DNA of 64,000 nucleotides from Atopobium deltae (GTDB lineage: Bacteria > Actinomycetota > Coriobacteriia > Coriobacteriales > Atopobiaceae): contig NZ_KQ959487.1 of NCBI RefSeq assembly GCF_001552785.1, positions 186,575 through 250,574 on the forward strand, in the 5' to 3' direction. The notes beneath the pieces are model-generated. The model made no database searches. It had not been told where the DNA came from and worked only from the letters and a program-made list of their open reading frames with translations. A program made the translations under genes and the position numbers. Numbering within the stretch: position 1 is the stretch's first letter; the number at the start of each line of letters is the position of its first letter. Shown here in pieces: positions 1 through 64,000 of the stretch.

Positions 1-69
1 AACGAAACTCAGCGGCACAGTGCGGCACTCAAAAGTGCAGGTCAGAACCCCGTCAGCCTATTCCCACTC
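1..69. repeat. guaA-type attachment repeat, copy 1 (cut by window edge)
   Basis: These 69 bases match the sequence ending at the guaA stop codon (7849-7917) with about 4 differences by eye. They end in CTATTCCCACTC (58-69), the complement of the last guaA codons and stop (GAG TGG GAG TAG) with one change. The copy presumably continues to the left of the window, as the other two copies are about 180 bp long. A 10-base arm TCAGCGGCAC (9-18) recurs inverted at 136-145 on the other side of the core, as recombinase arm sites can. The attachment-site reading is inference from position and similarity. Confidence 0.75.
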
Positions 70-582
70 GGTGGTTATAGTTTTGCCGTCTCGTCACTCC
101 AGTTGCACCCAGTTTTCGGCGGCATCTCGAAGTGAGTGCCGCTGAATGACGCGACGTCGCGTTTCATCGGCTTCGGGGACAAAAGCTGGGACAACTTCAA
201 AAACCATTTTCAAACTCAGAGTATTGAGTTTTTATTTTTGTCCCAAGGGGCACGGAGAGCCGCCTTTGGAGGCTCGATATCGCCGAAAAACGCCCGTTTT
301 GAAACTCAACCGCCTTTGAGCCTGCAAACCACCAGCTTCAACAGTAAGTGAGTCGACGCGGGTGGCTTACGAGCCGTTCACAAAACCGCAGGCCACAGGT
401 CTTTGTCAACGATAAGCAAAGTGAATAGTCTCAGGTGGCTTGCCCATGAGTTGGCGTAAGCCTGTTTAGCAAAAGGCTAATCGGACACGACAGGCCGCCC
501 GCATGGCGACGGCGTTTCCCGTGCGGGCACAAACAGCCCTGCGTGCCCTGTCGCGCGATATCCCAATGCGACGTTCAGAACC
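70..582. other. Non-coding stretch at the left of the macrolide cassette
   Basis: No convincing gene is visible. The 71-codon open frame at 136-351 has no ribosome binding site and no recognisable product. The stretch holds the inverted att arm at 136-145 and is otherwise unremarkable. Confidence 0.5.
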
Positions 583-780
583 CTACCCGCCAAGCAGCCA
601 CCTCGCGAAATTCAGCACGAGCACGCCCTCCCGGGTATGGGGCTCATGCCTCGTGCGAGTGATGAGAATCTTCGGGAATGCATCCCCGATGGATAGAATC
701 GGCGCAATCTCCCTCTCGAGCGTCGAATCGGCGCCGATATCGTCGCTCACATACACTTTCCTTCCCGGTTTCGAAACTTG
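583..780 (-). pseudogene. C-terminal remnant of a DUF4143-type AAA ATPase
   Basis: The minus frame ending at the TAG at 583-585 reads KVYVSDD..LEREIAPIL, then IGDAFPKILITRTRH and finally LNFARWLLGG. This pattern closes many DUF4143 ATP-binding proteins. Only about 65 residues are recognisable. Upstream of about 780 the reading frame no longer resembles the family and no Walker motif is present. It is a 3' stub left by deletion, not a working gene. The family call rests on recall of the motif pattern. Confidence 0.5.
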
Positions 781-1229
781 GAAGGCAGTATGCGCAAGGA
801 TGCGTCGAGGTGCGATCCCAGTCGTACCATGCCAGCAGAGATGTCGAGGCACATTCGTTCATGCTGCAATGCGGGCATCGGAGATGAAAAACAGCCCGTC
901 GGGTAGTCATGGGCGTGCGGGAGCCCGCATCAGTAACCTGCCTCCTCGGTTGTCCCTTCTTTGCATGGTCGTCTACATAAAGGAGGAACCAGCCATGCAG
1001 ATCAGCATGCTTGCCCTTCTTGGGTCACGGACCGGGGAGGCGAGGGCCTCCGTCGGGACCGCCCCGAGCAACCGGCATATCCAAGGAATGACAAGGCTCG
1101 ATCGCTGTGCTGGTCAGGATGCCGAAGCGGGCCGTCCGCCAATCGGAATGCGGGTCAGGATGCTGCAACGTGATTCCAGCTGCAGGATACGGCTCCTTTG
1201 CGGTTGCCGCAAAACCTGCTGGCAACATT
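781..1229. other. Degenerate region without a recognisable intact gene
   Basis: Several long open frames overlap here on both strands, as expected in GC-richer decayed DNA, and none resembles a known protein. A good Shine-Dalgarno (AAAGGAGG, about 978-985) precedes an ATG at 994, but the frame that follows has no recognisable product. It could be the truncated start of a lost gene. Confidence 0.4.
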
Positions 1230-1320
1230 CTTACTATCCGAATGATGTACGCATCCCTTGGGATCGTTTCGCCTGACCAGGGCCATCTTCAGCGCCTCAT
1301 CGGCCAGCTCGGCAGGCGCC
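1230..1320 (-). pseudogene. Possible IS3-family transposase (OrfB) fragment
   Basis: One minus frame reads ADEALKMALVRR followed by GCVHHSD at about 1236-1320. This resembles the stretch around the second catalytic aspartate of IS3-family DDE transposases, where HHSDRGSQY is common. The similarity stops straight after HHSD and the frame closes soon after. No insertion-sequence ends are visible. This is a weak call on a roughly 30-residue match. Confidence 0.35.
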
Positions 1321-1418
1321 TCTTCCACGCGTAATAGCCCTGGCGGGTCACCTATGCAACCAAAGATACAAAAGGAATCGAATGGCCAGAGAGGATTGCC
1401 CTTTCCGATGGTCGATTC

Positions 1419-1448
1419 TTGACAAGCAAACTCAAGCCTCGTTAATAT
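1419..1448 (+). promoter_or_regulatory. Promoter of the mef/msr(D)-like operon
   Basis: A consensus -35 TTGACA (1419-1424) is followed after 18 bases by TAATAT (1443-1448). A strong Shine-Dalgarno and short leader frame follow within 40 bases, then the efflux gene. The arrangement fits an inducible macrolide-resistance operon. Confidence 0.65.
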
Positions 1449-1488
1449 TACATGGTTTGCCAGACCGAATTAACAAAGGAGGGGTGTC

Positions 1489-1524
1489 GTGGTTGGTCTT
1501 TTCCGCACGTGGATGAGCGCCTAG
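1489..1524 (+). CDS. Putative 11-residue leader peptide of the macrolide operon
   Basis: A very strong Shine-Dalgarno (AAAGGAGGGG, 1475-1484) sits 6 bases before a GTG that opens an 11-codon frame, VVGLFRTWMSA, ending in TAG at 1522-1524. A second GTG at 1484 would give a 10-residue peptide in another frame. A ribosome binding site this good in front of such a short frame, just upstream of a hairpin and a resistance gene, is the layout of ribosome-stalling leaders in macrolide-induced attenuation. Neither translation nor induction is shown by the sequence. Confidence 0.5.
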   Translation: MVGLFRTWMSA

Positions 1525-1527
1525 AAA

Positions 1528-1557
1528 GCGGCGCTGTTGTGGCGTCGCGCTGTTTTT
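1528..1557 (+). terminator. Candidate attenuator hairpin before the MFS gene
   Basis: A 7-base-pair stem, GCGGCGC (1528-1534) with GCGTCGC (1542-1548, one G-U pair), has a 7-base loop and is followed by GCTG and five T (1553-1557). It begins 4 bases after the leader stop codon. It could end transcription unless ribosomes stall on the leader. The stem is short, so this is tentative. Confidence 0.4.
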
Positions 1558-1587
1558 CTGCACGCCATTTCACGATTGGACATAACC

Positions 1588-2874
1588 ATGATATTTGAAA
1601 CCTCTCGGCGCAGGTCTGTTTCGCTGTGCCATTCATGGCAATTTAAGATTTGTTTCGTATGGGGCGGGGAGCTCGTGTCGACATTGACGAGCTTGATTCT
1701 CCAAATGGGTCTCATTTGGCATATCGCCCTCACGACAGAATCATCTTCCCTCCTCTCCCTGGCATCGTTAGCAGGCTTTCTGCCGATTGCTTTGTTCGGA
1801 GTCCTTGCGGGCGCCGTTGTCGACAGGCTGCCTTTGAAACGTGTTCTCATCGGCGCCGACCTCTTCGTTGCCGCGGTGGGCGCCGCCTTGGCGATTGCCT
1901 CGTTGGCCGGCAGCTTACCTGCGTGGTCAATACTCATCGCCCTGTTTCTCCGCGCAGCTGGCACTTCGTTCTACACGCCGGCCTCCCAATCCCTCACGCC
2001 CCATCTCGCCCCGCCAGAGCATCTCGTTCGCCTATCGGGAGTGATGCAGGCGATTCAGTCCGCCGGATACATTCTTGGCGCCGCGCTCGCGGCAGTGATT
2101 TATCCTGTGGCGGGCATTACCGCCATGATTGCCCTCGACGTGCTGGGGGCGCTTTTCGCTTCTCTAGCTGTCCTCGCCGCTCAGATAGACGCAGGAGGAC
2201 TCGACGAAGCCGACCGCAGCTCGTCCTTTTCCAATAAAGTTCGAGAACTTTTCTCTGAGATTTCGGACGGCTACAAGCTGATCAGGGGATACAGGGGGCT
2301 GTTCGCCCTTCTTTGGTGCGGGTTCGTCTTCGCTTTCGCGTTCTCCCCACTCGCGGCATTGTTCCCAATAATGACCTTGGGACATTTTGGCGGTAGCACG
2401 GGGGATGCTGCTTTGGTGGAGGTCCTTTTCTCCGCAGGCATGCTGGCTGGGTCCGGCATTTTGGCGGCCACGGGAGGGTTCCGCAATAAGTCGCTCACCA
2501 TGGTCGCCGCGATCGCCGGCTTCGGCGTCGTCGCAATCGCATCCGGATTGCTCGGCCCGTCGATGTTCGCCGTTTTCCTACCGGCGAGCTTTCTTATGGG
2601 CGCATGCTCCCCGTTGTACGCGGGAACCCAGACTGCCCTTATGCAGGAGCAGATACCTCCTGAGTACCTAGGCCGCGTTTTCGGCCTCTACGGAACCATC
2701 ATGGCGTGGGCCATGCCCATGGGCCTCGCGGCCCCCTCCGTTTTTGCGGATCTGCTTGGAGCTCCGTTATGGTTCGTCGGCTCTGGAGCGACCATGGTAC
2801 TGCTTGCGATGGCTATGCTGCTTGCTCCGAGCGTCCGAAACGTGGGGAAAAGAGATACCGGGCGGATTCAATAG
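1588..2874 (+). CDS. MFS efflux pump, Mef-like (macrolide efflux)
   Basis: A 428-residue integral membrane protein of the major facilitator superfamily with about 12 hydrophobic segments. It follows the Mef(A)/Mef(E) pattern: SWQFKICFVWGGELVSTLTS at the N-terminus, SLASLAGFLPIALFG, VVDRLPLKRVLIGADL after the second helix, IALDVLGALFASL, and PPEYLGRVFGLYGTIMAWAMP late in the protein. Mef proteins export 14- and 15-membered macrolides by proton antiport. The ATG at 1588 gives the length expected for Mef; an in-frame TTG at 1537 lies inside the attenuator hairpin. The msr(D)-like gene follows in the same direction, as in classic mef-msr(D) elements. Similarity is clear but not close, so substrate range is inferred. 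Confidence 0.8.
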   Translation: MIFETSRRRSVSLCHSWQFKICFVWGGELVSTLTSLILQMGLIWHIALTTESSSLLSLASLAGFLPIALFGVLAGAVVDRLPLKRVLIGADLFVAAVGAALAIASLAGSLPAWSILIALFLRAAGTSFYTPASQSLTPHLAPPEHLVRLSGVMQAIQSAGYILGAALAAVIYPVAGITAMIALDVLGALFASLAVLAAQIDAGGLDEADRSSSFSNKVRELFSEISDGYKLIRGYRGLFALLWCGFVFAFAFSPLAALFPIMTLGHFGGSTGDAALVEVLFSAGMLAGSGILAATGGFRNKSLTMVAAIAGFGVVAIASGLLGPSMFAVFLPASFLMGACSPLYAGTQTALMQEQIPPEYLGRVFGLYGTIMAWAMPMGLAAPSVFADLLGAPLWFVGSGATMVLLAMAMLLAPSVRNVGKRDTGRIQ

Positions 2875-3135
2875 CCCAAGTATTCGAAAAAAAGAGGCGG
2901 CAGCCATCGGTTCACGCGTCAGCCTTCAAGCCCTTGCGACGACGAGGTATTGCGCCGACATCCCACATCGCGCTCCTTATTCGTCGCCAACTATCATTTT
3001 CGGATTTGCCGGCTTGCGCAAGGTCAAAACGCTCGCGCCGGCAATTGGGCAAAGGCGAAAAATCGACGTGAGCAATCTTTTTTGGCATAGCTGCGCTTCC
3101 AGTAAAAGGCTAATACACAAAAGGCGGTTCAACCT

Positions 3136-4605
3136 ATGGAACTCATAGTCAAAGCTAAAGACATCTTTTTGGAATATGCCGGCCGCGATATCCTGGATAT
3201 CGAAGAGTTGGAAATCTACTCCTACGATCGCATCGGCTTGGTGGGAGACAATGGCGCAGGCAAAACCAGCCTGCTTAAAATTCTGAGCGGCAATCTTACC
3301 ATTGCGGACGCCGACGTCAGGCGCTTCGGCAGCATTGCCCTCATCGGCCAACTCGATGAACTCGACCTTGATGCGGCTCAGGACAGTGGTGAGATGCTCT
3401 CCCGTCTCAACGTCGCCGGAGTGGCGCAGGAGACGATGAGCGGCGGGGAGGAAACACGCGCCAAGATTGCCTCTGCACTCTCCCAGCATGCAAGCGCGAT
3501 CTTCGCCGACGAGCCTACGAGCCACCTCGACCAAGACGGCATCCGCCTTCTCGTCGGACAACTCAAGGCATTTGATGGGGCTCTGCTCATCGTGAGCCAT
3601 GACCGTCATTTTCTCGACCAGGTGGTAGACAAGATCTGGGAGCTCAAAGACGGCGGTATTTCCGAATTCTGGGGTGACTACTCCGACTATCTGCGACAGA
3701 AAGAAGAAGAGCGCAAAGCTCAGGCGACTCGATACGAAGAGGCGATGCGCGAGCGCGATCGCCTCGAAGCCGCCATCGAAAAACAACGGAAAAAAGCACG
3801 GCAGGTCGACGCCAAGCGGAAGGCTGCGAAAAAAAGCAACGAGTATGCAGGTCGATTGGGGCATCAGAAAGCAACCGGCACCAAACAGAAGAGGATGTAC
3901 CAGGCGGCTAAGGACATGGAGAAGCGCCTCGAAGCGCTCGAAGGGATTGAGGCCCCAGATAGCATTCGCGCCGTGCGGTTCCGCCAGAGCAAGGCCCTGG
4001 AACTGCATAGTAAATTTCCCATCTCGGCAGACGATTTCAGCTTGAGCTTCGGCAACTGCATGCTCTATGACCACGCGAAATTCGAGATACCGCTCGGTGC
4101 CAAAGTGGCCATCACCGGTGGCAACGGTACAGGAAAGACCAGCCTGCTGAAGGCAATCGCTCGACGCGCCGACGGTATCAACATCTCTCCCAAGGCAGAG
4201 ATCGGTTACTTCGAGCAAACAGGCTACAAGTTCGACGCCCGTCAGTCTGCGATCTCGTTCATGCAGGATGGTTGCGAGTACAGCATGACCGAAATTCGAG
4301 GCATCCTCGCCTCTATGGGAATCGGACCGCGCGACCTGACAAAGGACGTTGGCGTTCTCTCGGGAGGCGAAGTCATCAAGCTGCTACTCGCGAAGATGCT
4401 GCTGGGCAGATACAACATCTTGCTCATGGACGAGCCTGGAAATTACCTGGACATCAAGAGCGCCGAAGCCCTCGAGCAGATGATGAGCGCCTATGCCGGA
4501 ACGATAGTGTTCGTCTCCCACGATAAGAGGCTGGTCGAGAACGTCGCAGACATTGTCTACGAAATAAAGGACACCAAGCTAGTCAAAATCTTTCAGCGCG
4601 AATAG
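3136..4605 (+). CDS. ABC-F ribosomal protection protein, Msr(D)-like
   Basis: This 489-residue protein has two ABC ATPase domains and no membrane segment, the ABC-F layout. The first half has Walker [10 protein letters not shown], signature MSGGEETR and Walker [11 protein letters not shown]. The second has [18 protein letters not shown] and [12 protein letters not shown] charged linker of roughly 80 residues, rich in Lys, Arg and Glu, joins them. N-terminal [10 protein letters not shown] and the linker-side KEEERKAQ closely parallel Msr(D). ABC-F proteins of this type free ribosomes from macrolides and sometimes ketolides or streptogramin B. The 261-base gap after the MFS gene has no clear promoter or leader; the start has only a weak AAGGCGG upstream. 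Walker B GNYLD departs from the usual SNHLD. Confidence 0.85.
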
Positions 4606-4641
4606 CCCTAAATGAGCAAGAAATAATCCCCGAACGGAGAC

Positions 4642-4822
4642 AAGGGAGTAAAACGGCAAAGAAAGAGCCTCCGTCCCAACGCAGGGAACGGAGGCTCTTT
4701 AATCGCTTTTACTCATCTCCGTCGCTGGTGGCTTTGTCATGACTCTCGTACGAAACGAAACTCAGCGGCATAGTGCGGCACTCAAAATCGCAGGTCAGAA
4801 CCCTGTCGTCCTACTCCCACTC
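4642..4822. repeat. guaA-type attachment repeat, copy 2
   Basis: About 181 bp, roughly 88% identical by eye to copy 3 (7738-7917). It starts at AAGGGAGTAAAACG and ends in the core CTACTCCCACTC (4811-4822), identical to the guaA stop region. It contains a terminator hairpin and the arm CTCAGCGGCA. It marks the junction of the macrolide and tet(W) cassettes. The long stretch left of the core is conserved, whereas sequence right of the core differs in each copy. This is expected if each cassette has the same right end. Confidence 0.8.
4663..4700 (+). terminator. Terminator hairpin inside att copy 2, after the msr(D)-like gene
   Basis: GAGCCTCCGT (4665-4674) and its complement AACGGAGGCTC (4687-4697) form a long GC-rich stem; CCC/GGG inside extend it, and TTT follows. 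It lies 60 bases beyond the msr(D)-like stop, so it probably ends the macrolide operon. The same hairpin recurs at 7761-7792 inside att copy 3. Confidence 0.65.
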
Positions 4823-4863
4823 GACAAATTCAAGTATATGAGGAAGTATTTCTCTTGAATTTA

Positions 4864-4901
4864 CAGGTAAAATATTCGCAAATTTGCTAATATTTTACCT
4901 G
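4864..4901. repeat. 13-bp perfect inverted repeat at the cassette's left end
   Basis: CAGGTAAAATATT (4864-4876) is perfectly inverted at 4889-4901, separated by 12 bases. It lies 40 bases from the att core and beyond the tet(W) 3' end. It may be a terminator, a recombinase or replication protein site, or part of the tet(W) donor flank; the sequence does not decide. Confidence 0.6.
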
Positions 4902-4962
4902 CTATTTTCGGCTGTCAATTTTCTTAGTATCAAAATAGTATCACAAGAGGCTGGAAAATGCA

Positions 4963-4994
4963 ACAGAATTATGTGGAGCTCTACATAATTCTGT
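4963..4994 (-). terminator. Inverted repeat just downstream of tet(W)
   Basis: ACAGAATTATGT (4963-4974) pairs with ACATAATTCTGT (4983-4994) around a GAGCTC centre, a near-perfect 32-bp palindrome starting 21 bases after the tet(W) stop. It is AT-rich with no T-run, so termination is likely but not certain. Confidence 0.5.
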
Positions 4995-5015
4995 AACCTT
5001 CTTTGCTGTGGTGTA

Positions 5016-6935
5016 TCAAGTAATCTTACTGAACATATGGCGCACCTTGTCCAGGCGGCTGTTTGGACGGCGGGGCTGGATGACCGGCTCGCCGACAGCG
5101 GCCTGATACCCTTTCAGTTCTGTAAGACATACGCTCCGCCCGTTGGTGTAAAAGGCCAGATCAGTACGGTATGCCTGTATATAGCGGGCGGGAATTTCGC
5201 CAGTAAAGACAACTTCATCCTTTTTTACCTGGGCCGTTTCGATGGTGGCACAGTATTTCGGTGCATCATGATAAGCCCTGGAAAGGTATTCCTGGGGCGC
5301 ATAGAGGGTGAAGGAGAGATAAGGTTCCAGCAGCTGCGTCCCCGATTCCTTCAATGCCTGTTCCAATACAATCGGGGCCAATGAGCGGAAGTCCGCCGGC
5401 GTGCTGACTGGACTGTAATAAAGCCCGTATTCAAAGCAAATCTTACAGTCCGTTACGTTCCAGCCGAACAAGCCCTGCTCCAGCCCGTAACGGATACCAT
5501 CCCTGACAGCGTTTTGAAAACTCTGGTTCAAGTATCCCAGCGAAACCCGGCTCTCGTATTGTACGCCGGAGCCAAGCGGGAGTGGTGTAACAGACAGTCC
5601 GATAGATGCCCAAAACGGGTTGGGCGGCACCTCGATATGGATGGTGTGGCTGGCTGCTTTGAGCGGCCGCTCCATATAAATGAGGGTGGGTTCCTTTACC
5701 ACTGTTTCAATCTTGTATTTTTCCGACAGCAAAGCGGAAACGACCTCCAACTGCACCCGGCCCAAAAAAGAAAGAATGATCTCATGGGTGATGGAATCCA
5801 CTTCGCAGCGCAAAAGCGGGTCAGTATCCGCAAGTTGCGTAAGAGCGTCCAGCAGCCGTTCTCTTTGCGCTGCCGTTTTCGGCGCAATCGTCGTCCGCAG
5901 CATGGGGAGGGGGGCCTCGCGCCACCTTTTACGAGGGAGCCGGGTTTGATCCCCTAATACATCGTTTAACCTCACGCTGTCGCTGGGAAGGATAACAATT
6001 TCGCCCGGATAAGCGGTGTCTGTCCGAACAATTTCCCCTTTGGATGGAATACGCATCTCTGTGATTTTCAGCTTTTCTCTCCCGGCCAGGGCCACCGTAT
6101 CCCGCAGGCGCAGCGTTCCGCTGTATAGCCGCAGATAGACACGCCGCTGGCCGCAATCGGTGTACTCAACCTTGAAAACGCTGCCGCATAGGGTGGCGCT
6201 CCCCTGTTCCCCAATCGGTTGGAACAGTCCTGTCACCGCATCCATCAACGGTTGAATGCCAAGGCCCTTTTTGGCGCTGCCATGATAGACCGGAAACAGG
6301 GAGGCTTCTTGAACCCGCCGCTGTTCCTCCCGCGCAAGTTTTTCCTGGCTGATTGGTTCTCCTGCGATATACTTTTCCAATAATGCATCGTTATTTTCGA
6401 TGACCGCATCCCATGCTTCTATGTCGGTATTTTCCTCCAGGACTATTTCCGGGGACAGCGACACCGTCTGCTTGATGATAATATCGGCGGAGAGCTTATC
6501 CCGAACAGACTGAACCACGCTCTGCAAATCAACGCCAGCCTGGTCGATCTTGTTGATAAAGATAACGGTGGGAATGTTCATTTTCCGCAGGGCATGGAAC
6601 AGAATACGGGTCTGGGCCTGCACGCCATCTTTCGCGGAGATCACCAAGATGGCCCCATCTAAAACAGCCAAAGAGCGGTACACCTCCGCCAAAAAATCCA
6701 TGTGGCCGGGCGTATCCACAATGTTAACTTTACATCTGTGCCACTGGAAGGAAGTGACTGCCGCTTGAATGGTAATCCCACGCTGCCGCTCCAACAGCAT
6801 GGTGTCCGTCCTCGTTGTCCCTTTTTCGACGCTCCCTGGTTCTGAAATGGCTCCACTGGCATATAGCAGACTCTCCGTCAAGGTCGTCTTTCCAGCGTCT
6901 ACATGGGCAAGAATCCCGATATTGATAATGTTCAT
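5016..6935 (-). CDS. tet(W): Tetracycline ribosomal protection protein Tet(W)
   Basis: A 639-residue EF-G-like GTPase that removes tetracycline from the ribosome in the cytoplasm. G1 AHVDAGKTT is near residues 10-18, then [13 protein letters not shown] and the NKID nucleotide-specificity motif. Length and most of the sequence match Tet(W) as I recall it, including the C-terminal [13 protein letters not shown]. The end MFSKIT differs from the Tet(W) I remember, so a small 3' exchange with a relative is possible. GGAGGATAGAC precedes the ATG. The gene runs away from guaA, has its own promoter, leader and attenuator, and is bounded by att repeats, all pointing to recent transfer. Confidence 0.96.
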
Positions 6936-6967
6936 GTCTATCCTCCATACAAGGCCCGAATGGGCGC

Positions 6968-7004
6968 AAAAATCCCCAGCGGCTAATACTTTTACCGCTG
7001 GGGA
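6968..7004 (-). terminator. tet(W) attenuator hairpin
   Basis: TCCCCAGCGG (6973-6982) and CCGCTGGGGA (6995-7004) form a perfect 10-bp stem with a 12-base loop. On the minus strand the stem is followed by ATTTTTG. It lies between the leader peptide and tet(W), as in the transcriptional attenuation described for tet(M)-type genes. Confidence 0.75.
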
Positions 7005-7056
7005 TCATGACTTCGGACACACAAAAACACACACGGCTTACATAAGCTGCTGTCCG

Positions 7057-7131
7057 TCACGATATTTGCTTAAAAGGCAAAAGTATTCTTAAATTGGGTA
7101 CAAAAACCAAGCCCCTGCAAGGGGCAAGCAT
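7057..7131 (-). CDS. tet(W) leader peptide, 24 residues
   Basis: A 25-codon frame starts at the ATG at 7131 and ends in TGA at 7057. It encodes MLAPCRGLVFVP at the start and LLPFKQIS at the end. It lies between the tet(W) promoter and the attenuator. In tet(M)-like systems, translation of such a leader sets whether RNA polymerase reads past the terminator. GGGCGC upstream is a weak ribosome binding site. A hairpin in its first codons (GCCCC/GGGGC, 7111-7125) may tune initiation. Confidence 0.7.
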   Translation of the reverse strand: MLAPCRGLVFVPNLRILLPFKQIS

Positions 7132-7208
7132 TTTTGCGCCCATTATCAAATTTTATTTAAGAATACCTTGCCGCATATTTGGTAGACTCCTCAAATCAGG
7201 ATAATAAC

Positions 7209-7237
7209 AGTATATCATAGTGCGCTCTAAAAAACAA
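7209..7237 (-). promoter_or_regulatory. tet(W) promoter
   Basis: On the minus strand, TTGTTT (7232-7237) and TATACT (7209-7214) are separated by exactly 17 bases. The leader peptide starts about 78 bases downstream. Confidence 0.75.
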
Positions 7238-7374
7238 GAAATTATTTTACCCGATTCCCCAAATAAAACTGGAGGGCATTCACTGGAACACCCTCCATTT
7301 TTGGTGATTATCGCAACCGAATCAGGACGCCAGGCTAGGCGGTGAGCTCCGCTCGCACCTGCGTATGCTGAGTT

Positions 7375-7748
7375 TTTACTCCCCATTGCATGCAAAGGCA
7401 TTTTCGACGCACCCGGGGAGTAAATGACGCAGTGGCTTACACGGCGGCACGCGGTAGTACGCCGCGGCATTTCCCCTGATTACTCCCGTTTTCATTGAGA
7501 CGGAAAGATTCTTTACTCCCCATTAGCCACCTGGGGTAACGCCGTACGGAGACCGCAAAAACGCCCATTGAGTTCGATTTGAGTTTCACAGGCCACGAGA
7601 CGGTCCCGTTTTGCCCTCGGAGACAAAAATCGCGCGTCTACTCACTTGGGATGAATCCTTACTCCCGTTCCTCCGAATGCCGCACCGTGCCTTGCCGTCT
7701 TGAAACACGGGGGAGTAAATTGCGAAATCGCAGGTGAAAGGGAGTAAA
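7375..7748. repeat. Dispersed TTACTCCC repeats beside the guaA att site
   Basis: The octamer TTACTCCC, or its complement GGGAGTAA, occurs seven times in under 400 bp: 7376-7383, 7416-7423, 7480-7487, 7513-7520, 7659-7666, 7711-7718 and 7740-7747. Both orientations occur. Degenerate forms lie at 7639 (CTACTCAC) and 7804 (TTACTCAC). The same heptamer, TACTCCC, is inside the att core CTACTCCCACTC. No gene is convincing here (7145-7737). The repeats may be recombinase arm or accessory-protein sites; that is inference. Confidence 0.6.
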
Positions 7749-7917
7749 ACGACAAAGAAAAAGCCTCCGTCCCAACGCGGGAACGGAGGCTCGGTTATCG
7801 TATTTACTCACCAACATCGCTGGCGGCTTTGCCATGACTCTCGTACGAAACGAAACTCAGCGGCACAGTGCGGCACTCAAAAATGCAGGTCAGAACCCTA
7901 TCAGCCTACTCCCACTC
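7738..7917. repeat. guaA-type attachment repeat, copy 3 (at guaA itself)
   Basis: About 180 bp ending in CTACTCCCACTC (7906-7917), which is the guaA stop codon and the codons before it. It carries the hairpin AGCCTCCGTCCC/GGGAACGGAGGCT (7762-7791), which can also end guaA-side transcription. It is the recombined junction joining the tet(W) cassette to the intact chromosomal guaA. Confidence 0.8.
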
Positions 7918-9567
7918 AATCGTCGCGGGGGGCTTGGGCGTGATGTCGTAGACCACGCGGTTAATACCCTCGACCTCGCTCACAACGCGGCTCGAAATCT
8001 TGCTCAGCACGTCGTACGGAAGCTTGGCCCAGTCCGCGGTCATGGCGTCGGTACTCTCGACCGCGCGCAAAATAATGGTGTGGCCGTAAGTGCGCTCATC
8101 GCCCATCACGCCAACCGAACGGATGCTCGGCAACACCGCAAAATACTGCCAGCAGGCGTGCTCGGAGTTGCGCTTACCCGTTTGCTCAAAGAGGCGCTGG
8201 TTGTAGGCATCAAGCTCTTCTCTGACGATAAAATCAGCGTCCTTGAGCGTCGTGAGTTTCTCGTCGGTAATTTCGCCAATAATGCGAATAGCAAGGCCAG
8301 GGCCTGGGAATGGCTGACGATACACCATGGAATCGGGCAGACCCAGCGCGCTACCCAAGGCGCGGACCTCGTCTTTGAAGAAGTGATCCAGCGGCTCGAC
8401 CAAATCAAAACGCACGCCTTCGGGGAAGGGAATCAGATTGTGGTGGCTCTTAATCGTGGAGGCCTTACCACCTGTTTTACGTGCGCCGCTCTCGATAATA
8501 TCGGGGTAAATGGTGCCCTGTGCCAAATACTTCACGCCATCGAGCTTTTGCGCTTCCTCGAAGAAGACCTTCCAGAACTCGCGGCCAATGATGCGGCGCT
8601 TTTTTTCGGGATCGGTTACGCCCGCAAGCAGGCGCGCGTAGCGCTCTTCGGCGTGCACGTGCACCAGCGGAATATCAAACTCGTGGGCAAAGACTTGCTC
8701 GACGCTTTCGGGCTCGCCCTTGCGAAGCATGCCGTGGTTAACAAACACGCAGGTCAACTGGTCGCCCACCGCGCGATGCACGAGTGCTGCGGTCACGGCG
8801 GAATCCACGCCGCCGCTCAGCGCCAGGATGACTTTATCGGAGCCAATGTGCTCGCGGATCTCGGCAACCTTTGCTTCGATAAGGTTGTCCATCGTCCAGT
8901 TTGGCTCAAGTCCGCAAATCTTAAAGAGGAAATTCGAAAGCATGGTTTGCCCGTAGGCGGTGTGATTGACCTCGGGATGGAACTGCGTTGCAAAAAGACG
9001 GCGCTCGGGATTTTCGTACGCAGCAATGGGGCAGGTCTCGGTGCTTGCCGTAAGCGTAAAGCCCTCAGGAAGTCTGTCGACGGCATCGCGGTGGCTCATC
9101 CACACGGTTTGCTCGTCGGAAGGCGTGCCTTCCAACAGCTGCGACTCACCGTGGCGCGTCAGAGTTGCGGGACCATACTCGCCCTTCTCGGTATGTGCAA
9201 CGCTACCACCGAGCGTGGCTGCCATGATTTGCTCGCCATAGCAAAAGCCGAGGATCGGCAGACCCAAATCAAAAATGGCGGGATCCATACTGGGGGCGTC
9301 TTCGGCATACACCGAGGCGGGGCCTCCCGATAAGATCACCGCTGCAGGTTCCATAGCCGCGAGCTCAGACGCCGAAATATCGCAGGGCACAAGCTCGGAA
9401 TATACATGCAAATCGCGGACGCGACGTGCGATGAGCTGACCATACTGTGCGCCAAAATCAAGAACGACAACACGCTGAGACGTGCTCGAGGTGCTTGACG
9501 CACATGAGGCGCTCGATCCGCTCGGGACGTTCGACGTGTTTGAAGTATGTGAAGTGCTAGAGGCCAT
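7906..9567 (-). CDS. guaA: GMP synthase (glutamine-hydrolysing)
   Basis: Converts XMP to GMP using ATP and glutamine. The GATase domain has the nucleophile Cys in LGFCYGEQ and the His-Glu pair in FHPEVNHT. The ATP-pyrophosphatase domain has SGGVDS. The dimerisation domain ends in KPPATIEWE, the usual C-terminus, so cassette insertion has left the gene intact. The ATG at 9567 follows AAAGGAG by 5 bases; an upstream in-frame start lacks a binding site. The 553-residue product carries a Ser/Thr-rich tail of about 30 residues ahead of QRVVVLDFGAQYGQ, which is absent from most homologues. Confidence 0.96.
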   Translation of the reverse strand: MASSTSHTSNTSNVPSGSSASCASSTSSTSQRVVVLDFGAQYGQLIARRVRDLHVYSELVPCDISASELAAMEPAAVILSGGPASVYAEDAPSMDPAIFDLGLPILGFCYGEQIMAATLGGSVAHTEKGEYGPATLTRHGESQLLEGTPSDEQTVWMSHRDAVDRLPEGFTLTASTETCPIAAYENPERRLFATQFHPEVNHTAYGQTMLSNFLFKICGLEPNWTMDNLIEAKVAEIREHIGSDKVILALSGGVDSAVTAALVHRAVGDQLTCVFVNHGMLRKGEPESVEQVFAHEFDIPLVHVHAEERYARLLAGVTDPEKKRRIIGREFWKVFFEEAQKLDGVKYLAQGTIYPDIIESGARKTGGKASTIKSHHNLIPFPEGVRFDLVEPLDHFFKDEVRALGSALGLPDSMVYRQPFPGPGLAIRIIGEITDEKLTTLKDADFIVREELDAYNQRLFEQTGKRNSEHACWQYFAVLPSIRSVGVMGDERTYGHTIILRAVESTDAMTADWAKLPYDVLSKISSRVVSEVEGINRVVYDITPKPPATIEWE

Positions 9568-9912
9568 AGATACTCCTTTGAAGGTTGTGACAAGCGAGCG
9601 AATATCCGTGCGTGGGTGCGGCGGTGCGCACACTGCAACATAGCAATTTTATGCAGCATATAAATAAAACGCTCGTACTCGCTATAATAAACGATTATAT
9701 GTGTTGAGACGACCATAAACGACTACGGAAACGGCTCATGTAAAACAAACGCATAAGTCGTTCGTTAAGATCCGAGAAGCCCGCAAGCTGGCGCCCACCG
9801 TGCTCGTACTCACTGTGTTCGTACCCACGGTGCTTGTACTGCACATGCCTGCACTGCACTTGTGCCAATCACGCTCGCACCACGGGATTCTCGGGACCTA
9901 AAGGAGCTTTTT
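9568..9912. promoter_or_regulatory. Divergent intergenic region of guaA and the LCP gene
   Basis: This 345-bp spacer is AT-rich around 9640-9720. TATAAT occurs on the plus strand at 9683-9688 and on the minus strand at 9694-9699, candidate -10 boxes for the LCP gene and guaA. Neither has a good -35. No purine operator or riboswitch is recognisable. Confidence 0.35.
9796..9840. repeat. Three tandem 15-bp repeats upstream of the LCP gene
   Basis: CACCGTGCTCGTACT, CACTGTGTTCGTACC and CACGGTGCTTGTACT follow one another without gaps (9796-9810, 9811-9825, 9826-9840). They lie 73 bases before the LCP start. They could be a minisatellite or regulator sites. Confidence 0.7.
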
Positions 9913-11418
9913 GTGTTTCGTAAGACTAAAAATACCGATGAAGCAGTCGCATCATCTGCAGCGCACAACACGCCAAGCACGACGCATGGCGTTTCTCGTG
10001 GTGCCGACGCCCTCAATCGCTACCAGCAGCTACGCAAAAAGCGCTCACGCATAAGCATCCTAAAGCGCATTCTTGCAGGTATTGGCGTTGCAGCAACGCT
10101 TGGTATTATCGCCATCGCACTGTACATCGGCTATATTAACGCAACCCTGCAAAGCGGTATCGATAAAAACCTCCTCAAGCAACTGCATATGACCGAGCCC
10201 GGCAGCACTTTTTACATGCTGCTACTTGGTGTCGATAAGGACCAGAATCGCGTCAACAGCAAGGAGTACGGCAAGGATCCGCACGCGTACCGCTCTGACT
10301 CGATTATGCTTGTGCGTGTGGATCCCAAAAATAAAAAGGTGACCTTGGTATCTATTCACCGCGACACGCTCGTGGAACTCAAGGGGCACGGCAAACAAAA
10401 GATTAATGCCGCCTATTCGATTGGCGGGCCTGCCTACGCGACTGAAGTGATTTCTAAATTTGCGGGTGTGCCCATCTCGCACTACGCCGACATCGACTTT
10501 GACAATTTTGTTTCCGTGGTCGATAGCATCGGCGGTATCGAGGTGACCGTTCCCAAACGCGTCAACGACAAGAAGGGCACAGGCGAGGTGGTCGAGGCTG
10601 GCAAGCAGGTGCTCAACGGCAAGCAAGCCTTGGTTTTGTGCCGCGCGCGGCACGCCTACGATGCCTATGGTGACGGAGACCTGTATCGCGCCGCTAACCA
10701 GCGCATGGTCATCTCGGCCATTGGTAAAAAGATTCTCGAGCTCGACCCCGTGAGCATGACCAATGCAATTGCTAAGCTTGCAAACGCCGTGACAACCGAC
10801 ATGGACGTGAACACCATTGTTGGTCTTGCAACGCAGTTGCGCGGTATTAATACCGAGAAGGACATCTATTCTGGCATGGAGCCTACGACCTCGCGTTATG
10901 TCAATAACACCTGGTACGAGATTTGCAACACGAGCGCCTGGCAAAAGATGATGCAGCGCGTTAACAAGGGACTTTCGCCTTACGAGCGTCCAGAAGATAA
11001 CCCCACCATTGGTATTGCGGGTGTTTCGGGGGGCTTTAGCAACACGCCGACAACGGGTAATGAATCGACGACGCCCAACGGTACCAACCCCAACGGTACC
11101 AACCCCAACGCCGCTGGCACCAATACCCAGGCGAATCGTTCGGGACGTGTGCGCGTCTTAAATGCTGCGGGAACAAATGGTCTTGCAGGACGCATTAGTG
11201 CGACTCTCAAAAATCGGGGCTTCAATGCAAAACCTGGTAACGCTAACACCACGTATAAAAAGACGATCATCGTGTACAACGGCGATAACGAGGCAACTGC
11301 CCAAGCCATTAATGATACCTTGGGTGGCGGCATTAAGGTTGTCAAGAATAACGGCCAATATGCCACAGATTATGACGTTTTCGTTATCGTGGGTGCCGAT
11401 AAGAGCAAGCAGCGGTAG
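9913..11418 (+). CDS. LytR-CpsA-Psr family cell-wall glycopolymer transferase
   Basis: A membrane-anchored protein that attaches undecaprenyl-linked anionic glycopolymers to peptidoglycan. A basic N-terminus and one membrane segment (about residues 50-75) lead to the LCP domain: MLLLGVDKD, YRSDSIMLVRVDP, LVSIHRDT and ALVLCRARH. A Gly/Thr/Asn-rich linker, including two NGTNP repeats (about residues 390-412), joins a C-terminal LytR_C domain. AAAGGAG lies 6 bases before the GTG at 9913, which gives 501 residues; the earlier in-frame ATG at 9862 has no binding site. It stands alone and converges on ychF. Confidence 0.9.
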   Translation: MFRKTKNTDEAVASSAAHNTPSTTHGVSRGADALNRYQQLRKKRSRISILKRILAGIGVAATLGIIAIALYIGYINATLQSGIDKNLLKQLHMTEPGSTFYMLLLGVDKDQNRVNSKEYGKDPHAYRSDSIMLVRVDPKNKKVTLVSIHRDTLVELKGHGKQKINAAYSIGGPAYATEVISKFAGVPISHYADIDFDNFVSVVDSIGGIEVTVPKRVNDKKGTGEVVEAGKQVLNGKQALVLCRARHAYDAYGDGDLYRAANQRMVISAIGKKILELDPVSMTNAIAKLANAVTTDMDVNTIVGLATQLRGINTEKDIYSGMEPTTSRYVNNTWYEICNTSAWQKMMQRVNKGLSPYERPEDNPTIGIAGVSGGFSNTPTTGNESTTPNGTNPNGTNPNAAGTNTQANRSGRVRVLNAAGTNGLAGRISATLKNRGFNAKPGNANTTYKKTIIVYNGDNEATAQAINDTLGGGIKVVKNNGQYATDYDVFVIVGADKSKQR

Positions 11419-11481
11419 AACTTACACGTTTTCTTGAAGGTAGACCATAAAACACTCCGCCATAAACCGAAAGGCTTTGAA

Positions 11482-11517
11482 TGCACCTCACAAAACTTTT
11501 TTGAATCGTGGGGTGCA
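11482..11517. repeat. Inverted repeat between the LCP gene and ychF
   Basis: TGCACCTCAC (11482-11491) pairs with GTGGGGTGCA (11508-11517) with one wobble across a 16-base loop. It sits in the convergent 286-bp gap, where a two-way terminator is expected, but no T-run follows on either strand. Nothing else recognisable is in the gap. Confidence 0.4.
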
Positions 11518-11704
11518 AAATGGGCGAAGAACCTAGAGTCGTAAAATTCTCAGCGCTACAGAATCATCGGAAACTTATCAAATAAGGCTATAGTGCTTCA
11601 ATATCCATCTGTACTTCGTAATTTTTTCACAGAGAAACCCTTACTAAAGGTTAGACACCATTAGCTTGAAAGACTTTGTTCAATGGTTGTAGCTGACAGT
11701 AAAG

Positions 11705-12769
11705 CTACACGTTAAATCTAAAGTGCATGATATCGCCATCCTGAACAACGTAATCCTTGCCTTCCATGCGCAAACGACCAGCGTTTTTACAGCCAGCTTC
11801 TCCATTGTAGGCAACGTAGTCCTCAAAGCTCGCAACTTCAGCTTTAATAAAGCCTCGCTCAAAATCTGAGTGGATCACACCAGCAGCCTGTGGAGCTTTA
11901 GCACCCACGGGAATAGTCCATGCCTTGACTTCCATCTCACCCGCAGTGAAATAACTTTGCAGTCCCAACAAAGAGTAGGCTTCTTGGGCCAGCGTCTCAA
12001 GTCCGCTTTTTTCCAAGCCGAGCGAATCAAGATACTCACGCGCATCCGCAGGGTCAAGGTCAGCAAGCTCTGCTTCTATCTCGGCACACACGGCAATCGG
12101 CTTTTGTCCATCCAGCATGTCGAGCTCAGTCTTTAAGCCATCTTCATCGGTGTTGGCAACATACAAAACGGGTTTCATCGTAAGCAAAAACAAATCATGC
12201 GCCGCGATCTTCTCGTCATCGCTCATATCCATCTGAGCGGCACGGTAACCTTCATTGAGCCATGCCTCCAACTTGCGAGCAATCTCGAGTTTGGACAGGT
12301 TGTCCTTATCGCGCTTGGCCTCTTTTTCGAGCTTTGGTAAGGCTTTTTCCAGCGTTGCCAAGTCTGCCAAAATGAGCTCCGTGTTGATAATCTCGACATC
12401 GGAAGCTGGATCCACGCGCCCCTCAACATGCACGACGTCGGGGTCTGAAAAATAACGAACAACCTGGCAGATAGCATCGGTCTCACGAATGTTTGCCAAA
12501 AACTGGTTGCCCAGGCCCTCGCCCGCATTGGCGCCTTTGACCAAGCCGGCGATGTCGACAAATTCCACGGTAGCGGGCACAATGCGCCCAGGATTCACGA
12601 TGTCGGCAAGGGTTTGCAGACGCGCGTCAGGCACATCAACAATGCCGACGTTGGGGTCGATCGTGGCAAAAGGATAGTTGGCGGCCAGCCCCGACTTACG
12701 CGTCAGCGCCGTGAACAGGGTCGACTTACCAACGTTGGGCAATCCTACAATACCTATCGACAAAGCCAT
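11705..12769 (-). CDS. ychF: Redox-regulated ribosome-associated ATPase/GTPase YchF (Obg family)
   Basis: The 354-residue length matches YchF/OLA1. G1 GLPNVGKST occupies residues 9-17, followed by DIAGLVKGA (G3) and the family's altered specificity loop ANTDE, linked to ATP preference. A helical region precedes the C-terminal TGS domain, which ends VVQDGDIMHFRFNV. YchF binds ribosomes and is implicated in translation fidelity and oxidative stress response. AAAGG lies shortly upstream of the ATG. It is the last gene before the convergent LCP gene. Confidence 0.95.
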   Translation of the reverse strand: MALSIGIVGLPNVGKSTLFTALTRKSGLAANYPFATIDPNVGIVDVPDARLQTLADIVNPGRIVPATVEFVDIAGLVKGANAGEGLGNQFLANIRETDAICQVVRYFSDPDVVHVEGRVDPASDVEIINTELILADLATLEKALPKLEKEAKRDKDNLSKLEIARKLEAWLNEGYRAAQMDMSDDEKIAAHDLFLLTMKPVLYVANTDEDGLKTELDMLDGQKPIAVCAEIEAELADLDPADAREYLDSLGLEKSGLETLAQEAYSLLGLQSYFTAGEMEVKAWTIPVGAKAPQAAGVIHSDFERGFIKAEVASFEDYVAYNGEAGCKNAGRLRMEGKDYVVQDGDIMHFRFNV

Positions 12770-12909
12770 CTTCGTGTACCTTTCTTATGCGTGCGCAGCT
12801 CTCGTGTGCAATAGCTTTCGCTTGCAGCAATCCCCGATCACGCAAACTCGCTTCAAGCTTGCTGCGTCATAATCACTTGAAATAGTCGCTGCTTAGTATA
12901 AGGGATAAA

Positions 12910-14646
12910 CTAGCGCACGTCCTCAGCGGCATCTCCTATATGCGAAATAACACGCAATCCCTGCCGAGAAGATCGTCGAGTTTGTCGAGCATGACCAATA
13001 ATTGCGGGGGCTGCGGAGGCCTTGTCGGCGTGTTTTTGGGTGCGCCCATTAGCACTCTTTTCGGCGCTCTGCTCGGCTCGCTCGTCGACGCATGCATCGG
13101 TGCGCTGATTAATACGCTTATCGGCAATATATACTAGCAGCGGTTCGTCAGGCGCGAACGCGGGCGCTGTGGTGGATGCTGATGTATTTTGGTTGGGCGT
13201 ACTGGGAGCGCTTGCTGAAGAGCGGCGCTGCACCTCGTTGGTATTCTCGTCAACACCAGCGGCAGCCGCGCCAGACGCGCTAGCATCATCACGCACCAGC
13301 TCACTCGAGGCAAGTTCGTCGGCGCCGTCTGCTAAGACGCGCAGGGCAATGCCCACCGAATGCGCCGTGACGCCCTTCTCGCCAGCATCGTTCATCAAGA
13401 CCTTAAAACTGCGCATAAGCTGCTGCTTTCCTTTTTGTGTCAGGGCATGCAGTCGCTCACGTTGACGAGCAAGTGCCGCTTCTTCTCGCTGTTTGACGGG
13501 GTCTTTGACGACAAGCGCCGCGGGGTCATACGGCTCCATAAACAGCGCGCCTGTAGGGCAGCTGCGCACACACGCGCTGCAGTCCATGCAGTAGATGGGC
13601 TCGACCGACACGCGCCCTCGATCGTTCATGTCGATGCAATGAGTGGGGCACACATCAACGCACAGATCACACGAGGTGCACTTAGTACTATCGCACACGG
13701 CGGTGCGCGGCGAAAAACGATCTGCCAGGCGCGGGTGATCTTGCAGCGCTTTGAGCAGCAGCTGTCGTTTTTGCACAATAGTGCGCTTGCGGCGCGATGA
13801 ACTCGTCTCGCCCGTTATACGCTCGAGCGACGTTTGCAGCTCGTCAATGCGACGGCCGTGCTCCTGCAGTTTTTGCTGCACGCTCACAGCGCCTGCAACC
13901 AACGGATTATGCATCGCGAGCATCGATTGCCCCGCCCGCAGCGCATTGTTCACAAATTGCTGACGCTCGTAGGAGCGCTTTTTAGCATGATTGAGTTTGC
14001 GTGGATTGGTCTCGAGACCCACGCTGCGACCCGAGAGCTTCTCGGCACGCGCAATATAAGACATGTAGCAGGCCTCGCCCGTGGTGGTACGACAGGTATC
14101 GCACACGCCCTTGGGCAAAAAGACAGACAGGTTGGAATAATCCACCAACACCGAGAACCACACCTCAGCGGGCACGGCCCCCACGCAGGGCAAAAGCACT
14201 TCGTTTTCGGCGGGGTGGCGGCGCAAGGCGCGGGTGCAGGTCACGTAGCACATCTCGTGCGTTGCCGCAGCCTCGACAATGCGGTCATACAGCTGGCGCG
14301 CCGAATGGTGCGAATCGGTAAAGGCATCCGTCGGACACGCTGCCACGCACAGACCACACTTGCGGCACGCGTCCGAAACGCTAATCGCGCTCTTCTCGAT
14401 AGTAATGGCCCCAACAGGGCAAACGCCCAAACAAGCCGAACACGCACCCGCATCGCGCGTCATGCAACGCGTGCAGGGAATGGTGTTTGCGCGGGGAGTA
14501 AATTTGTACGTATCGGGATTAAATGGAGTTTGTTGGCTGGAATCATCCAAGATGCGACCGAGCGCGTCCAACGGATTGGAAAGCGCGCTCAGATCGCTTT
14601 GCATATCTATGAAGCTGTCGAGAAGATCATGTCGTCCGTCAGCCAT
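12910..14646 (-). CDS. Multi-cluster 4Fe-4S ferredoxin-type protein, function unknown
   Basis: A 578-residue soluble protein with four ferredoxin-like cysteine motifs. The N-terminal pair contains CSACLGVCPVGAI and CRKCGLCVAACP (roughly residues 65-115). The second pair, CTSCDLCVDVCP and CMDCSACVRSCP, is around residues 335-385. More cysteines lie between (CYVTCTRAL, LLPCVGAVP, CDTCRTTTGEAC), suggesting a further metal site. The last 150 residues are Ala/Ser/Thr-rich and low-complexity. I recognise no catalytic domain. The start is 13 bases after the transketolase stop, with AGGAG inside that gene's end, so the two are probably co-transcribed. It may pass electrons in redox metabolism; that is inference. 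Confidence 0.75.
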   Translation of the reverse strand: MADGRHDLLDSFIDMQSDLSALSNPLDALGRILDDSSQQTPFNPDTYKFTPRANTIPCTRCMTRDAGACSACLGVCPVGAITIEKSAISVSDACRKCGLCVAACPTDAFTDSHHSARQLYDRIVEAAATHEMCYVTCTRALRRHPAENEVLLPCVGAVPAEVWFSVLVDYSNLSVFLPKGVCDTCRTTTGEACYMSYIARAEKLSGRSVGLETNPRKLNHAKKRSYERQQFVNNALRAGQSMLAMHNPLVAGAVSVQQKLQEHGRRIDELQTSLERITGETSSSRRKRTIVQKRQLLLKALQDHPRLADRFSPRTAVCDSTKCTSCDLCVDVCPTHCIDMNDRGRVSVEPIYCMDCSACVRSCPTGALFMEPYDPAALVVKDPVKQREEAALARQRERLHALTQKGKQQLMRSFKVLMNDAGEKGVTAHSVGIALRVLADGADELASSELVRDDASASGAAAAGVDENTNEVQRRSSASAPSTPNQNTSASTTAPAFAPDEPLLVYIADKRINQRTDACVDERAEQSAEKSANGRTQKHADKASAAPAIIGHARQTRRSSRQGLRVISHIGDAAEDVR

Positions 14647-14659
14647 ACAGTAAGCGCTC

Positions 14660-15634
14660 CTAGCGCAAGAACTTCTCGACCTCGGCCGTAATGCTGGGTG
14701 CATCAAAGCCGTAGTGACTCAAAAGCTCGAGGGCGGGACCCGACTGGCCAAACTCATCGCGCATACCAATGCGATGCACGGGTACGGGATGATGCTCGCC
14801 GAGTGTCTCGGCCACAGCGGAACCCAAACCACCAATGATGGAGTGCTCCTCGATGGTCACGACCTTGCCCGTCTTCGTGGCGCTTGCCACAATAAGCTCC
14901 TCGTCCAGAGGCTTAATCGTGTGGATGTTCACGACCTCGGCCGAAATGCCGTCTGCCTCAAGCGCGCGAGCGGCATCCAATGCTGCCGAGACCATAAGAC
15001 CTGTGGCCACAAGGGTCACGTCCGAGCCTTCGCGCAGCACAATGCCGCGGCCCAGCTCAAAGTGGTAATCGGGATTCGTGTTAATAACGGGCGCAGCCAA
15101 GCGGCCAAAGCGCATGTACACGGGGCCCTCGTACTCGTAGGCAGCTTTCACTAAAGCACGCGCTTCAATATCGTCGGAGGGGCATGCCACTACCATGCCA
15201 GGGATGGTGCGCATAAGCGCAAGATCCTCATTGCACTGGTGAGTAGCGCCATCTTCGCCAACCGAAATACCCGCGTGAGTGGCGCCAATTTTAACGTTAA
15301 GGTGCGGATAGCCGATGGAGTTGCGGATCTGCTCAAAGGCACGACCCGCGGCAAACATCGCAAAGGTGCTCGCGAAGGGAACTTTACCTGTGGTAGCAAT
15401 ACCAGCAGCAAGACCCATGAGGTTAGCCTCAGCAATGCCTGCATCCAAAAAGCGTTCGGGGAATGCTGTTTTAAACATGCCTGTCTTGGTGGCTTCCGCA
15501 AGGTCAGCATCCAAAACGACCACATCATCGTGCGCGTGACCAAGCTCGACGAGAGCATGACCGTAGCTTTCGCGCGTTGCTATTTTTTTAACGTTGGTAA
15601 CGTCAGGCTTGCCGCCAGGGATAACGTCGCTCAC
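14660..15634 (-). CDS. Transketolase, C-terminal subunit (operon 1)
   Basis: A 324-residue half-transketolase with the pyrimidine-binding and C-terminal domains. DAGIAEANLMGLAAGIA contains the glutamate that activates thiamine diphosphate, and GATHAGISVGEDGATHQ and EEHSIIGGLGSAVAE are typical. It pairs with the N-terminal subunit encoded just upstream to form the full enzyme, which moves two-carbon units between sugar phosphates. Its GTG start overlaps the upstream TGA (GTGA), implying translational coupling and equal amounts of both halves. Confidence 0.93.
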   Translation of the reverse strand: MSDVIPGGKPDVTNVKKIATRESYGHALVELGHAHDDVVVLDADLAEATKTGMFKTAFPERFLDAGIAEANLMGLAAGIATTGKVPFASTFAMFAAGRAFEQIRNSIGYPHLNVKIGATHAGISVGEDGATHQCNEDLALMRTIPGMVVACPSDDIEARALVKAAYEYEGPVYMRFGRLAAPVINTNPDYHFELGRGIVLREGSDVTLVATGLMVSAALDAARALEADGISAEVVNIHTIKPLDEELIVASATKTGKVVTIEEHSIIGGLGSAVAETLGEHHPVPVHRIGMRDEFGQSGPALELLSHYGFDAPSITAEVEKFLR

Positions 15635-16521
15635 AGCTGCTCTCCAATCTTCTCAAGCTCAAGAAGAGCCTGCTCGGCCTGCTCATCATTGGGGGCTTTT
15701 CCATGCCAGCCAACCTGGTTTTCCATGTACGAAACGCCCTTACCCTTGATGGTTTTGCAAATGATAGCAACGGGCTTATCCTTCACGGAATGTGCCTCGG
15801 TAAAGGCGGCGCGTAGTTGATCAAAATCGTTGCCGTCGACCACATTGATCACGTGGAAATTAAAGGCTTCGAATTTCTCGTCAATAGGATACGGAGGATT
15901 GACCTCAACAATGGTACCGTCAATCTGCAGGTTGTTATTATCGACAATCACAATCAGGTTATCGAGTTTGTGGTTACCTGCAAACATGGCAGCTTCCCAG
16001 ACCTGGCCCTCTTCGATCTCGCCGTCGCCCAAAAGCGCATAGACGCGAAAGTCGTCGCCAAAAATCTTCGCCGAGGTGGCCATGCCAACGGCTGCCGAAA
16101 TACCCTGACCCAACGAGCCCGTGGTCATGTCGACACCAGGTGTGTCATTCATGTTGGGGTGCCCCTGTAGCGTAGAGTTCACGTGGCGCAAGGTGATGAG
16201 CTCGTCCTTCGAGAAGAAGCCCTTCTCGGCCAAGGTGGCATACAAACCAGGTGCGCAGTGACCCTTCGAAAGCACGAAGCGATCGCGTGCAGGATCGTTG
16301 GGATTTTTGGAGTTGATGTTCATCTCGACAAAATATAGGTAGGTAAAAATCTCGGTCGCGGACAGCGAGCCGCCGGGATGACCTGATTTAGCTGCATGAA
16401 CGCCAACGATAATGCTTTTGCGAATCTCGTTCGCAAGTTTTTTGAGCGCGGGGGCATCCAGCGAGCGGCCGTCCGTTGTGCAACCGCCTGACGCGCAGGC
16501 ATCTAGCTGTTGTTTTTCCAT
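15631..16521 (-). CDS. Transketolase, N-terminal subunit (operon 1)
   Basis: A 296-residue thiamine-diphosphate-binding half of a split transketolase. It shows SGHPGGSLSATEI, LSKGHCAPGLYATL, TTGSLGQGISAAVGMA and the metal/diphosphate motif GDGEIEEGQVWEA...NNN. A Cys-containing N-terminal extension (about 25 residues) precedes the conserved part. GGGGAGCC lies before the ATG. It sits between the transaldolase-like gene and the C-terminal subunit in the PTS operon, fitting conversion of imported sugar phosphates through the non-oxidative pentose pathway. Confidence 0.93.
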   Translation of the reverse strand: MEKQQLDACASGGCTTDGRSLDAPALKKLANEIRKSIIVGVHAAKSGHPGGSLSATEIFTYLYFVEMNINSKNPNDPARDRFVLSKGHCAPGLYATLAEKGFFSKDELITLRHVNSTLQGHPNMNDTPGVDMTTGSLGQGISAAVGMATSAKIFGDDFRVYALLGDGEIEEGQVWEAAMFAGNHKLDNLIVIVDNNNLQIDGTIVEVNPPYPIDEKFEAFNFHVINVVDGNDFDQLRAAFTEAHSVKDKPVAIICKTIKGKGVSYMENQVGWHGKAPNDEQAEQALLELEKIGEQL

Positions 16522-16530
16522 GTGGCTCCC

Positions 16531-17217
16531 CTACGCCTGTGCGACAACTTTGGCCCAGTCGGCAGCAAAGCTTGCCAGGCCCTGGTCAGTCAGAGGGTGA
16601 TGCACGCATTTCTTCAGAGCACCAAAGGGTACGGTCACGATGTCGGCACCAAGCAGCGCCGCCTGGGTCACGTGATTGGGCGTACGCACCGAAGCAGTAA
16701 TGATCTCGGGGCCACCCTCCTCGTCCCAGTAGCCGTAGCTGTAGTTCTTCACGCAATCAACCACGGTCTCGAGCTGGGCTATGCCGTCGTCGGCGATGTC
16801 GTCAAAGCGACCAACAAACGGCGAAATGTAACGAGCGCCAGCACGTGCAGCGAGCAGGGCTTGCGTTGCCGAGAAGACCAACGTCATGTTAACGCGAACG
16901 CCGTGACGGACAAGCTCATGCGTTGCAGGAAGCGAAGCCTCGCAAATGGGGAGCTTTACCACGATGTTGGGAGCAAGTGCGGCAAGGCGAATGCCATCAG
17001 CAATCATCTCTTCGGTAGTCTCGGCCGTGGACTCGGCAGAAACGGGAACATCGTCGCCGACAATCTTGCAAATCTTGACCATATGATCTTCAAAATCTGC
17101 CAGCTTACCACCCGTACGAGCATACAAGCTCGGGTTGGTGGTGACGCCGGACAAAATGCCCCAGCTTGCGGCTTCTTCGATATCTTTTAGATCAGCTGTG
17201 TCGATAAAAAACTTCAT
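16531..17217 (-). CDS. Transaldolase-like fructose-6-phosphate aldolase (operon 1)
   Basis: A 228-residue member of the small TalC/FSA class I aldolase family. It starts MKFFIDTAD, followed by GVTTNPSL, and has the Schiff-base lysine in IVVKLPICE. GARYISPFVGR and IVTVPFGALKK also match. Family members either move dihydroxyacetone units between sugar phosphates or cleave fructose 6-phosphate, and sequence alone does not say which. An insertion near YSYGYWDEEGG is longer than usual. It lies directly upstream of the split transketolase, so the two may act in series. Confidence 0.88.
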   Translation of the reverse strand: MKFFIDTADLKDIEEAASWGILSGVTTNPSLYARTGGKLADFEDHMVKICKIVGDDVPVSAESTAETTEEMIADGIRLAALAPNIVVKLPICEASLPATHELVRHGVRVNMTLVFSATQALLAARAGARYISPFVGRFDDIADDGIAQLETVVDCVKNYSYGYWDEEGGPEIITASVRTPNHVTQAALLGADIVTVPFGALKKCVHHPLTDQGLASFAADWAKVVAQA

Positions 17218-17330
17218 ATGTCAATCTCCTTAACTGTTGAGCGACCGAACACAAGCGACGAAAGCCGCACCTGCGAAAAACCGTATCGCAGCGGTCGGCA
17301 GCGCCACAGCGCGCAGGTCGCACGGTTTAC

Positions 17331-17786
17331 TTAGTCCTCCAGACCAGCATTGATCAGATCGGCAAGCGCTTGGGTATCATCGGTTGCACGAACTGCATCT
17401 CTGAACTTCTCGTCCATAAGCATAACAGCTGCCTTGGACAGGAGCTTTAAGTGAGTTGTTCCAGCTTCAAGACCAGGCACAAGCAGGGCAAGTGCTACGT
17501 CAACAGGTTGATCATCAAACGAAGGCCACTCAACAGGCTTGACGAGCTTCAGAAGCAGGATGCCGGCTTTATTAATAACATCACATTTGGCATGAGGAAC
17601 AGCAAAACCATGCTCCATGCCCGTTGCGCCTTGCTCTTCACGAGCGATAAATGCGTCGTAGATACTCTTGGCGTCATCGCCAAAGCCCAACTCGACACCT
17701 TTTTGGGAAATAAGCTCAAGCGCCTTCTCACGAGAATCAACATCAACCTGGACAAGAATCTGGTCGGAGCTTACAAACTTACTCAC
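17331..17786 (-). CDS. PTS fructose-type EIIA (operon 1)
   Basis: A 151-residue cytoplasmic phosphocarrier that receives phosphate from HPr. The phosphorylated histidine is in HGFAVPHAK. The family fold is supported by GATGMEHGFAVPH and VDVALALLVPG. AGGGAGG lies 5 bases before a GTG at 17786, preferred over the upstream in-frame start. It works with the EIIC and EIIB encoded upstream in the same operon, here separated by the GatZ-like gene. Confidence 0.9.
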   Translation of the reverse strand: MSKFVSSDQILVQVDVDSREKALELISQKGVELGFGDDAKSIYDAFIAREEQGATGMEHGFAVPHAKCDVINKAGILLLKLVKPVEWPSFDDQPVDVALALLVPGLEAGTTHLKLLSKAAVMLMDEKFRDAVRATDDTQALADLINAGLED

Positions 17787-17858
17787 AAAAACCTCCCTAA
17801 AAAATGAGCGGCCAGCAATCATTTGCCAGCCGCCCAGACTTACACCGAACTTCTCACC

Positions 17859-19133
17859 TTAGTCTTCAAGCGCAGCGCATACACGAGAAGTCAAATGATC
17901 AAGGTTCAGGCACTCTACATACTGGCGGATGGGGCGCTTGATGTGTTCGATCACAAAACGCTTGCCATCAATACCAGCGGCCGTAAGGTTAGTGTACAGC
18001 TTATCCATCTCTGTTTTAACCTCATTATCATTAAAAACGTAATGACCAGAGATATCAAGAATTTTTAGCGAGAGTTCTTCGTCGGCGAGAATATCTGCGA
18101 CTTGCAGCTTGGTTTGCTCGCCCACCATCCACTTGCGCCAACGCTCGGTCTTGATGGCCTTGACCAGCAAGACTTCCTTCAAGTTGGAAGGATCTTTGCA
18201 AAGGCCTTCTTTCACCAAGATGTCCTGAACCGCGCAGAGCTTCAGGTATGCACGCGTCTCCTCGGTACCGTACTGCGGCGCGACGTTTGAGGCGGTCACG
18301 CGAGCAGGAATGTGCTCGAGCAAGGTGACGTCATCCATGTAGTCGGCGTTGTGCTCCTTGAGGCCCACGCCGTAGCGTGCGGCCATGTGCGAAAGTTCAA
18401 TGGCGTTCTTAAAGTCGTAGTGCCCAACCTGCTCGGTGTAGCGGGTGAGCGTACCCGTCTGTCCTACGATGAAGGTGGGCATGGGCAGGTTGCGACGACC
18501 AAGCTCTACCTGCAAGTACTTGATGAATTCCTCGTACTTATCGGCAGACGTAAGGCCACCGTTGGTCTCTTCGGTGCCAACCTCGTAGCCGATCTCGGGA
18601 AGGCCTAGCGCACGGCGCTGCTGCTCGCAGTACTCGATAAGTTCGACGGTGCGGCGCTCGACAACGTCCAGGGGGATAACCTTGCCAATGACAAAGGGGT
18701 CCTTGGTGGGGTCAATCATCAGCAGGTCAAAGCCAGCTTTAATGTCAGCGAGATAGGAAGCCTTGGCCTTCTCCATAGCCTCGTCCTCGGGTAGGTGTGC
18801 ATTGCGCTCCTCGTCGCGCTGCCAGGGACCACCGTGGTCGCGGCACAAATAGTACAGGCCGTCAAAGCCGACCTCGTCGGCAGCCTTTTTAATGTCAGCA
18901 GCAAAACGAACCTGATCCCAGCCGTTGACGTAGCCAGCACCAAACTCGTCCGAGTCAACCTGGTTGCGGCTTGCAATGAACATCAGAGGGAAATCGTGCT
19001 CCCGCGCAAGTTCGAATGACGCTTGCAACAGGTTGGGAGACATAGGTCCAATGCCTAAAATAGTCGACGATGTTCCAGACTCCTGCAGCTTGAGCATTCC
19101 TTCAACACATTTCTTGATAGGGAGCTTTTCCAT
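17859..19133 (-). CDS. Tagatose-bisphosphate aldolase subunit, GatZ/KbaZ family
   Basis: A 424-residue TIM-barrel protein of the GatZ/KbaZ family. It has the typical IGPMSPNLLQA, CRDHGGPWQRDEE, IDPTKDP, YEVGTEETNGGL and VGQTGTLTRYTEQVG stretches. In enteric bacteria GatZ or KbaZ supports the catalytic GatY/KbaY aldolase in galactitol or N-acetylgalactosamine breakdown. No GatY homologue is visible in this window. The protein may pair with an aldolase coded elsewhere or act by itself on the operon's sugar phosphate. It lies between PTS components. Confidence 0.88.
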   Translation of the reverse strand: MEKLPIKKCVEGMLKLQESGTSSTILGIGPMSPNLLQASFELAREHDFPLMFIASRNQVDSDEFGAGYVNGWDQVRFAADIKKAADEVGFDGLYYLCRDHGGPWQRDEERNAHLPEDEAMEKAKASYLADIKAGFDLLMIDPTKDPFVIGKVIPLDVVERRTVELIEYCEQQRRALGLPEIGYEVGTEETNGGLTSADKYEEFIKYLQVELGRRNLPMPTFIVGQTGTLTRYTEQVGHYDFKNAIELSHMAARYGVGLKEHNADYMDDVTLLEHIPARVTASNVAPQYGTEETRAYLKLCAVQDILVKEGLCKDPSNLKEVLLVKAIKTERWRKWMVGEQTKLQVADILADEELSLKILDISGHYVFNDNEVKTEMDKLYTNLTAAGIDGKRFVIEHIKRPIRQYVECLNLDHLTSRVCAALED

Positions 19134-19266
19134 GAAGATCCTTCCATTCCTAATTCGAAATTTACTACTTGTACTACTTTGCTCGTGATGTATCGTACCT
19201 TGCGCGTGTCAGCGCACGTAAGCGCAGCGACCTTCGCGCGATCTTCTCGTCAGGCGCTCAAGGTGC

Positions 19267-20343
19267 TTACTTTGCGTCTGCAGCCAGCTTTGGCTTCATG
19301 ACAATCAGGATGACCGCGCCGACAAGCGCACCAATAACGATGTCCAAACAGAACAGGGGCATGTTATTCGTGGCAAATGCGACGATAAAACCACCGTGAG
19401 GCACGAAGCACTCGATGCCCTGGATAACGGCCAGCGCAGCACCCACAGCCGAACCGATCATGATGCCTGGCAGCGTGTGTGCCAGATCCTTAACTGCAAA
19501 GGGGATGGCTCCCTCGGTAATGCCGATGCAACCCATGAAGATGGCCGAGACACCCATTTGGCGGTCGGTCTCGTCGAATTTATTGCGAGCGAGAAGGGCG
19601 GCGATGCCGCAGGCTAAAGGCGGTACCGCAACGGCAACGCGAAATGCGCCATTAGGGCCATACACAGCCGTGGTCATCAGGGCCATGGTAAAGGTAGAGG
19701 CCGTCTTGTTAACAGGGCCACCCATATCAAAGGCGGTCATAAGGCCAATGACGATGCCGAGGACAACAGCGGATCCACCCTGCAAATTCTTGAGGAGGTC
19801 TGTCAGCCAACCCATAAAGGCGCCCAGGGGCACAGCTAATACGTAGACGTACAAAAGACCCCAGACCAGCGAGGTAAGGATCGGGATGATGAGGATGGGC
19901 ATGATGGTGCGGATAACATCGTTGACCTTCCAGGTCTTCATCCATTTAACCCAGTAACCGACACAGATGGCCAAAACCATGCCACCCAAAAAGCCAGTCG
20001 AAACTTCCGTCTCGCCAACCATAACGGGGTTGCTCACGAGGTAACCCATAATAAAGCCTGGCGCTAAAGCGGGCTTACCCGAAAGCGAATATGCAATATA
20101 CGCTGTCATGACTGGGATCATCATCTTGATACCAGCCATACCAATCACGTTCAAATTCTGCATGAAGGGATTGGTGAGCTCCATGCCACCCGCGCCTGCT
20201 TTACCAGACGCAAGAGAAAATGCTAAAAACACACCGCCGACGACCACAATGGGGATAAAGTACGATACGCCCGTATTGAAAGCTTTGAGCAGGTCTTTGC
20301 CCAAGTTATCGAACAACCCCTTCTGTTTTTTCTCCGAAGCCAT
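19267..20343 (-). CDS. PTS fructose-type EIIC permease (operon 1)
   Basis: A 358-residue membrane protein with about nine hydrophobic segments. It transports and phosphorylates a sugar with EIIA and EIIB. Fructose-family landmarks include GVSYFIPIVVVGGV near the N-terminus, the conserved AFDMGGPVNK and GITEGAIPFAV. GGAAAGGAAC precedes the ATG at 20343; the listed earlier start is just upstream of this binding site. The substrate cannot be read from sequence. The GatZ-like neighbour suggests a sugar or polyol entering as a ketose or tagatose phosphate. Confidence 0.9.
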   Translation of the reverse strand: MASEKKQKGLFDNLGKDLLKAFNTGVSYFIPIVVVGGVFLAFSLASGKAGAGGMELTNPFMQNLNVIGMAGIKMMIPVMTAYIAYSLSGKPALAPGFIMGYLVSNPVMVGETEVSTGFLGGMVLAICVGYWVKWMKTWKVNDVIRTIMPILIIPILTSLVWGLLYVYVLAVPLGAFMGWLTDLLKNLQGGSAVVLGIVIGLMTAFDMGGPVNKTASTFTMALMTTAVYGPNGAFRVAVAVPPLACGIAALLARNKFDETDRQMGVSAIFMGCIGITEGAIPFAVKDLAHTLPGIMIGSAVGAALAVIQGIECFVPHGGFIVAFATNNMPLFCLDIVIGALVGAVILIVMKPKLAADAK

Positions 20344-20396
20344 TTTGTTCCTTTCCAAGAGAACAACACTTACTCGACACGTGCTTTATTGCTTGT

Positions 20397-20720
20397 TTAC
20401 TCGCCGATAAGTTCGAGCAACTCGTCAATCGCCGATGCGGCGTCACGAATAACATCAGCCGAACCTACAACAAGTACGCGATCCTCGTCGCGCTTCTCGT
20501 CAAAGCGTTCGTCACCCTCAATGCCCACGTCAATCGCTAACAAAACGCCATCAGCAGACTCGATGTCATCTTCATCGAGCTCGTTGTCTGCGCCGTAGCC
20601 ACCCTGCGTCTCGACCTTGTACTCAAAGCCTCGTTTTTCGCACTCGTCCTCGATAGCCTTCTGTGCCATAAAGGTGTGGGCAATGCCGACAGTGCATGCT
20701 GTTACTGCAACGATTTTCAT
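20397..20720 (-). CDS. PTS fructose-type EIIB (operon 1)
   Basis: A 107-residue phosphocarrier starting MKIVAVTACTVGIAHTFMA. The cysteine aligned with the phosphorylated residue of fructose EIIB is followed by TVGIAHT rather than the commoner PTGIAHT. Acidic residues are abundant in the second half. AAGGGGGTGAG precedes the ATG. It is the first gene of operon 1, transcribed away from the LacI regulator. Confidence 0.9.
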   Translation of the reverse strand: MKIVAVTACTVGIAHTFMAQKAIEDECEKRGFEYKVETQGGYGADNELDEDDIESADGVLLAIDVGIEGDERFDEKRDEDRVLVVGSADVIRDAASAIDELLELIGE

Positions 20721-20830
20721 AACTCACCCCCTTACGCTTCTTCATTGAACGTTCACGTTTCACCGCAAAATTCGTTGCAAAGAATCTCTCTGGGTGTTTG
20801 CTCGGTTTCTTTTGCCTAGAAACGTCTTGC

Positions 20831-20843
20831 TACACTTAGTGTA
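20831..20843. repeat. Short palindrome in the operon 1 promoter region
   Basis: TACACTTAGTGTA is a perfect 13-bp palindrome between the LacI-type operator and EIIB. It may be a second regulator site or part of the promoter. Confidence 0.35.
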
Positions 20844-20908
20844 AAATACGGGTGCATTGACGCAACGGCTATTCTGTAAACGCAGATAGATGCCGAATTT
20901 TTAGAAAT

Positions 20909-20928
20909 TTAGTTAAACGTTTAACTAA
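20909..20928. promoter_or_regulatory. LacI-family operator in the operon 1/lacI divergent region
   Basis: TTAGTTAAACGTTTAACTAA is a perfect 20-bp palindrome with the central CG typical of LacI-family operators. It lies about 190 bases upstream of EIIB and 210 bases before the regulator gene. The regulator encoded next to it is the obvious candidate to bind, controlling both directions. Confidence 0.75.
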
Positions 20929-21038
20929 GGGGTTAATATGGTATTTTTCACTGTTACAAAAAAGTCAAGAAGTATTTGCACTATTCCGCCAACGGTAGCT
21001 GCGGTTTTATGTGCGATATCGAGTAGTATTTTACGTAG

Positions 21039-21096
21039 GCATTGATGCACCATTCGACAGCGTTTTTGCATTGGTGCACCATTCGACAGCGTTTTT
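21039..21096. repeat. 29-bp tandem duplication upstream of lacI
   Basis: Two adjacent 29-bp units (21039-21067 and 21068-21096) differ at one base (GCATTGATGCACC against GCATTGGTGCACC). Each ends in CGACAGCGTTTTT. They lie 41 bases before the regulator's start, so they sit in its leader or promoter. Confidence 0.8.
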
Positions 21097-21136
21097 AACG
21101 CGACACCGTTCTTACCGTGACACCCAAAGGATGGCT

Positions 21137-22171
21137 ATGACTCGCACTGCAGTGACTATTACCGATATTGCACGGCTCGCAAAAACCTCAACGGCAACCG
21201 TTTCGTACTATTTGAATGGTCGCTTTGAGCACATGAGCGAGAAGACTCGTCATAAGATCAAGCAGGCCATCATCCAAACGGGTTATGTCCCTAATGCACA
21301 ATCGCGTATGTTGTCTGCAAAAGATGCACGCACGGGTGTTATTGCGGTGCTTATTCTCGATAATACCAACGCTTGGAGCGGTAAACTCATTAGCGGCATC
21401 GAAAGCGTCGCTTTCAAACATGCGTATCAAACCATTTTGTGCAACTCTAATTTTCGGCCCGAAGTCGAGTCGATGTATGTCGAAAAAATGCTCTCCCTCG
21501 GCGTTGACGGGTTTATCATCCAGCCAACTTCGCAGTTTATGACCATCCGTAAGCGCATCGAAGCCGCTGGTAAAAAGGTTGTTTTTTACGATACTGATCT
21601 GTACGACTTCAACACCTGCTGGATCAAAACCAACCTGTATGAGGGTGTGTATTCTGCTATTAGTCACTGCATAGAGCAGGGCTACGATTCGTTTGTGTTG
21701 CTCGCGGCGTCGGATTCTGACAGCGATGGCTTTGCGTCCAATACGCGCACGCGCGCCGAACGGCTGCAGGGATTTGTAAACGCGCTCAATACGCATGATT
21801 TGCACTACACGGGCATCGCGGTAACGCACACCACGCCCGATGTGGCTCAGCTGCAAGAACAGCTCAAAAACGTGATTGTACCCTCCAAAAAGACGCTTAT
21901 TTTTACACCGCATCAGTGGATGCTTTCGCGCTCTTTTCGAGCGCTTACGCCTGTGGCTCACTTGATTCCCGAGCGCATCGGGCTTCTCGGCCTGAACAAT
22001 GCCGAGTGGTGCCAGCTTACAACGCCTTCGATTTCGACCATCGTTGAGCCTATTTACCAAGAGGGAGCACTGGCCTGCGAAATGCTCTTTGAGCTCATGC
22101 ACAACGCAGATGCGCAGCCGAAACAAAAAGTACTCCCCTGCAGCTTTTTGTGGCAAGCATCCACACGCTAA
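21137..22171 (+). CDS. LacI-family transcriptional regulator of PTS operon 1
   Basis: A 344-residue LacI-type regulator. The N-terminal helix-turn-helix ITDIARLAKTSTATVSYYLNG and hinge region are followed by a periplasmic-binding-protein-like sensor domain (GVIAVLILDN, VDGFIIQPTS, IGLLGLNNAEW). The ATG at 21137 has AAAGG 6 bases upstream; a longer in-frame extension from 21011 lacks support and includes the tandem duplication. Divergence from operon 1 and the palindrome at 20909-20928 point to local control. The effector is probably the sugar or its phosphate. Confidence 0.9.
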   Translation: MTRTAVTITDIARLAKTSTATVSYYLNGRFEHMSEKTRHKIKQAIIQTGYVPNAQSRMLSAKDARTGVIAVLILDNTNAWSGKLISGIESVAFKHAYQTILCNSNFRPEVESMYVEKMLSLGVDGFIIQPTSQFMTIRKRIEAAGKKVVFYDTDLYDFNTCWIKTNLYEGVYSAISHCIEQGYDSFVLLAASDSDSDGFASNTRTRAERLQGFVNALNTHDLHYTGIAVTHTTPDVAQLQEQLKNVIVPSKKTLIFTPHQWMLSRSFRALTPVAHLIPERIGLLGLNNAEWCQLTTPSISTIVEPIYQEGALACEMLFELMHNADAQPKQKVLPCSFLWQASTR

Positions 22172-22233
22172 CAGGGAAGTACTTGGTTAAGCGTTGCAAA
22201 ATTGTCTTTGTGCGCTACAGCACCTCGTCGGCG

Positions 22234-22899
22234 TTACAGAACCTCGTCGCGACCATAGGCGGCGTGCCACGCCTCGCTAAAACCGTCGACAGCAGAGGTC
22301 GTCCCAGGATGATCGAGCATATCCCACACCACCGAAGGTGGAACCGTCACAGCTTGAATACCTGCGGCGATAAGCTCGTGCACTTGATACGAATTCTTAA
22401 AGGAGGCAGCGACAATCTTAGTGGGCAAATTCTGAAGCTTGAGCATTTGCAACAAGTCTTTGACCTGGCCCAAGCCGTCGCCAAACGACTGCATGCGGTT
22501 TACGTACGGCGCCAAATAATCCGCACCATTCATTGCAGCAAAGAAGCCCTGGTCTGCCGAATAAATCGTTGTGGCCAACACGCGCATGCCTTCCTGCTTG
22601 GCAGCTTTAACCGCCTTAAGGCCCGCATGAGTCACAGGGATTTTTACGAGGACGTTTTTGGCACGAAGCGCATGTATCTTGCGGGCATCGCGCATCATTC
22701 CCTCAAAATCCTGGGCAATGACCTGCATAAAGAAGAGTTGGTCGTCGTTGAGCACCGAGAGCATCTCGTCAACAACCTGCTCGGGCGTTTTGCCACTCTT
22801 GGTAATGATGGTTGGATTGGTTGTCACACCCGTCACCTGCAAAAGCTCCGAAAGGCGCTTCACTTCCTGCACATCAGCTGTATCCAAAATCAGTTCCAT
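22234..22899 (-). CDS. Transaldolase-like fructose-6-phosphate aldolase (operon 2)
   Basis: A 221-residue TalC/FSA-family class I aldolase, the usual length. It starts MELILDTADVQEVKRL and has GVTTNPTI, the lysine in VLVKIPVTHAGLKAV, and GADYLAPYVNRMQ. It is distinct from the operon 1 paralogue. GAAAGGACG precedes the ATG at 22899. It is the last gene of operon 2, after deoC, and converges on the lacI gene. Confidence 0.92.
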   Translation of the reverse strand: MELILDTADVQEVKRLSELLQVTGVTTNPTIITKSGKTPEQVVDEMLSVLNDDQLFFMQVIAQDFEGMMRDARKIHALRAKNVLVKIPVTHAGLKAVKAAKQEGMRVLATTIYSADQGFFAAMNGADYLAPYVNRMQSFGDGLGQVKDLLQMLKLQNLPTKIVAASFKNSYQVHELIAAGIQAVTVPPSVVWDMLDHPGTTSAVDGFSEAWHAAYGRDEVL

Positions 22900-22951
22900 G
22901 CTGTTCGTCCTTTCTCGTCCCGTTGGTTTCTTGTCCCGCGAATTTCTCGTC

Positions 22952-23593
22952 TTACGAGCAAATGGCGATTGAGGCGCTTGCGCCAATGCGATCCGCTCCA
23001 GCTTCGATCATAGCATAAGCTTCCTCTTTGCCATGAATACCACCTGCGGCTTTAACTTGGCACACCTCGCCGACCGTTTGACGCATGAGTTCCACGGCAT
23101 GCACCGTTGCTCCGCCTGTCGAGAAGCCCGTCGAGGTTTTCACAAATGCTGCGCCTGCGCGCATAGCACATCTGCAACCGGCGACGATCTTCTCGTCATC
23201 CAAAAGGCAGCACTCCAAAATAACTTTTACAGGAGTGGTAGGCACAGCGTCGACAACCGCCTTAATGTCGGCGGTGCAAGCGTCGTAGTTTTCCGCGAGC
23301 AGCTCGCCCACGTTAATGACCATGTCGACTTCCGTGGCCCCATCAAGCACGGCCTGATGAGCCTCGAAAGCCTTGGAGGCACTGCTTGCAGCACCCAACG
23401 GAAATCCGATGCAGGCGGTGATCCCAACCTTCGAATCCTTGAGGCAGGCTGCCGCAAAAGGTACCCAATAACTGTTGATGGCCACTGTCTTAAAGTTGTA
23501 TTGCTTCGCTTCATCGCAGAGCTTTTGAATATCGGCCTGTGTGGCATTGGCCTTAAGCTGCGTATGATCGATATATTCGTTTAAGGGTTTCAT
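22952..23593 (-). CDS. deoC: Deoxyribose-phosphate aldolase
   Basis: A 213-residue class I aldolase that splits 2-deoxyribose 5-phosphate into acetaldehyde and glyceraldehyde 3-phosphate. The Schiff-base lysine is in FVKTSTGFSTGGAT and the second lysine in VKAAGGI. TEVDMVINVG is also typical. The ATG at 23593 has AAAGGAG 8 bases upstream. Presence in a PTS/transketolase/aldolase operon suggests pentose or deoxypentose catabolism, though DeoC-like enzymes can act on other short sugar phosphates. Confidence 0.93.
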   Translation of the reverse strand: MKPLNEYIDHTQLKANATQADIQKLCDEAKQYNFKTVAINSYWVPFAAACLKDSKVGITACIGFPLGAASSASKAFEAHQAVLDGATEVDMVINVGELLAENYDACTADIKAVVDAVPTTPVKVILECCLLDDEKIVAGCRCAMRAGAAFVKTSTGFSTGGATVHAVELMRQTVGEVCQVKAAGGIHGKEEAYAMIEAGADRIGASASIAICS

Positions 23594-23725
23594 GTCATGC
23601 GCTCCTTTGTGTGATTGGTTGCATCGTGGTGTTTGCGTCACGTGGGTTGATCGCGTCAGTCTTCGCGTCGTGCGGATCGCATCGCCACCGTCGCAGCGCC
23701 ACCGTCGCGTCGATTGCGCGTCCGC

Positions 23726-24781
23726 TTACTTCAACAAAGCGTGTACCGTAGCGACAAGATCACTGGCGCAAAGCTTGTATTCTTTTTGCAGCCAGTCAGG
23801 TGTTCCAACCTGCCCAAAGATCTCGCAGATACCGTGACGCTTAAAAGGTACCGCGATACCCGCTTCCGCAAGCGTTTCTGCAACCGCAGAGCCAAGACCA
23901 CCATTAATGCTGTGATTTTCGAACGTCACTACGGCCTTCTTGCCCGCCGCTTCAGAAATCACAAGCTTGCGATCCAGCGGTTTGAAGCAAAACATGTCAA
24001 TCACTTCTACCGAAAGGCCTTCGTCTTCGAGCATACGTGCGGCATCAAGCGCATCTTTAAGCACTTGACCTGCACTTATGACAAGAATATCGCTCCCCTC
24101 GCGCAAAATATTGCCGCGGCCAAGCTCAAAGGTTGAACCTGGTTCGTAAATGTTGTAGGTATCTTTGCGCGTGGTACGTATGTAGCGCATGCAGGATGCT
24201 GCGTCGGGTATTGCGCTGGTGGATTTGCTGGGCTTCTCGGCGGTTGGCTCGTTGGTCTTCTCGGCAGATGCCGTCGTTGCAGCAAAACTCGACAGGCGCA
24301 CAAACTCTCGAATGATCCACTCGAGCTGTGTCGCGTCGGCAGGATCCACAATAACAGAGCCTGGTATCATGCGGATAAGGGCTGCATCTTCCCAGGTAGT
24401 GTGCGTGCCACCGTTGCCACCAGCAGTAAAGCCAGGGTCGGAACCCCATACGGTTATGGGATTGTGCGCATAGCCACCCGACAAAAAGATCTGGTCAAAG
24501 CATCGGCGAGTGACAAAGGGGCCAAACGAATGGCAAAACGGAATGAAGCCTTCCGAGCTCATGCCCGCAGCAATGCCAATCATGTTTTGCTCGGCAATGC
24601 CCACCTCAATAAATTGCTCGGGGCGCTCTTTTGCGATTTTGAGCGTGTTCGAAGCGCCACCGAGGTCGGCCTCCAAGCACACCACACGCGGATTGTCCTT
24701 CATTAAATCAAGAAGCGTATGTACAAACACATCGCGATGAGCGGGGCCTTTTGTCTGTACATCTTTTACTAGGCTAAACAC
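23726..24781 (-). CDS. Transketolase, C-terminal subunit (operon 2), with a low-complexity insert
   Basis: A 351-residue transketolase C-terminal half. EVGIAEQNMIGIAAGMS holds the catalytic glutamate, and GGNGGTHTTWEDAAL and FENHSINGGLGSAVAE are typical. Compared with the operon 1 subunit it carries about 40 extra residues rich in Ala, Ser, Thr and Lys (around 170-205) before MRYIRTTRKDTYNIYE. AGGAGGTGAG precedes a GTG start that overlaps the upstream TAG by one base. The insert is in frame and the catalytic motifs are intact, so the protein is probably functional. Confidence 0.92.
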   Translation of the reverse strand: MFSLVKDVQTKGPAHRDVFVHTLLDLMKDNPRVVCLEADLGGASNTLKIAKERPEQFIEVGIAEQNMIGIAAGMSSEGFIPFCHSFGPFVTRRCFDQIFLSGGYAHNPITVWGSDPGFTAGGNGGTHTTWEDAALIRMIPGSVIVDPADATQLEWIIREFVRLSSFAATTASAEKTNEPTAEKPSKSTSAIPDAASCMRYIRTTRKDTYNIYEPGSTFELGRGNILREGSDILVISAGQVLKDALDAARMLEDEGLSVEVIDMFCFKPLDRKLVISEAAGKKAVVTFENHSINGGLGSAVAETLAEAGIAVPFKRHGICEIFGQVGTPDWLQKEYKLCASDLVATVHALLK

Positions 24782-25737
24782 TATGCCTCACCTCCTGCAG
24801 AAGTTTGAATGCGTGCGGTGCAAGCACTGACCTCGTCGCGCGCCTCATCCGAGCAGGCGCAGGCCATGGCATGACCCTGCAACTCAAACGAAAGCGCTGC
24901 AATGCGTTGATCTAGGCTCGCAAGCGCTTTAGCGGTTTGCTCATTGATCTCGTCGTTATTCCACTTCATGGAGTGGTTATCCTTAGCATTTTCGAACCAG
25001 GGGACGCCCGCGCCCTTTATGGTATCAAGCACGATCGCGTTTGCTGAAGTGTGATGCTGTTTAGCTGCGGTAATGGCAGCGTCGATAGCTTCGACATCCT
25101 GCCCGTTGACCTTTTGTGTATGAAATCCAAACGAGCGCATCTTCTCGGCAATATCAAAGGGATCGAGCACCTCTTTGGTCGTGCCATCGAGCTGCTTTTT
25201 ATTATCGTCGATAAACACGATGCACTTATCGAGGCGCTTTGCGGCGATAAAGGCAAAGGCTTCCCAGCATTGTCCCTCGTTGAGCTCGCCGTCGCCCACG
25301 ATGAGGTAGACGTAGGTGTCCTTGTGCAACAGCTGTAGTGCATAGGCAACGCCCGCGGCCTGCGAGGTACCCTGCCCCAGCGAGCCTGTAGTCACATCAA
25401 CGCCAGGCGTCTTCAGGCGATCGGTGTGCGACGGCAAATGCGTGCCACCGTCATTGAGTGTATACAGCCACTCAGCTGGGAAATAGCCTTCTTCGGCAAG
25501 GCAGGCATACATAACAGGACCCGCGTGTCCTTTGGAAAGCACAATGCGGTCTCGACCATCCCAATGCGGGTCGTTTGCACGATGCTTCAGGTGCTTTTTG
25601 TAAAGCACCGCATAGAGGTCCGCTAACGAAAGCGATCCTCCCACATGTCCATACCCTCGCTTTTGCAACAGAGCAAGCACATCACGGCGCAATTTAGTAG
25701 CAAAAAGCTGCATTTCTTGTAACTCGTGTGTATCCAC
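24781..25737 (-). CDS. Transketolase, N-terminal subunit (operon 2)
   Basis: A 318-residue thiamine-diphosphate-binding subunit with GHVGGSLSLADLYAVLY, VLSKGHAGPVMYACL, TTGSLGQGTSQAAGVA and GDGELNEGQCWEA. GAAGGGAAG lies a few bases before a GTG at 25737, chosen over an earlier in-frame start that lacks a binding site. A Cys-containing tail of about 35 residues extends beyond the normal end. It forms the full enzyme with the next gene and sits after the EIIB gene in operon 2. Confidence 0.92.
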   Translation of the reverse strand: MDTHELQEMQLFATKLRRDVLALLQKRGYGHVGGSLSLADLYAVLYKKHLKHRANDPHWDGRDRIVLSKGHAGPVMYACLAEEGYFPAEWLYTLNDGGTHLPSHTDRLKTPGVDVTTGSLGQGTSQAAGVAYALQLLHKDTYVYLIVGDGELNEGQCWEAFAFIAAKRLDKCIVFIDDNKKQLDGTTKEVLDPFDIAEKMRSFGFHTQKVNGQDVEAIDAAITAAKQHHTSANAIVLDTIKGAGVPWFENAKDNHSMKWNNDEINEQTAKALASLDQRIAALSFELQGHAMACACSDEARDEVSACTARIQTSAGGEA

Positions 25738-25867
25738 GCAACACTTCCCTTCCACATACCGCAAACACAAACGCACTCATGGGCGCACGTAGGCGCTCAC
25801 ACAAGCAGCACATACAAAAGCACCGCCAAGCTGCGGTGCAAGCGCTCTCAAACCTAGGTGCGCAAAC

Positions 25868-26164
25868 TTATTTATCTTTTAATGCTTCCAACACTTCTGA
25901 GAGCTTGGCTTCCAGCTCGTCTTTATCCAAAATGTTCATGATAATGACCTTGCGATCGTCAGGAATTTCGCTGATAAAATCTTTGAGGTCATTGCCGATA
26001 ACAAACAGGTCAGCGGCCGTGGGGGTAATGTCCGAAATAGTGGTGTGATCCACCTGAATGTCGGGATAGCCCAGCTTTTTTACAATTTCTTCGGTGTTCA
26101 TGTGCACAATCAGGCTGGAACCCAAACCAGACCCACAGCAGCATAGAATTTTTTGAACCTTCAT
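25868..26164 (-). CDS. PTS ascorbate-type EIIB (operon 2)
   Basis: A 98-residue cytoplasmic phosphocarrier of the lactose/ascorbate EIIB type. MKVQKILCCCGSGLGSSLI carries the phosphocysteine in a P-loop-like turn. The start is the ATG at 26164; the longer frame upstream is basic and has no support. It lies between EIIC and the transketolase subunits. Confidence 0.9.
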   Translation of the reverse strand: MKVQKILCCCGSGLGSSLIVHMNTEEIVKKLGYPDIQVDHTTISDITPTAADLFVIGNDLKDFISEIPDDRKVIIMNILDKDELEAKLSEVLEALKDK

Positions 26165-26296
26165 GATCGCTCCTTTTTCTTTTCGACGATGTTTCCTCAT
26201 AGGATGCTACAAATGAAGCCGACGCACACCTGCGGCGCCGGCTTCATAGTAAAGGCAGTAAAACCTGCGGTGCACACCTACGTTACAAAACCTACC

Positions 26297-27751
26297 TTAC
26301 TCCTGCTTCTCCTTCTTGGGAGCAACGAAGTTGTAGATAATCGGCAACAGGAAGACGGCAACACAAATGAGCATCAGAGTCATGCCGTTGGCGTAGTTGA
26401 TGACGTTACCAAAGACGATTCCCATCCACGAGAAGTCTGCGTCCGAGAAGGTCGCGCCGCTGTAACCCAGTGCCGTAAATACGGGCATGCAGATAGCAGG
26501 CAAGAAGGTAATGAGCAAGCCGTGTACAAAAGCACCAGCTACGCAACCCTTGACGCCTCCTTCGGCATTACCAAAGACGCCAGCCGTTGCGCCACAGAAG
26601 AAGTGAGGTACAACGCCAGGAAGGATAAGGGCCACAGGGATCGTAGCGTTAATGCCACCCAGAATAAACAGGCCAACAATACCGCCGATAAAGGAGCTGA
26701 TAAAACCAATGGTTACAGCATTCGGTGCATAGGTATATGCAATGGGGCAGTCCAAAGCAGGCTTTGCACCTGGGACGAGTTTATCGGCAATGCCCTTGAA
26801 TGCGGGAACGATCTCGCCGATGATCAGGCGGACACCGCTTAAGATGATGTAGACACCACCAGCAAAGGCCAAGCCACCCGAGAAGGCCCATACAATCCAG
26901 TTAACCTTGGTCTCGGTACCGATGTTCATGAGGTCCTTGAGAAAGCCAAACTGTGCCTGGAAGGCCTCGGGGTCGCTCTGGAACAGGGCGGGGCCCTCGA
27001 CCAGAAGGCCGCGGCCAACCGCAATGCCCGTGACGATAATGAACAGCGCAGCCATGGTAATACCAATAGAAACCGTGGTGTCACGCAGGAAAATCAAACG
27101 CTTGGGGAAGTTAATCTCTTCCGTCGACTTACGCTTGGGGTCGTTGGCAAACAAGCGGCCAACCATGCCAGCAAGCCAGTACCCAAAGCCACCAAGGTGA
27201 CCTAAGGCTACCGAGTCGCTGCCCGTCACCTTGCGGAAGGTAATCTGGCAGTATGCGGGCGACAGCACCATGATGAAGGCGAGCAAGCAACCACCTGCAA
27301 GGTAGAGCATCCAACCCTCGAGGTGACCAGCGCCGCCGAGAATAACGGCGATCATGCACGCCATATACAGCGTGTGGTGACCCGTAAGGAAGATGTAACG
27401 CATGCGAGAAAAGCGCGCCAAAATAATATTGAATACCATACCGATGGCCATGATAATAGCCGAGCTGACACCGAAGTTCTTCAGTGCGTCTGCGACGACC
27501 GCCTCGTTGTTAGGCACAACGCCTTGCATGTTAAAGGCATAGTTAAATATCTGGCCAAATGCGTTCAGCGAGCTACCAAGCAAGAAGCTGGCGCCTGCTC
27601 CCAAAACCAAAAAACCAACAATGGTCTTGAGGGTTCCTTTAATAACGTCCTCAATAGGCTTTTTTTGCAGGATTAAACCTAAACAAGAAAGCAAGCCTAC
27701 CAGGATAGCGGGAGTCGACAAAATGTTAATAATAAAGTCGAGTAACGCCAT
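26297..27751 (-). CDS. PTS ascorbate-type EIIC, UlaA/SgaT family (operon 2)
   Basis: A 484-residue membrane protein with about eleven hydrophobic segments. It matches UlaA/SgaT: an N-terminal LDFIINILSTPAILVGLL, then RMRYIFLTGHHTLYM, CPIAYTYAPNAVTIGF and LPGVVPHFFCGATAGVFGNAEGG. UlaA imports L-ascorbate, but family members near transketolase and transaldolase genes probably carry pentoses or related compounds. AAAGGGG precedes the ATG at 27751. No ascorbate-6-phosphate lactonase or UlaD/E/F-type gene is present nearby, which argues against ascorbate. Confidence 0.9.
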   Translation of the reverse strand: MALLDFIINILSTPAILVGLLSCLGLILQKKPIEDVIKGTLKTIVGFLVLGAGASFLLGSSLNAFGQIFNYAFNMQGVVPNNEAVVADALKNFGVSSAIIMAIGMVFNIILARFSRMRYIFLTGHHTLYMACMIAVILGGAGHLEGWMLYLAGGCLLAFIMVLSPAYCQITFRKVTGSDSVALGHLGGFGYWLAGMVGRLFANDPKRKSTEEINFPKRLIFLRDTTVSIGITMAALFIIVTGIAVGRGLLVEGPALFQSDPEAFQAQFGFLKDLMNIGTETKVNWIVWAFSGGLAFAGGVYIILSGVRLIIGEIVPAFKGIADKLVPGAKPALDCPIAYTYAPNAVTIGFISSFIGGIVGLFILGGINATIPVALILPGVVPHFFCGATAGVFGNAEGGVKGCVAGAFVHGLLITFLPAICMPVFTALGYSGATFSDADFSWMGIVFGNVINYANGMTLMLICVAVFLLPIIYNFVAPKKEKQE

Positions 27752-27780
27752 CACACACCCCTTTCATCACTCGTGCTGTC

Positions 27781-28230
27781 CTATACAGTCACGTTTGTAA
27801 ACAAGTTGTAGATCTCCTCGACCGATTGCGCTTGTGCAATCTGCGTAATCTTTTGAGGATCGGAAAACATCGTTGCCAAAATTTTCATCACGTCGATGTG
27901 GTCGTTGGGATTCTCGGCAGCAAGGGTTACCAAAACCGCAACGGGATCATCTCCTTCTTTGAACACCACGCCTTTGCGCAGCACACAGACTGCGAGCTGC
28001 TGGTGAATTACACCCTGCTCGGGACGCGCGTGGAGCAGCGCGAGGTTTGGCGCGAGCACAAAATAGGGTCCGTATTTGTGGGTGTTCTCGATAATACCCA
28101 CGGCATATGCTGGAGTGACAAAACCGCCATCTACCAGGGGATTTACGGCGACATGCACCGCTTGTTCCCAGTCGGCACAGCCGTCGATGATCTGAATATT
28201 GTCCTTACTCAGCATTTCTTCCATCAGCAT
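27781..28230 (-). CDS. PTS EIIA, ascorbate/mannitol type (operon 2)
   Basis: A 149-residue phosphocarrier with the active histidine in LALLHARPEQGV and GPYFVLAPNLALLHA, as in UlaC/SgaA. GGAG precedes the ATG at 28230. It is the first gene of operon 2, transcribed away from the DeoR-family regulator. Confidence 0.88.
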   Translation of the reverse strand: MLMEEMLSKDNIQIIDGCADWEQAVHVAVNPLVDGGFVTPAYAVGIIENTHKYGPYFVLAPNLALLHARPEQGVIHQQLAVCVLRKGVVFKEGDDPVAVLVTLAAENPNDHIDVMKILATMFSDPQKITQIAQAQSVEEIYNLFTNVTV

Positions 28231-28597
28231 GTGAGAACTCCTATCATGCGTACGCGCACTGCGGGTGCGCGCTACGTACGTGCGGCTTGGGTTGCTGTAG
28301 GCGCGCTTGCGACTCACTGCAGACACGCGTATCCGCGCTCATCCGCGCGCATGAGAGCAAAACCCTTTACGTTGTGTATCTTATCAATGTTTTCTAAAAA
28401 CTTCCATGATTTTTTATCGTTTTTTCCAGATTTTTCCAGATTCGGTAGTTTTTCGGGCAAAAATGGTAGTTCTATAGCAAAGACCTTGCATTACAATGAC
28501 AATGATATGCGCGAGCCATTGCACGCGTCCGCACCGTTTGTATCGTCCGCACTGTATGTACCATCCGAGAAGCTTAAGTCATTAAGGGAAGTCGAAG
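28231..28597. promoter_or_regulatory. Divergent control region of PTS operon 2 and deoR
   Basis: The spacer contains a direct repeat TTTTTCCAGA (about 28424-28443) and two GGTAGTT copies (about 28444 and 28466). TACAAT (about 28492) could be a -10 for the regulator. DeoR-family proteins often bind direct repeats, so these are the best operator candidates. No catabolite-response element is obvious. Confidence 0.4.
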
Positions 28598-29617
28598 TTG
28601 TTTCGCCGGGAACGTCACGCTGATATTTTGCATATGCTACACTCACAGCATCGTGTAGAGGTGGACGACCTTGCGAAACTCTATCAAGTGGGTGCCGACA
28701 GCATTCGCAAGGACTTGCAATACCTCGCAAAAAAGGGCCTGTGCAAACGCGTCTACGGCGGAGCGCTCGAGGGTGACGATCCTCAACTCGTAAAAACATA
28801 TCTCGAATCACGTGGTTTAAGTGCAGCATTTCTTGACGAGAAGCCCGTCTCCGCGCACGACAAAAGCCCTGATGAAGCCCATGAACCTGGGACATTTTTC
28901 TCGCAGATGATGTCGTTTCCGCGCCATGTCTACGACCGCCTGAACGAAGACGATACCGTACGACAAATGGACGCTGCCATGCAGGCGGCAGCCGAAGCGC
29001 AAGCAACCGAGGCGCAAGCGGGCGCTTCGCCGAACTTCTCGCTCGGCCATATTTCCGAGCAGGACGACCCCGAGCAGGACGAAGGCAGAAAACTCGTTGC
29101 GCAGCGCGCCTACTACGAAATCAATGATGGCGACTCAATCTTTCTTGATTTGTCCAGAACGAATATCGAAATTGCCAAGCTTTTGGCGCAGGGCTCTAAG
29201 CGAACGATTGTGACCACCAACATGCTTGATGTGATCAAAATTCTTTCCACCGCGCCGCATATTACGACGCTTGCCATTGGAGGCCTACTTAACATCGACC
29301 TCAATGGCTTTGTGGGCTCTTCCACGATTAGCCTTCTTGAGCCGCTGCTGTTCTCGAAGGCGTTTATTGGCGTTGGGGCCATTAACCTGCAGAATCAGGC
29401 GGTTACCGCAAGCGATGTCGATAGTGGTTCCGTTAAAGAGAAGGTCATCCACAACGCCTCGTATAAGTTTTTGCTCGCTAATAAAGAGAAGTTCGGCCGC
29501 GAGCAAAATTATCGTTTTGCCAGTATCACGGATTTCTCGGCCATTATTACCGACTCGAATGATCCCGTCATTCTTGAAGAGCTTCAGCGTATGGGCACCC
29601 CCGTACTGAGGGCATAG
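28598..29617 (+). CDS. DeoR-family regulator with a large insertion
   Basis: The N-terminal winged helix (RRERHADILHMLHSQHRVEV, then VGADSIRKDLQYLAKKG and VYGGAL) and C-terminal sugar-phosphate sensor (DSIFLDLSRTN, RTIVTTNML, LNGFVGSSTI, KEKFGRE) are typical of DeoR. About 100 residues between them (roughly 60-165) are not. They are acidic and Ala/Gln-rich, with a predicted helical AEAQATEAQAG stretch. The protein is 339 residues against a usual 250-260. The start is a TTG with AGGGAA upstream. It diverges from PTS operon 2 and probably controls it. Confidence 0.85.
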   Translation: MFRRERHADILHMLHSQHRVEVDDLAKLYQVGADSIRKDLQYLAKKGLCKRVYGGALEGDDPQLVKTYLESRGLSAAFLDEKPVSAHDKSPDEAHEPGTFFSQMMSFPRHVYDRLNEDDTVRQMDAAMQAAAEAQATEAQAGASPNFSLGHISEQDDPEQDEGRKLVAQRAYYEINDGDSIFLDLSRTNIEIAKLLAQGSKRTIVTTNMLDVIKILSTAPHITTLAIGGLLNIDLNGFVGSSTISLLEPLLFSKAFIGVGAINLQNQAVTASDVDSGSVKEKVIHNASYKFLLANKEKFGREQNYRFASITDFSAIITDSNDPVILEELQRMGTPVLRA

Positions 29618-29649
29618 TTCGTTTTTGCGAGCATAACTCCAGAAATTTG

Positions 29650-29702
29650 TAATAAAAAAAGAACTGCCCTGCTCATCGCGATGATGGCAAGGCAGTTCTT
29701 GA
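29650..29702 (-). terminator. groEL terminator
   Basis: AAGAACTGCC (29659-29668) and GGCAGTTCTT (29691-29700) form a perfect 10-bp stem. On the minus strand it is followed by seven T, a rho-independent terminator 34 bases beyond the groEL stop. Confidence 0.85.
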
Positions 29703-29733
29703 ATAACTATGTATCTCTTACGGGAGGCGTGGC

Positions 29734-31407
<1,674 letters not shown>

Positions 31408-31451
31408 TCACGTTTTGCGTTTGCGCTGTGCGTTTTGCGCTGTGCGCGTTA

Positions 31452-31742
31452 TTAGTTCTCGACAATCGCGTAAATATCGTCGGAGCGAAGAAGCAGGTAC
31501 TCCTCGCCATCGATCTTTACGTCATTACCACCAAACTTGCCATAGAATACCTGGTCGCCAGGCTTAACCTCGGGAGCTACACGCTCGCCCTTATCGTTAA
31601 GCTTGCCTGCGCCCACGGCGATAACCTCGCCCTGCTGTGGCTTTTCCTGTGCACCACTCGAAATATACAGACCAGAAGAGGTCTTCTCTTCTCTAGGAGC
31701 AGGCTTTACCAGAATGCGATCACCCAATGGCTTAAGTTTCAT
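31452..31742 (-). CDS. groS: 10-kDa co-chaperonin GroES
   Basis: The 96-residue lid of the GroEL chamber. MKLKPLGDRILVKP opens it, the mobile-loop region (EEKTSSGLYI) follows, and EEYLLLRSDDIYAIVEN ends it. GGAGGGAAGG precedes the ATG. No CIRCE inverted repeat (TTAGCACTC/GAGTGCTAA) or HAIR-type repeat is visible in the 285 bases upstream, so heat-shock control may differ from the usual HrcA or HspR systems. Confidence 0.97.
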   Translation of the reverse strand: MKLKPLGDRILVKPAPREEKTSSGLYISSGAQEKPQQGEVIAVGAGKLNDKGERVAPEVKPGDQVFYGKFGGNDVKIDGEEYLLLRSDDIYAIVEN

Positions 31743-31977
31743 TGTGAACCTTCCCTCCATGCGCTTACTGTGCGCATCTTTGTGGCCAGATTACAAGACC
31801 ATCTACGAACTTACTGTTTTGATAGTACCCAGCTTTGAAAGAATATACACAGTTTTTTAAAAAATCTCTATCATGTACACTTAGATTTTCTCTAAAAGGC
31901 ACATATATTTATGTAGAGTCCTCATATACAAGCTCTACGCTGCTCATTTTTAATGTATGCAGATTTTGAACAAGGGA

Positions 31978-32017
31978 TGTTGGGTTCAACCCGTCTTGTC
32001 TTGTTGGATTCAGCCCG
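31978..32017. repeat. Short direct repeat between nadE and groES
   Basis: TGTTGGGTTCAACCCG (31978-31993) and TGTTGGATTCAGCCCG (32002-32017) repeat with a 24-bp period and two differences. They lie just beyond the nadE stop. No function is evident. Confidence 0.5.
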
Positions 32018-32026
32018 CCTTTCGGA

Positions 32027-34048
32027 CTACTCCGCGCCAAGTTCATCAAGCTGCTTGAGCCACAGCTCTGCTACCGCGTCCGAAGGTATGCGCAAGTCTC
32101 CGCGTGGCGATACCGCCACAGAGCCTACCTTAGGTCCGTCAGGCAAACAACTACGCTTGAACTGCTGCTGGAAGAAGCGCTTATAGAAAACGCGTAGCCA
32201 GTGCAGAATGGTGGTCTTATCATACGCGGTATGCGTGAACGCCTGACCTTTTGCGACAACAGCCCCGCGAGCGGCGACACACGCGCTGGAACCCGCACGA
32301 CTCGCGCCCGAAGACGAGCAAAACGCATGGCACGCTAGACGATAAATCTTTGCGGGGATAAAACCGTAGCGAAGCACATAGTACAGGAAGAAATCGTGCA
32401 GCTCATAGGGCCCCACCACCTCTTCCGTCTTTTGCGCAATGCTTCCATCAGCACTCGCGGGCAAAAGCTCGGGTGAAACAGGCGTCGCAACAATATCCAG
32501 CAGCACGGCCGAGAGCTCCTCCGACTCACACACATCGGCCACATAATCCACCAGATGGCGCACCAGCGTCTTGGGCACGGAGGCATTCGGCGCATACATA
32601 GACATGTGGTCACCGTTATAGGTGGCCCAACCAAGTGCCAGCTCCGACAGGTCGCCCGTGCCCACTACCAGTGCCGATTCGCGATTTGCAATGTCCATCA
32701 GCACCTGCGTGCGCTCGCGCGCCTGCGCGTTTTCGTACGTCACATCGTGGATATTCTCGTCATGGCCAATATCGGCAAAATGCTGGCGCACGGCATCCAC
32801 GATCGAAACCTCCAGCAAGCTCGACCCTACCGCCTGACTCAGCTCGCAGGCATTCGTATGCGTGCGCTCGGTCGTGCCAAAGCCCGGCATCGTCACCGCA
32901 AGAATACCCTCATGATCGAGGTCGAGAAGATCAAACGCTCGCGCACACACCAGCAACGCGAGGGTGGAATCAAGGCCGCCCGAAAGCCCTACAACCACGC
33001 GTTGAGACCCCGTGTGCATAAGACGTTTTGCCAGGCCATGCGCCTGAATTTCAAAGATTTCCTCACAGCGCTGCTGGCGCTTCTCACCAGAAGAAGGCAC
33101 AAAGGGGTGCGGATCGACGTATCGCGTGAGCGTCACGTCGGCAAGCGCAAGGTCAAAAGTCGTGGTGACAAAGCCTTGCGAACGTGGGTCTACCTGTGTT
33201 GTAAAGGTCGAAACGCGGCGGCGATCGGCAACTAGGCGCTCGATATCGATCTGAGCTATGGCTATATGCGCACCAAAAGGCTGCGTCTGTGCCAACAGCG
33301 CGCCATTCTCGCAAATCAAATTATGACCGCCAAAGACGAGGTCCGTGGTGGACTCTTCCCAACCAGCACTGGCATAGACATACCCCGCAGCAAGGCGCGC
33401 ACTTTGGCTCGTCACCAGCAAGCGGCGGTACGCGCTCTTCCCCACCACCTCGGGAGAGGCAGACAGGTTAGCAATGAGTGTCGCGCCAGCAAGCGCGGCC
33501 TGCGTTGAAGGAGGTTGCGCGATCCACAAGTCTTCGCAGAGCTCCACCGCAAGGCATACGTCGGGATTGCTGACTACCGAGAAGAGCTGGCGCGTGCCAA
33601 AGGGGACCTGTTGCGCTCCCGCAAATGCTATGGACGAAACCTCTTGTGGTCCCGCTGTAAAATGACGCGCCTCATAAAACTCATTGTAGTTGGGTACCGC
33701 CTGCTTGGGCACAAGTCCCAGCAACCGTCCCGCACTAAAAACAGCTGCGCAATTATAGAGCTTTTGCTGCACAACCACAGGGAGTCCGACGCAAATGCAG
33801 GTTTCAAGATCGCTGGTCTTATCGATAAGGTCGCGCAAAGCTTGTTGCGCCGCATCGAGCAAGGTTTCTTGCCAAAACAGATCTGCGCAGGTATAGCCCG
33901 TCAAACCGAGTTCGGGAAGGATGATAAACTGCGCACCTACCTGATAGGCCTCGCGAATGCTCGCAAGGGTTTGCTCAGTATTGTAGGCAACGTCGGCAAC
34001 GCGCAGATGTGGTGTTACTGCCGCTACGGTGATAAAACCGTCCTTCAT
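32027..34048 (-). CDS. nadE: Glutamine-dependent NAD+ synthetase
   Basis: A 673-residue two-domain enzyme that amidates deamido-NAD using glutamine. The N-terminal nitrilase-like glutaminase has its catalytic residues in ILPELGLTGY (Glu) and CLAVELCEDLW (Cys). The C-terminal synthetase has the PP-loop LSGGLDSTLAL. ALVVGTGDLSELALGWATYNGDHMSMYAPNAS is typical of the family and is split here only by my description. GGGAAGTCCC lies before the ATG at 34048. It follows the amidohydrolase gene on the same strand with a 119-bp gap. Confidence 0.95.
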   Translation of the reverse strand: MKDGFITVAAVTPHLRVADVAYNTEQTLASIREAYQVGAQFIILPELGLTGYTCADLFWQETLLDAAQQALRDLIDKTSDLETCICVGLPVVVQQKLYNCAAVFSAGRLLGLVPKQAVPNYNEFYEARHFTAGPQEVSSIAFAGAQQVPFGTRQLFSVVSNPDVCLAVELCEDLWIAQPPSTQAALAGATLIANLSASPEVVGKSAYRRLLVTSQSARLAAGYVYASAGWEESTTDLVFGGHNLICENGALLAQTQPFGAHIAIAQIDIERLVADRRRVSTFTTQVDPRSQGFVTTTFDLALADVTLTRYVDPHPFVPSSGEKRQQRCEEIFEIQAHGLAKRLMHTGSQRVVVGLSGGLDSTLALLVCARAFDLLDLDHEGILAVTMPGFGTTERTHTNACELSQAVGSSLLEVSIVDAVRQHFADIGHDENIHDVTYENAQARERTQVLMDIANRESALVVGTGDLSELALGWATYNGDHMSMYAPNASVPKTLVRHLVDYVADVCESEELSAVLLDIVATPVSPELLPASADGSIAQKTEEVVGPYELHDFFLYYVLRYGFIPAKIYRLACHAFCSSSGASRAGSSACVAARGAVVAKGQAFTHTAYDKTTILHWLRVFYKRFFQQQFKRSCLPDGPKVGSVAVSPRGDLRIPSDAVAELWLKQLDELGAE

Positions 34049-34167
34049 GGGACTTCCCTTCGCCTTGGATGTGGTGAGCGGGCGCTTCGTGGCGCTGGTT
34101 GGAGCATCTGTCAAGAGCACGATATTCTCGGCAGATGGTCGGACAACTCGTCGAGGCTAGACTTGAG

Positions 34168-35817
34168 CTAAGCCTCAAACACGATGCGGCCTTGCACGGC
34201 CGTCATTTTTGCATGCGCCTGTTGCAGCTGGTCATCCTTACAGCTTACAAGATTAGTATCCCACACGACAAGGTCGGCGTACTGGCCCTCCTGCAAGGTT
34301 CCCAACTCGTGGCTTCTGCCCACCGCGCAGGCACTGCCATAGCTATACGCTTTGATCGCTGCGACGCGTCCCAAGGCATGCTCGGGATACCAGCCGCCGT
34401 CGGGCTCGTGCGTCGTAGGAGTTTTGCGTGCGCATGCGGTATACAGCACATCCATCGAGGTCGGAGGCACGACGGGAGCGTCGGTGCCAAAGGCCATGGT
34501 CACGCCCTGCTGCTCCATCTGGTCAAAGGGCCACATGCGAGCAGCGCGCTTCTCGCCCAGGTCACGGGCGGCCTGCGTAATATCAATCGTGATATGCGGC
34601 GGCTGCATGGAGGCAACCACGCCCGCGGCGGCAAAACGAGCTATGTTTGCGGGATCAATATCTTCTATATGCTCCATCGTAAAGCAACCCTGTTTGGGAG
34701 CACCATAGCGCTTATGTGCCTCTTCAAAAATCGATAAGGCCTGTGCCACCGCCTCGTCACCAATGGTGTGAATGCGCACGCCATGCCCTGCCTTGGCAGC
34801 TTTGAGTACCAGTTCATGCATTCGCTCGGGCGCGATGGTGGGACGACCTACATCATGAGGACAACGCGGATTGCGGTAGGGCTCGGAGCACCACGCGGTA
34901 TGTTGACTGCTTACGCCATCAAAAAATTGTTTGAATCCAGGCGCGCGCAAAAGCGGGGTCTGGCAGCGTGCCTGCAGGGTTTCCAAATTGGAAAGATCGT
35001 CGGTGAGCGTCGGGAACATATGTACACGCACGTTGAGTTTGTCGTCAGCCCCGAGCGCCTCGTAAACCTCGGGATTGATGCCGTCGGCACCAGCGATAAG
35101 CGACAGCGCCATATCGCACACACTCGTCACGCCCATCGCATTGAGCTTGGCAAAGTAGCTCGTGTAAATCTCTTTGAGCTCGTTGGTGGCAAAGCTCGAC
35201 AAAATACGTGCCACGTATTTCATGCCTGCAGCTTCGCGGATAACCCCAGTGAGCTCGCCGGACTCATCGCGATCAAAGCTTCCGCCCGCGGGAGGCTGCG
35301 TGTCGTTAGTAATGCCCAGCTCACGCAAGCCGCAGCTATTCACCCACAGGGTATGGGCGTCGCCCGAGTACATCGCAACGGGACGATCAGGAAACGCCTT
35401 GTCCAACGACGCCTTGGTGGGAACGATGCGCGGAGTCCAAAGGGCTTCTCGCCAGCCGTGACTCACAAGCCAGCCCGTTTGAGGACGCGTTTGTGCGAAG
35501 GCAACCATGTGCTCCACACAATCCTGCTCGCTCGTACCAGCATACTCGCATGCGAGCTTTGAGGGAAAGAGCGCTGCATGAAAGACGTGCTGGTGGGAGT
35601 CGTGAAAGCCTGGGCAGATAAAATTGTCGAGCGCATCATAGACGACGGGGGTGTCTGATTCTGGCTGTGAGGCCTGCTGTGCAAACTGCGCGATGGCCTC
35701 GCGAGGCAAAATTGCTGCGATGCGTCCATCTTTGATGACAAGGGTTGCGGGCACATCGGGTTTCTCAGCAGAAAGAAAGACGTGGTTAGAAGAGATGACC
35801 TGCAGCTGTGGTTTCAT
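34168..35817 (-). CDS. Metal-dependent amidohydrolase (YtcJ-like)
   Basis: A 549-residue member of the amidohydrolase superfamily. The metal-binding HxH is in GFHDSHQHVFHA (about residue 75), with later histidines in IHTIGDEAVAQAL and MEHIEDID, and the catalytic aspartate in FGTDAPV. An N-terminal strand domain, ending in KDGRIAAI, and a C-terminal LQEGQYADLVVWD complete the composite beta domain. YtcJ-like enzymes hydrolyse amides of unknown identity. The ATG is 2 bases after the ABC ATPase stop, so it is part of the transporter operon and may act on the imported compound. Confidence 0.85.
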   Translation of the reverse strand: MKPQLQVISSNHVFLSAEKPDVPATLVIKDGRIAAILPREAIAQFAQQASQPESDTPVVYDALDNFICPGFHDSHQHVFHAALFPSKLACEYAGTSEQDCVEHMVAFAQTRPQTGWLVSHGWREALWTPRIVPTKASLDKAFPDRPVAMYSGDAHTLWVNSCGLRELGITNDTQPPAGGSFDRDESGELTGVIREAAGMKYVARILSSFATNELKEIYTSYFAKLNAMGVTSVCDMALSLIAGADGINPEVYEALGADDKLNVRVHMFPTLTDDLSNLETLQARCQTPLLRAPGFKQFFDGVSSQHTAWCSEPYRNPRCPHDVGRPTIAPERMHELVLKAAKAGHGVRIHTIGDEAVAQALSIFEEAHKRYGAPKQGCFTMEHIEDIDPANIARFAAAGVVASMQPPHITIDITQAARDLGEKRAARMWPFDQMEQQGVTMAFGTDAPVVPPTSMDVLYTACARKTPTTHEPDGGWYPEHALGRVAAIKAYSYGSACAVGRSHELGTLQEGQYADLVVWDTNLVSCKDDQLQQAHAKMTAVQGRIVFEA

Positions 35818-35819
35818 GA

Positions 35820-36731
35820 TTACTCCTCGGTAGATGAAGCGATAGCATCGCTCGAAGCGATAGCATCGCTCGATGCGTTGGTATCTTCCAGATAGCGCGC
35901 CAAAAATTCGCGCGTACGCTCGTGCGCGGGATTCGTAAAGAGCGTATGCGGATCGCCCTGCTCGGCAATCACGCCTTTGTCCATGAAGAGCACCTTGTCC
36001 GAGACGTTTTTAGCAAAATCCATTTCATGTGTGACCACTACCATGGTCATGCCCTGGGCCGCGAGGTTGCGCATGACATTAAGCACTTCGCCGACGATTT
36101 CGGGGTCAAGTGCGCTGGTCGGCTCATCAAAAAGCATGAGCTCGGGCTCCATGCATAGAGCGCGCGCGATGGCGACACGTTGCTTTTGACCGCCCGAAAG
36201 CGAGCTAACCGACGCTTTTGCGAAGTCTACAAGCCCCACAGCTTCAAGGTGCTCAAGCGCCACTCGTTCGGCTTTGTCCTTGGACATTTTTTTGAGGACC
36301 GTTGGCGCCAAAGTGCAGTTATCCAGCACGTTAAGATTGTTGAACAGGTTAAAGCCCTGAAACACCATGCCAATTTTTTCGCGGAGTTTATCGACATTCA
36401 CGTGGCGAGCCGCCAGATCCTGCCCATGGAACCACACGTGGCCCGAATTGGGCGTTTCGAGCAGATTAATGCAGCGCAGCAGGGTCGACTTGCCGCTTCC
36501 CGAGGTACCAATGATGGTTACCACCTCGCGCGGCATAACCTCAAGGTCAATGTCTTTGAGCACCTCGTGGGTGCCAAAACTTTTACGAAGGTTCTCGATT
36601 TTAATAACGGGTGTTACCTGCGCGTCGCGTGTGGCGTTCGCATCCTGCACGCCATTCTCGGCACCAGCCTCCGCACCCGCAGCCTCGGCGGCCGCCGTAC
36701 GAGACGGACGAAAACTACGAGATGTCACCAT
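35820..36731 (-). CDS. Polar amino-acid ABC transporter ATPase
   Basis: A 303-residue ATPase of the GlnQ/HisP family. Walker A is GTSGSGKST, the signature LSGGQKQR, Walker [15 protein letters not shown] and the H-loop THEMDFA. A 45-residue Ala-rich N-terminal extension is unusual. The C-terminus ends in a repeated SSDAIA, coded by a 15-bp duplicate (about 35835-35872). It overlaps the permease stop (TAATG) and runs into the amidohydrolase gene. Confidence 0.93.
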
Positions 36732-38272
36732 TATTTTTCCTCCTCCCAGAAAGCATCCTTGTTGCGCTTATCGACCACCTTAAACGTGTGGGCGATCTTC
36801 TCTTGCGCCGTCTTCAGGAATTTTTTCTTTTCTTGGGTGGTTGTATGCTCATGCATCCACGCATCTTTTTGCGCCTGCTGCGCGTCTTTTTTGCGCTGCG
36901 CCTCGGCCTTTTTCGCCGCACGCATATGAGCTTTCATTTCGGCACGCGCACGTTTCCGTGCGAGCTCCTCGGGCGTCAACGCCTGTACCTCCACCTTGCG
37001 AGGATCGGCTTGGGCCCCCGCCACACCCTGCGTGTGGATCATATCCGATGTCGATAAGACCAATCCAGGCGACGGCACTTCCATGCGCCGTGCCAGCGCG
37101 CTCAAAATTCTTGATGCGATCATCGTCAACACAAGGTAACACAGGGTGGCGACGGCATAGACCTCCAGCTGACGATAATAAATGCCCGCGACCGTCGTGG
37201 TAGCAAACATCAGGTCAAACACGCCGATGACCGATAAGACCGACGAGTCCTTAATATTGACAACGAGCTCGTTGGAAAGCGCGGGGATCGCATTTTTGAT
37301 GCCCTGCGGAAACACAACGCGCGTCATCGATTGCCATTGCGATAAGCCCAACGAACGCGCCGCCTCATTCTGGCCCTTATCGACAGCCTCGATGCCACCG
37401 CGAAGGACCTCCATCATGTACGCGGTTGAGTTCAACGAAATCGTTACGAGGCCAGCCACAAAGGTGGACCACAGCGCGCCTACCTCAGCCGCCGTCATAC
37501 CACCCGAGCGCAAAATCGAAAAGCCCGCAAAGTAAATGAGCAGCGACTGCACCATCATCGGGGTGCCGCGCACGACCGCCGAATAAAACTTCGCGAACCA
37601 CACGCCCACCGTCTTCAAAAAGCGGACAAAATCGTTGTCGGGGCGGTCGATTTGTTGCGTGCGCAAAAATACCAGCAGCACCGCTAAGAAAAATGCGATG
37701 ATCGTACCAAAGAGTGCCAGTTCAATGGTGGCGAGAATACCGCGCAAAAAGACGCCTCTCCCCTGGTACACCATGTAAATAGCCCCTGGCAAAAAGCCTT
37801 GCGGATTCGCATCGGCTCGCACGCTGCCCGCCACAATAAAGGCGAAGCTCACGACAATGCGGTCGATACAAAAAATCAGAGTGATGCCCAACACGAGCAT
37901 TGCGTACAAGCGCACAAAACTCTTGAGTGGCTCTTTGACAAAAATGGACGTCCTCGCGTAATCGCGCCAACTCACGAGCTTATTGAGCAACGCAAACGAT
38001 GCCAGTCCCAAAAAAGCGAGGAGCACATAGTATAAGATGCACTCAAACGAATAAAATGGCGCCAAAAAACTCCACGGACTACGAACCTGGCTCGAAAGCC
38101 ACATTCCAATACCAGCAACAACACTGGTACTTAAAAAAACGTACCGATGGTCTGCGGCAAGAAAACGCACAATGGGTGAGGCAGGTGCCTCATCGGGGAT
38201 CGCAGCAGACGCCTTGGTAGTCACCGCGGCGGTCCTAGCTGGAAGTGGTTCTTCGCCTTGTTGATTATTCAT
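36731..38272 (-). CDS. Polar amino-acid ABC transporter permease with long extensions
   Basis: A 513-residue membrane protein. The central GlnP/HisM-type permease domain has [11 protein letters not shown], then [20 protein letters not shown] (the ATPase-contact loop) and [18 protein letters not shown]. About 190 residues with several extra membrane segments precede it. A highly charged Lys/Glu/Ala tail of about 100 residues follows. Typical family members are near 220 residues. AGGGGAA precedes the ATG. Together with the binding protein upstream and the ATPase downstream it forms one importer. Confidence 0.9.
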
Positions 38273-38485
38273 TTTGTATTCCCCTTATTAGAATGCAATC
38301 TGAAACTTGCAAAACCTTGCATTGGTAACGCACAAACTGGTCGCGCACAGCAGCTGGTCACATGCAAAACGCGCAGCACAACGGCAAAGCCCACGCACAA
38401 ATGGGAAAGCTCACGCGCCACGCATGGCAGCACAAACGCCTCGAGCGCTCAAACGCTCGAGAAACAGCTGCACTACCCCTGCGTA
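38273..38485. other. Spacer with hairpin between binding-protein and permease genes
   Basis: CTCGAGCG (38440-38447) and CGCTCGAG (38454-38461) form a perfect 8-bp stem with a 6-base loop, 24 bases after the binding-protein stop. With no T-run it may stabilise the upstream message or reduce read-through, giving more binding protein than permease. Confidence 0.4.
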
Positions 38486-39457
38486 TTACGTTGGTTGCCG
38501 ATCAATGCACGCATCAAAAATTTCTTTGCGCCTATCGAGCGATACTCCTTTAAAAATCTTATTAAGTTTGGCAAGAAGCTCGTCCTGACCCTTCTTAATG
38601 CCTGCGTTACAGGGGATGGTCTCTTTAAAGCCTTCTCCCTTGGCAAACGAAACGGCAACAAGATTGGGATTGACGCGTAAAAGTCCTTTTTCATTCTCGG
38701 TATTAAAGGTAATGGCATCGCAAGTACCTTGATTGAGTTGAGAGAGTTGCGAGGGCACCGACTCAACAGGTGTAAGGTGTTTTACCTGCGGAATCTCGTC
38801 AATAACGGTGTCGAGCAAAGTGTCTTTTTGGCCAAGTACCGCCGCGCCCGAAAAATCTTTAAGCGAGCGCGCCGATGCGTAACGAGAGTCCTTTTTCACG
38901 AGCAGACCAAAGCCACCCTCAAAATACGGATCAGAAAAATCAATAGCTTGACGGCGCTCATCGGTTGTCGACATGCCCGCCATAATAATATCGATCTGAC
39001 CGTGGTTCAGCGCGTCGATAAGCCCCGAAAAGGCCATCTTCACAGCGACTGCTTCCAGGCCAAATGCCTTCGCGACAATTTTGGCAAACTGCACGTCGTA
39101 GCCATCAGCATAAGCGCCTTGCACATTTTGGATGGGGATGGTCGTGTCGGATGCGGTGGAAGTTTGCCAGTTATATGGCGCGTATGCAGCTTCCATGCCT
39201 ACACGAATAATTTTGCCATCGCCAAAGGAAATGCCGTGCGATTTTTTCTTGGGATTTTTTAATAAATCAACAGTACCTTCTGGTGCGGGACCACAACCCG
39301 CTAATAAGGAAAGACCAGTGGTAGTTATGAGCAACGTGCCAGAAAGCGTAAGAAACGTACGCCGAGAAAACATATGGGGACCAGCGGTGGGTAGCACCCG
39401 GTATGACGTGTTTGGCGCAGATCTATGTGACGAACCATCATTTTTGCTATGAGACAT
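38486..39457 (-). CDS. Polar amino-acid ABC transporter substrate-binding lipoprotein
   Basis: A 323-residue family 3 solute-binding protein. The N-terminus contains a twin-arginine motif (SRRTFLTLSG) and a lipobox (LSLLAGC), so it is probably exported folded by Tat and lipid-anchored. Ligand-pocket signatures include RVGMEAAYAPYNW and ADGYDVQFAKIVAKAFG. DIIMAGMSTTDERR and IDFSDPYFEGG are also typical. GAAGGAAG precedes the ATG at 39457; about 28 residues lie before MFSRR, and that internal ATG is an alternative start. The ligand, perhaps glutamine or a basic amino acid, cannot be fixed. Confidence 0.9.
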   Translation of the reverse strand: MSHSKNDGSSHRSAPNTSYRVLPTAGPHMFSRRTFLTLSGTLLITTTGLSLLAGCGPAPEGTVDLLKNPKKKSHGISFGDGKIIRVGMEAAYAPYNWQTSTASDTTIPIQNVQGAYADGYDVQFAKIVAKAFGLEAVAVKMAFSGLIDALNHGQIDIIMAGMSTTDERRQAIDFSDPYFEGGFGLLVKKDSRYASARSLKDFSGAAVLGQKDTLLDTVIDEIPQVKHLTPVESVPSQLSQLNQGTCDAITFNTENEKGLLRVNPNLVAVSFAKGEGFKETIPCNAGIKKGQDELLAKLNKIFKGVSLDRRKEIFDACIDRQPT

Positions 39458-39613
39458 TTCTTCCTTCTTTCTAGCAAAAAAGTGTGTTATCCCTTCCGCA
39501 TACACAGCCGAAGAAAACCCATTTTTCTTCCCCTTGCAAACAATGCGTGAAAGCTCTGCATGTTATTACGCTAGTGTAGCGATCTTTTGGGCCAAAAACG
39601 ATTAAATTTTATA

Positions 39614-39630
39614 AACGGTCATATACCGTT
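39614..39630. repeat. Inverted repeat upstream of the amino-acid transporter operon
   Basis: AACGGT (39614-39619) and ACCGTT (39625-39630) form an inverted repeat, with another ACGGT at 39636. It lies about 160 bases before the binding-protein start. A regulator site is possible. Confidence 0.35.
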
Positions 39631-39712
39631 AATAGACGGTAGCAAAAATAAGCTATTTTCGATTTTATTGTGCGATTCAAGCGATTGCCCGTGCGAGTTT
39701 CTCGCTAGCCAC

Positions 39713-39769
39713 GTGATCTTATCGCCAGGCGCGTGATCTTCTCGTCGAGCGCTCGATCTTATCGCCAAG
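39713..39769. repeat. Three tandem 20-bp repeats carrying the CTTMTCG word
   Basis: GTGATCTTATCGCCAGGCGC, GTGATCTTCTCGTCGAGCGC and a shortened TCGATCTTATCGCCAAG follow one another (39713-39732, 39733-39752, 39753-39769). The third runs over the tsaD stop codon at 39759. Each holds GATCTT(A/C)TCG, the word over-represented through the chromosomal part of the window. A single similar unit, GATCTTCTCGTCAGGCGCTC, lies in the gap at 19240-19259. Confidence 0.75.
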
Positions 39770-42320
39770 ATTTCGCAATCGGCGTGTACGTGTCTGACCA
39801 GGTCCCAAGCGTAGCGTGGGGATCGGCGTCCAGCGTGAGGGGCACAAACTGCTTCGCCTTGTAATTGCGCAGGGCACAGACAGCAATCATCGCGCCATTA
39901 TCGCCACAGACCGACATCGGGGGCACGGTCACGCGCACACCCATAGCACCAAACTTTTTGCGATACTCTTCGCGGAGCTGCGGATTTGCCGCCACGCCAC
40001 CGCCAACACAAAAGTCGCGGACGCCTGTTTCCTTAACTGCGGTGATCGCCTTGGCAACCTGGACATCAATGACAGCCGCCTCGAAGGAGGCCGCCAGATC
40101 GGGCAGGTTAATGGGACGACCCGCCTTGTTCTCGCCCTCAATGTAGGTTATGACTGAGGTTTTAAGGCCAGAAAGCGAAAAACGATAATCGTGGCTGTGC
40201 ATCATCGCGCGCGGAAAATGAATGGCTTTTTTGTTGCCTTTGGCAGCAAGCTTGCTGATCACGGGACCGCCCGGATAGCCAAGGCCCAACGCCTTCGCGA
40301 CCTTATCAAACGCCTCGCCCACCGCATCGTCAATGGTGGTGCCCAAAATGTCGTAATCGCCCCAGTCGCGCACGTGCACGAGCATGGTGTTGCCGCCCGA
40401 GACAAGACTCGCAATAAACGGCGGCTGCAGATCGGGCGTCTCGAACAAATTTGCCAACAGATGCCCCTCGAGATGGTGTACAGCAATAAGCGGCAAGGCA
40501 GCACCCGCACAAAGTCCCTTCGCAAACGCAACGCCCACAACGAGCGCTCCCACAAGGCCAGGACCTGCGGTAACACCAACAGCGCTTAAGTCAGATGGTT
40601 CCAAGGTATTGCAGCCGAAGTGCGCTCCTGCTTGCGCCATGAGCTCTTCGAAGACACCCACGATGGCTTCTACATGCTTACGAGAAGCGATCTCGGGAAC
40701 GACGCCGCCGAAGCGCGCGTGAAAATCGAGTGATGTTGCCACGACGTTGCCACAGATTTGTCCTGTGGAGTCGATGATGGCCATGCCTGTTTCGTCGCAG
40801 GACGATTCTATCGATAAGACCAAGTCACCTGCAGCTTTGAGTGCATCGAGCGTTTTTTGGCTGCGCGCCTCTGCCACGATGGGCCAGGGGCGGATTGATG
40901 CCTGTGGGCGTGCTGCAACGAAAGCGGAGGTTGCTGTGGGCGCCGTGGACGCTGTGGACGCTTGGTCGAGCCCTGCCAGCGGCAGCACCGAGCGCATAAT
41001 CAAGGCATCGCGAGAAGGCCCATAATACTGAGGACGTGTTCCTACCTGCACAAAGCCGAGCTTCTCGTACAGCTTACGAGCGGCTGTGTTGTGCTCATAT
41101 ACCTCAAGCGAAATGGTTTGCGCATTGAGCATGTGCGCATCGTACGCAAGGCGCGCAATCAGCCGTGCCGCAATGCGGTGACGACGATGGTCAGGATGGA
41201 CATCCACCGTCAAAATTTCAAAATCATCGCCCGCGAGCATGCCGCCCGCCACCGCAATAATGGTTCCCGTATCGTGCGCCACCCACCAACTGCGACCATC
41301 CGAGCTAAGCTCATCCGCAAAGTTCTGATAGGTCCACGCCTGATGCGGCGAGCCCTCAAAGCAAAGCTCATCGAGCTTGTGCACCGCTTCAAGATCGTTA
41401 ATGCTCATCGGGCGAAATTGCAAGTGCCGATCAGCCAGCACGTCAGCCGTCCCCGTCACAAAAACCGAGGCAGGTGCCTGCATGCCAAGGCGTTTACGCT
41501 CGTTTTCTTCTGCATCCGACAAGCGCGTATAGACGGGCAACACCAGCGCTGGGTCACCATTGGCTCTATCGAGAAGAACACCTAAGCTTGCGTATCCACG
41601 CATTAGGCCTTCGGATGAGGGATACCAGAGTTTCTCGTCATCGCACACATATAGGCCTGCCTCTTCAAAAGAGGCGCGATGTTTAAGAAGTCCGTCGCCC
41701 ACAAGTTGCAAGCTCGATGCTTCGGGCAGCTCAGCCCATTTTTGCGCCGCCTGGCGCGCTTTACACACCGTCTCGGTTGGAAAACGGCGATGTGCACCTG
41801 CGTCATCAAGGGTATAGAGCCCTGGGTACACTTCGCCGCGCATGGCATCGGCAACGACGCCAACGTTTCCGCGCAGGCCCGCTTTCCACGCTGACCACGC
41901 AACGCTATCGAGCGTAGAGGCTCCATACAGCGCGACCTTTGCGCTGCAGGCAAGGCCCTTGGCAGTGGCAATACCAATACGCACGCCCGTAAACGAACCA
42001 GGGCCGCGGCCCACCACAATGCCCTGCACGTCGCTCATTGTAAGACCCACATCGGCAAGCGCTTGTTGCGCCGTGACAATAAGTTCGACGTTTGCCTGCC
42101 GTCTGCACGCATGATCGCGCACCGCAAGCATGTTGACCTGATCGTGCTCGTGGGTGTGCGTGCGGTTCCACTGTGCTACGCCGCAGACCAACATATCGGA
42201 TGAGGTATCAATAACAAGCACGGTTTGTGTCTGCGGTTGTGGTTGCGGATCGTGTCCTAATTGCGCTTCGTGCTCTCGTTGCACTTCGTGTGGTAGTTCT
42301 GCCATATATCCTTCATTCAT
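39759..42320 (-). CDS. TsaB-RimI-TsaD triple fusion (t6A synthesis and ribosomal acetylation)
   Basis: One 853-residue frame encodes three proteins usually separate. Residues about 34-290 are TsaB (VLVIDTSS, GRGPGSFTGVRIG). About 300-455 are a RimI-type GNAT acetyltransferase (LTVDVHPDHRRHRIAARL). From about 498 on is TsaD (SIESSCDETG, metal-binding HHLEGH, SGGNTMLVHV). TsaB-TsaD with TsaE transfers threonylcarbamoyl to A37 of ANN-decoding tRNAs; RimI acetylates proteins such as S18. Ala/Ser/Thr-rich linkers join the parts. tsaE ends 14 bases upstream. The ATG at 42320 or 42305 could be the start. No stop or frameshift interrupts the fusion. Confidence 0.93.
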   Translation of the reverse strand: MNEGYMAELPHEVQREHEAQLGHDPQPQPQTQTVLVIDTSSDMLVCGVAQWNRTHTHEHDQVNMLAVRDHACRRQANVELIVTAQQALADVGLTMSDVQGIVVGRGPGSFTGVRIGIATAKGLACSAKVALYGASTLDSVAWSAWKAGLRGNVGVVADAMRGEVYPGLYTLDDAGAHRRFPTETVCKARQAAQKWAELPEASSLQLVGDGLLKHRASFEEAGLYVCDDEKLWYPSSEGLMRGYASLGVLLDRANGDPALVLPVYTRLSDAEENERKRLGMQAPASVFVTGTADVLADRHLQFRPMSINDLEAVHKLDELCFEGSPHQAWTYQNFADELSSDGRSWWVAHDTGTIIAVAGGMLAGDDFEILTVDVHPDHRRHRIAARLIARLAYDAHMLNAQTISLEVYEHNTAARKLYEKLGFVQVGTRPQYYGPSRDALIMRSVLPLAGLDQASTASTAPTATSAFVAARPQASIRPWPIVAEARSQKTLDALKAAGDLVLSIESSCDETGMAIIDSTGQICGNVVATSLDFHARFGGVVPEIASRKHVEAIVGVFEELMAQAGAHFGCNTLEPSDLSAVGVTAGPGLVGALVVGVAFAKGLCAGAALPLIAVHHLEGHLLANLFETPDLQPPFIASLVSGGNTMLVHVRDWGDYDILGTTIDDAVGEAFDKVAKALGLGYPGGPVISKLAAKGNKKAIHFPRAMMHSHDYRFSLSGLKTSVITYIEGENKAGRPINLPDLAASFEAAVIDVQVAKAITAVKETGVRDFCVGGGVAANPQLREEYRKKFGAMGVRVTVPPMSVCGDNGAMIAVCALRNYKAKQFVPLTLDADPHATLGTWSDTYTPIAKSWR

Positions 42321-42334
42321 GCTCTTGTAAGAGC

Positions 42335-42871
42335 TTATACATCAAAGCGCTGAGCAAGTTGCTCCACTAATTGAGAAGCCCGTGCCCCGCGAGGGTGTAA
42401 GCTAATACGACGCGGTGGCTCTATACCAGCTGCTACCTCGCTATCAAGACGCGTGAGATACACATCAAGCCCGTCGTCGCCCAGTTCATCCAAAAATTGT
42501 TCGCCCCATTCGATAACACAGGGACCATCTGCCCCCAGCACATCCCAAAGACCTGTATCTCCGAGTTGCTCCGCATCGTTTAAGCGATATAAATCAAAGT
42601 GATACAAGGGCAAGGTTGTGCCCTCGTAGACCATCTGAATGGTAAAGGTTGGACTCGTCACTTCTTCATGCACGCCCATCCCCTGTGCAATACCCTTGGT
42701 CATTTGCGTTTTCCCGGCACCAAGGTCTCCCGTTAAAACGAGAACATCGCCTGCCTGCAAGCAAGCACCAAGCTGTATGCCAAAGTCACACGTTGCGTCG
42801 CAACTCGTCGATATATAGGTATGAGCATCGCACTTTTTGATGCCCTCAGATGGCAGAGCTTCTGATGTCAT
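42335..42871 (-). CDS. tsaE: tRNA threonylcarbamoyladenosine biosynthesis ATPase TsaE
   Basis: A 178-residue P-loop ATPase that drives the TsaB-TsaD complex. Walker A is GDLGAGKTQ, followed by EVTSPTFTI, then LYHFDLYRL and CVIEWGEQFLDEL. It is a little longer than usual at both ends. AAGAGGCACC precedes the ATG. It sits between alr and the fused tsaB-rimI-tsaD gene, so all tRNA t6A partners except TsaC are in one operon. Confidence 0.94.
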   Translation of the reverse strand: MTSEALPSEGIKKCDAHTYISTSCDATCDFGIQLGACLQAGDVLVLTGDLGAGKTQMTKGIAQGMGVHEEVTSPTFTIQMVYEGTTLPLYHFDLYRLNDAEQLGDTGLWDVLGADGPCVIEWGEQFLDELGDDGLDVYLTRLDSEVAAGIEPPRRISLHPRGARASQLVEQLAQRFDV

Positions 42872-42882
42872 ATTGGTGCCTC

Positions 42883-44055
42883 TTACACGTAGACCTTCTC
42901 GAGGCGCATGCCAAAGTTGCAGGTCACCTCATAGTTAATGGTGTTTCGCAGTGCAGCTATATCGTCGGCCGTAATGCTGTAGTTATCGTCTGAACCCATA
43001 AGAATGACGTGGTCACCGATCGCAACGGGACGCTGCTGATTGTAACTGCGACTGGTGAGGTCGACGGCAAACATGCACTGGTCCATGCAAATGCGACCAA
43101 CCTGTTGACAGAGCTGACCTGCGGCAATAACCTGCATCTTGTTTGAAAGCACGCGCGAAAGGCCATCGGCATAGCCCACGGGAATGGTTGCAATTTGTAT
43201 ATTTTGCTTAGGCACACGATAGGTAAAACCATAGCTCACGCCATCGCCGACCGCAGGAATATGCGTACGTGTGACGCGCGCATGCACACTCATCACAGGG
43301 CGAAGATCAATGTAGGGCATGGTGGTTTGTGCAGCATGCAGACCATACAAGCCAATGCCAACGCGGCACATGTCGTGCTGCGTTGCGGGATGCAAAATGG
43401 TTGCAGGCGTATTGTTGCAATGCACTAATCCGTGCTCAAGACCTGCGTCCTCAAGCGCCGAAACCGCATTCATAAAACGAGAATACTGCAGGTCAAAGTC
43501 CCATCCCTGCAGCTCATCGGCAGTAGCAAAGTGTGTAAAAATGCCCGCACACTCCAAACCGCGATGAAAATCGATCATTTGACGAAATTCCAACACGTCT
43601 TGCGGCTGCAAGCCAATGCGGTTCATGCCTGTGTCAACAACCAAGTGGTACGATGCCACGCGATGCGCAAGTGATGCTTGTTCGCCCAGCGCAAGGGCAA
43701 AATCCTTAGTATAAACGGAGGGCATGATGTTATATTCCAGCAGGGCAGGGATCGCCGTGGCGGGCGGTTCCGATAAGACCAAGATGGGCTTGGTAATACC
43801 AGCCTTGCGCAGGGCCACACCCTCCAAAACGGTCGCAACCGCAAATTGATCCGCCCCCGCGTTTGCCATGATTTTTGCGCAGGTCGCGGCCCCATGCCCG
43901 TAGGCGTCGGCTTTGACAACACACATCATTTTTTTGCGAGGAGCAATGCAATTGCGCCAAGCGCGGGTGTTATAGCGCAAGGCTCCCTGATCAATTTCTA
44001 CCCACGACCAGCGGGTATCGGGCGCATAGCTTGCATCGGGAGAATAGCTTGCCAT
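42883..44055 (-). CDS. alr: Alanine racemase
   Basis: A 390-residue PLP enzyme making D-alanine for peptidoglycan. The PLP lysine is in CVVKADAYGHG and the catalytic tyrosine in GVSYGFTYRVP. RVGIGLYGLHA and GRICMDQCMF are typical. The ATG at 44055 has GGAGC about 9 bases upstream, inside the end of the nnr gene (stop at 44060), implying coupling. The longer frame from 44109 is not supported. Confidence 0.95.
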   Translation of the reverse strand: MASYSPDASYAPDTRWSWVEIDQGALRYNTRAWRNCIAPRKKMMCVVKADAYGHGAATCAKIMANAGADQFAVATVLEGVALRKAGITKPILVLSEPPATAIPALLEYNIMPSVYTKDFALALGEQASLAHRVASYHLVVDTGMNRIGLQPQDVLEFRQMIDFHRGLECAGIFTHFATADELQGWDFDLQYSRFMNAVSALEDAGLEHGLVHCNNTPATILHPATQHDMCRVGIGLYGLHAAQTTMPYIDLRPVMSVHARVTRTHIPAVGDGVSYGFTYRVPKQNIQIATIPVGYADGLSRVLSNKMQVIAAGQLCQQVGRICMDQCMFAVDLTSRSYNQQRPVAIGDHVILMGSDDNYSITADDIAALRNTINYEVTCNFGMRLEKVYV

Positions 44056-44059
44056 AACG

Positions 44060-45772
44060 CTACAGCTCCTTATGCTTGTGAGATCTTCTGAGTTCGCTCG
44101 TGGCATCAATGTCGTTGGAGGTGTTTTGTGCGTCAGCGGTCACGGCGCTCACAGCAGAGTCACCATCGTCCGTGCCGCCCACCGCGACCAGGTGCTCCAA
44201 CGCGTCGGTTGCGCGCCCAAGCTGCTGCACTAAATCGTTGGCCATAACGCCGCGAGTTCCAAAGGTCTTCTCGGCAAGAAGGGCACAACGAGCATGAATC
44301 TCGCAGGCAAAGGCGCAGAACAGCGGCAACTGAGTCGGATCGATGGCTGCTTTTGCGAGGCGCGCGGCAATAATGCCCGCAAGCACGTCGCCCGACCCAG
44401 CGGTCGCCAACGATACGGGACCTGGCTTGGGGAGCACAGCCGACTCGACGCCCACGCAGGCAGTTGCGTTGCCTTTTGCCACAATGGTAAATTCCGAGCC
44501 GCCGTCGGCCCACACAATGCGACGCGCCGCCTCGAGTGCCGAGGTCAACGAGTCGGGAGGCGTGTCGGGAAGCCCCATGAGGCGTCCCAGCTCACGGCGG
44601 TGCGGCGTCAAAATCAAGGGTGCATTGCGGCGCACAAGCTCGGGGTAATTATCAAGGCGATTCTCGGTAATGCGCGCCAAACAATTCAGGGCATCCGCAT
44701 CCATGACAAGCGGCACCTTGACGCCCAACAGGCCCGAACACAGCGAGGTGGTCGCGGCCGTTACGCGTATGCCGGGGCCCACCAACACACAGTCTGCGCG
44801 TTCGGCAAGTTTGACGATAATATCGTGTGCTTCTTCCGAGAAGGTCCCCGTGTCTGCATCGTACGGGCAGGGAATGACAGGGATTTCGACAAGTTGTGTT
44901 TGTACGATACCTGCAATGCAAGCAGGTACGGCCAAGCTCACATAGCCCGCACCAGCGCGTGCTGCGGCACGTGCTGCCAAAATTGCAGCTCCAGGATAGC
45001 GAGAAGATCCCGCCACGACCAATACACAGCCTCGTCCATACTTATCGGCCACAGCAGTGGGCATGGGTAAGATGTCCAAGTAATCGCTTGTCTCGCAACG
45101 CCAAGCAACGGGATCGGCCTTTAAGACAAACTCTTCGGTTTGTTCGGCAAGCGGTGCAATGACGATGGAGCCGCAAGCATCACGGCCCTTATCGGCCAAA
45201 AGGCCTGGCTTGAGCGCAATCATGGTTACGGTGACATCGGCGTAGATGCAAGCGCCGTGTATGTGGCCCGTCTGCGCCGAAAGTCCGCTGGGAACGTCGA
45301 CAGCCACTGCAGGCACGCCGCTCATGTTGATAGCATCGATCCAAATATTAAAAGGTGCGGTGGGCGTCTCGCGAAAACCAGTGCCGAGCATGGCGTCAAC
45401 CACAACGTCTGTCGTGAAGAGAAGCTCCTCGAGCTGGGCACGTGGAGGCGCAACTTGCACAACCACACCTGCTGCTACCGCACTGCGGGCAGCCACGAGC
45501 GCCAAATCGCTCTGCAGCGACTCGGGTGCCACGGGGCTCACCACCGTAGGAACAATGTCGTAGCGCAGCAACTCTTCAGCTGCAACCCAACCGTCACCAC
45601 CGTTGTTACCCATACCTACAAAAATAAGTGCTCTACGGACACCATCCATATGCGCCACTTCTTGTGCAACCGCCAAACCAGCACGGTGCATAAGCTCGGA
45701 AATACTTATGCCAGAGCGATTCAAACTGGTTTCGACGAACTTAATGTCTTCGACATTAAGAACTGGTTGCAT
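44060..45772 (-). CDS. nnr: Bifunctional NAD(P)H-hydrate epimerase/dehydratase
   Basis: A 570-residue metabolite-repair enzyme. The N-terminal epimerase (YjeF_N) has ALIFVGMGNNGGDGWVAAEEL. The C-terminal ADP- or ATP-dependent dehydratase has GPGIRV, LVMDADALN, ILTPHRRELGRLMG and TAGSGDVLAGII. Together they restore NADH and NADPH from their hydrates. The last 50 residues are low-complexity and carry the Shine-Dalgarno of alr. AAGGAG in the end of acpS lies 12 bases before the ATG. Confidence 0.94.
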   Translation of the reverse strand: MQPVLNVEDIKFVETSLNRSGISISELMHRAGLAVAQEVAHMDGVRRALIFVGMGNNGGDGWVAAEELLRYDIVPTVVSPVAPESLQSDLALVAARSAVAAGVVVQVAPPRAQLEELLFTTDVVVDAMLGTGFRETPTAPFNIWIDAINMSGVPAVAVDVPSGLSAQTGHIHGACIYADVTVTMIALKPGLLADKGRDACGSIVIAPLAEQTEEFVLKADPVAWRCETSDYLDILPMPTAVADKYGRGCVLVVAGSSRYPGAAILAARAAARAGAGYVSLAVPACIAGIVQTQLVEIPVIPCPYDADTGTFSEEAHDIIVKLAERADCVLVGPGIRVTAATTSLCSGLLGVKVPLVMDADALNCLARITENRLDNYPELVRRNAPLILTPHRRELGRLMGLPDTPPDSLTSALEAARRIVWADGGSEFTIVAKGNATACVGVESAVLPKPGPVSLATAGSGDVLAGIIAARLAKAAIDPTQLPLFCAFACEIHARCALLAEKTFGTRGVMANDLVQQLGRATDALEHLVAVGGTDDGDSAVSAVTADAQNTSNDIDATSELRRSHKHKEL

Positions 45773-45781
45773 AGCGCATCA

Positions 45782-46351
45782 CTACTCCTTGCGTGAGATA
45801 TTGTCGTTGTCACTGCGGGCGGCGTTGTTATTAGTATTATACGTGCTCTTACATGAGCTGACATTCTCAATTTGCATATGCTCAAGCTCGTCGAGGACGC
45901 TGCGTGCCTCCCTAAACGAAGCTGCGAGCTCGGCTTTTTGATCGGATTTCTCGTCGAGCTTGGGGCGCACCTGCTCAGTCACGGCAACAGCATTGGCAAT
46001 AGCGACCTCGTGGGTGAACGAAAGCGAAAGTGCGATTTCTAAAACCCCCTGCTCTTGCGCAATCTGCGCCGCTTTTCTTTGCAACAGCGCCAAGGGCTTT
46101 CCGTAACTGTCATGCGAAACCGAAATATCCTGTGCGCTAATCCCTTGCGAGAATCCCGTTCCTAGCGCTTTGAGTATGGCTTCCTTCGCTGCAAAACGGC
46201 AGGCAAAATGCTGTGCGGGGCGCGCCTTTGCCTGGCAATAGGCCCGCTCTTCGTCGGTAAATAAACGCTTCGCAATGCCAGGCGTGCGCGCAAGGGCACG
46301 CTCCATGCGAGCGATTTCAAAAATATCGACTCCTACACCTGCAACCGCCAT
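45782..46351 (-). CDS. acpS: Holo-[acyl-carrier-protein] synthase with extended C-terminus
   Basis: Transfers phosphopantetheine from CoA to acyl carrier protein. The family signatures are GVGVDIFEIARMER and CRFAAKEAILKALGTG. The product is about 189 residues from the ATG at 46351, whereas AcpS is typically near 120-130. The extra C-terminal 60 residues are Glu/Asn/Ser-rich, ending in KSTYNTNNNAARSDNDNI, and resemble no domain I know. No strong binding site precedes the start, so a slightly different start is possible. It follows glmS by 78 bases. Confidence 0.9.
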   Translation of the reverse strand: MAVAGVGVDIFEIARMERALARTPGIAKRLFTDEERAYCQAKARPAQHFACRFAAKEAILKALGTGFSQGISAQDISVSHDSYGKPLALLQRKAAQIAQEQGVLEIALSLSFTHEVAIANAVAVTEQVRPKLDEKSDQKAELAASFREARSVLDELEHMQIENVSSCKSTYNTNNNAARSDNDNISRKE

Positions 46352-46428
46352 GACCTTCTCGCCTATTCCACCTCGTGTGCTCGAACGAACTACTCGACCG
46401 CCGTACTCATCCAACGCGCTCAAACGAA

Positions 46429-48276
46429 CTATTCCACCGTAACCGATTTTGCCAAGTTGCGGGGCTTATCGACATCGCAATGACGCGCCAAGGCAACGTA
46501 GCGAGCCAACATCTGCAGATGCACAACCGCCACGATGGGCATAAACAAATCCTCGCTCATCTGCGGAATCCACAGCACGTTGTGGCACAGCGCCGCCACA
46601 TCGCTGTCGTGATCGGTCGCCACCGCAATGCAATGCGCACCGCGGGCAATAACCTCTTCGATGTTCGAAATGGTCTTATCGTGCACCTTATCCTGCGGCA
46701 CAATGGCCACCACGGGAAAGTCCTTTTCAAGAAGGGCGATGGGGCCGTGCTTCATCTCGCCAGCGGGATAGGATTCGGCGTGCAAATAGCTGATTTCCTT
46801 GAGTTTGAGGGCACCTTCGGCAGCGGTGGTGGCATTCACGCCACGACCCAAAAACAGGCTGGAGCTCGCATTGGCAAAGGCGCGCGCGGCAACCTTGTCC
46901 TGCCAGCTGCGTGTCAGCACTTCTCGAATAAGTGACGGCAACTCACACAGCGCCTCAAACTTGTGCTTCACCTGCGCAAGATCCATATGATGTGTACGAT
47001 GCGCGATGTACAGCGCTAGCAAAATGGCTGCAACCATCTGCGCCGTGTAGGCCTTCGTGGAGCATACGCATACCTCGGGACCTGCTTGGATGTACAGCAC
47101 GCCATCGCTTTCGCGCGCGGCCGTTGAGCCTAACACGTTAGTAATCGCAAAGATGCGCGCGCCGAGCCCCTTCATCTTGCGTGCGGCCGAAAGCGTATCG
47201 GCCGTCTCGCCCGATTGCGAAATAATGACACACAGCGTGTGGTCGGTGACCAGCACGTCTTGGTAGATAAATTCGGAAGCGGTTTCGACCACCACGGGAA
47301 TGCGCGCCCAGGTCTCGATGACGGTACGGGCGATAAGACCCACGTGGTAGCTCGTGCCACAAGCGACAACATAAATGCGGTCGATGGCAGCGACTTCGTC
47401 GTCGCTCATTTTGAGCTCGTCAAGCACGATGCCCTTCTCGGAAAGGCGATCCTTGAGCAAGCGCTCCAAGGCGTCGGGCTGTTCGGCAATCTCTTTGGCC
47501 ATAAAATCGGGGTAGCCGCCCAAGGTTGCCGCGGAAGCCTCCCAGTCGATGGCATAGGTGCTGGGATGCGTCACAACACTACCATTGGACTCAACGACGT
47601 GGACGCCACCTTTACGAGACAAGCGCGCAAGCTGACCGTCTTCGAGCTGAATCACCTCGGCAGCCTTGCCTGCGAGCGCCGAAACATCAGAAGCCGCATA
47701 GACGCCATCGGCAGCTTGAGCAATAACCAAAGGCGAATGATTGCGTGCAACAACAATCTCGTCGGGAGCATCGGCGCACAGCACCGCAAGGGCCCATGAG
47801 CCGCGCAAACGTCCGCAGACAATACGCACGGCGTGCAGCAAGTCGCCCTTCGCGGGACCACGCATGGACTCCTCAATAAGATGGGCAATAACCTCGGAGT
47901 CAGTGTCGGAGACAAAACTATGCCCTGCTGCAAGAAGCTGCTCTTTGAGGCTGCGGTAATTCTCGATAATACCATTGTGCACGATGGCAATACGGCCCGT
48001 GCAGTCGAGATGCGGGTGGGAATTTTTGTCCGAGGGTGCACCATGCGTTGCCCAGCGTGTGTGGGCAATGCCAGCCGTCCCCAACAGATTGGCAGTCGAG
48101 GCCCGCTCGGCCAACACCGAAACGCGGCCAACGCATTTCACGCCATGGAGGCCGCCATCGACAGAAAGTACTTCAATACCTGCGGAGTCATAGCCACGAT
48201 ACTCCAGGGCGGCTAGTCCTTGCAGCAAAAATGGGGCGGCCTGTTTTGTGCCAACATATCCAACGATTCCGCACAT
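46429..48276 (-). CDS. glmS: Glutamine-fructose-6-phosphate aminotransferase
   Basis: A 615-residue enzyme making glucosamine 6-phosphate, first step of UDP-GlcNAc synthesis. MCGIVGYVG provides the N-terminal catalytic cysteine of the glutaminase. Two SIS isomerase domains follow, with ACGTSYHVGL and SQSGETADTLSA, and the protein ends in PRNLAKSVTVE. GGAGG lies shortly before the ATG. Only 73 bases separate it from glmM, too few for a glmS ribozyme. Confidence 0.96.
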   Translation of the reverse strand: MCGIVGYVGTKQAAPFLLQGLAALEYRGYDSAGIEVLSVDGGLHGVKCVGRVSVLAERASTANLLGTAGIAHTRWATHGAPSDKNSHPHLDCTGRIAIVHNGIIENYRSLKEQLLAAGHSFVSDTDSEVIAHLIEESMRGPAKGDLLHAVRIVCGRLRGSWALAVLCADAPDEIVVARNHSPLVIAQAADGVYAASDVSALAGKAAEVIQLEDGQLARLSRKGGVHVVESNGSVVTHPSTYAIDWEASAATLGGYPDFMAKEIAEQPDALERLLKDRLSEKGIVLDELKMSDDEVAAIDRIYVVACGTSYHVGLIARTVIETWARIPVVVETASEFIYQDVLVTDHTLCVIISQSGETADTLSAARKMKGLGARIFAITNVLGSTAARESDGVLYIQAGPEVCVCSTKAYTAQMVAAILLALYIAHRTHHMDLAQVKHKFEALCELPSLIREVLTRSWQDKVAARAFANASSSLFLGRGVNATTAAEGALKLKEISYLHAESYPAGEMKHGPIALLEKDFPVVAIVPQDKVHDKTISNIEEVIARGAHCIAVATDHDSDVAALCHNVLWIPQMSEDLFMPIVAVVHLQMLARYVALARHCDVDKPRNLAKSVTVE

Positions 48277-48349
48277 ACAACCTCCTGTGTATACGGGTAC
48301 GACTGCAGAGTATGCATCGCGCGCTTACGCCCGCAAGCGTGCGCGCAGT

Positions 48350-49684
48350 CTATGCAAACTGCTTAAGCGCAGCGATCACAATCTTGTTTGCTTCTTGACA
48401 GAGTTTCTCTTCAGGGGCTTCGGCCAACACGCGTACCAACGACTCGGTTCCCGAGGCGCGCACCAGTACACGGCCATTGCCCCCCAAGAACTTCTCGGCC
48501 TGCTGCACTGCCTGCTGCACCTCTGCAGAGGCCATGGCCTGGTACTTATCGGCCACGCGAATATTATCGAGCTGCTGCGGATACAACGTCACGGGACGCA
48601 CGAGCTCAGAGAGGGTTTCGCGCTCTGCACGAATGACCTCCATGATGCGTAGGCTGGTCATAATGCCGTCGCCCGTGGTTTCCAGATCACCGAAAATGAT
48701 ATGACCCGACTGCTCGCCGCCCAGCGAGTAACCATGTTTACGCATACAGGCGTAGACGTTTTTATCGCCCACGTCGGTCTTCTCATACGCAATGTGCGCG
48801 ACATCAAATGCTTTGAACAAACCAAAGTTAGACATAACTGTCGGTACCACCGTGCCCGCAGCCAAGCGCCCGTGCTTGTTTAAGTATTTGGCGCAGACGT
48901 ACAGAATGAGGTCGCCATCAACCACGTGGCCGCGCTCATCAACCGCAATGCAGCGGTCGGCGTCGCCGTCGTAGGCAAAGCCCACGTCAAGACCCTGCTC
49001 TACCACATGGCGCTGGAGCACCTCAATGTGAGTGGAGCCAGAATCGACATTAATATTAAAGCCGTTGGGGGTGTTATTAATCACGCGAACATCGGCGCCC
49101 AGCGCGTCAAATACGGGCTTCGCAACGCTGGAAGCAGCACCGTTGGCGCAGTCCAGACCAACCTTAACGCCCTGCAGCGAGAAGTTGGCACTGGAAATCA
49201 AATGCGCAATGTAGCGGTTGCGACCCTGCATATAATCAACGGTGCAACCAATCGCATTACCCGTCGCCAAGGGAAGCTCGAACGTATCGTCAATATAATC
49301 CTCAGCCTGCTGCAGAACTTCCTCTTCCATCTTGAAGCCCTTGGAGTTGACCAGCTTGATGCCATTATCGGTAAAGGGATTATGGCTTGCGGTAATAGCA
49401 ATGCCGCAGTCAAAGTTGGCATCGATCGTCTCGTAACACACACCTGGCGTGGGAATGACGTGCAGCAAGTAGGCGTCGGCTCCCGAAGCCACCAGACCAG
49501 AAATAAGCGCTGCCTCAAACATGTAGCTCGAACGGCGGGTGTCTTTTCCTATAACAATACGGGCTTTGCGCTCGTTGCGCGCACCATAGTACCAACCAAT
49601 AAATCGGCCGATTTTGTAGGCATGATCTACGTTAAGTCCTTCATTTGCTTTGCCTCTGAAGCCATCGGTTCCAAAGTACTTCAT
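48350..49684 (-). CDS. glmM: Phosphoglucosamine mutase
   Basis: A 444-residue enzyme converting glucosamine 6-phosphate to the 1-phosphate. MKYFGTDGFRGKAN opens it, the phosphoserine is in ITASHNPFTDNGIK, the metal site is DGDADRC, and ASGTESLVRVL ends it. GGAGG lies 4 bases before the ATG at 49684; a longer upstream frame is unsupported. It is the first gene of the glmM-glmS-acpS-nnr-alr-tsaE-tsaBD run. Confidence 0.96.
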   Translation of the reverse strand: MKYFGTDGFRGKANEGLNVDHAYKIGRFIGWYYGARNERKARIVIGKDTRRSSYMFEAALISGLVASGADAYLLHVIPTPGVCYETIDANFDCGIAITASHNPFTDNGIKLVNSKGFKMEEEVLQQAEDYIDDTFELPLATGNAIGCTVDYMQGRNRYIAHLISSANFSLQGVKVGLDCANGAASSVAKPVFDALGADVRVINNTPNGFNINVDSGSTHIEVLQRHVVEQGLDVGFAYDGDADRCIAVDERGHVVDGDLILYVCAKYLNKHGRLAAGTVVPTVMSNFGLFKAFDVAHIAYEKTDVGDKNVYACMRKHGYSLGGEQSGHIIFGDLETTGDGIMTSLRIMEVIRAERETLSELVRPVTLYPQQLDNIRVADKYQAMASAEVQQAVQQAEKFLGGNGRVLVRASGTESLVRVLAEAPEEKLCQEANKIVIAALKQFA

Positions 49685-49706
49685 AGTGCCTCCTGTCATT
49701 TTGCTT

Positions 49707-49718
49707 GTACTATAGTAC
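49707..49718 (-). promoter_or_regulatory. Palindrome at the putative glmM promoter
   Basis: GTACTATAGTAC is a perfect 12-bp palindrome 23 bases upstream of the glmM start. It includes TACTAT, a plausible -10. It may be a promoter element or a regulator site. Confidence 0.35.
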
Positions 49719-49724
49719 CCCATA

Positions 49725-49757
49725 CAAAAAGAGGCCCACCACGACGATGAGCCTCTT
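49725..49757 (-). terminator. rplM-rpsI operon terminator
   Basis: On the minus strand, AAGAGGC (49751-49757 complement) and GCCTCTT (49729-49735 complement) form a stem followed by TTTTTG. It lies 37 bases after the rpsI stop and before the glmM promoter region, separating the two operons. Confidence 0.8.
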
Positions 49758-49793
49758 CTACAAATTTGCAGGAATCGCAGGTTTACAAAAACC

Positions 49794-50189
49794 TTAGCGC
49801 TTCGAGAACTGCGGGCGCTTGCGGGCCTTCTTCAGACCGTACTTCTTACGCTCAACAGCGCGAGCGTCACGGGTGAGAAAACCTGCCTTCTTGAGCTCGG
49901 GACGATACTCGCCTGCGGTAAGCAGTGCACGAGCGATGCCCAAGCGCAAAGCGCCAGATTGACCAGAGATGCCGCCACCATCAAGGCGTGCAATCACGTC
50001 AAAGTGGTTGACTGTATCGGTAATTTTAAAAGGAGCAAGAGCGCCATCTACGAGGTGCTGACGACCAAAGTAGTCAAGCGCGTCGCGACCATTAACGGTA
50101 ACCTTGCCAGTGCCGGGAACGAGACGTACGCGTGCGACAGCCTCCTTACGACGGCCTGTGCCAGTGTAAACAGCGGTAGTATCAGCCAT
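49794..50189 (-). CDS. rpsI: 30S ribosomal protein S9
   Basis: The 131-residue S9 has [16 protein letters not shown] and [19 protein letters not shown], with the characteristic RPQFSKR tail that reaches the P-site tRNA. GGAGG is in the 3-base gap region after rplM, so the two are translationally linked. Confidence 0.98.
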
Positions 50190-50192
50190 CGG

Positions 50193-50633
50193 TTAAGCCT
50201 CCAAATCAATCTTGGTGGGGTTCTGGGCAGCGTGAGGATGCTCCGAACCAGCGTATACATGCAGCTTGCGGTATTGCTGAGCGCCAAGGCGTGTCTTGGG
50301 AAGCATGCCCTTGATTGCGTGCTCAATAACTCGCTCGGGGTGTTTTTCCATAGCCTCTTTGTAGCCTACGGTCTTCAGACCACCCAAAAAGCCAGAGTAA
50401 CGCCAATATGATTTGTGATCAGCCTTAACACCAGTAAGAACGACCTTATCGGCATTAATGATAACAACGTAATCACCGGTATCGGTGTGAGGGGTGTACT
50501 GAGGCTTGTTCTTACCACGAAGAATCATAGCAACCTTGGTCGCCAAGCGTCCCAGGGTTGCGCCCTCAGCGTCTACGAGCACCCAGTTGCGCTCGACTTC
50601 GCCAGTTTTGGCATAATGAGTCGATTTATTCAC
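50193..50633 (-). CDS. rplM: 50S ribosomal protein L13
   Basis: The 146-residue L13 has RNWVLVDAEGATLGRLAT and LRGKNKPQYTPHTDTGD, then RVIEHAIKGMLPKTRLG and LHVYAGSEHPHAAQ. Translation starts at a GTG at 50633, 5 bases after GGAGGAG; the longer frame upstream is an artefact. It pairs with rpsI as in most bacteria. Confidence 0.97.
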   Translation of the reverse strand: MNKSTHYAKTGEVERNWVLVDAEGATLGRLATKVAMILRGKNKPQYTPHTDTGDYVVIINADKVVLTGVKADHKSYWRYSGFLGGLKTVGYKEAMEKHPERVIEHAIKGMLPKTRLGAQQYRKLHVYAGSEHPHAAQNPTKIDLEA

Positions 50634-50820
50634 GTGACTCCTCCAACATACAGATGCACTCGTTTCTGGACAAACAAGTGCCGCTAATCTTTTACAGAAA
50701 TTACGGGGCTGTACAAAAATAGCTTTCAAATTATACACCAGCTGCACAAAATAAGCAGCATATCGCCACTTTTGCGCAAGCAATCACGTAATATTCACGC
50801 AATCGGAGGTAAGGCATGAG

Positions 50821-50860
50821 GATCAAACGCGACCAAGCGCGGTCAAACACGGGTCAAACG
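50821..50860. repeat. Four imperfect 10-bp tandem repeats
   Basis: GATCAAACGC, GACCAAGCGC, GGTCAAACAC and GGGTCAAACG lie end to end in the divergent region of rplM and the FemAB-like gene. They are 20 bases upstream of that gene's -35 box and could be activator or repressor sites. Confidence 0.5.
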
Positions 50861-50879
50861 TGAAGCTCTCTTATCATTT

Positions 50880-50909
50880 TTGAGAACGGCTTCCGCATAC
50901 GGCTATAAT
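50880..50909 (+). promoter_or_regulatory. Promoter of the FemAB-like gene
   Basis: TTGAGA (50880-50885) and a consensus TATAAT (50904-50909) are 18 bases apart, 29 bases before the start codon. AAAGGAG lies between. Confidence 0.75.
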
Positions 50910-50937
50910 AAAGCAGCTAAGCGCTTAAAGGAGCACC

Positions 50938-51936
50938 ATGATCACCCTGACCTCTGTAGATTTTTCTGAACTTGACTCGACCGCAAAAGCCCACACCCAC
51001 ACCCTGCCCATCGAGCAAACCAGCGTGTGGGCGCGCTATCAAAACACCATCGACGGACGCCGTCCGTGGGGCGCCTACCTTATACAGCAGAACGGCGAAC
51101 TTCTCGGCTTTATTTCACTCATCGAATTTACGACACACGGCTATCGTTACCTGCGCTCGATGCATGGTCCTTCGTGGCTAGCAAAGCCTGACGAGAAGAC
51201 CGAGGCGGCGTTTTTGCAAGCCTTGGTAGCCGACGTCCGCGCGCGCGATCCCAAAGTCGTGTTTTTGCGTGTCGATACTTGGTATGAAGCGATGACCACG
51301 CCCGTACTTTCGACCGTGCCTTACGACCAGACTGTCGTGATTTCGCTGGAGGATAGCGACGACGAGATCTTAAACCGCATGAAGAGCCGCGGCCGCCGCG
51401 ATGTGCGCAAGGCCCTGCGCGAATGCGATGCTGTATGCAGCGACGAGACCGAGCAAGCCTACCAAGATTTTTCGCCCTATTACGCCATTATGCAGCAGAC
51501 CGCTCAGCGCGATGGTTTTAGCTGCTCGCCCATGAGCGACTACAGCGATATGCTCCAGTCGCTGGGCAAAGAGCATTGCCGTGTTTTTGCCGCACGCTTA
51601 GATGGACAGGTGTTGAGCTGGTCAATTGTGACGCTGAGTGGCACGCGCGCCGTGCGCTACTATGCTGGCATGCGCTCTGATGCCATGCGTATGCACGTGA
51701 CCGATAAGCTCGTCTATTGCGAGTGCTGTTTGCTTGCCCACATGGGCATCAAGGATTATGACCTCATGGGTATCGGAAGCGATTTTGCCCCCTCGCTCAA
51801 GCGCTTAAACGAGTTCAAAACAAAATTTACGACTCAGATTACGCCCGTGGCAGCTGGTCGCGACATTGCTGTTCGACCCTTGTTCTACCGCAGTTTGACA
51901 CTGGCAAAAAAGTTGAAGACAGCACTGGGACGTTAA
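50938..51936 (+). CDS. FemAB/GNAT-fold peptidoglycan bridge aminoacyltransferase-like protein
   Basis: A 332-residue soluble protein of the FemAB type. Its two GNAT-like halves include LPIEQTSVWARYQ near the N-terminus, RYLRSMHGPSW and VVFLRVDTWYEA. MKSRGRRDVRKALRE follows, and RAVRYYAGMRSD and DYDLMGIGSDF come late. FemAB relatives add amino acids from aminoacyl-tRNA to the lipid II stem peptide. It lacks the long coiled-coil arm of staphylococcal FemX. AAAGGAG is 4 bases before the ATG. It is a single-gene unit with its own promoter and terminator. Confidence 0.8.
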   Translation: MITLTSVDFSELDSTAKAHTHTLPIEQTSVWARYQNTIDGRRPWGAYLIQQNGELLGFISLIEFTTHGYRYLRSMHGPSWLAKPDEKTEAAFLQALVADVRARDPKVVFLRVDTWYEAMTTPVLSTVPYDQTVVISLEDSDDEILNRMKSRGRRDVRKALRECDAVCSDETEQAYQDFSPYYAIMQQTAQRDGFSCSPMSDYSDMLQSLGKEHCRVFAARLDGQVLSWSIVTLSGTRAVRYYAGMRSDAMRMHVTDKLVYCECCLLAHMGIKDYDLMGIGSDFAPSLKRLNEFKTKFTTQITPVAAGRDIAVRPLFYRSLTLAKKLKTALGR

Positions 51937-52008
51937 ACGGGAACACTCATTGAGACCTTAAACGGGGGGGCACTCACTGCAGGCCTTAATAAAAACACAT
52001 CAGCAAAA

Positions 52009-52043
52009 CGCAGGCAAGCATCCACTGCTTACCTGCGCTTTTT
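52009..52043 (+). terminator. Terminator after the FemAB-like gene
   Basis: CGCAGGCAAGCA (52009-52020) and TGCTTACCTGCG (52026-52037) pair with one mismatch around a 5-base loop and are followed by CTTTTT, a good rho-independent terminator. Confidence 0.85.
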
Positions 52044-52109
52044 GAGTTGCGGATAGTGCACGCCATCGTTTTTTGGAACGTACCTTAGTACGAAAGCACA
52101 AAAATCTAC

Positions 52110-52988
52110 TTAGTGTGTTGCATCCTCGAAGAATTCCCACGCCTCAGCATCGCTTGCGCCTTCGTGTACAATCTTGCGAATGGCCTCGGCCATCTGCAAA
52201 GGATGTTGACTCTGGAAGATATTGCGTCCCATATCAACACCACGAGCACCTTTTTGAATCACACTATACGCAAGGTGCATTGCATCGCGCTCGAGAAGCT
52301 TCTTGCCTCCTGCAACAACGATGGGCACGGGGCACGCAGCCACGACCTCTTCGAAATCTTCGCAATCGTAGGTTTTAACAATTTGAACGCCCATCTCGGC
52401 AATAATGCGTGTGGCAAGTTTAAAGAAACGACCCGTGCGCTCCATATCTTTACCAACAGCGCACACACCAAGCGTTGGGATGCTGTAGCGAAAACCCGCA
52501 TTCACAACCTGACTAAGATTATCAATGCTCGAAAGCTGCCCATCGGCACCAATAAAGGTCTGCACTGCCATGCAGTCAGCATTCATGCGAATGGCATCCT
52601 CAATGTCAACAGCCACAACCTCATGCGAAAGATCGGACTGCAGCATCGACGACCCCGAAGTCACGCGAAGGGCAATGCCCTTGGTGATTTGCGGTGGAAC
52701 GCAACTACGAATCGCACCACGCGTGCCCATAAAGCAGTCAACATAGGGCGCAAGCTGCGGAAGAAGTAGGTCGAGGCGCTCAAGACCAGCCGTCGAACCC
52801 ATAAAGTAGCCGTGGTCAAACGCAAACATAACCGTGTTGCCACTCTTCGGATCAAAAATATTGGAGAGATGCTTTTGCATACCCCAATCAAGACTATTGG
52901 CACCCTTTACATAAAATCCCTCGTTGTAGGCAAAGGGAGTGTCAACGTGATAGTTTTTAGCAACTTTGAGACCGTCAAGATCAGCCAT
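52110..52988 (-). CDS. lsrF: 3-hydroxy-5-phosphonooxypentane-2,4-dione thiolase LsrF (AI-2 catabolism)
   Basis: A 292-residue class I aldolase-fold enzyme that performs the last step of phospho-AI-2 breakdown, moving an acetyl group to CoA. Family landmarks are MADLDGLKVAKNYHVDTPF, SLDWGMQKHLSNIF, MFAFDHGYFMGSTAGLERLD, VKTYDCEDFEEVV and GVDMGRNIFQS. Length matches enteric LsrF. The ATG at 52988 has AGGAAGG 7 bases upstream. It is the last gene of the lsrACDBF run and is separated from lsrB by a 207-bp gap containing a strong hairpin. Confidence 0.94.
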   Translation of the reverse strand: MADLDGLKVAKNYHVDTPFAYNEGFYVKGANSLDWGMQKHLSNIFDPKSGNTVMFAFDHGYFMGSTAGLERLDLLLPQLAPYVDCFMGTRGAIRSCVPPQITKGIALRVTSGSSMLQSDLSHEVVAVDIEDAIRMNADCMAVQTFIGADGQLSSIDNLSQVVNAGFRYSIPTLGVCAVGKDMERTGRFFKLATRIIAEMGVQIVKTYDCEDFEEVVAACPVPIVVAGGKKLLERDAMHLAYSVIQKGARGVDMGRNIFQSQHPLQMAEAIRKIVHEGASDAEAWEFFEDATH

Positions 52989-53071
52989 ATGCATACCTTC
53001 CTTAAGATAGCTCTGCGGCGTGCCAGCACACTGATGCCAGCACGCCACAGAAAAACGTAAAACTTACTCAC

Positions 53072-53101
53072 GAGCTTCTTGACAAATCTGTCGAGAAGCT
53101 C
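53072..53101 (-). other. Hairpin between lsrB and lsrF
   Basis: GAGCTTCTTGACA (53072-53084) pairs with TGTCGAGAAGCTC (53089-53101) over 13 positions with one wobble and a 4-base loop. No T-run follows closely on the minus strand. It may protect the lsrB message or reduce read-through into lsrF. Confidence 0.55.
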
Positions 53102-53195
53102 GCCTGCTCGGCAGGTGTTACTCAGCACATGAAGCGCGCGCAGATACGCTCATGCACTTCGACAACCCATGACAGCAGTTCATTACAGCAACGCA

Positions 53196-54317
53196 TTAGA
53201 ATGCGTAGTTGTTCATGTTCTCCTTGGTGAAGACGAGACGCTCGGGCAACAGCACGACGCCGTTGTTCTTCTCGCCCGTCTTGGCGCCCTCGGCAATAGA
53301 CTCATTGGCCTCAACCTTGACATCACCAATCTTCGGAATGGAGATGGTGTCACCAACCTTAACCTCGTTTCCAGCAGCAAGGTATGCGGCAACGTAGCAA
53401 CCCATAGCGCCCTGTACTGCGCAGTCCCAAAGACCCCAGTTGTAAATGGTGCCATGCTCGCAGTAAGACTTAATCGACTGTGGGGAAGCAAAACCAGTAA
53501 TGGTAATCTTCTTGGCATCGTAGCCTTTATTCTCGGCTGCCTGCAGCTGTCCAGGAAGTGCGGTGGAGTCATTGCAGATGATCAGGTCAATGTTGGGGTA
53601 GGCGTCCAAAACAGCCTCACCAATGGTGATTGCTTGCTCGGCGTCCTGGTTGGAGTAGTAGTTCTCATGAACATTCTTCCAGTTAGGATATTCCTTCTTG
53701 ATGAGCTCTTGAGCTGCAACCTGCCAGGAGTTTTGGTCGGTAACCGTAGCCTGGGAGTAATGCCAAACGTAGGTAATCTCGTCCTTCTTAGGATCCTTGC
53801 CACGCTCCTTAAGACCAGCAACACCCATGTCAACAAGCATCTTACCCAAAATCGCAGGCGTGCCCTGAGAAACCATGAGCGTACGATCCTCGGGATTGGA
53901 GTCAGAGTCCCAGGTAGTAACAACAATGCCAGCCTCGGTAGCCTTCTTCAGGGCGTCAGAAACACCCTTAGCGTCAACGGTCGAAATGCAGATGGCGTCA
54001 ACACCATTTGCAACAGCCTGATTAATGACGGATACCTGCGCAGAAACAGATGCGGTGGCGTCGCCAAGATAGTTAACCGTAAAGCCCCACTCTTTGGCCT
54101 TCTCTTGAGCACCCTTGTTGGCGGACTCGAAGAACGCGTTACCCGTTACCTTTGGGATGAAGGCAACCGTCTTGCCCTTTACATCTCCTGCTTTCTTTTT
54201 GTCATCGCCACCCTTCTTGTTGTCGCCACCAGTATTACAGCCCGCAAGAGCAAGGCCTGCCCATACTGCACCCGTGCCAGCCAAACCAATGAAACTGCGG
54301 CGAGTCATATCTTGCAT
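53196..54317 (-). CDS. lsrB: AI-2-binding lipoprotein LsrB
   Basis: A 373-residue solute-binding lipoprotein with a twin-arginine motif (MTRRSFIGLAG) and lipobox (LALAGC). It closely parallels LsrB: FIPKVTGNAFFE, ITTWDSD-like VTTWDSDS, TVTDQNSW, FGLWD-like NWGLWDC and VVLLPERLVF. Against the six known AI-2 contacts of enteric LsrB, Lys35, Asp116, Asp166 and Gln167 are kept. The Pro220 and Ala222 positions (APDA) read CNDS here. A Lys/Asp/Gly-rich linker follows the lipid-modified Cys. GGGGAGG lies 6 bases before the ATG at 54317. Confidence 0.92.
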   Translation of the reverse strand: MQDMTRRSFIGLAGTGAVWAGLALAGCNTGGDNKKGGDDKKKAGDVKGKTVAFIPKVTGNAFFESANKGAQEKAKEWGFTVNYLGDATASVSAQVSVINQAVANGVDAICISTVDAKGVSDALKKATEAGIVVTTWDSDSNPEDRTLMVSQGTPAILGKMLVDMGVAGLKERGKDPKKDEITYVWHYSQATVTDQNSWQVAAQELIKKEYPNWKNVHENYYSNQDAEQAITIGEAVLDAYPNIDLIICNDSTALPGQLQAAENKGYDAKKITITGFASPQSIKSYCEHGTIYNWGLWDCAVQGAMGCYVAAYLAAGNEVKVGDTISIPKIGDVKVEANESIAEGAKTGEKNNGVVLLPERLVFTKENMNNYAF

Positions 54318-54394
54318 AGTGAACCTCCCCCTTCTTCGCTCAGCTTCGTGCCGAGCAATCGGTTTTGAAGCATCGCCCAACATGCGCTTGGACG

Positions 54395-55468
54395 TTATGC
54401 TTCAGTTGACGTGCTGTCCTTTACAAACAGCGATTTCAAAAACGTGCCAATATTTGTACCACTCGTAGCTGCTCTCATGACGATAACAACCACGAGTAAG
54501 ACACCAACAGGAATGTCCAAATACTGTGGACTTACTTTGAAGCACAACGGCAAACCAAAGCGTAAAAAGGCGATAACAAATGACGCCAAGCAGGTGCCCG
54601 CAATCGAACCCTTGCCGCCTGTCGAAAGCGTTCCACCCAATACCACCGCGGTAATGATATCCATCGTAAAATCGGCACCAAAATCGGACTTGGCTGTGCC
54701 TAAATACGCGGTGAGCACCGTTCCCGCAAGAGCGGCCGAAAGCGCACTGAGGATATACGTGGACATGATGATGCGACGGCTATTAATACCCGAAAATTCG
54801 GCAGCACTTTGGTTGACGCCCACCAGTGTGATACGGCGACCATACTTTGTCTTGTGTAGCAAGACAAAGGCGAAGATGAGCATGACGATGTAAATCAGCA
54901 GTTGGAAGGGGATTACCCCCAAAAGCTCGAAGCTCGAGATGAATTTAAAATCATCGGGAAATCCGCCAATGCCCTGATAACTTTCCGTCTTAGAAAGCGT
55001 AGAAATAAGCAGCGCGATACCCGAATACAAAAAGCTTCCACCTAGGGTAACGACCATCGCCTGCACACGACAATACGCAATAAAAAATCCCGATAGCGCG
55101 CCACAGGCAAGGGTGAGCAACGTCGCGACCGCTACGGCCCCCCAGATGGGCAGCCCAAAATCCTGCCAACCAACACCAATGGTAATAGAGGTCAAACCCA
55201 CCAGCGAGGCAACCTGAATGTCGATGCCTCCTGTCACCATAACCAGCGTGACAAACAGCGAGATCATAAAAATGGGTAGGCTGTCGTTAATGCTGGTAAA
55301 GAGCAGTGCTGGACGCAAAAACTTGGCATTTGTCGAACCAAAAATGACAAACTCGCAGACGAGAAGGGCAATCAAAATAAGGTTCCAGTTTGTCTGTCCG
55401 CGAGACAAAAACTCTTTGATCTTCTCGCCAGCGCCGGACGTTACCGCCGCATTGATCTTGTTGGTCAT
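54395..55468 (-). CDS. lsrD: AI-2 ABC transporter permease LsrD
   Basis: A 357-residue RbsC-type permease with about nine or ten membrane segments. VTLVMVTGGIDIQVAS near residue 75 and VLGGTLSTGGKGSIAGT later match the family. It partners LsrC as a heterodimer. Its ATG overlaps the lsrC stop (TGATG). The position in lsrA-C-D-B-F order supports LsrD over a generic sugar permease. Confidence 0.9.
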   Translation of the reverse strand: MTNKINAAVTSGAGEKIKEFLSRGQTNWNLILIALLVCEFVIFGSTNAKFLRPALLFTSINDSLPIFMISLFVTLVMVTGGIDIQVASLVGLTSITIGVGWQDFGLPIWGAVAVATLLTLACGALSGFFIAYCRVQAMVVTLGGSFLYSGIALLISTLSKTESYQGIGGFPDDFKFISSFELLGVIPFQLLIYIVMLIFAFVLLHKTKYGRRITLVGVNQSAAEFSGINSRRIIMSTYILSALSAALAGTVLTAYLGTAKSDFGADFTMDIITAVVLGGTLSTGGKGSIAGTCLASFVIAFLRFGLPLCFKVSPQYLDIPVGVLLVVVIVMRAATSGTNIGTFLKSLFVKDSTSTEA

Positions 55469-56544
55469 CAGCGCCCACCTTCTCTCGAGTCATGAGGATT
55501 TATAACGTCAGCACCAAACTCGTCGATTTGCTGCGCGAGTTTATCGAGCGTAGGCAGCGTCGAAACGCGCGCATTCAGGCGAGCGTGGCGACTCTTGACG
55601 ATGGTGCGGTGCTGCAACAGCGCATCGACCACGACGATAACAATAAGGATGACGCCCGTAATTGCGTTGTCGTAGTTGGACGAAAAACCCATAAACACCA
55701 AAAGGTAGCTAATAGAAGCCATGATGACCGCACCGACTGCGGCGCCAAGCGTAGAACCGACGCCGCCCAACAGGCTGACACCGCCCAGAACGCAAGCAGC
55801 AATGGCCTTCATCTCGTAACCGTTACCAGCCATCGGGGTGACAAACCCAATGCGGCTGCAGAACAAAATACCGCCAATAGCAGCAAAAATGCCGCAGATC
55901 ACATAGGCAGCAATTTTGGTTTGTAAGGTAGGAAGACCCACCAGAGTTGCACCGTTGGCGTTATCGCCCACCGCCGCAAACCAGCGACCTTGGCGAGTCT
56001 TCACAAGCGTCAAGTGGATGAGAATAACCAATGCAATAACTGCACAGTAGTACACTGTTAAATTACCGATGCCGGTAACCGCCGAAAAATCTTTAAAGCG
56101 CTTGGGCAGGTTCTCGACCCACGCACCGTTGGTATACACATAAATAATCCCGCGTAAAACGCCATTGACGCCAAGGGTAAAAATGAGCGAGGGAGCCTTC
56201 ATAACAGCAACACCCCACGCATTGACCAGACCGATAAGGGCGCCGAGCACGATGCCCACCGCGATTGCTGCTATAAGAGGCTGCCCATCGCGAAGCATGG
56301 TGCCCACCACTGCAGCAACAAGGCCAAGGTTGGAACCAACCGATACATCAATCTCACCAATAAAAAGCGTAAAAGCAACCCCGACGGCTACCAGTGTGTA
56401 GACAACCGAGGTATTAAAGCAGGCTGCAATATTGGCGGGAGTCAAGAAAGCTGGGTTAATGGCGCCAACTCCAACAAAGAGCATAAGCAAAAAGATAAGG
56501 GCGCTGAAGCCGCGCGCTTTAATGAGGCGTTTTACCACATTCAC
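55468..56544 (-). CDS. lsrC: AI-2 ABC transporter permease LsrC
   Basis: A 358-residue RbsC-type permease with about ten membrane segments. AFTLFIGEIDVSVGS, then IFTLGVNGVLRGIIYVYT and VLGGVSLLGGVGSTLGA, are typical. TAAGGAGG at the lsrA stop serves as binding site. The soluble C-terminal tail of about 40 residues is longer than usual. Gene order and neighbours identify it as LsrC. Confidence 0.9.
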   Translation of the reverse strand: MNVVKRLIKARGFSALIFLLMLFVGVGAINPAFLTPANIAACFNTSVVYTLVAVGVAFTLFIGEIDVSVGSNLGLVAAVVGTMLRDGQPLIAAIAVGIVLGALIGLVNAWGVAVMKAPSLIFTLGVNGVLRGIIYVYTNGAWVENLPKRFKDFSAVTGIGNLTVYYCAVIALVILIHLTLVKTRQGRWFAAVGDNANGATLVGLPTLQTKIAAYVICGIFAAIGGILFCSRIGFVTPMAGNGYEMKAIAACVLGGVSLLGGVGSTLGAAVGAVIMASISYLLVFMGFSSNYDNAITGVILIVIVVVDALLQHRTIVKSRHARLNARVSTLPTLDKLAQQIDEFGADVINPHDSREGGR

Positions 56545-56555
56545 CAGGAGCCTCC

Positions 56556-58136
56556 TTACAGACCAAATGCAGCAGACATAAGGTTGTCCTGCGTAATTTC
56601 GGATTTTGTAAACTCGCGATTGATGCGCCCGCGATACATCGTAAAAGCGCGATCCGCAAGCTCGATAATTTCTTCCATATCGGAAGAAATTAAAAGGATG
56701 GAGACGCCCTGTTTGCGTAGCTCTTGAATAACAAAGTAAACGTCCGCACGGGCTGCTGCATCAATACCACGTGTGGGCTCATCCAAAATAACTACCTTGG
56801 GCTGCACCGAGAAGGCGCGCCCAATCACAATCTTTTGCTGGTTGCCGCCAGAAAGACCTCCCACTTCCTGGGAAAGTCCCGTAATTTTCGTACGGAAATT
56901 CTCAACATACGTCGAAGAAACATCCCGCTCTTTTTTGTTGTTGAGGATGACAGAACCTAGCTCATGGCGGTTGAGCAGCGAACTTGTGGTATTCTCGGCC
57001 ACGTCACGAATCAAGAAAAGTCCGTCATTGAAGCGATCCTCGGGAACATAGCTTAAACCTGCAGCGATGATGTCTTTTGTCGACTTACCTGTGATGTCAA
57101 TGCCGTCAACAAAGCAACGCCCTCCAAGCGTTTTGTCCATGCCATAAATGGTGGTAGCCATCTCGGAACGACCAGCGCCGACAATCCCTGCAAGACCCAC
57201 AATCTCGCCGGGATACAGCGCCAAATCGACGTCAGCAAAGCCGTAGCCCGTAAAATCCTTGAGCTCAAAGACGGGTTTTCCGCTGTAGTCAATAGCCTTT
57301 GCGTCCTGTGTCACTTCGCGACGGATCTGCGCCACATCGGGCGGAAGCAAACCGTGCACGAGATCTTCTCGCGTGAAGTCTTTGACGTCACCGTGCATAG
57401 CCATGACGCCGTCGCGCAAAATGCCAACGGTGGTTGCCACCTCAAACACTTCGGAGAGACGATGTGTAATGTAAATAATGCCAATATGTTTTTGACGCAG
57501 TTCATCAATAACCGCAAAGAGACTTTTTACCTCGTCAAAGGTTAAGGCACTGGTGGGCTCGTCAAAAATCAAAATCTTGGAATGACGCATGAGGCCGCGA
57601 AGAATTTCAACCATCTCTTGTTCGGCGATAGACAGCGTTGAAGCTTTACGCCCAAGATCGAGGTCCCAGCCGATCTCTTGCATGGTCTCGGTTAAACGAC
57701 GGTTAAGCTCAGCGGCGGGCTGTGTAAAACCAATCGTAATATTTTCGCGCACCGTCATATTGGGAAAAAGCATGGGCTCCTGCGGAACCATGTAAATGCT
57801 ATGGGCAAGGGCGGCCTTTGGATTAGTAATGTCAACTTTTTGCTGGTCGATAGCTATTTCGCCCTCATCGGCCGAATAAATGCCCATAATAATTTTCATG
57901 AGCGTTGACTTACCCGAGCCATTGCCGCCGATAAGGGCAAACACTTCGTCAGGACGCAAATCAAGATTGATTCCCTTGAGCACCGCATTCGAGCGGAATG
58001 ATTTGTAAATGCCTCGCACGGATAGCAACGGCGCAGCACCGACATCGCTTACGTCGAGTACATCATTTGCTGCGAGCACGTCGGTTGTGCCAAGCGCATT
58101 ATTTTCGTGCAATGGCTTATTTGAAACATCATCCAC
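56556..58136 (-). CDS. lsrA: AI-2 ABC transporter ATPase LsrA
   Basis: A 526-residue protein with two ABC domains in tandem, as in RbsA/LsrA. The first has Walker A GGNGSGKST, signature LSIAEQEMVEIL and Walker [10 protein letters not shown]. The second has a degenerate P-loop (GIVGAGRSE), signature LSGGNQQKI and ILDEPTRGID. AGGAG lies 5 bases before a GTG start. A 40-residue N-terminal extension precedes the first domain. It is first in the lsrACDBF operon and diverges from lsrR. Confidence 0.92.
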   Translation of the reverse strand: MDDVSNKPLHENNALGTTDVLAANDVLDVSDVGAAPLLSVRGIYKSFRSNAVLKGINLDLRPDEVFALIGGNGSGKSTLMKIIMGIYSADEGEIAIDQQKVDITNPKAALAHSIYMVPQEPMLFPNMTVRENITIGFTQPAAELNRRLTETMQEIGWDLDLGRKASTLSIAEQEMVEILRGLMRHSKILIFDEPTSALTFDEVKSLFAVIDELRQKHIGIIYITHRLSEVFEVATTVGILRDGVMAMHGDVKDFTREDLVHGLLPPDVAQIRREVTQDAKAIDYSGKPVFELKDFTGYGFADVDLALYPGEIVGLAGIVGAGRSEMATTIYGMDKTLGGRCFVDGIDITGKSTKDIIAAGLSYVPEDRFNDGLFLIRDVAENTTSSLLNRHELGSVILNNKKERDVSSTYVENFRTKITGLSQEVGGLSGGNQQKIVIGRAFSVQPKVVILDEPTRGIDAAARADVYFVIQELRKQGVSILLISSDMEEIIELADRAFTMYRGRINREFTKSEITQDNLMSAAFGL

Positions 58137-58433
58137 AGGCTCTCCTACCCACCAAGATGACGATTACTTCATCTCCTAAGATACCGATAATTTCGTTTGA
58201 ATGTTGGAGGCGTTGGCTCTGCCGTGCGCTTTGGGGGATGAACGGTAGCATCTTGACGGTAGACGGTATTTTGTAGCACTCTTGAACTATTATATTCATA
58301 ATTCGCTGTAGAAGTTCACCAGTTATGGTATATCTACCAGTAATTATTAAAAAAGCGCTGAGAATACTTCTTGACCTTTATACCTTACTTTTGTTTATAC
58401 TATAGACAAAAGTAATACTTAAGGAGACCTCGC
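58137..58433. promoter_or_regulatory. lsrA/lsrR divergent control region
   Basis: The 297-bp spacer has TATAAT on the minus strand (58289-58294), a candidate -10 for lsrA. Three ACGGTA copies lie at 58243-58266, and TGGTA/TACCA is inverted at 58325-58338. TTGACC (58371-58376) and TATACT (58396-58401) may form the lsrR promoter with a long 19-base spacer. Confidence 0.5.
58387..58413. promoter_or_regulatory. Putative LsrR operator
   Basis: Arms ACTTTTGT (58387-58394) and ACAAAAGT (58406-58413) flank TATACTATA, giving a 27-bp near-perfect palindrome. It overlaps the likely lsrR -10 box, 20 bases before the lsrR start. It is the best candidate for LsrR binding, autoregulation and control of lsrACDBF. 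Confidence 0.65.
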
Positions 58434-59366
58434 TTGACTGAACGAACATACATGCTTGCAACGAAGGCAACATGGTACTACTACATGGAGAACTACACCC
58501 AGCACCAAATTGCAGAAGCCATGGGCCTGTCTCGCGCGAAGGTGATTCGTCTTCTGGAAGATGCTAAAACTAACGGCATTATTCAATTCAACTTTAGAAA
58601 AGATGACATCGCGCGTACCGAGCTCGAACAAAAGTTGATTTCGACCTACAAGCTCAATGATGCCTTTGTTGTGCCAGCTCCGTTTAGCGAAGCCGAAACA
58701 AACAACTCAATTTCGCGTGCAGCAGCGCTCTATGTAAAAGAGCATCTACGACCTGATGGCTACCTGAACATTGGTTACGGCGATACCATATGCTCGATGC
58801 TCAGCCATCTTGCAAAGGAAACTACCTCGACCCTTAATGTTGTAAGTCTCACGGGTGGAGTAAGCTACTATCTTCCCGCCGTCAGTTCTGCTGCCTACAA
58901 AATGAGACTCTTTCTCACGCCGGCACCACTGATGGTCTCTTCTTCTGAAGTACGCGATGCCCTGCTCGCCGAGCGAAGCATCCAGGAGGTCTTCTCGATG
59001 ACCGAACATGCCGACATGAGCGTGGTAGGCATTGGCGCTGCAGCAACGGGAGCAACCGTTTTACGCAATGGCATCATTCGTGAGTCAGAACTGGCGGTTC
59101 TTAAAATGCAAGGCGCCGTAGGTGATGTGCTGAACCATTTTTACGATAAAGACGGCAAGCCACTGGATACCGAAATAGAAGCCCGCACTATTAGCACTGA
59201 TATCGAGAAACTCCGCGACATGAAAAATGTGGTTGGAGTCGCCGCAGGGCTCAATAAGGTTGCTGCGCTGCGGGCGGTGTTGCATGGTGGCTATCTGAAT
59301 GTGCTCATTACCAACGCCGAAACAGCAGAAGGGCTTCTTTCTGACGAAGGTACGGCTGCGGATTAA
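58434..59366 (+). CDS. lsrR: LsrR, SorC/DeoR-type repressor of the AI-2 operon
   Basis: A 310-residue SorC-family regulator. The N-terminal helix-turn-helix (YYMENYTQHQIAEAMGLSRA, then KVIRLLEDAKTNGII) precedes a sugar-phosphate-binding domain with LNIGYGDTI, TLNVVSLTGG and VVGVAAGLNK. LsrR releases DNA when it binds phospho-AI-2. The start is a TTG 7 bases after AAGGAG. It diverges from lsrA and is followed by lsrK, mirroring the enteric lsr locus although with R before K. Confidence 0.92.
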   Translation: MTERTYMLATKATWYYYMENYTQHQIAEAMGLSRAKVIRLLEDAKTNGIIQFNFRKDDIARTELEQKLISTYKLNDAFVVPAPFSEAETNNSISRAAALYVKEHLRPDGYLNIGYGDTICSMLSHLAKETTSTLNVVSLTGGVSYYLPAVSSAAYKMRLFLTPAPLMVSSSEVRDALLAERSIQEVFSMTEHADMSVVGIGAAATGATVLRNGIIRESELAVLKMQGAVGDVLNHFYDKDGKPLDTEIEARTISTDIEKLRDMKNVVGVAAGLNKVAALRAVLHGGYLNVLITNAETAEGLLSDEGTAAD

Positions 59367-59417
59367 AAACGCGAGTGTGCAGATGTAAGGACGCAACACA
59401 CGTATGAGGAGGGCGGT

Positions 59418-61049
59418 ATGAACAATGCAGATAAGGACGAGCGAGATGAGAAGAGCGCGAGGGACGCAAGGGGCGCAAAAGACGTGCACGAGCAGTACCT
59501 CTTAGCGCTTGACGCGGGCACGGGCAGTGTACGCGCTGTGCTCTTTTCGGTTGAAGGAGCACAAATTTGCGTCGCACAACGTGAATGGCAGCATAAAGAA
59601 GATCCTCGTTGGCCTGGGAGCATGGACTTCGACTGGGTGTATAACTGGAAGCTTACCGTTGACTGTATTCACGAAGTTCTCGATACTACGGGCATTAACC
59701 CGCAATTGATTGCGGGTATTTCGACCACCTGCATGCGAGAAGGAATTCTGCTCTACGACAAGAACGGACGGGAGATTTGGGCTTGTGCCAACGTTGATGC
59801 GCGCAGCGTTGACGAAGTGGGTGAACTTATCGCCATGGACCCCACGCTGGAGCGCGAGCTCTATCGCATCAGTGGCCAAACCTATGCCTTAGGGGCGCTT
59901 CCCCGCCTGCTGTGGGTCAAGAATAAAATGCCCGCAATATATGAACGCGCCGCAACTATTGGCATGTTTAATGACTGGCTCGCCTACAAATTGACAGGTA
60001 TTTTGGCTGTTGAGCCAAGCAATGGAAGCACTACGGGCATCATGGATTTGCACAAGCGCGACTGGGATCCAGCCATCGCACGACGCTGCGGGCTTCGCGA
60101 CGATATTTTTGGTCCCGTGCATGAGTGTGGACAAATTCTTGGGGGCGTTTGCGCACAAAGTGCGCAGGTCACGGGCCTTGCCGAGAAAACCCCCGTGGTG
60201 GTTGGCGGCGGTGATTGCCAGCTTGGTATGGTTGGCATTAACGCCTGTAAGCCTGGCCAGGCAGGTGTGTTTGGTGGCAGTTTTTGGCAATACGAGTTCA
60301 ACACTGCCACAGCCCAGACCGACCCCGCGTGTCGCGTGCGCGTCAATTGTCACGCCATTCCGCAGGTATGGCAGTATGAGGCTTTGGCTTTTAAGCCCGG
60401 ACTTGTCATGCGCTGGTATCGAGACGCCTTCTGTCAGGCTGAAGCACAGCAGGCAAAAGAGCTTGGACTAGACGTCTATGACATCATGAACCGCGAGGCC
60501 GAAAAGGTTCCCGCTGGCAGTCATGGTATGGTCTGTTGCTTTAGCGATGTGATGAACTACATTCATTGGATGCACGCAAGCCCGACCTTCACCAATTTTG
60601 AATTAGATCCCACGCGCTTTAACAAATATAGCTTCTATCGTGCGGTTCTGGAGAACACCGCCCTTCTCGTCAGGGGACACATCGAGCTTGTGGCAGACGC
60701 TACTGGTAATGAACCTGACGAGCTCGTTTTTGCAGGCGGCGCTTCAAAGAGTAATCTGTGGGCACAGATACTTGCTGACGTGTGCCACAAGCGGGTGCAC
60801 GTTCCCGAGGTCAAAGAGGCCACCGCACTTGGTTGCGCCATTCTTGCTGGCTACGGCGTAGGTATCTACCCGAGCATTGCTGAGGGAGCGCAGCGTGTCG
60901 TGAAGTGGAAGCAGACGTTTGAGCCGAATCCAAAGAATTACGATGTGTACGAGAGACTTTACGAAAACTGGAAAGCAATCTATGCAGCTCAATTTGAGCT
61001 GGCTGAGAAAGGCACGACAAGAAGCTTATGGCGAGCACCTGGACTGTAA
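59418..61049 (+). CDS. lsrK: Autoinducer-2 kinase LsrK
   Basis: A 543-residue FGGY-family kinase that phosphorylates AI-2 in the cytoplasm, trapping it and creating the LsrR ligand. It follows enteric LsrK closely: LALDAGTGSVRAVLF, STTCMREGILLY, IWACANVDAR, PRLLWVKN, NDWLAYKLTG, EPSNGSTTG, PVVVGGGDCQLG, VKEATALGCAI and the C-terminal SLWRAPGL. A 25-residue charged N-terminal extension precedes the kinase. It lies 51 bases after lsrR with GGAGGG upstream. Confidence 0.95.
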   Translation: MNNADKDERDEKSARDARGAKDVHEQYLLALDAGTGSVRAVLFSVEGAQICVAQREWQHKEDPRWPGSMDFDWVYNWKLTVDCIHEVLDTTGINPQLIAGISTTCMREGILLYDKNGREIWACANVDARSVDEVGELIAMDPTLERELYRISGQTYALGALPRLLWVKNKMPAIYERAATIGMFNDWLAYKLTGILAVEPSNGSTTGIMDLHKRDWDPAIARRCGLRDDIFGPVHECGQILGGVCAQSAQVTGLAEKTPVVVGGGDCQLGMVGINACKPGQAGVFGGSFWQYEFNTATAQTDPACRVRVNCHAIPQVWQYEALAFKPGLVMRWYRDAFCQAEAQQAKELGLDVYDIMNREAEKVPAGSHGMVCCFSDVMNYIHWMHASPTFTNFELDPTRFNKYSFYRAVLENTALLVRGHIELVADATGNEPDELVFAGGASKSNLWAQILADVCHKRVHVPEVKEATALGCAILAGYGVGIYPSIAEGAQRVVKWKQTFEPNPKNYDVYERLYENWKAIYAAQFELAEKGTTRSLWRAPGL

Positions 61050-61079
61050 GGTTTTGAACGAACGAAAGGATTGATTGGT

Positions 61080-61439
61080 ATGTACGTTGTAAACGAGAAT
61101 GACTTTGAGTATCGCTTTGGTAATTCGGGTCCCAAATACCTCATGAAAGGCCCGCGCATGAACTACGCGGTTGTGCAATTCCAGCCAGGCGAAGATTTTC
61201 ATGCGCACTATCACCACATCATGGAGGAGAACTTCCACATCATGCAGGGCAAAGTCGATATTGTAGTTGACGGCGTGCTCCACACGCTTTCGGCGGGGGA
61301 CTTTATCCACATCGAGCCCGATGAGGTGCACTATGTGGCCAATCCCTACGACGAGCCCATGATTATGATCTCGACTCTTGCACCGCATCAAGATTCCGAT
61401 AAGATCGAGGTCGAGAACCCCGAGTATGATCGCCTATAG
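61080..61439 (+). CDS. Small cupin, possible LsrG replacement
   Basis: A 119-residue single-domain cupin. HAHYHHIMEENFHIMQG supplies the usual His-His-Glu metal ligands of motif 1, and HYVANPYDEP lies in motif 2. AAAGGA is 9 bases before the ATG at 61080. It is the third gene of the lsrR-lsrK unit. Enteric lsr operons carry LsrG, which isomerises phospho-AI-2, and no LsrG-type (ABM fold) gene is in this window. The cupin is therefore a candidate for that step or another phospho-AI-2 reaction. That is inference from context. Its 3' end overlaps the convergent DUF192 gene by 6 bases. Confidence 0.8.
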   Translation: MYVVNENDFEYRFGNSGPKYLMKGPRMNYAVVQFQPGEDFHAHYHHIMEENFHIMQGKVDIVVDGVLHTLSAGDFIHIEPDEVHYVANPYDEPMIMISTLAPHQDSDKIEVENPEYDRL

Positions 61440-61904
61440 GTCGGTCGGTTCGGTTGTAAGTCGGTCGCAGGTCGGTCCTTCTATCAGCAGTTGATCACCG
61501 GGACGCACGTCAAAATCTGTGTGGACGGGCAATTCAAGTACATGTTTTGCCTTTGGTACGTGTGAACCTAGACGCCACGGCATAACGGTTTCGCAAAAAA
61601 GAACCTCAAGGCATGTACGGTTCGCAGCTGTCCCCGCATACGCTTTTGCATACGAATTTGAGCGTGCGCAATCGGGATGATCTGCTCCTGCACAATCAGA
61701 CCTCAGATATACAATCCGCAAAGGTACTTTCATAAAACAGCAATGCACGGAGGAGCAGTTCTGCAAGAACAGCCCTCCGTGTATTTCACGTTCTTCTCTT
61801 CCCATAAGACCACGTAGACGGCTCATAAAATTTGCCGCATGCTCGACGAGGAGAACTTGGTTGGTGCGTGTATTGACTAGGCGAATATTCATGGCTGCCG
61901 ACAC
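61434..61904 (-). CDS. DUF192 family protein
   Basis: A protein of about 156 residues with the DUF192 pattern FMSRLRGLMGR, then SVHCCFMKVPLRIVYL, ETVMPWRLGSHVPKAKHVLEL and RPGDQLLIEG. The family has no agreed function. About 30 extra residues, including several Cys and Ala, are inserted in the middle. The GTG at 61904 lies 2 bases after the upstream M20 peptidase stop; an ATG at 61892 is an alternative start. Confidence 0.75.
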   Translation of the reverse strand: MSAAMNIRLVNTRTNQVLLVEHAANFMSRLRGLMGREEREIHGGLFLQNCSSVHCCFMKVPLRIVYLRSDCAGADHPDCARSNSYAKAYAGTAANRTCLEVLFCETVMPWRLGSHVPKAKHVLELPVHTDFDVRPGDQLLIEGPTCDRLTTEPTDL

Positions 61905-61906
61905 GC

Positions 61907-63406
61907 CTATCCGAGTAATTTTCCGAGTGCGGTAATGTAGATCGCAAGCGCGCGCTGCAGCGACGCTTCAGAAATTGCCTCGTTGGGTCCATGGATACTC
62001 CCAACCCACGCAGGCCTTCCATCTTCATGCTCGTATTCAGGACCAAATGCCACCGCATATGGAAAATGCTTTGCATAGGTTCCGCCACCCAAAGTAATGG
62101 GTGCAAGCTTCTCGGGTGACCACTGCGTAAAGCTCGAAAGCAACGCCTGAATTTCTTCCTGCTGCGGATCTTGATACATGCAGACACCGCGGTGTGTCTC
62201 GCAAAAACGTGCGCCATGCTCTTGGCATACCTTCGTTAACTGCTCACTTATGCGATCAGGATTGGTCGATTTGGGCCAACGCGCATCTATGGTTTGCACG
62301 AGCTGCCCATCACGAACGCCAATGACTCCACTCACAATAGTCAACGGCGAGAAGACATCGTCAGTTGCATCGACGCCCAAAAGAGAACCATCCCAGCTTG
62401 CATACAGACGATGCTGCAGCTCAAACCAGGTCTTCTCGGCAGGGCTATACAACTCGTGGTCATACAAATACTTCCCCAGCATGCCGATGGCGCTCTTCGT
62501 GCCCTGCGGCAACGAAGCGTGCCCGCCTACACCCTGGGCCTCAAGACGAATGGTACCGTCTCCCAAATCGCTGGGTGTTATGCCGTCGACCTCAGGTGTT
62601 TCGTCCAAGCGCGCACGGATAACAGCCTGCGCCCGCGACGCCACGGCATTGCGTACGGTGCCTCCTTCGAAAGACACGATACGCCCCTGCGGCTGCAGAT
62701 CAAACGAAATTTCCCCATTATAAGTGCCCTTCTCGCCAATCACGACGGGCCAATACGAGTCGGGCGTGAACAAAAAGTCGGGAGCGGGATAGTGCTTGTT
62801 GTAATATTTTGCATCGTTCATGTGCGTTTCTTCGTTGGTGCCCAACATGACGCGCAAGTCGTGCGCGCGCTCGAGGGGGTGCTCCATAAAAAAGTGGGCC
62901 GCCCAGAGCGATAAGATCGCCGGGCTTTTATCGTCAACCACGCCACGGCCGCACAGATATCCCTCTTTTTTGGTGAGCGCATACGGCTCAAAATCCCAAC
63001 CCGGACCTGCGGGAACAACATCCAAGTGGCCAAACACCGCAATCTGCTTTTTTGTGTTATTTGAGATTGGCACAGCATCTGAGACATCGTCGGTGGTATT
63101 TGAAGTGAATGCAACGACATCTGAGGCGGCTGGCGACTCGGACGCCGAGGGCCGAGGCGCATTGGCGAGAAGATCGGCGTACCCGAGATATTCCTCGCAA
63201 TTGTGCGTGGACAAGCCGAGGCGGCATGCGATCTCCAAGCCCTGCTCGAGCGCTTGTGCCACTTCGGGACCAAAGGGTGCATGGGGCCGTGCGTGCGGAA
63301 TGTTCTCAACACTGGGGATGGCCACGACATTAGCAATATCCTGTACAATTTCATCCCAGTGGCGGTCGATATAGCGGGTAATGGTAGCTTGAGAAATATC
63401 CATCAT
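61907..63406 (-). CDS. M20 family metallopeptidase (Sapep/PepV-like dipeptidase)
   Basis: A 499-residue zinc dipeptidase. FGHLDVVPAGPGW carries the first metal ligand, GRGVVDDKSPAIL the bridging aspartate, and LGTNEETHM the catalytic glutamate pair. GGGTYAKHFPYAVAFGPE is near the C-terminus with the last ligand. A Ser/Thr/Asp-rich stretch of about 35 residues (around 87-120) is inserted before the first metal motif. The ATG follows the upstream stop directly (TGAATG). Confidence 0.88.
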   Translation of the reverse strand: MMDISQATITRYIDRHWDEIVQDIANVVAIPSVENIPHARPHAPFGPEVAQALEQGLEIACRLGLSTHNCEEYLGYADLLANAPRPSASESPAASDVVAFTSNTTDDVSDAVPISNNTKKQIAVFGHLDVVPAGPGWDFEPYALTKKEGYLCGRGVVDDKSPAILSLWAAHFFMEHPLERAHDLRVMLGTNEETHMNDAKYYNKHYPAPDFLFTPDSYWPVVIGEKGTYNGEISFDLQPQGRIVSFEGGTVRNAVASRAQAVIRARLDETPEVDGITPSDLGDGTIRLEAQGVGGHASLPQGTKSAIGMLGKYLYDHELYSPAEKTWFELQHRLYASWDGSLLGVDATDDVFSPLTIVSGVIGVRDGQLVQTIDARWPKSTNPDRISEQLTKVCQEHGARFCETHRGVCMYQDPQQEEIQALLSSFTQWSPEKLAPITLGGGTYAKHFPYAVAFGPEYEHEDGRPAWVGSIHGPNEAISEASLQRALAIYITALGKLLG

Positions 63407-64000
63407 TCACTCACCTGACTTAAAAACCTGGCTCAAAAACGTAATGACTGCTTCATAGGAAGCTAGCGTTTGCGCATGCGGTTGTATCTGCGCTTGTGTA
63501 TTCAACACAGTGTATAAATACGAAAAAATACTATTCTTATCCTGCAGATGCTGGCTTGCGAGCACCACTAAGATGAGCGAGATGGGCTTGTCAGGCGCGG
63601 TATTGGCGTCAGCAAAAACGGCTCGGTCGGGTGCAATGGCAAAAAGACGAAATTGCGAGGCGTAGGTTTCGGTCACGCTATGGGGAATTGCCACGCCTTT
63701 GAAGTACAGGCGATCGGAGCTTTGCTCGCGATCGAGTACCTTGCGCGCTTCGGTTTTGCTCATGCATTCTCGCTGCACAAACATATCCAGCCCCCGCTTC
63801 AAGAGTTGCTCGTAGGAAGCGTTTAGGCCAACTGCAGCGACGCAATCAGCAACATCCGCATCCCCCACCACCGCCAAGCGGCAGAAATTTTGTTCGGGCA
63901 GAAGCAGCGGCAAGCGCTTGCGGTACCCCGCATACAGCACTATTTTTTGCAGTTGCTTGAGGTCCTTATCGCTCAGAATACCCTTGTACGAAAAATTCCA
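63407..64000 (-). CDS. PTS-domain transcriptional regulator, C-terminal part (5' end beyond window)
   Basis: The frame stays open to the window's right edge, so the N-terminus is missing. The visible 198 residues have a short segment with LLLPEQNFCRLAVVG, which fits the end of an EIIB-like region. A mannitol/fructose-type EIIA domain follows, with GVAIPHSVTE containing the phosphorylatable histidine. This order is found at the C-terminus of BglG/MtlR/LicR-type antiterminators and activators. An EIIA of a PTS is less likely given the upstream extension. The stop abuts the M20 peptidase start. Confidence 0.65.
   Translation of the reverse strand, partial: WNFSYKGILSDKDLKQLQKIVLYAGYRKRLPLLLPEQNFCRLAVVGDADVADCVAAVGLNASYEQLLKRGLDMFVQRECMSKTEARKVLDREQSSDRLYFKGVAIPHSVTETYASQFRLFAIAPDRAVFADANTAPDKPISLILVVLASQHLQDKNSIFSYLYTVLNTQAQIQPHAQTLASYEAVITFLSQVFKSGE

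Follow-up and report, generated by a model that had tools for sequence, protein, structure and literature searches.

A candidate DNA-uptake sequence in the chromosome of the Gram-positive bacterium Atopobium deltae

What accounts for the recurrence of the seven-base word CGAKAAG (= CTTMTCG) along the chromosome of Atopobium deltae? The window, the whole stretch of 64,000 nucleotides analysed here, holds 115 copies by exact count (CTTATCG 18, CTTCTCG 40, CGATAAG 25, CGAGAAG 32). The chromosomal part (7906..64000) carries 112 of these on both strands, about 2 per kb, where the zero- and second-order expectations are 13.5 and 17.7. The original prediction, which had estimated about 100 copies against about 14 expected, with around 40 extending to TCTT(A/C)TCG (exact count 42), is therefore borne out. 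The excess is a property of the whole genome (1.45 Mb), in which CGAKAAG occurs 2,634 times and the reversed control word 641 times.

One explanation would attribute the word to codon or dipeptide use, through pairs such as Glu-Lys (GAGAAG), Leu-Leu and Leu-Ile. The commonest single frame is indeed Glu-Lys (NNC GAK AAG), a dipeptide that is itself over-represented (1,717 versus 1,150), and in many Coriobacteriia where the extended element described below is scarce, CGAKAAG is still about twice as frequent as the reversed word, an excess that codon and dipeptide use probably explains in part elsewhere in the class. For this genome, however, the explanation is refuted by synonymous-codon shuffles that keep every protein and all codon counts, and we give it almost no weight. 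The genome's genes contain 2,370 core words compared with 619±12 after shuffling, far from expectation, and the 46 called genes of 7906-64000 contain 105 compared with 23.9±4.1 (maximum 33 in 100 shuffles). Enrichment persists in the Glu-Lys frame itself (ratio 3.65) and is at least as strong for out-of-frame copies. Ten of the 11 word-frame combinations exceed the shuffled expectation, with ratios of 2.5-9.3, the exception being CTTATCG in frame 1 (0.85), in agreement with the original view that copies on both strands and in several frames cannot be due to a single dipeptide. Between genes, 268 core words are found where Markov models give about 56-72, an approximately 4-fold excess.

The seven bases noticed originally are real, yet they make up just the core of an element that extends further, TGNCGAKAAGNNC, present in 731 copies genome-wide against 12 for its reversed control (60-fold). 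The full consensus is (C/T)TGNCGAKAAGNNC, written (C/T)TGNCGA(G/T)AAGNNC, in which the core is followed by a loosely constrained two-base gap and a strongly preferred C at +9. Preference for the flanking bases, TG at -3/-2 and C at +9, is seen in nearly all frames as well as in intergenic DNA; the frequency of C at +9 is 0.70-0.84 across frames and intergenic sequence, and falls to 0.49 only in antisense frame 1. Within the window, the extended 13-mer occurs 32 times outside the accessory island and not once inside it. On the forward strand it reads TGTCGATAAGGAC (10230..10242), TGCCGATAAGAGC (11394..11406), TGCCGAGAAGATC (12962..12974), TGTCGAGAAGATC (14616..14628), TGCCGAGAAGACC (16867..16879), TGTCGAGAAGCCC (23117..23129), TGACGAGAAGCCC (28834..28846), TGTCGATAAGACC (37049..37061), TGACGAGAAGACC (51189..51201), TGTCGAGAAGCTC (53089..53101) and TGGCGAGAAGATC (63163..63175). 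On the reverse strand are TGACGAGAAGATC (12206..12218, 19240..19252 and 23186..23198), TGGCGAGAAGGGC (13372..13384 and 62726..62738), TGCCGAGAAGCTC (14035..14047), TGCCGATAAGTAC (18534..18546), TGACGAGAAGCGC (20490..20502), TGCCGAGAAGACC (24254..24266, 44264..44276 and 62429..62441), TGTCGAGAAGATC (29974..29986), TGGCGAGAAGCCC (35442..35454), TGTCGATAAGGGC (37373..37385), TGGCGATAAGATC (39715..39727 and 39755..39767), TGTCGATAAGCCC (46462..46474), TGCCGATAAGGTC (50442..50454), TGGCGAGAAGATC (55418..55430), TGGCGATAAGTTC (59823..59835) and TGACGAGAAGGGC (60660..60672).

This length and structure bear on whether the element might be a by-product of mutational, mismatch-repair or methylation context, comparable to HIP1 or VSP effects and arising without a reader protein that selects it. 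Cyanobacterial HIP1 is a precedent for a very abundant genome-wide word, the reasons for whose abundance are still unclear. Mutation biases arising from context nevertheless span a few bases, whereas the Atopobium element has 13 and is gapped before the +9 C. Its excess over the reversed control is 60-fold, and the other single-substitution neighbours of the core are barely enriched (mostly 0.5-2.4 times the second-order Markov expectation, against 7.9 times for CGAGAAG and 4.0 times for CGATAAG). The element is non-palindromic, in contrast to the palindromic octamer HIP1, and its palindromic fusion, CTTMTCGAKAAG, has only 33 copies. We consider such a by-product quite improbable.

Orientation with respect to replication bears on two further functions that the original prediction had entertained. 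The word lies on the leading strand in a fraction of 0.503 of cases (log-odds 0.012±0.049, with gene strand controlled), and its orientation follows gene strand only, with a probability of being sense of 0.575 in forward-strand genes and 0.581 in reverse-strand genes; these values depend on a replication direction deduced from the GC skew and gene orientation of a draft assembly. If the word were a Chi-like recombination hotspot, an AddAB helicase-nuclease would pause at it and start recombination. The genome does encode an AddA-like helicase-nuclease (contig C5, positions 13020-16784) with an adjoining PD-(D/E)XK nuclease protein (16763-19963), and Chi words, like the Atopobium element, are short, over-represented and chromosome-wide. 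Chi, however, works in a single orientation and, in the genomes where it is known, favours the leading strand, and thirteen bases with free internal positions would be long for it, which leaves a Chi-like role unlikely.

The same lack of polarity argues against a word that organises the chromosome by binding a protein of the nucleoid, segregation or FtsK type, since known words of this kind are polarised or regional, and KOPS words in particular are oriented by replication, with a leading-strand skew towards the terminus. A density of about 2 core words per kb, presence on every large contig and spacing close to random (CV 1.06, which rules out regular spacing) would suit such a role. On the other hand, contigs over 40 kb carry 1.2-2.4 core words per kb with no regional clustering, and no candidate binding protein was picked out. 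We see little chance that the word organises the chromosome.

Extreme over-representation, presence in all frames and between genes, absence of replication polarity and a sharp consensus with flanks are all features of DNA-uptake sequences. Along with the turnover of sites and the competence and Flp genes described below, they support the uptake-like option of the original prediction. We consider it likely, from the sequence patterns, that the word forms the core of an uptake sequence serving natural transformation and bearing no relation to those of Neisseria and Haemophilus. The spread of the word over strands and frames suggests that Atopobium, a Gram-positive organism, recognises its own DNA at uptake, and the element is the first candidate uptake sequence in Actinomycetota known to us. 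To our knowledge, self-DNA recognition at uptake is so far known only in two Gram-negative families. If the reading is true, Coriobacteriia would add a third lineage to those that recognise self-DNA in transformation, the first in Actinomycetota, and uptake specificity would no longer look peculiar to two families of Proteobacteria. A further example, in a remote Gram-positive phylum, would also provide an independent test of how uptake words spread, by biased import or by selection.

Comparison with the known systems reveals both likenesses and differences. The DNA-uptake sequence of Neisseriaceae, DUS, occurs in thousands of copies in coding and non-coding DNA, has accumulated in the core genome and is found family-wide with variants (PMC3630211). 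The Atopobium element resembles DUS (GCCGTCTGAA and its dialects, with ComP as receptor) in abundance, in its coding and non-coding spread and in its family-wide occurrence, but its sequence is unrelated, although CTG often precedes the core. It is thus not a Neisseria DUS in the narrow sense of a GCCGTCTGAA-type word read by ComP. Inverted DUS pairs between genes are common at terminators in Neisseria, whereas close inverted pairs of the Atopobium element between genes are rare (9 pairs within 45 bp), and a comparable terminator role is rejected. The Pasteurellaceae USS (AAGTGCGGT / ACAAGCGGT) shares with the Atopobium element a short sharp core, weaker flanks at fixed spacing and similar abundance, and differs in sequence, phylum and presumed pilus type; a type IV minor pilin has been proposed as its receptor (PMC12616744).

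The A. deltae genome encodes ComEA, ComEC, DprA, a prepilin peptidase and a Tad/Flp pilus cluster with Flp-type pilins (G/XXXXEY-like site). A scan of the genome for GFTLIE-type motifs gave no type IVa prepilin, and hence no ComP-like receptor is evident, a further difference from the Neisseriaceae. A precedent exists in another actinobacterium, Micrococcus luteus, in which Flp pili are required for transformation (PMC4322843, whose text makes no mention of an 'uptake sequence'). M. luteus shares with Atopobium comEA, comEC, tad loci and Flp-type pilins, a likeness in gene content that by itself does not establish function in Atopobium. The ComEC of A. deltae (549 aa) retains the channel domain and lacks the C-terminal region present in both congeners (814 aa), and the pathway may therefore be altered or decaying. 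ComEC without the Lactamase_B domain nevertheless occurs in known transformable species (PMC6299819). TadA is nearly universal across the class and was rejected as a predictor of the element; TadA and ComEC are also present in genera without the element (g8 and g17), so the presence of competence genes does not predict it.

In the mechanism we propose, a surface DNA receptor would prefer DNA bearing the element; the likeliest candidates are ComEA and, in the Flp/Tad pilus, a minor pilin or tip protein. Pilus and ComEA would pass this DNA on to the ComEC channel, and a single strand would go to DprA and RecA and be recombined into the chromosome. Both the competence of the organism and the bias of its uptake are steps that we infer. 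Copies with a good match would be imported and recombined more often, and matches would therefore pile up wherever they are tolerated, in coding or non-coding sequence and on either strand, whereas recent arrivals would lack them. The reading would point to natural transformation in host-associated Coriobacteriia, and adding the element to donor DNA may aid genetics in this class. Our search of the literature found no report of transformation in these organisms and, for Coriobacteriia as a whole, no experimental demonstration of competence or of biased uptake. Papers retrieved by searching for the word itself all seemed unrelated.

Relatives indicate how the element has evolved. In genes aligned with A. 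minutum, 73 core sites are common to both species, 318 are found only in A. deltae and 139 only in A. minutum. Because positions turn over in this manner, the constraint, and with it the function, lies at the level of the genome rather than of the individual site. In most frames, core words survive at roughly double the rate of near-miss words, with base identity no higher. Enrichment of the element extends over most of the Atopobiaceae, in Atopobium itself and many further genera, two genera of the family lacking it, and reaches a few genera elsewhere in the class; in loci of about 20 kb used for frame tests outside Atopobium, it is enriched out of frame too in Tractidigestivibacter and Thermophilibacter-type loci. 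On balance, we lean towards sequence-specific uptake having arisen independently in Coriobacteriia, through the Flp/Tad rather than the type IVa pilus, and having been kept at varying strength in most Atopobiaceae. In A. minutum and the other congener, the last core position can be either G or A, which may represent a weak dialect. The top words of certain loci in Thermophilibacter and Olsenella (GTGCAAA, GATACGA and GGACTACC) were rejected as further dialects, since each belongs to a longer repeat, in two cases a REP-like palindrome.

Three core words lie in the accessory island (1..7905), whose genes include one of TetM/TetW type (5016-6935) and an ABC-F gene of Msr type (3136-4605). The two originally reported, near 410 and 4521, are present (410..416 and 4521..4527), and a third had been missed (3547..3553). 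The original prediction judged the island count close to random expectation; the called genes of the island contain 2 core words where the shuffle expects about 1.8, and the low count in 7.9 kb alone proves little. Across mobile-type regions (a type III restriction-modification locus, prophage-like and conjugative contigs and a tet/defence region), core density is 0.38 per kb compared with 1.92 per kb elsewhere, a depletion that is partly circular because the largest motif gaps served to choose most of the regions, whose annotation came afterwards. Across deciles of codon typicality, which involve no such selection, the least typical genes fall only modestly below the rest (3.15 versus about 4).

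The core word CGA(G/T)AAG (CTT(A/C)TCG on the other strand) is far more abundant in this genome than base composition predicts. Exact counting of CTTATCG, CTTCTCG and their complements gives a total of 115 in the window, 112 of which lie in the chromosomal part at 7906-64000, where 13.5 are expected under a zero-order and 17.7 under a second-order model, in line with the excess originally noted. The 42 copies of TCTT(A/C)TCG likewise agree with the earlier estimate of around 40, but the accessory island contains three core words rather than two. Across the genome (1,447,260 bp in 35 contigs, 97% complete), the core word occurs 2,634 times versus 641 for the reversed word, and CGAGAAG is the most over-represented heptamer, with 1,660 copies observed and 211 expected under a second-order model. 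These genome counts are slight underestimates, because N stretches total about 23.6 kb; the small contigs C6, C12, C16-C23, C26, C28-C31 and C35 read entirely as N.

Synonymous-codon shuffling and an intergenic excess together rule out a coding effect as the source of this abundance. When codons were permuted inside each of 1,041 genes, called by a simple ORF and codon-usage procedure, with all proteins and codon counts preserved, 619±12 core words were obtained compared with 2,370 observed (23.9±4.1 compared with 105 for the window genes only). As had been proposed, one dipeptide does not explain the word: CGAGAAG exceeds the shuffle 3.7-fold in the Glu-Lys frame and also 7.5- and 9.2-fold in its rare sense frames. 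Five of six antisense combinations are enriched (2.5-9.3-fold), the sole combination without enrichment being CTTATCG in frame 1 (0.85-fold). Intergenic regions contain 268 core words, compared with 56-72 from Markov models. The dicodons ATTTTG, TTTTTG, GCCGAG and CCGCAG are also strongly over-represented genome-wide given codon use, and an uptake-like element accounts for only some of them.

Alignment of all copies extends the core word to a longer consensus, in which a preferred T at -3 and G at -2 and one free position precede CGA(G/T)AAG, and two positions under loose constraint followed by C (79%) come after it; these flanks recur in sense frames, most antisense frames and intergenic copies. 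TGNCGAKAAGNNC is present in 731 genomic copies and its reverse in 12, and (C/T)TGNCGAKAAG(A/G)NC(A/G) in 314 copies versus one for the reversed control. The consensus is sharp, with single-substitution neighbours, other than the two accepted core words, mostly at 0.5-2.4 times expectation.

Of the functions first suggested, an uptake-like role is favoured, but a Chi-like or FtsK-orienting word is disfavoured, because such words are polarised and this one is not. Ten of the 12 contigs above 40 kb combine a negative GC skew with a predominance of reverse-strand genes, from which the leading strand of this draft genome was inferred; once gene strand is accounted for, the remaining replication effect is 0.012±0.049 log-odds. 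The sense strand is favoured alike in both gene directions (0.575 and 0.581), and spacing is near random. In genes aligned with A. minutum, 73 core sites are common to both species compared with 318 found only in A. deltae and 139 only in A. minutum; thus the number of sites, not their positions, is kept.

At TsaBD-RimI loci, A. minutum and A. fossor are the nearest named relatives (73%), placing A. deltae in or beside Atopobium. In the window (39759-42320, reverse strand), TsaB, RimI and TsaD are fused into one 853-aa protein, as in named family relatives. Among 300 genomes of the class, A. deltae has the highest density of the extended element (0.51/kb). The element is strong in Atopobium and several other genera of its family, f1 (presumably Atopobiaceae), namely g14, g15, g27, g33 and g34 (roughly 0.07-0.33/kb versus about 0.002-0.015 for reversed controls), and moderate in others such as g12. 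The same survey shows it to be absent from g8 and g17 and close to background in another family of the order, f2 (presumably Eggerthellaceae); isolated genera from further families (g73 and g51) again have high densities. Tractidigestivibacter and Thermophilibacter-type loci also show out-of-frame enrichment of the core word. REP-like palindromes of the GTGCAAAAGTGCCTGTCCCC / GGGGACAGGCACTTTTGCAC type abound in Thermophilibacter and An733 loci (L143, L145 and L167); ATGATACGAAGGGACWGTCCCTTC is present in L156, and AGGACTACC is repeated in L133 within longer repeats such as GTCCCCTGTGGAGGACTACCCTCGGGTCCCGG.

By these statistical and genomic tests the element behaves like DUS and USS, the nearest known systems, and we regard it as a putative uptake sequence. 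DNA bearing it would be imported preferentially, through a putative receptor, and then recombined into the genome. Such biased import and recombination would account jointly for the element's independence of frame and strand, its sharpness, its shifting positions and its family-wide spread at varying strength; every rival fails on at least one statistical property. The element belongs to neither the DUS nor the USS sequence family and probably involves a different pilus. Sequence-specific uptake was described in a 2025 paper as limited to two proteobacterial families, and we found no report of an uptake sequence in Coriobacteriia in the open-licence literature.

A check for competence genes recovered ComEA (SLBB and HhH domains, comE family), a shortened ComEC, DprA, prepilin peptidase and a Tad/Flp locus encoding TadA, TadB, TadC, RcpC, a TadG-like protein, two Flp-type pilins with G/XXXXEY-like sites and two TadE-like proteins. 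TadB, both pilins and the TadE-like pair were identified solely by gene position and sequence features. No type IVa prepilin turned up in a motif scan. In both congeners ComEC is full length (814 aa), but here it is cut to 549 aa, stopping at the channel domain (C25:85025-86671; L083:5025-6671) about 30 bp before holA; either the domain has truly been lost or the assembly is faulty. ComEC and TadA permit the element and do not predict it, since they are nearly universal in the family and the class, respectively.

Word-poor regions together carry 0.38 copies/kb versus 1.92 elsewhere, most having been picked by word scarcity, and the low density in acquired DNA is therefore supporting rather than independent evidence. 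Among them are a type III restriction-modification pair and contigs encoding YqaJ recombinase, PriCT primase, DUF1351 or TraG; another runs from C5:175000 into the window island, and its TetM/TetW-type gene and Msr-type ABC-F gene lie within the window. When genes were ranked by how typical their codon usage is, the word was only modestly scarcer in the least typical decile. The island (window 1-7905) terminates a larger accessory region, the upstream part of which (C5:175000-186574) has, judged by eye, a defence-like look with helicase- and nuclease-like proteins.

Follow-up and report, generated by a model that had tools for sequence, protein, structure and literature searches.

The stretch of DNA analysed here (64,000 nucleotides, below called the window) encodes TsaB, a RimI-type GNAT acetyltransferase and TsaD as one polypeptide. 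Is this chain genuine, how did it come about, and does the acetyltransferase take part in the tRNA modification carried out by its two neighbors? In t6A synthesis TsaC makes TC-AMP, TsaDB transfers the TC group and TsaE resets the enzyme. This kind of fusion is already known: a yeaZ::rimI::ygjD triple fusion of Coriobacterium glomerans was published in 2013, and a RimI link was predicted from it (SyntTax, PMC3571937). As described there, it has the same three domains in the same order and in one frame, with yjeE (tsaE) and alr in the same gene contexts; section 13 of that account names one species and does not treat order-wide spread, a two-step origin or RimI loss (PMC3571937). What we add is the history of the fusion across the order. 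In the literature searched, mostly outside subscription journals, we found no account of either the two-step origin or the loss of RimI.

One frame and its three domains

The frame runs from 42320 to 39759, starts with ATG and specifies 853 residues (stop to stop, 860 codons); the plus-strand reading of 39759-42320 has 14 stops. The initial annotation, which described a single uninterrupted 853-residue TsaB-RimI-TsaD frame, had the coordinates exactly right, and its three domains are matched by NCBIfam and Pfam; it left out the strand, which is minus. Two of the domains pass the NCBIfam equivalog score: TsaB (TIGR03725, 158.8 bits; cut-off 69.3) and TsaD (TIGR03723, 412.9 bits; cut-off 296.1). 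The middle domain falls just under the TIGR01575 cut-off of 86.4 (80.9 bits with NCBIfam, 85.7 in a genome profile search), and so we call it RimI-type; the domain or gene at the same place scores 93.7-127.6 bits in the relatives G065, G148, G140, G347 and G575, and 81.5 in G118.

Table 1. Features of the fusion gene and of the gene run upstream of it (positions in the window)
Feature	Residues	Coordinates	Strand	Basis
TsaB - RimI-type GNAT - TsaD, single ORF		39759..42320	minus	ORF list; Pfam; NCBIfam; whole-genome search
TsaB domain	34-244	41589..42221	minus	NCBIfam TIGR03725
TsaB C-terminal tail, now mid-chain	260-279	41484..41543	minus	invariant columns, 49-row alignment; PxYxR
RimI-type GNAT domain	309-442	40995..41396	minus	TIGR01575; RimI Glu and Tyr columns kept
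Flexible RimI-TsaD linker	452-476	40893..40967	minus	pLDDT <50, AlphaFold2 model
TsaD domain	501-820	39861..40820	minus	TIGR03723; HxxxH and Asp ligand columns kept
tsaE, ATPase subunit, 14 bases upstream of the fusion		42335..42871	minus	TIGR00150; PF02367
alr, alanine racemase, upstream, same gene run		42883..44109	minus	PF01168/PF00842
NAD(P)H-hydrate repair enzyme (YjeF_N + Carb_kinase), same gene run as tsaE/alr		44060..45772	minus	PF03853/PF01256
acpS-type phosphopantetheinyl transferase, same gene run as tsaE/alr		45782..46423	minus	PF01648

There are no stops at the domain joints of the window frame. We considered and rejected a sequencing or frameshift artefact: the protein is matched in among genomes of the window's family, 138/140 (101/101 good-quality ones), and 35 of the 36 loci read in that family are open throughout as one frame. 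At neither joint does a Shine-Dalgarno-like sequence precede any ATG, GTG or TTG in a simple motif test, so separate products via internal starts are not favored. Scans for promoters and terminators yielded sites no commoner than in shuffles (5 vs 4.5 and 7 vs 8.4, respectively).

We found no duplicate of tsaB or rimI elsewhere in the genome. With the whole fusion protein as query, the genome (1,447,260 bases, 97% complete) returned only the protein itself at E 0.001. Its RimI profile search gave the fusion and one weak second GNAT (20.6 bits), and its TsaB profile search gave the fusion only, once in TsaB and once, weakly, in the paralogue TsaD. A second tsaB, tsaD or RimI-like gene was thus not found in this genome; for rimI and tsaB this check had been proposed with the initial annotation. 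TsaE does lie immediately upstream, as noted there, and passes its equivalog score (TIGR00150, 110.3 bits; cut-off 60.1). Downstream of the fusion, likewise on the minus strand, 35820-39505 holds a family-3 solute-binding protein (Pfam) and two frames resembling, by eye, an amino-acid ABC transporter permease and ATPase.

The residues expected of each domain are largely in place. In TsaD, the HxxxH motif and the C-terminal Asp, which we take to be metal ligands, are conserved in the window protein and wherever a row is not cut: the first His in 167/167 rows, the second in 166 (one row is cut there) and the Asp in 165 (two rows cut). SGGHT is usual in bacterial TsaD, and Asn at its His position is known from archaeal and eukaryotic Kae1. 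The window protein has SGGNT at this site (residues 641-648), as do 33/36 rows of its family (f1), 18/28 of f2 and 9/20 of f4-f9 (SGGNT was seen in f1, f2, f5, f6 and f9); it is absent from the 40 rows of other classes, all of which have SGGHT (40/40). Since the TIGR03723 cut-off is passed, SGGNT is, judged by sequence, a variant within the TsaD family; we nevertheless count the Asn against our explanation.

In the GNAT domain E406 and Y418 are invariant in the 49-row alignment, and both the Glu and the Tyr of these columns, presumably the catalytic residues of RimI, are present in the window protein. Among the 121 Coriobacteriia domains covering the sites (the partial row L172 was left out), the Glu is kept in 118 and the Tyr in 117: both are lost in L045 (f6) and in L063 and L173 (f9), the Tyr alone in L079. 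The acetyl-CoA loop of the window protein, RRHRIA, has Arg where most relatives have Gly, which also counts against our explanation. We dropped the idea that loss of this Gly marks a dead RimI: Arg or Lys is found there in unfused relatives too.

TsaB carries its C-terminal PxYxR tail as PVYTR (residues 262-266), and the motif was found in 97/100 unfused and 88/92 fused TsaB read. In the order's fused proteins the chain continues for a median of 596 residues beyond the TsaB domain, versus 33-50 in unfused TsaB. In Aquifex the tail reportedly regulates the binding of tRNA and of TsaE (PMC11648230); if it acts likewise here, its function must not need a free end, for it lies mid-chain with the motif kept. 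The statement of the initial annotation that the fusion constrains models of assembly holds in this sense only, one that it did not name.

Distribution and stepwise origin

Since a whole-protein match alone does not prove fusion, architectures were read in the DNA of each locus with HMMs built from the three domains. The loci, a hand-chosen subset of the genomes searched, some ending at contig edges, comprise 36 from the window's family (f1), 5 from f3/f10, 28 from f2, 23 from f4-f9 (f2-f10 being the codes of other families of the order), 38 from other orders of the class and 40 from other classes; f13 and f17 are further family codes.

The triple fusion is the usual arrangement across the whole order. 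The protein is matched in 294/297 genomes sampled from the order (245/245 good-quality ones), and surveying the loci, as had been suggested for Coriobacteriia, shows three domains in one frame in 28/28 loci of f2, in 5/5 of f3/f10 and, adding f1, in 68/69 of these main families; the exception, L146 (f1), carries TsaB in one frame and RimI-TsaD in another. Named loci with triple fusions include those of Atopobium, Olsenella, Thermophilibacter, Collinsella and Adlercreutzia. The 23 loci of f4-f9 divide into 14 triple fusions, four RimI-free TsaB-TsaD fusions (L135, L136, L137, L140) and five fragments (L138 and L139 from one genome, L172 and L173 from another, and L158).

Of the 38 loci from other orders of the class, 27 carry a RimI-TsaD fusion with TsaB as a separate frame nearby; the others are nine triple fusions, one TsaB-TsaD (L151) and one cut locus (L093). 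L151 is a weaker case of TsaB-TsaD, because in its family, f13 (L150, L151, L152), the recognizable part of TsaB covers no more than the first ~100 positions, in frames that are otherwise fused; these may have a shortened TsaB. In other classes of the phylum, the TsaD frame stands alone in 39/40 loci, with TsaB as a separate frame in 37/40 and RimI in 38/40; the remaining TsaD locus (L107) has RimI-TsaD. Long open frames (740-990) in other actinobacterial classes were considered as triple fusions and rejected: the loci show separate genes. A scan of named genomes, mostly Bacillota, gave no triple fusion among 65 loci (L202-L266) and one RimI-TsaD (L205, a MAG named Actinomycetales). L107 and L205 thus place RimI-TsaD outside Coriobacteriia, as convergent, transferred or misnamed cases. 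Because other classes and Bacillota keep the three mostly unfused, the older state is that of tsaB, rimI and tsaD as neighboring genes, in agreement with the description of the three in the initial annotation as commonly coded side by side.

We then placed the architectures on a TsaD tree (149 rows, quick method, SH-aLRT support only; 17 f1 loci left out). Coriobacteriia rows form one clade (SH-aLRT 100), and 71 of the 74 triple fusions fall within one 79-row sub-clade (SH-aLRT 97). The remaining three (L065, L070 and L086, all of family f17) fall among rows of the RimI-TsaD type, which on this tree implies at least two additions of TsaB to RimI-TsaD. RimI-free TsaB-TsaD needs at least four changes, and still does if only starred branches are trusted. 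The fusion is, as these sequences indicate, a two-step construction: RimI-TsaD came first and TsaB was added later.

In several uncultured families RimI then decays or vanishes while TsaB and TsaD stay joined, to judge from their frames. Family f6 has RimI intact (L044), decayed (L045) and absent (L137). In RimI-free frames 72-112 residues separate TsaB from TsaD, a gap that a 150-residue GNAT would not fit, and in the corresponding order-level genomes (G142, G150, G144, G160 and G159, all drafts) no match elsewhere reaches the RimI cut-off, the best being 52.8 bits. What stays constant in the chain is thus the TsaB-TsaD tether; RimI, though usually intact, is a passenger that can be dispensed with.

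Other known proteins share parts of this design. RimI-TsaD proteins of other Coriobacteriia orders carry RimI on the TsaD N-terminus, as here, with tsaB still a separate adjacent gene. The tsaB-rimI fusions reported for Mycobacterium leprae, Bordetella and Achromobacter join TsaB to RimI as in the window protein but leave TsaD outside (PMC4926160, PMC3157347). A t6A transferase of the Kae1/TsaD family is likewise part of a multi-domain chain in TsaN (8ide, a modular enzyme of TsaD-TsaC-SUA5-TcdA type) and in MJ1130 (2vwb/3en9), an archaeal Kae1-Bud32 fusion, but with other partners and with neither TsaB nor an acetyltransferase. E. coli TsaDB (4ydu), Thermotoga TsaB2D2E2 (6n9a) and Aquifex TsaD-TsaB (8iey) have the same t6A-core domains and folds in separate chains, without RimI.

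A probable tethered t6A core and its passenger

An AlphaFold2 model of the fusion has a pLDDT of 86.2 and a pTM of 0.77, with low confidence (pLDDT <50) at the joints 279-298 and 452-476. Searched with Foldseek, the model hits TsaD chains best and TsaB chains next, from the TsaDB complexes of E. coli, Salmonella and Aquifex.

A likely explanation, in which as a whole we have good confidence, is that the chain is a tethered t6A core with a largely independent RimI-type passenger. The two subunits that make up the bacterial t6A-transferase core would sit on one polypeptide, its N-terminal TsaB domain pairing with its C-terminal TsaD domain as the separate proteins do, either in cis or in trans, with the acetyltransferase in the connector. 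TsaE, coded by the adjoining gene, would supply the ATPase that resets the cycle. We infer that the chain remains uncut, that its pairing resembles that of free subunits and that the GNAT domain, an apparently intact RimI-type N-alpha-acetyltransferase working largely alone, acts most likely on ribosomal protein bS18; its RimI score under the equivalog cut-off leaves the substrate unsecured and counts against this part. The domain would have become attached since its gene lay between tsaB and tsaD. In favor of this explanation we also count the published link of free RimI with TsaD in mycobacteria and, weakly, with TsaB in E. coli (PMC4926160). Free TsaB and TsaD are reported to form homodimers also, through the heterodimer interface (PMC10792529), and so the tether would favor TsaB-TsaD pairing over TsaB-TsaB or TsaD-TsaD, with both made together. 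Fixing TsaB:TsaD at 1:1, as the initial annotation had it, is weak as a novelty: unfused complexes, described as TsaDB dimers or TsaD2B2 tetramers, are already equimolar (PMC11648230).

Is the joint itself useful? The three genes, co-oriented and tightly packed, may have lost their stop codons by chance, the product being simply tolerated. In the phylum and in Bacillota, tsaB, rimI and tsaD normally lie side by side, the fusion followed gene order, and RimI-TsaD fusions occur outside the class too; however, re-splitting is rare (1/69 loci in f1/f2/f3/f10) and TsaB remains joined to TsaD even where RimI has been lost, and we hold such neutrality to be rather unlikely, though a real contender. 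Quite improbable, in our judgment, is that the chain is translated whole and then cut at its two flexible joints (or that TsaD is made from an internal start too), giving ordinary separate working proteins. Proteolysis may act at these low-confidence joints of the model, and linker lengths do vary among f1 and f2 relatives (TsaB-RimI 42-94, RimI-TsaD 21-90 residues). Against this stand the start-type codons at the joints, with no Shine-Dalgarno-like sequence before them, and the four order-level loci where RimI is gone yet TsaB and TsaD share one frame, which argues that the joint itself is valuable.

The acetyltransferase could instead have been recruited into t6A synthesis, where it would regulate or acetylate TsaB, TsaD or TsaE and not ride along as a ribosome-targeted passenger. 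RimI was fused to TsaD first and TsaB followed, across the whole class, and the free RimI of M. tuberculosis is reported to interact with TsaD and to acetylate a TsaD N-terminal peptide in vitro, whereas the folded TsaB-TsaD complex was not acetylated (PMC4926160). The t6A core is, moreover, kept where RimI is absent or lacks its Glu and Tyr (L045, L063, L173), and we regard recruitment as unlikely.

A further step beyond the tethered core with its passenger is that selection keeps the covalent TsaB-TsaD pair, with a TsaB C-tail lacking a free end, and that the inserted acetyltransferase is cargo, repeatedly inactivated or deleted in uncultured relatives; we offer this tentatively, giving it slightly less than even credence. 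If it is true, each lineage with a decayed or missing RimI should have t6A without RimI and, should bS18 acetylation be RimI-dependent, no bS18 acetylation. Within the order one tethered t6A enzyme exists with RimI intact, with RimI decayed and without RimI, so that how far RimI, a free TsaB tail or separate subunits are needed can be compared directly. The fusion also shows cleanly how genes that have long been neighbors can join step by step. The importance is modest: a fusion that is published and order-wide no longer surprises, and it may rank in interest below the side finding that follows.

An uncultured relative with apparent UGA-to-Trp recoding

As a group marker, the fusion helps to place odd MAGs, and it exposed one that seems to use UGA as a sense codon. 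In the MAG 'Coriobacteriia bacterium isolate S38M_St_18' (G787), the triple fusion at L193:2986-5292 (JAUNQF010000020.1) has seven in-frame TGA and no other stop; six of the seven are at Trp positions of the window protein, by eye from translations. The genome (stretches L275-L340, about 1.09 Mb) has a GC of 39%. In 1,088,186 bases of it, ORFs of ≥100 aa give a coverage of 0.766 and a mean length of 248 aa under code 11 versus 0.945 and 416 aa under code 4; as a control, coverage of the window is 0.913 under code 11 and 0.911 under code 4. On another contig, the frame of a GH67 glucuronidase contains 14 TGA, 12 aligned with Trp of 1gqi and the others with Phe and Tyr. A codon count based on the window, by contrast, is noisy: over all frames, spurious ones included, it puts 11 TGA at Trp and 14 at other residues.

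RF2 over the cut-off was not found in G787, where the best match has 272.5 bits versus 467-472 for RF2 in three comparison genomes; it resembles the second, sub-cut-off match of 279.7 bits in the window's genome. At L278:4024-4119 (minus strand) lies a UCA-anticodon tRNA that ARAGORN labels SeC, with a 7-pair acceptor, A1-U72, discriminator G and a long variable arm. By the identity elements that we assume for tRNA(Trp), it may be a Trp-type UGA decoder.

The best match among 138 f2 genomes is G811 (99% identical, genus g386), with seven TGA in its fusion gene; the other f2 rows have none there, among the matches listed. An uncultured MAG lineage of the order (G787/G811) thus appears, from its sequences, to read UGA as Trp. 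Against this, it is a single MAG lineage (G811 being 75% complete), and absence of RF2 could reflect incompleteness. Passages on UGA-to-Trp recoding in two papers place it in four phyla, with no mention there of Actinomycetota (PMC13092985, PMC8629427). Under code 4, G787 also has frames of 4,891 codons (L287:5325-20000, plus strand) and 5,924 codons (L275:2172-19943, minus strand), which would encode very large proteins.
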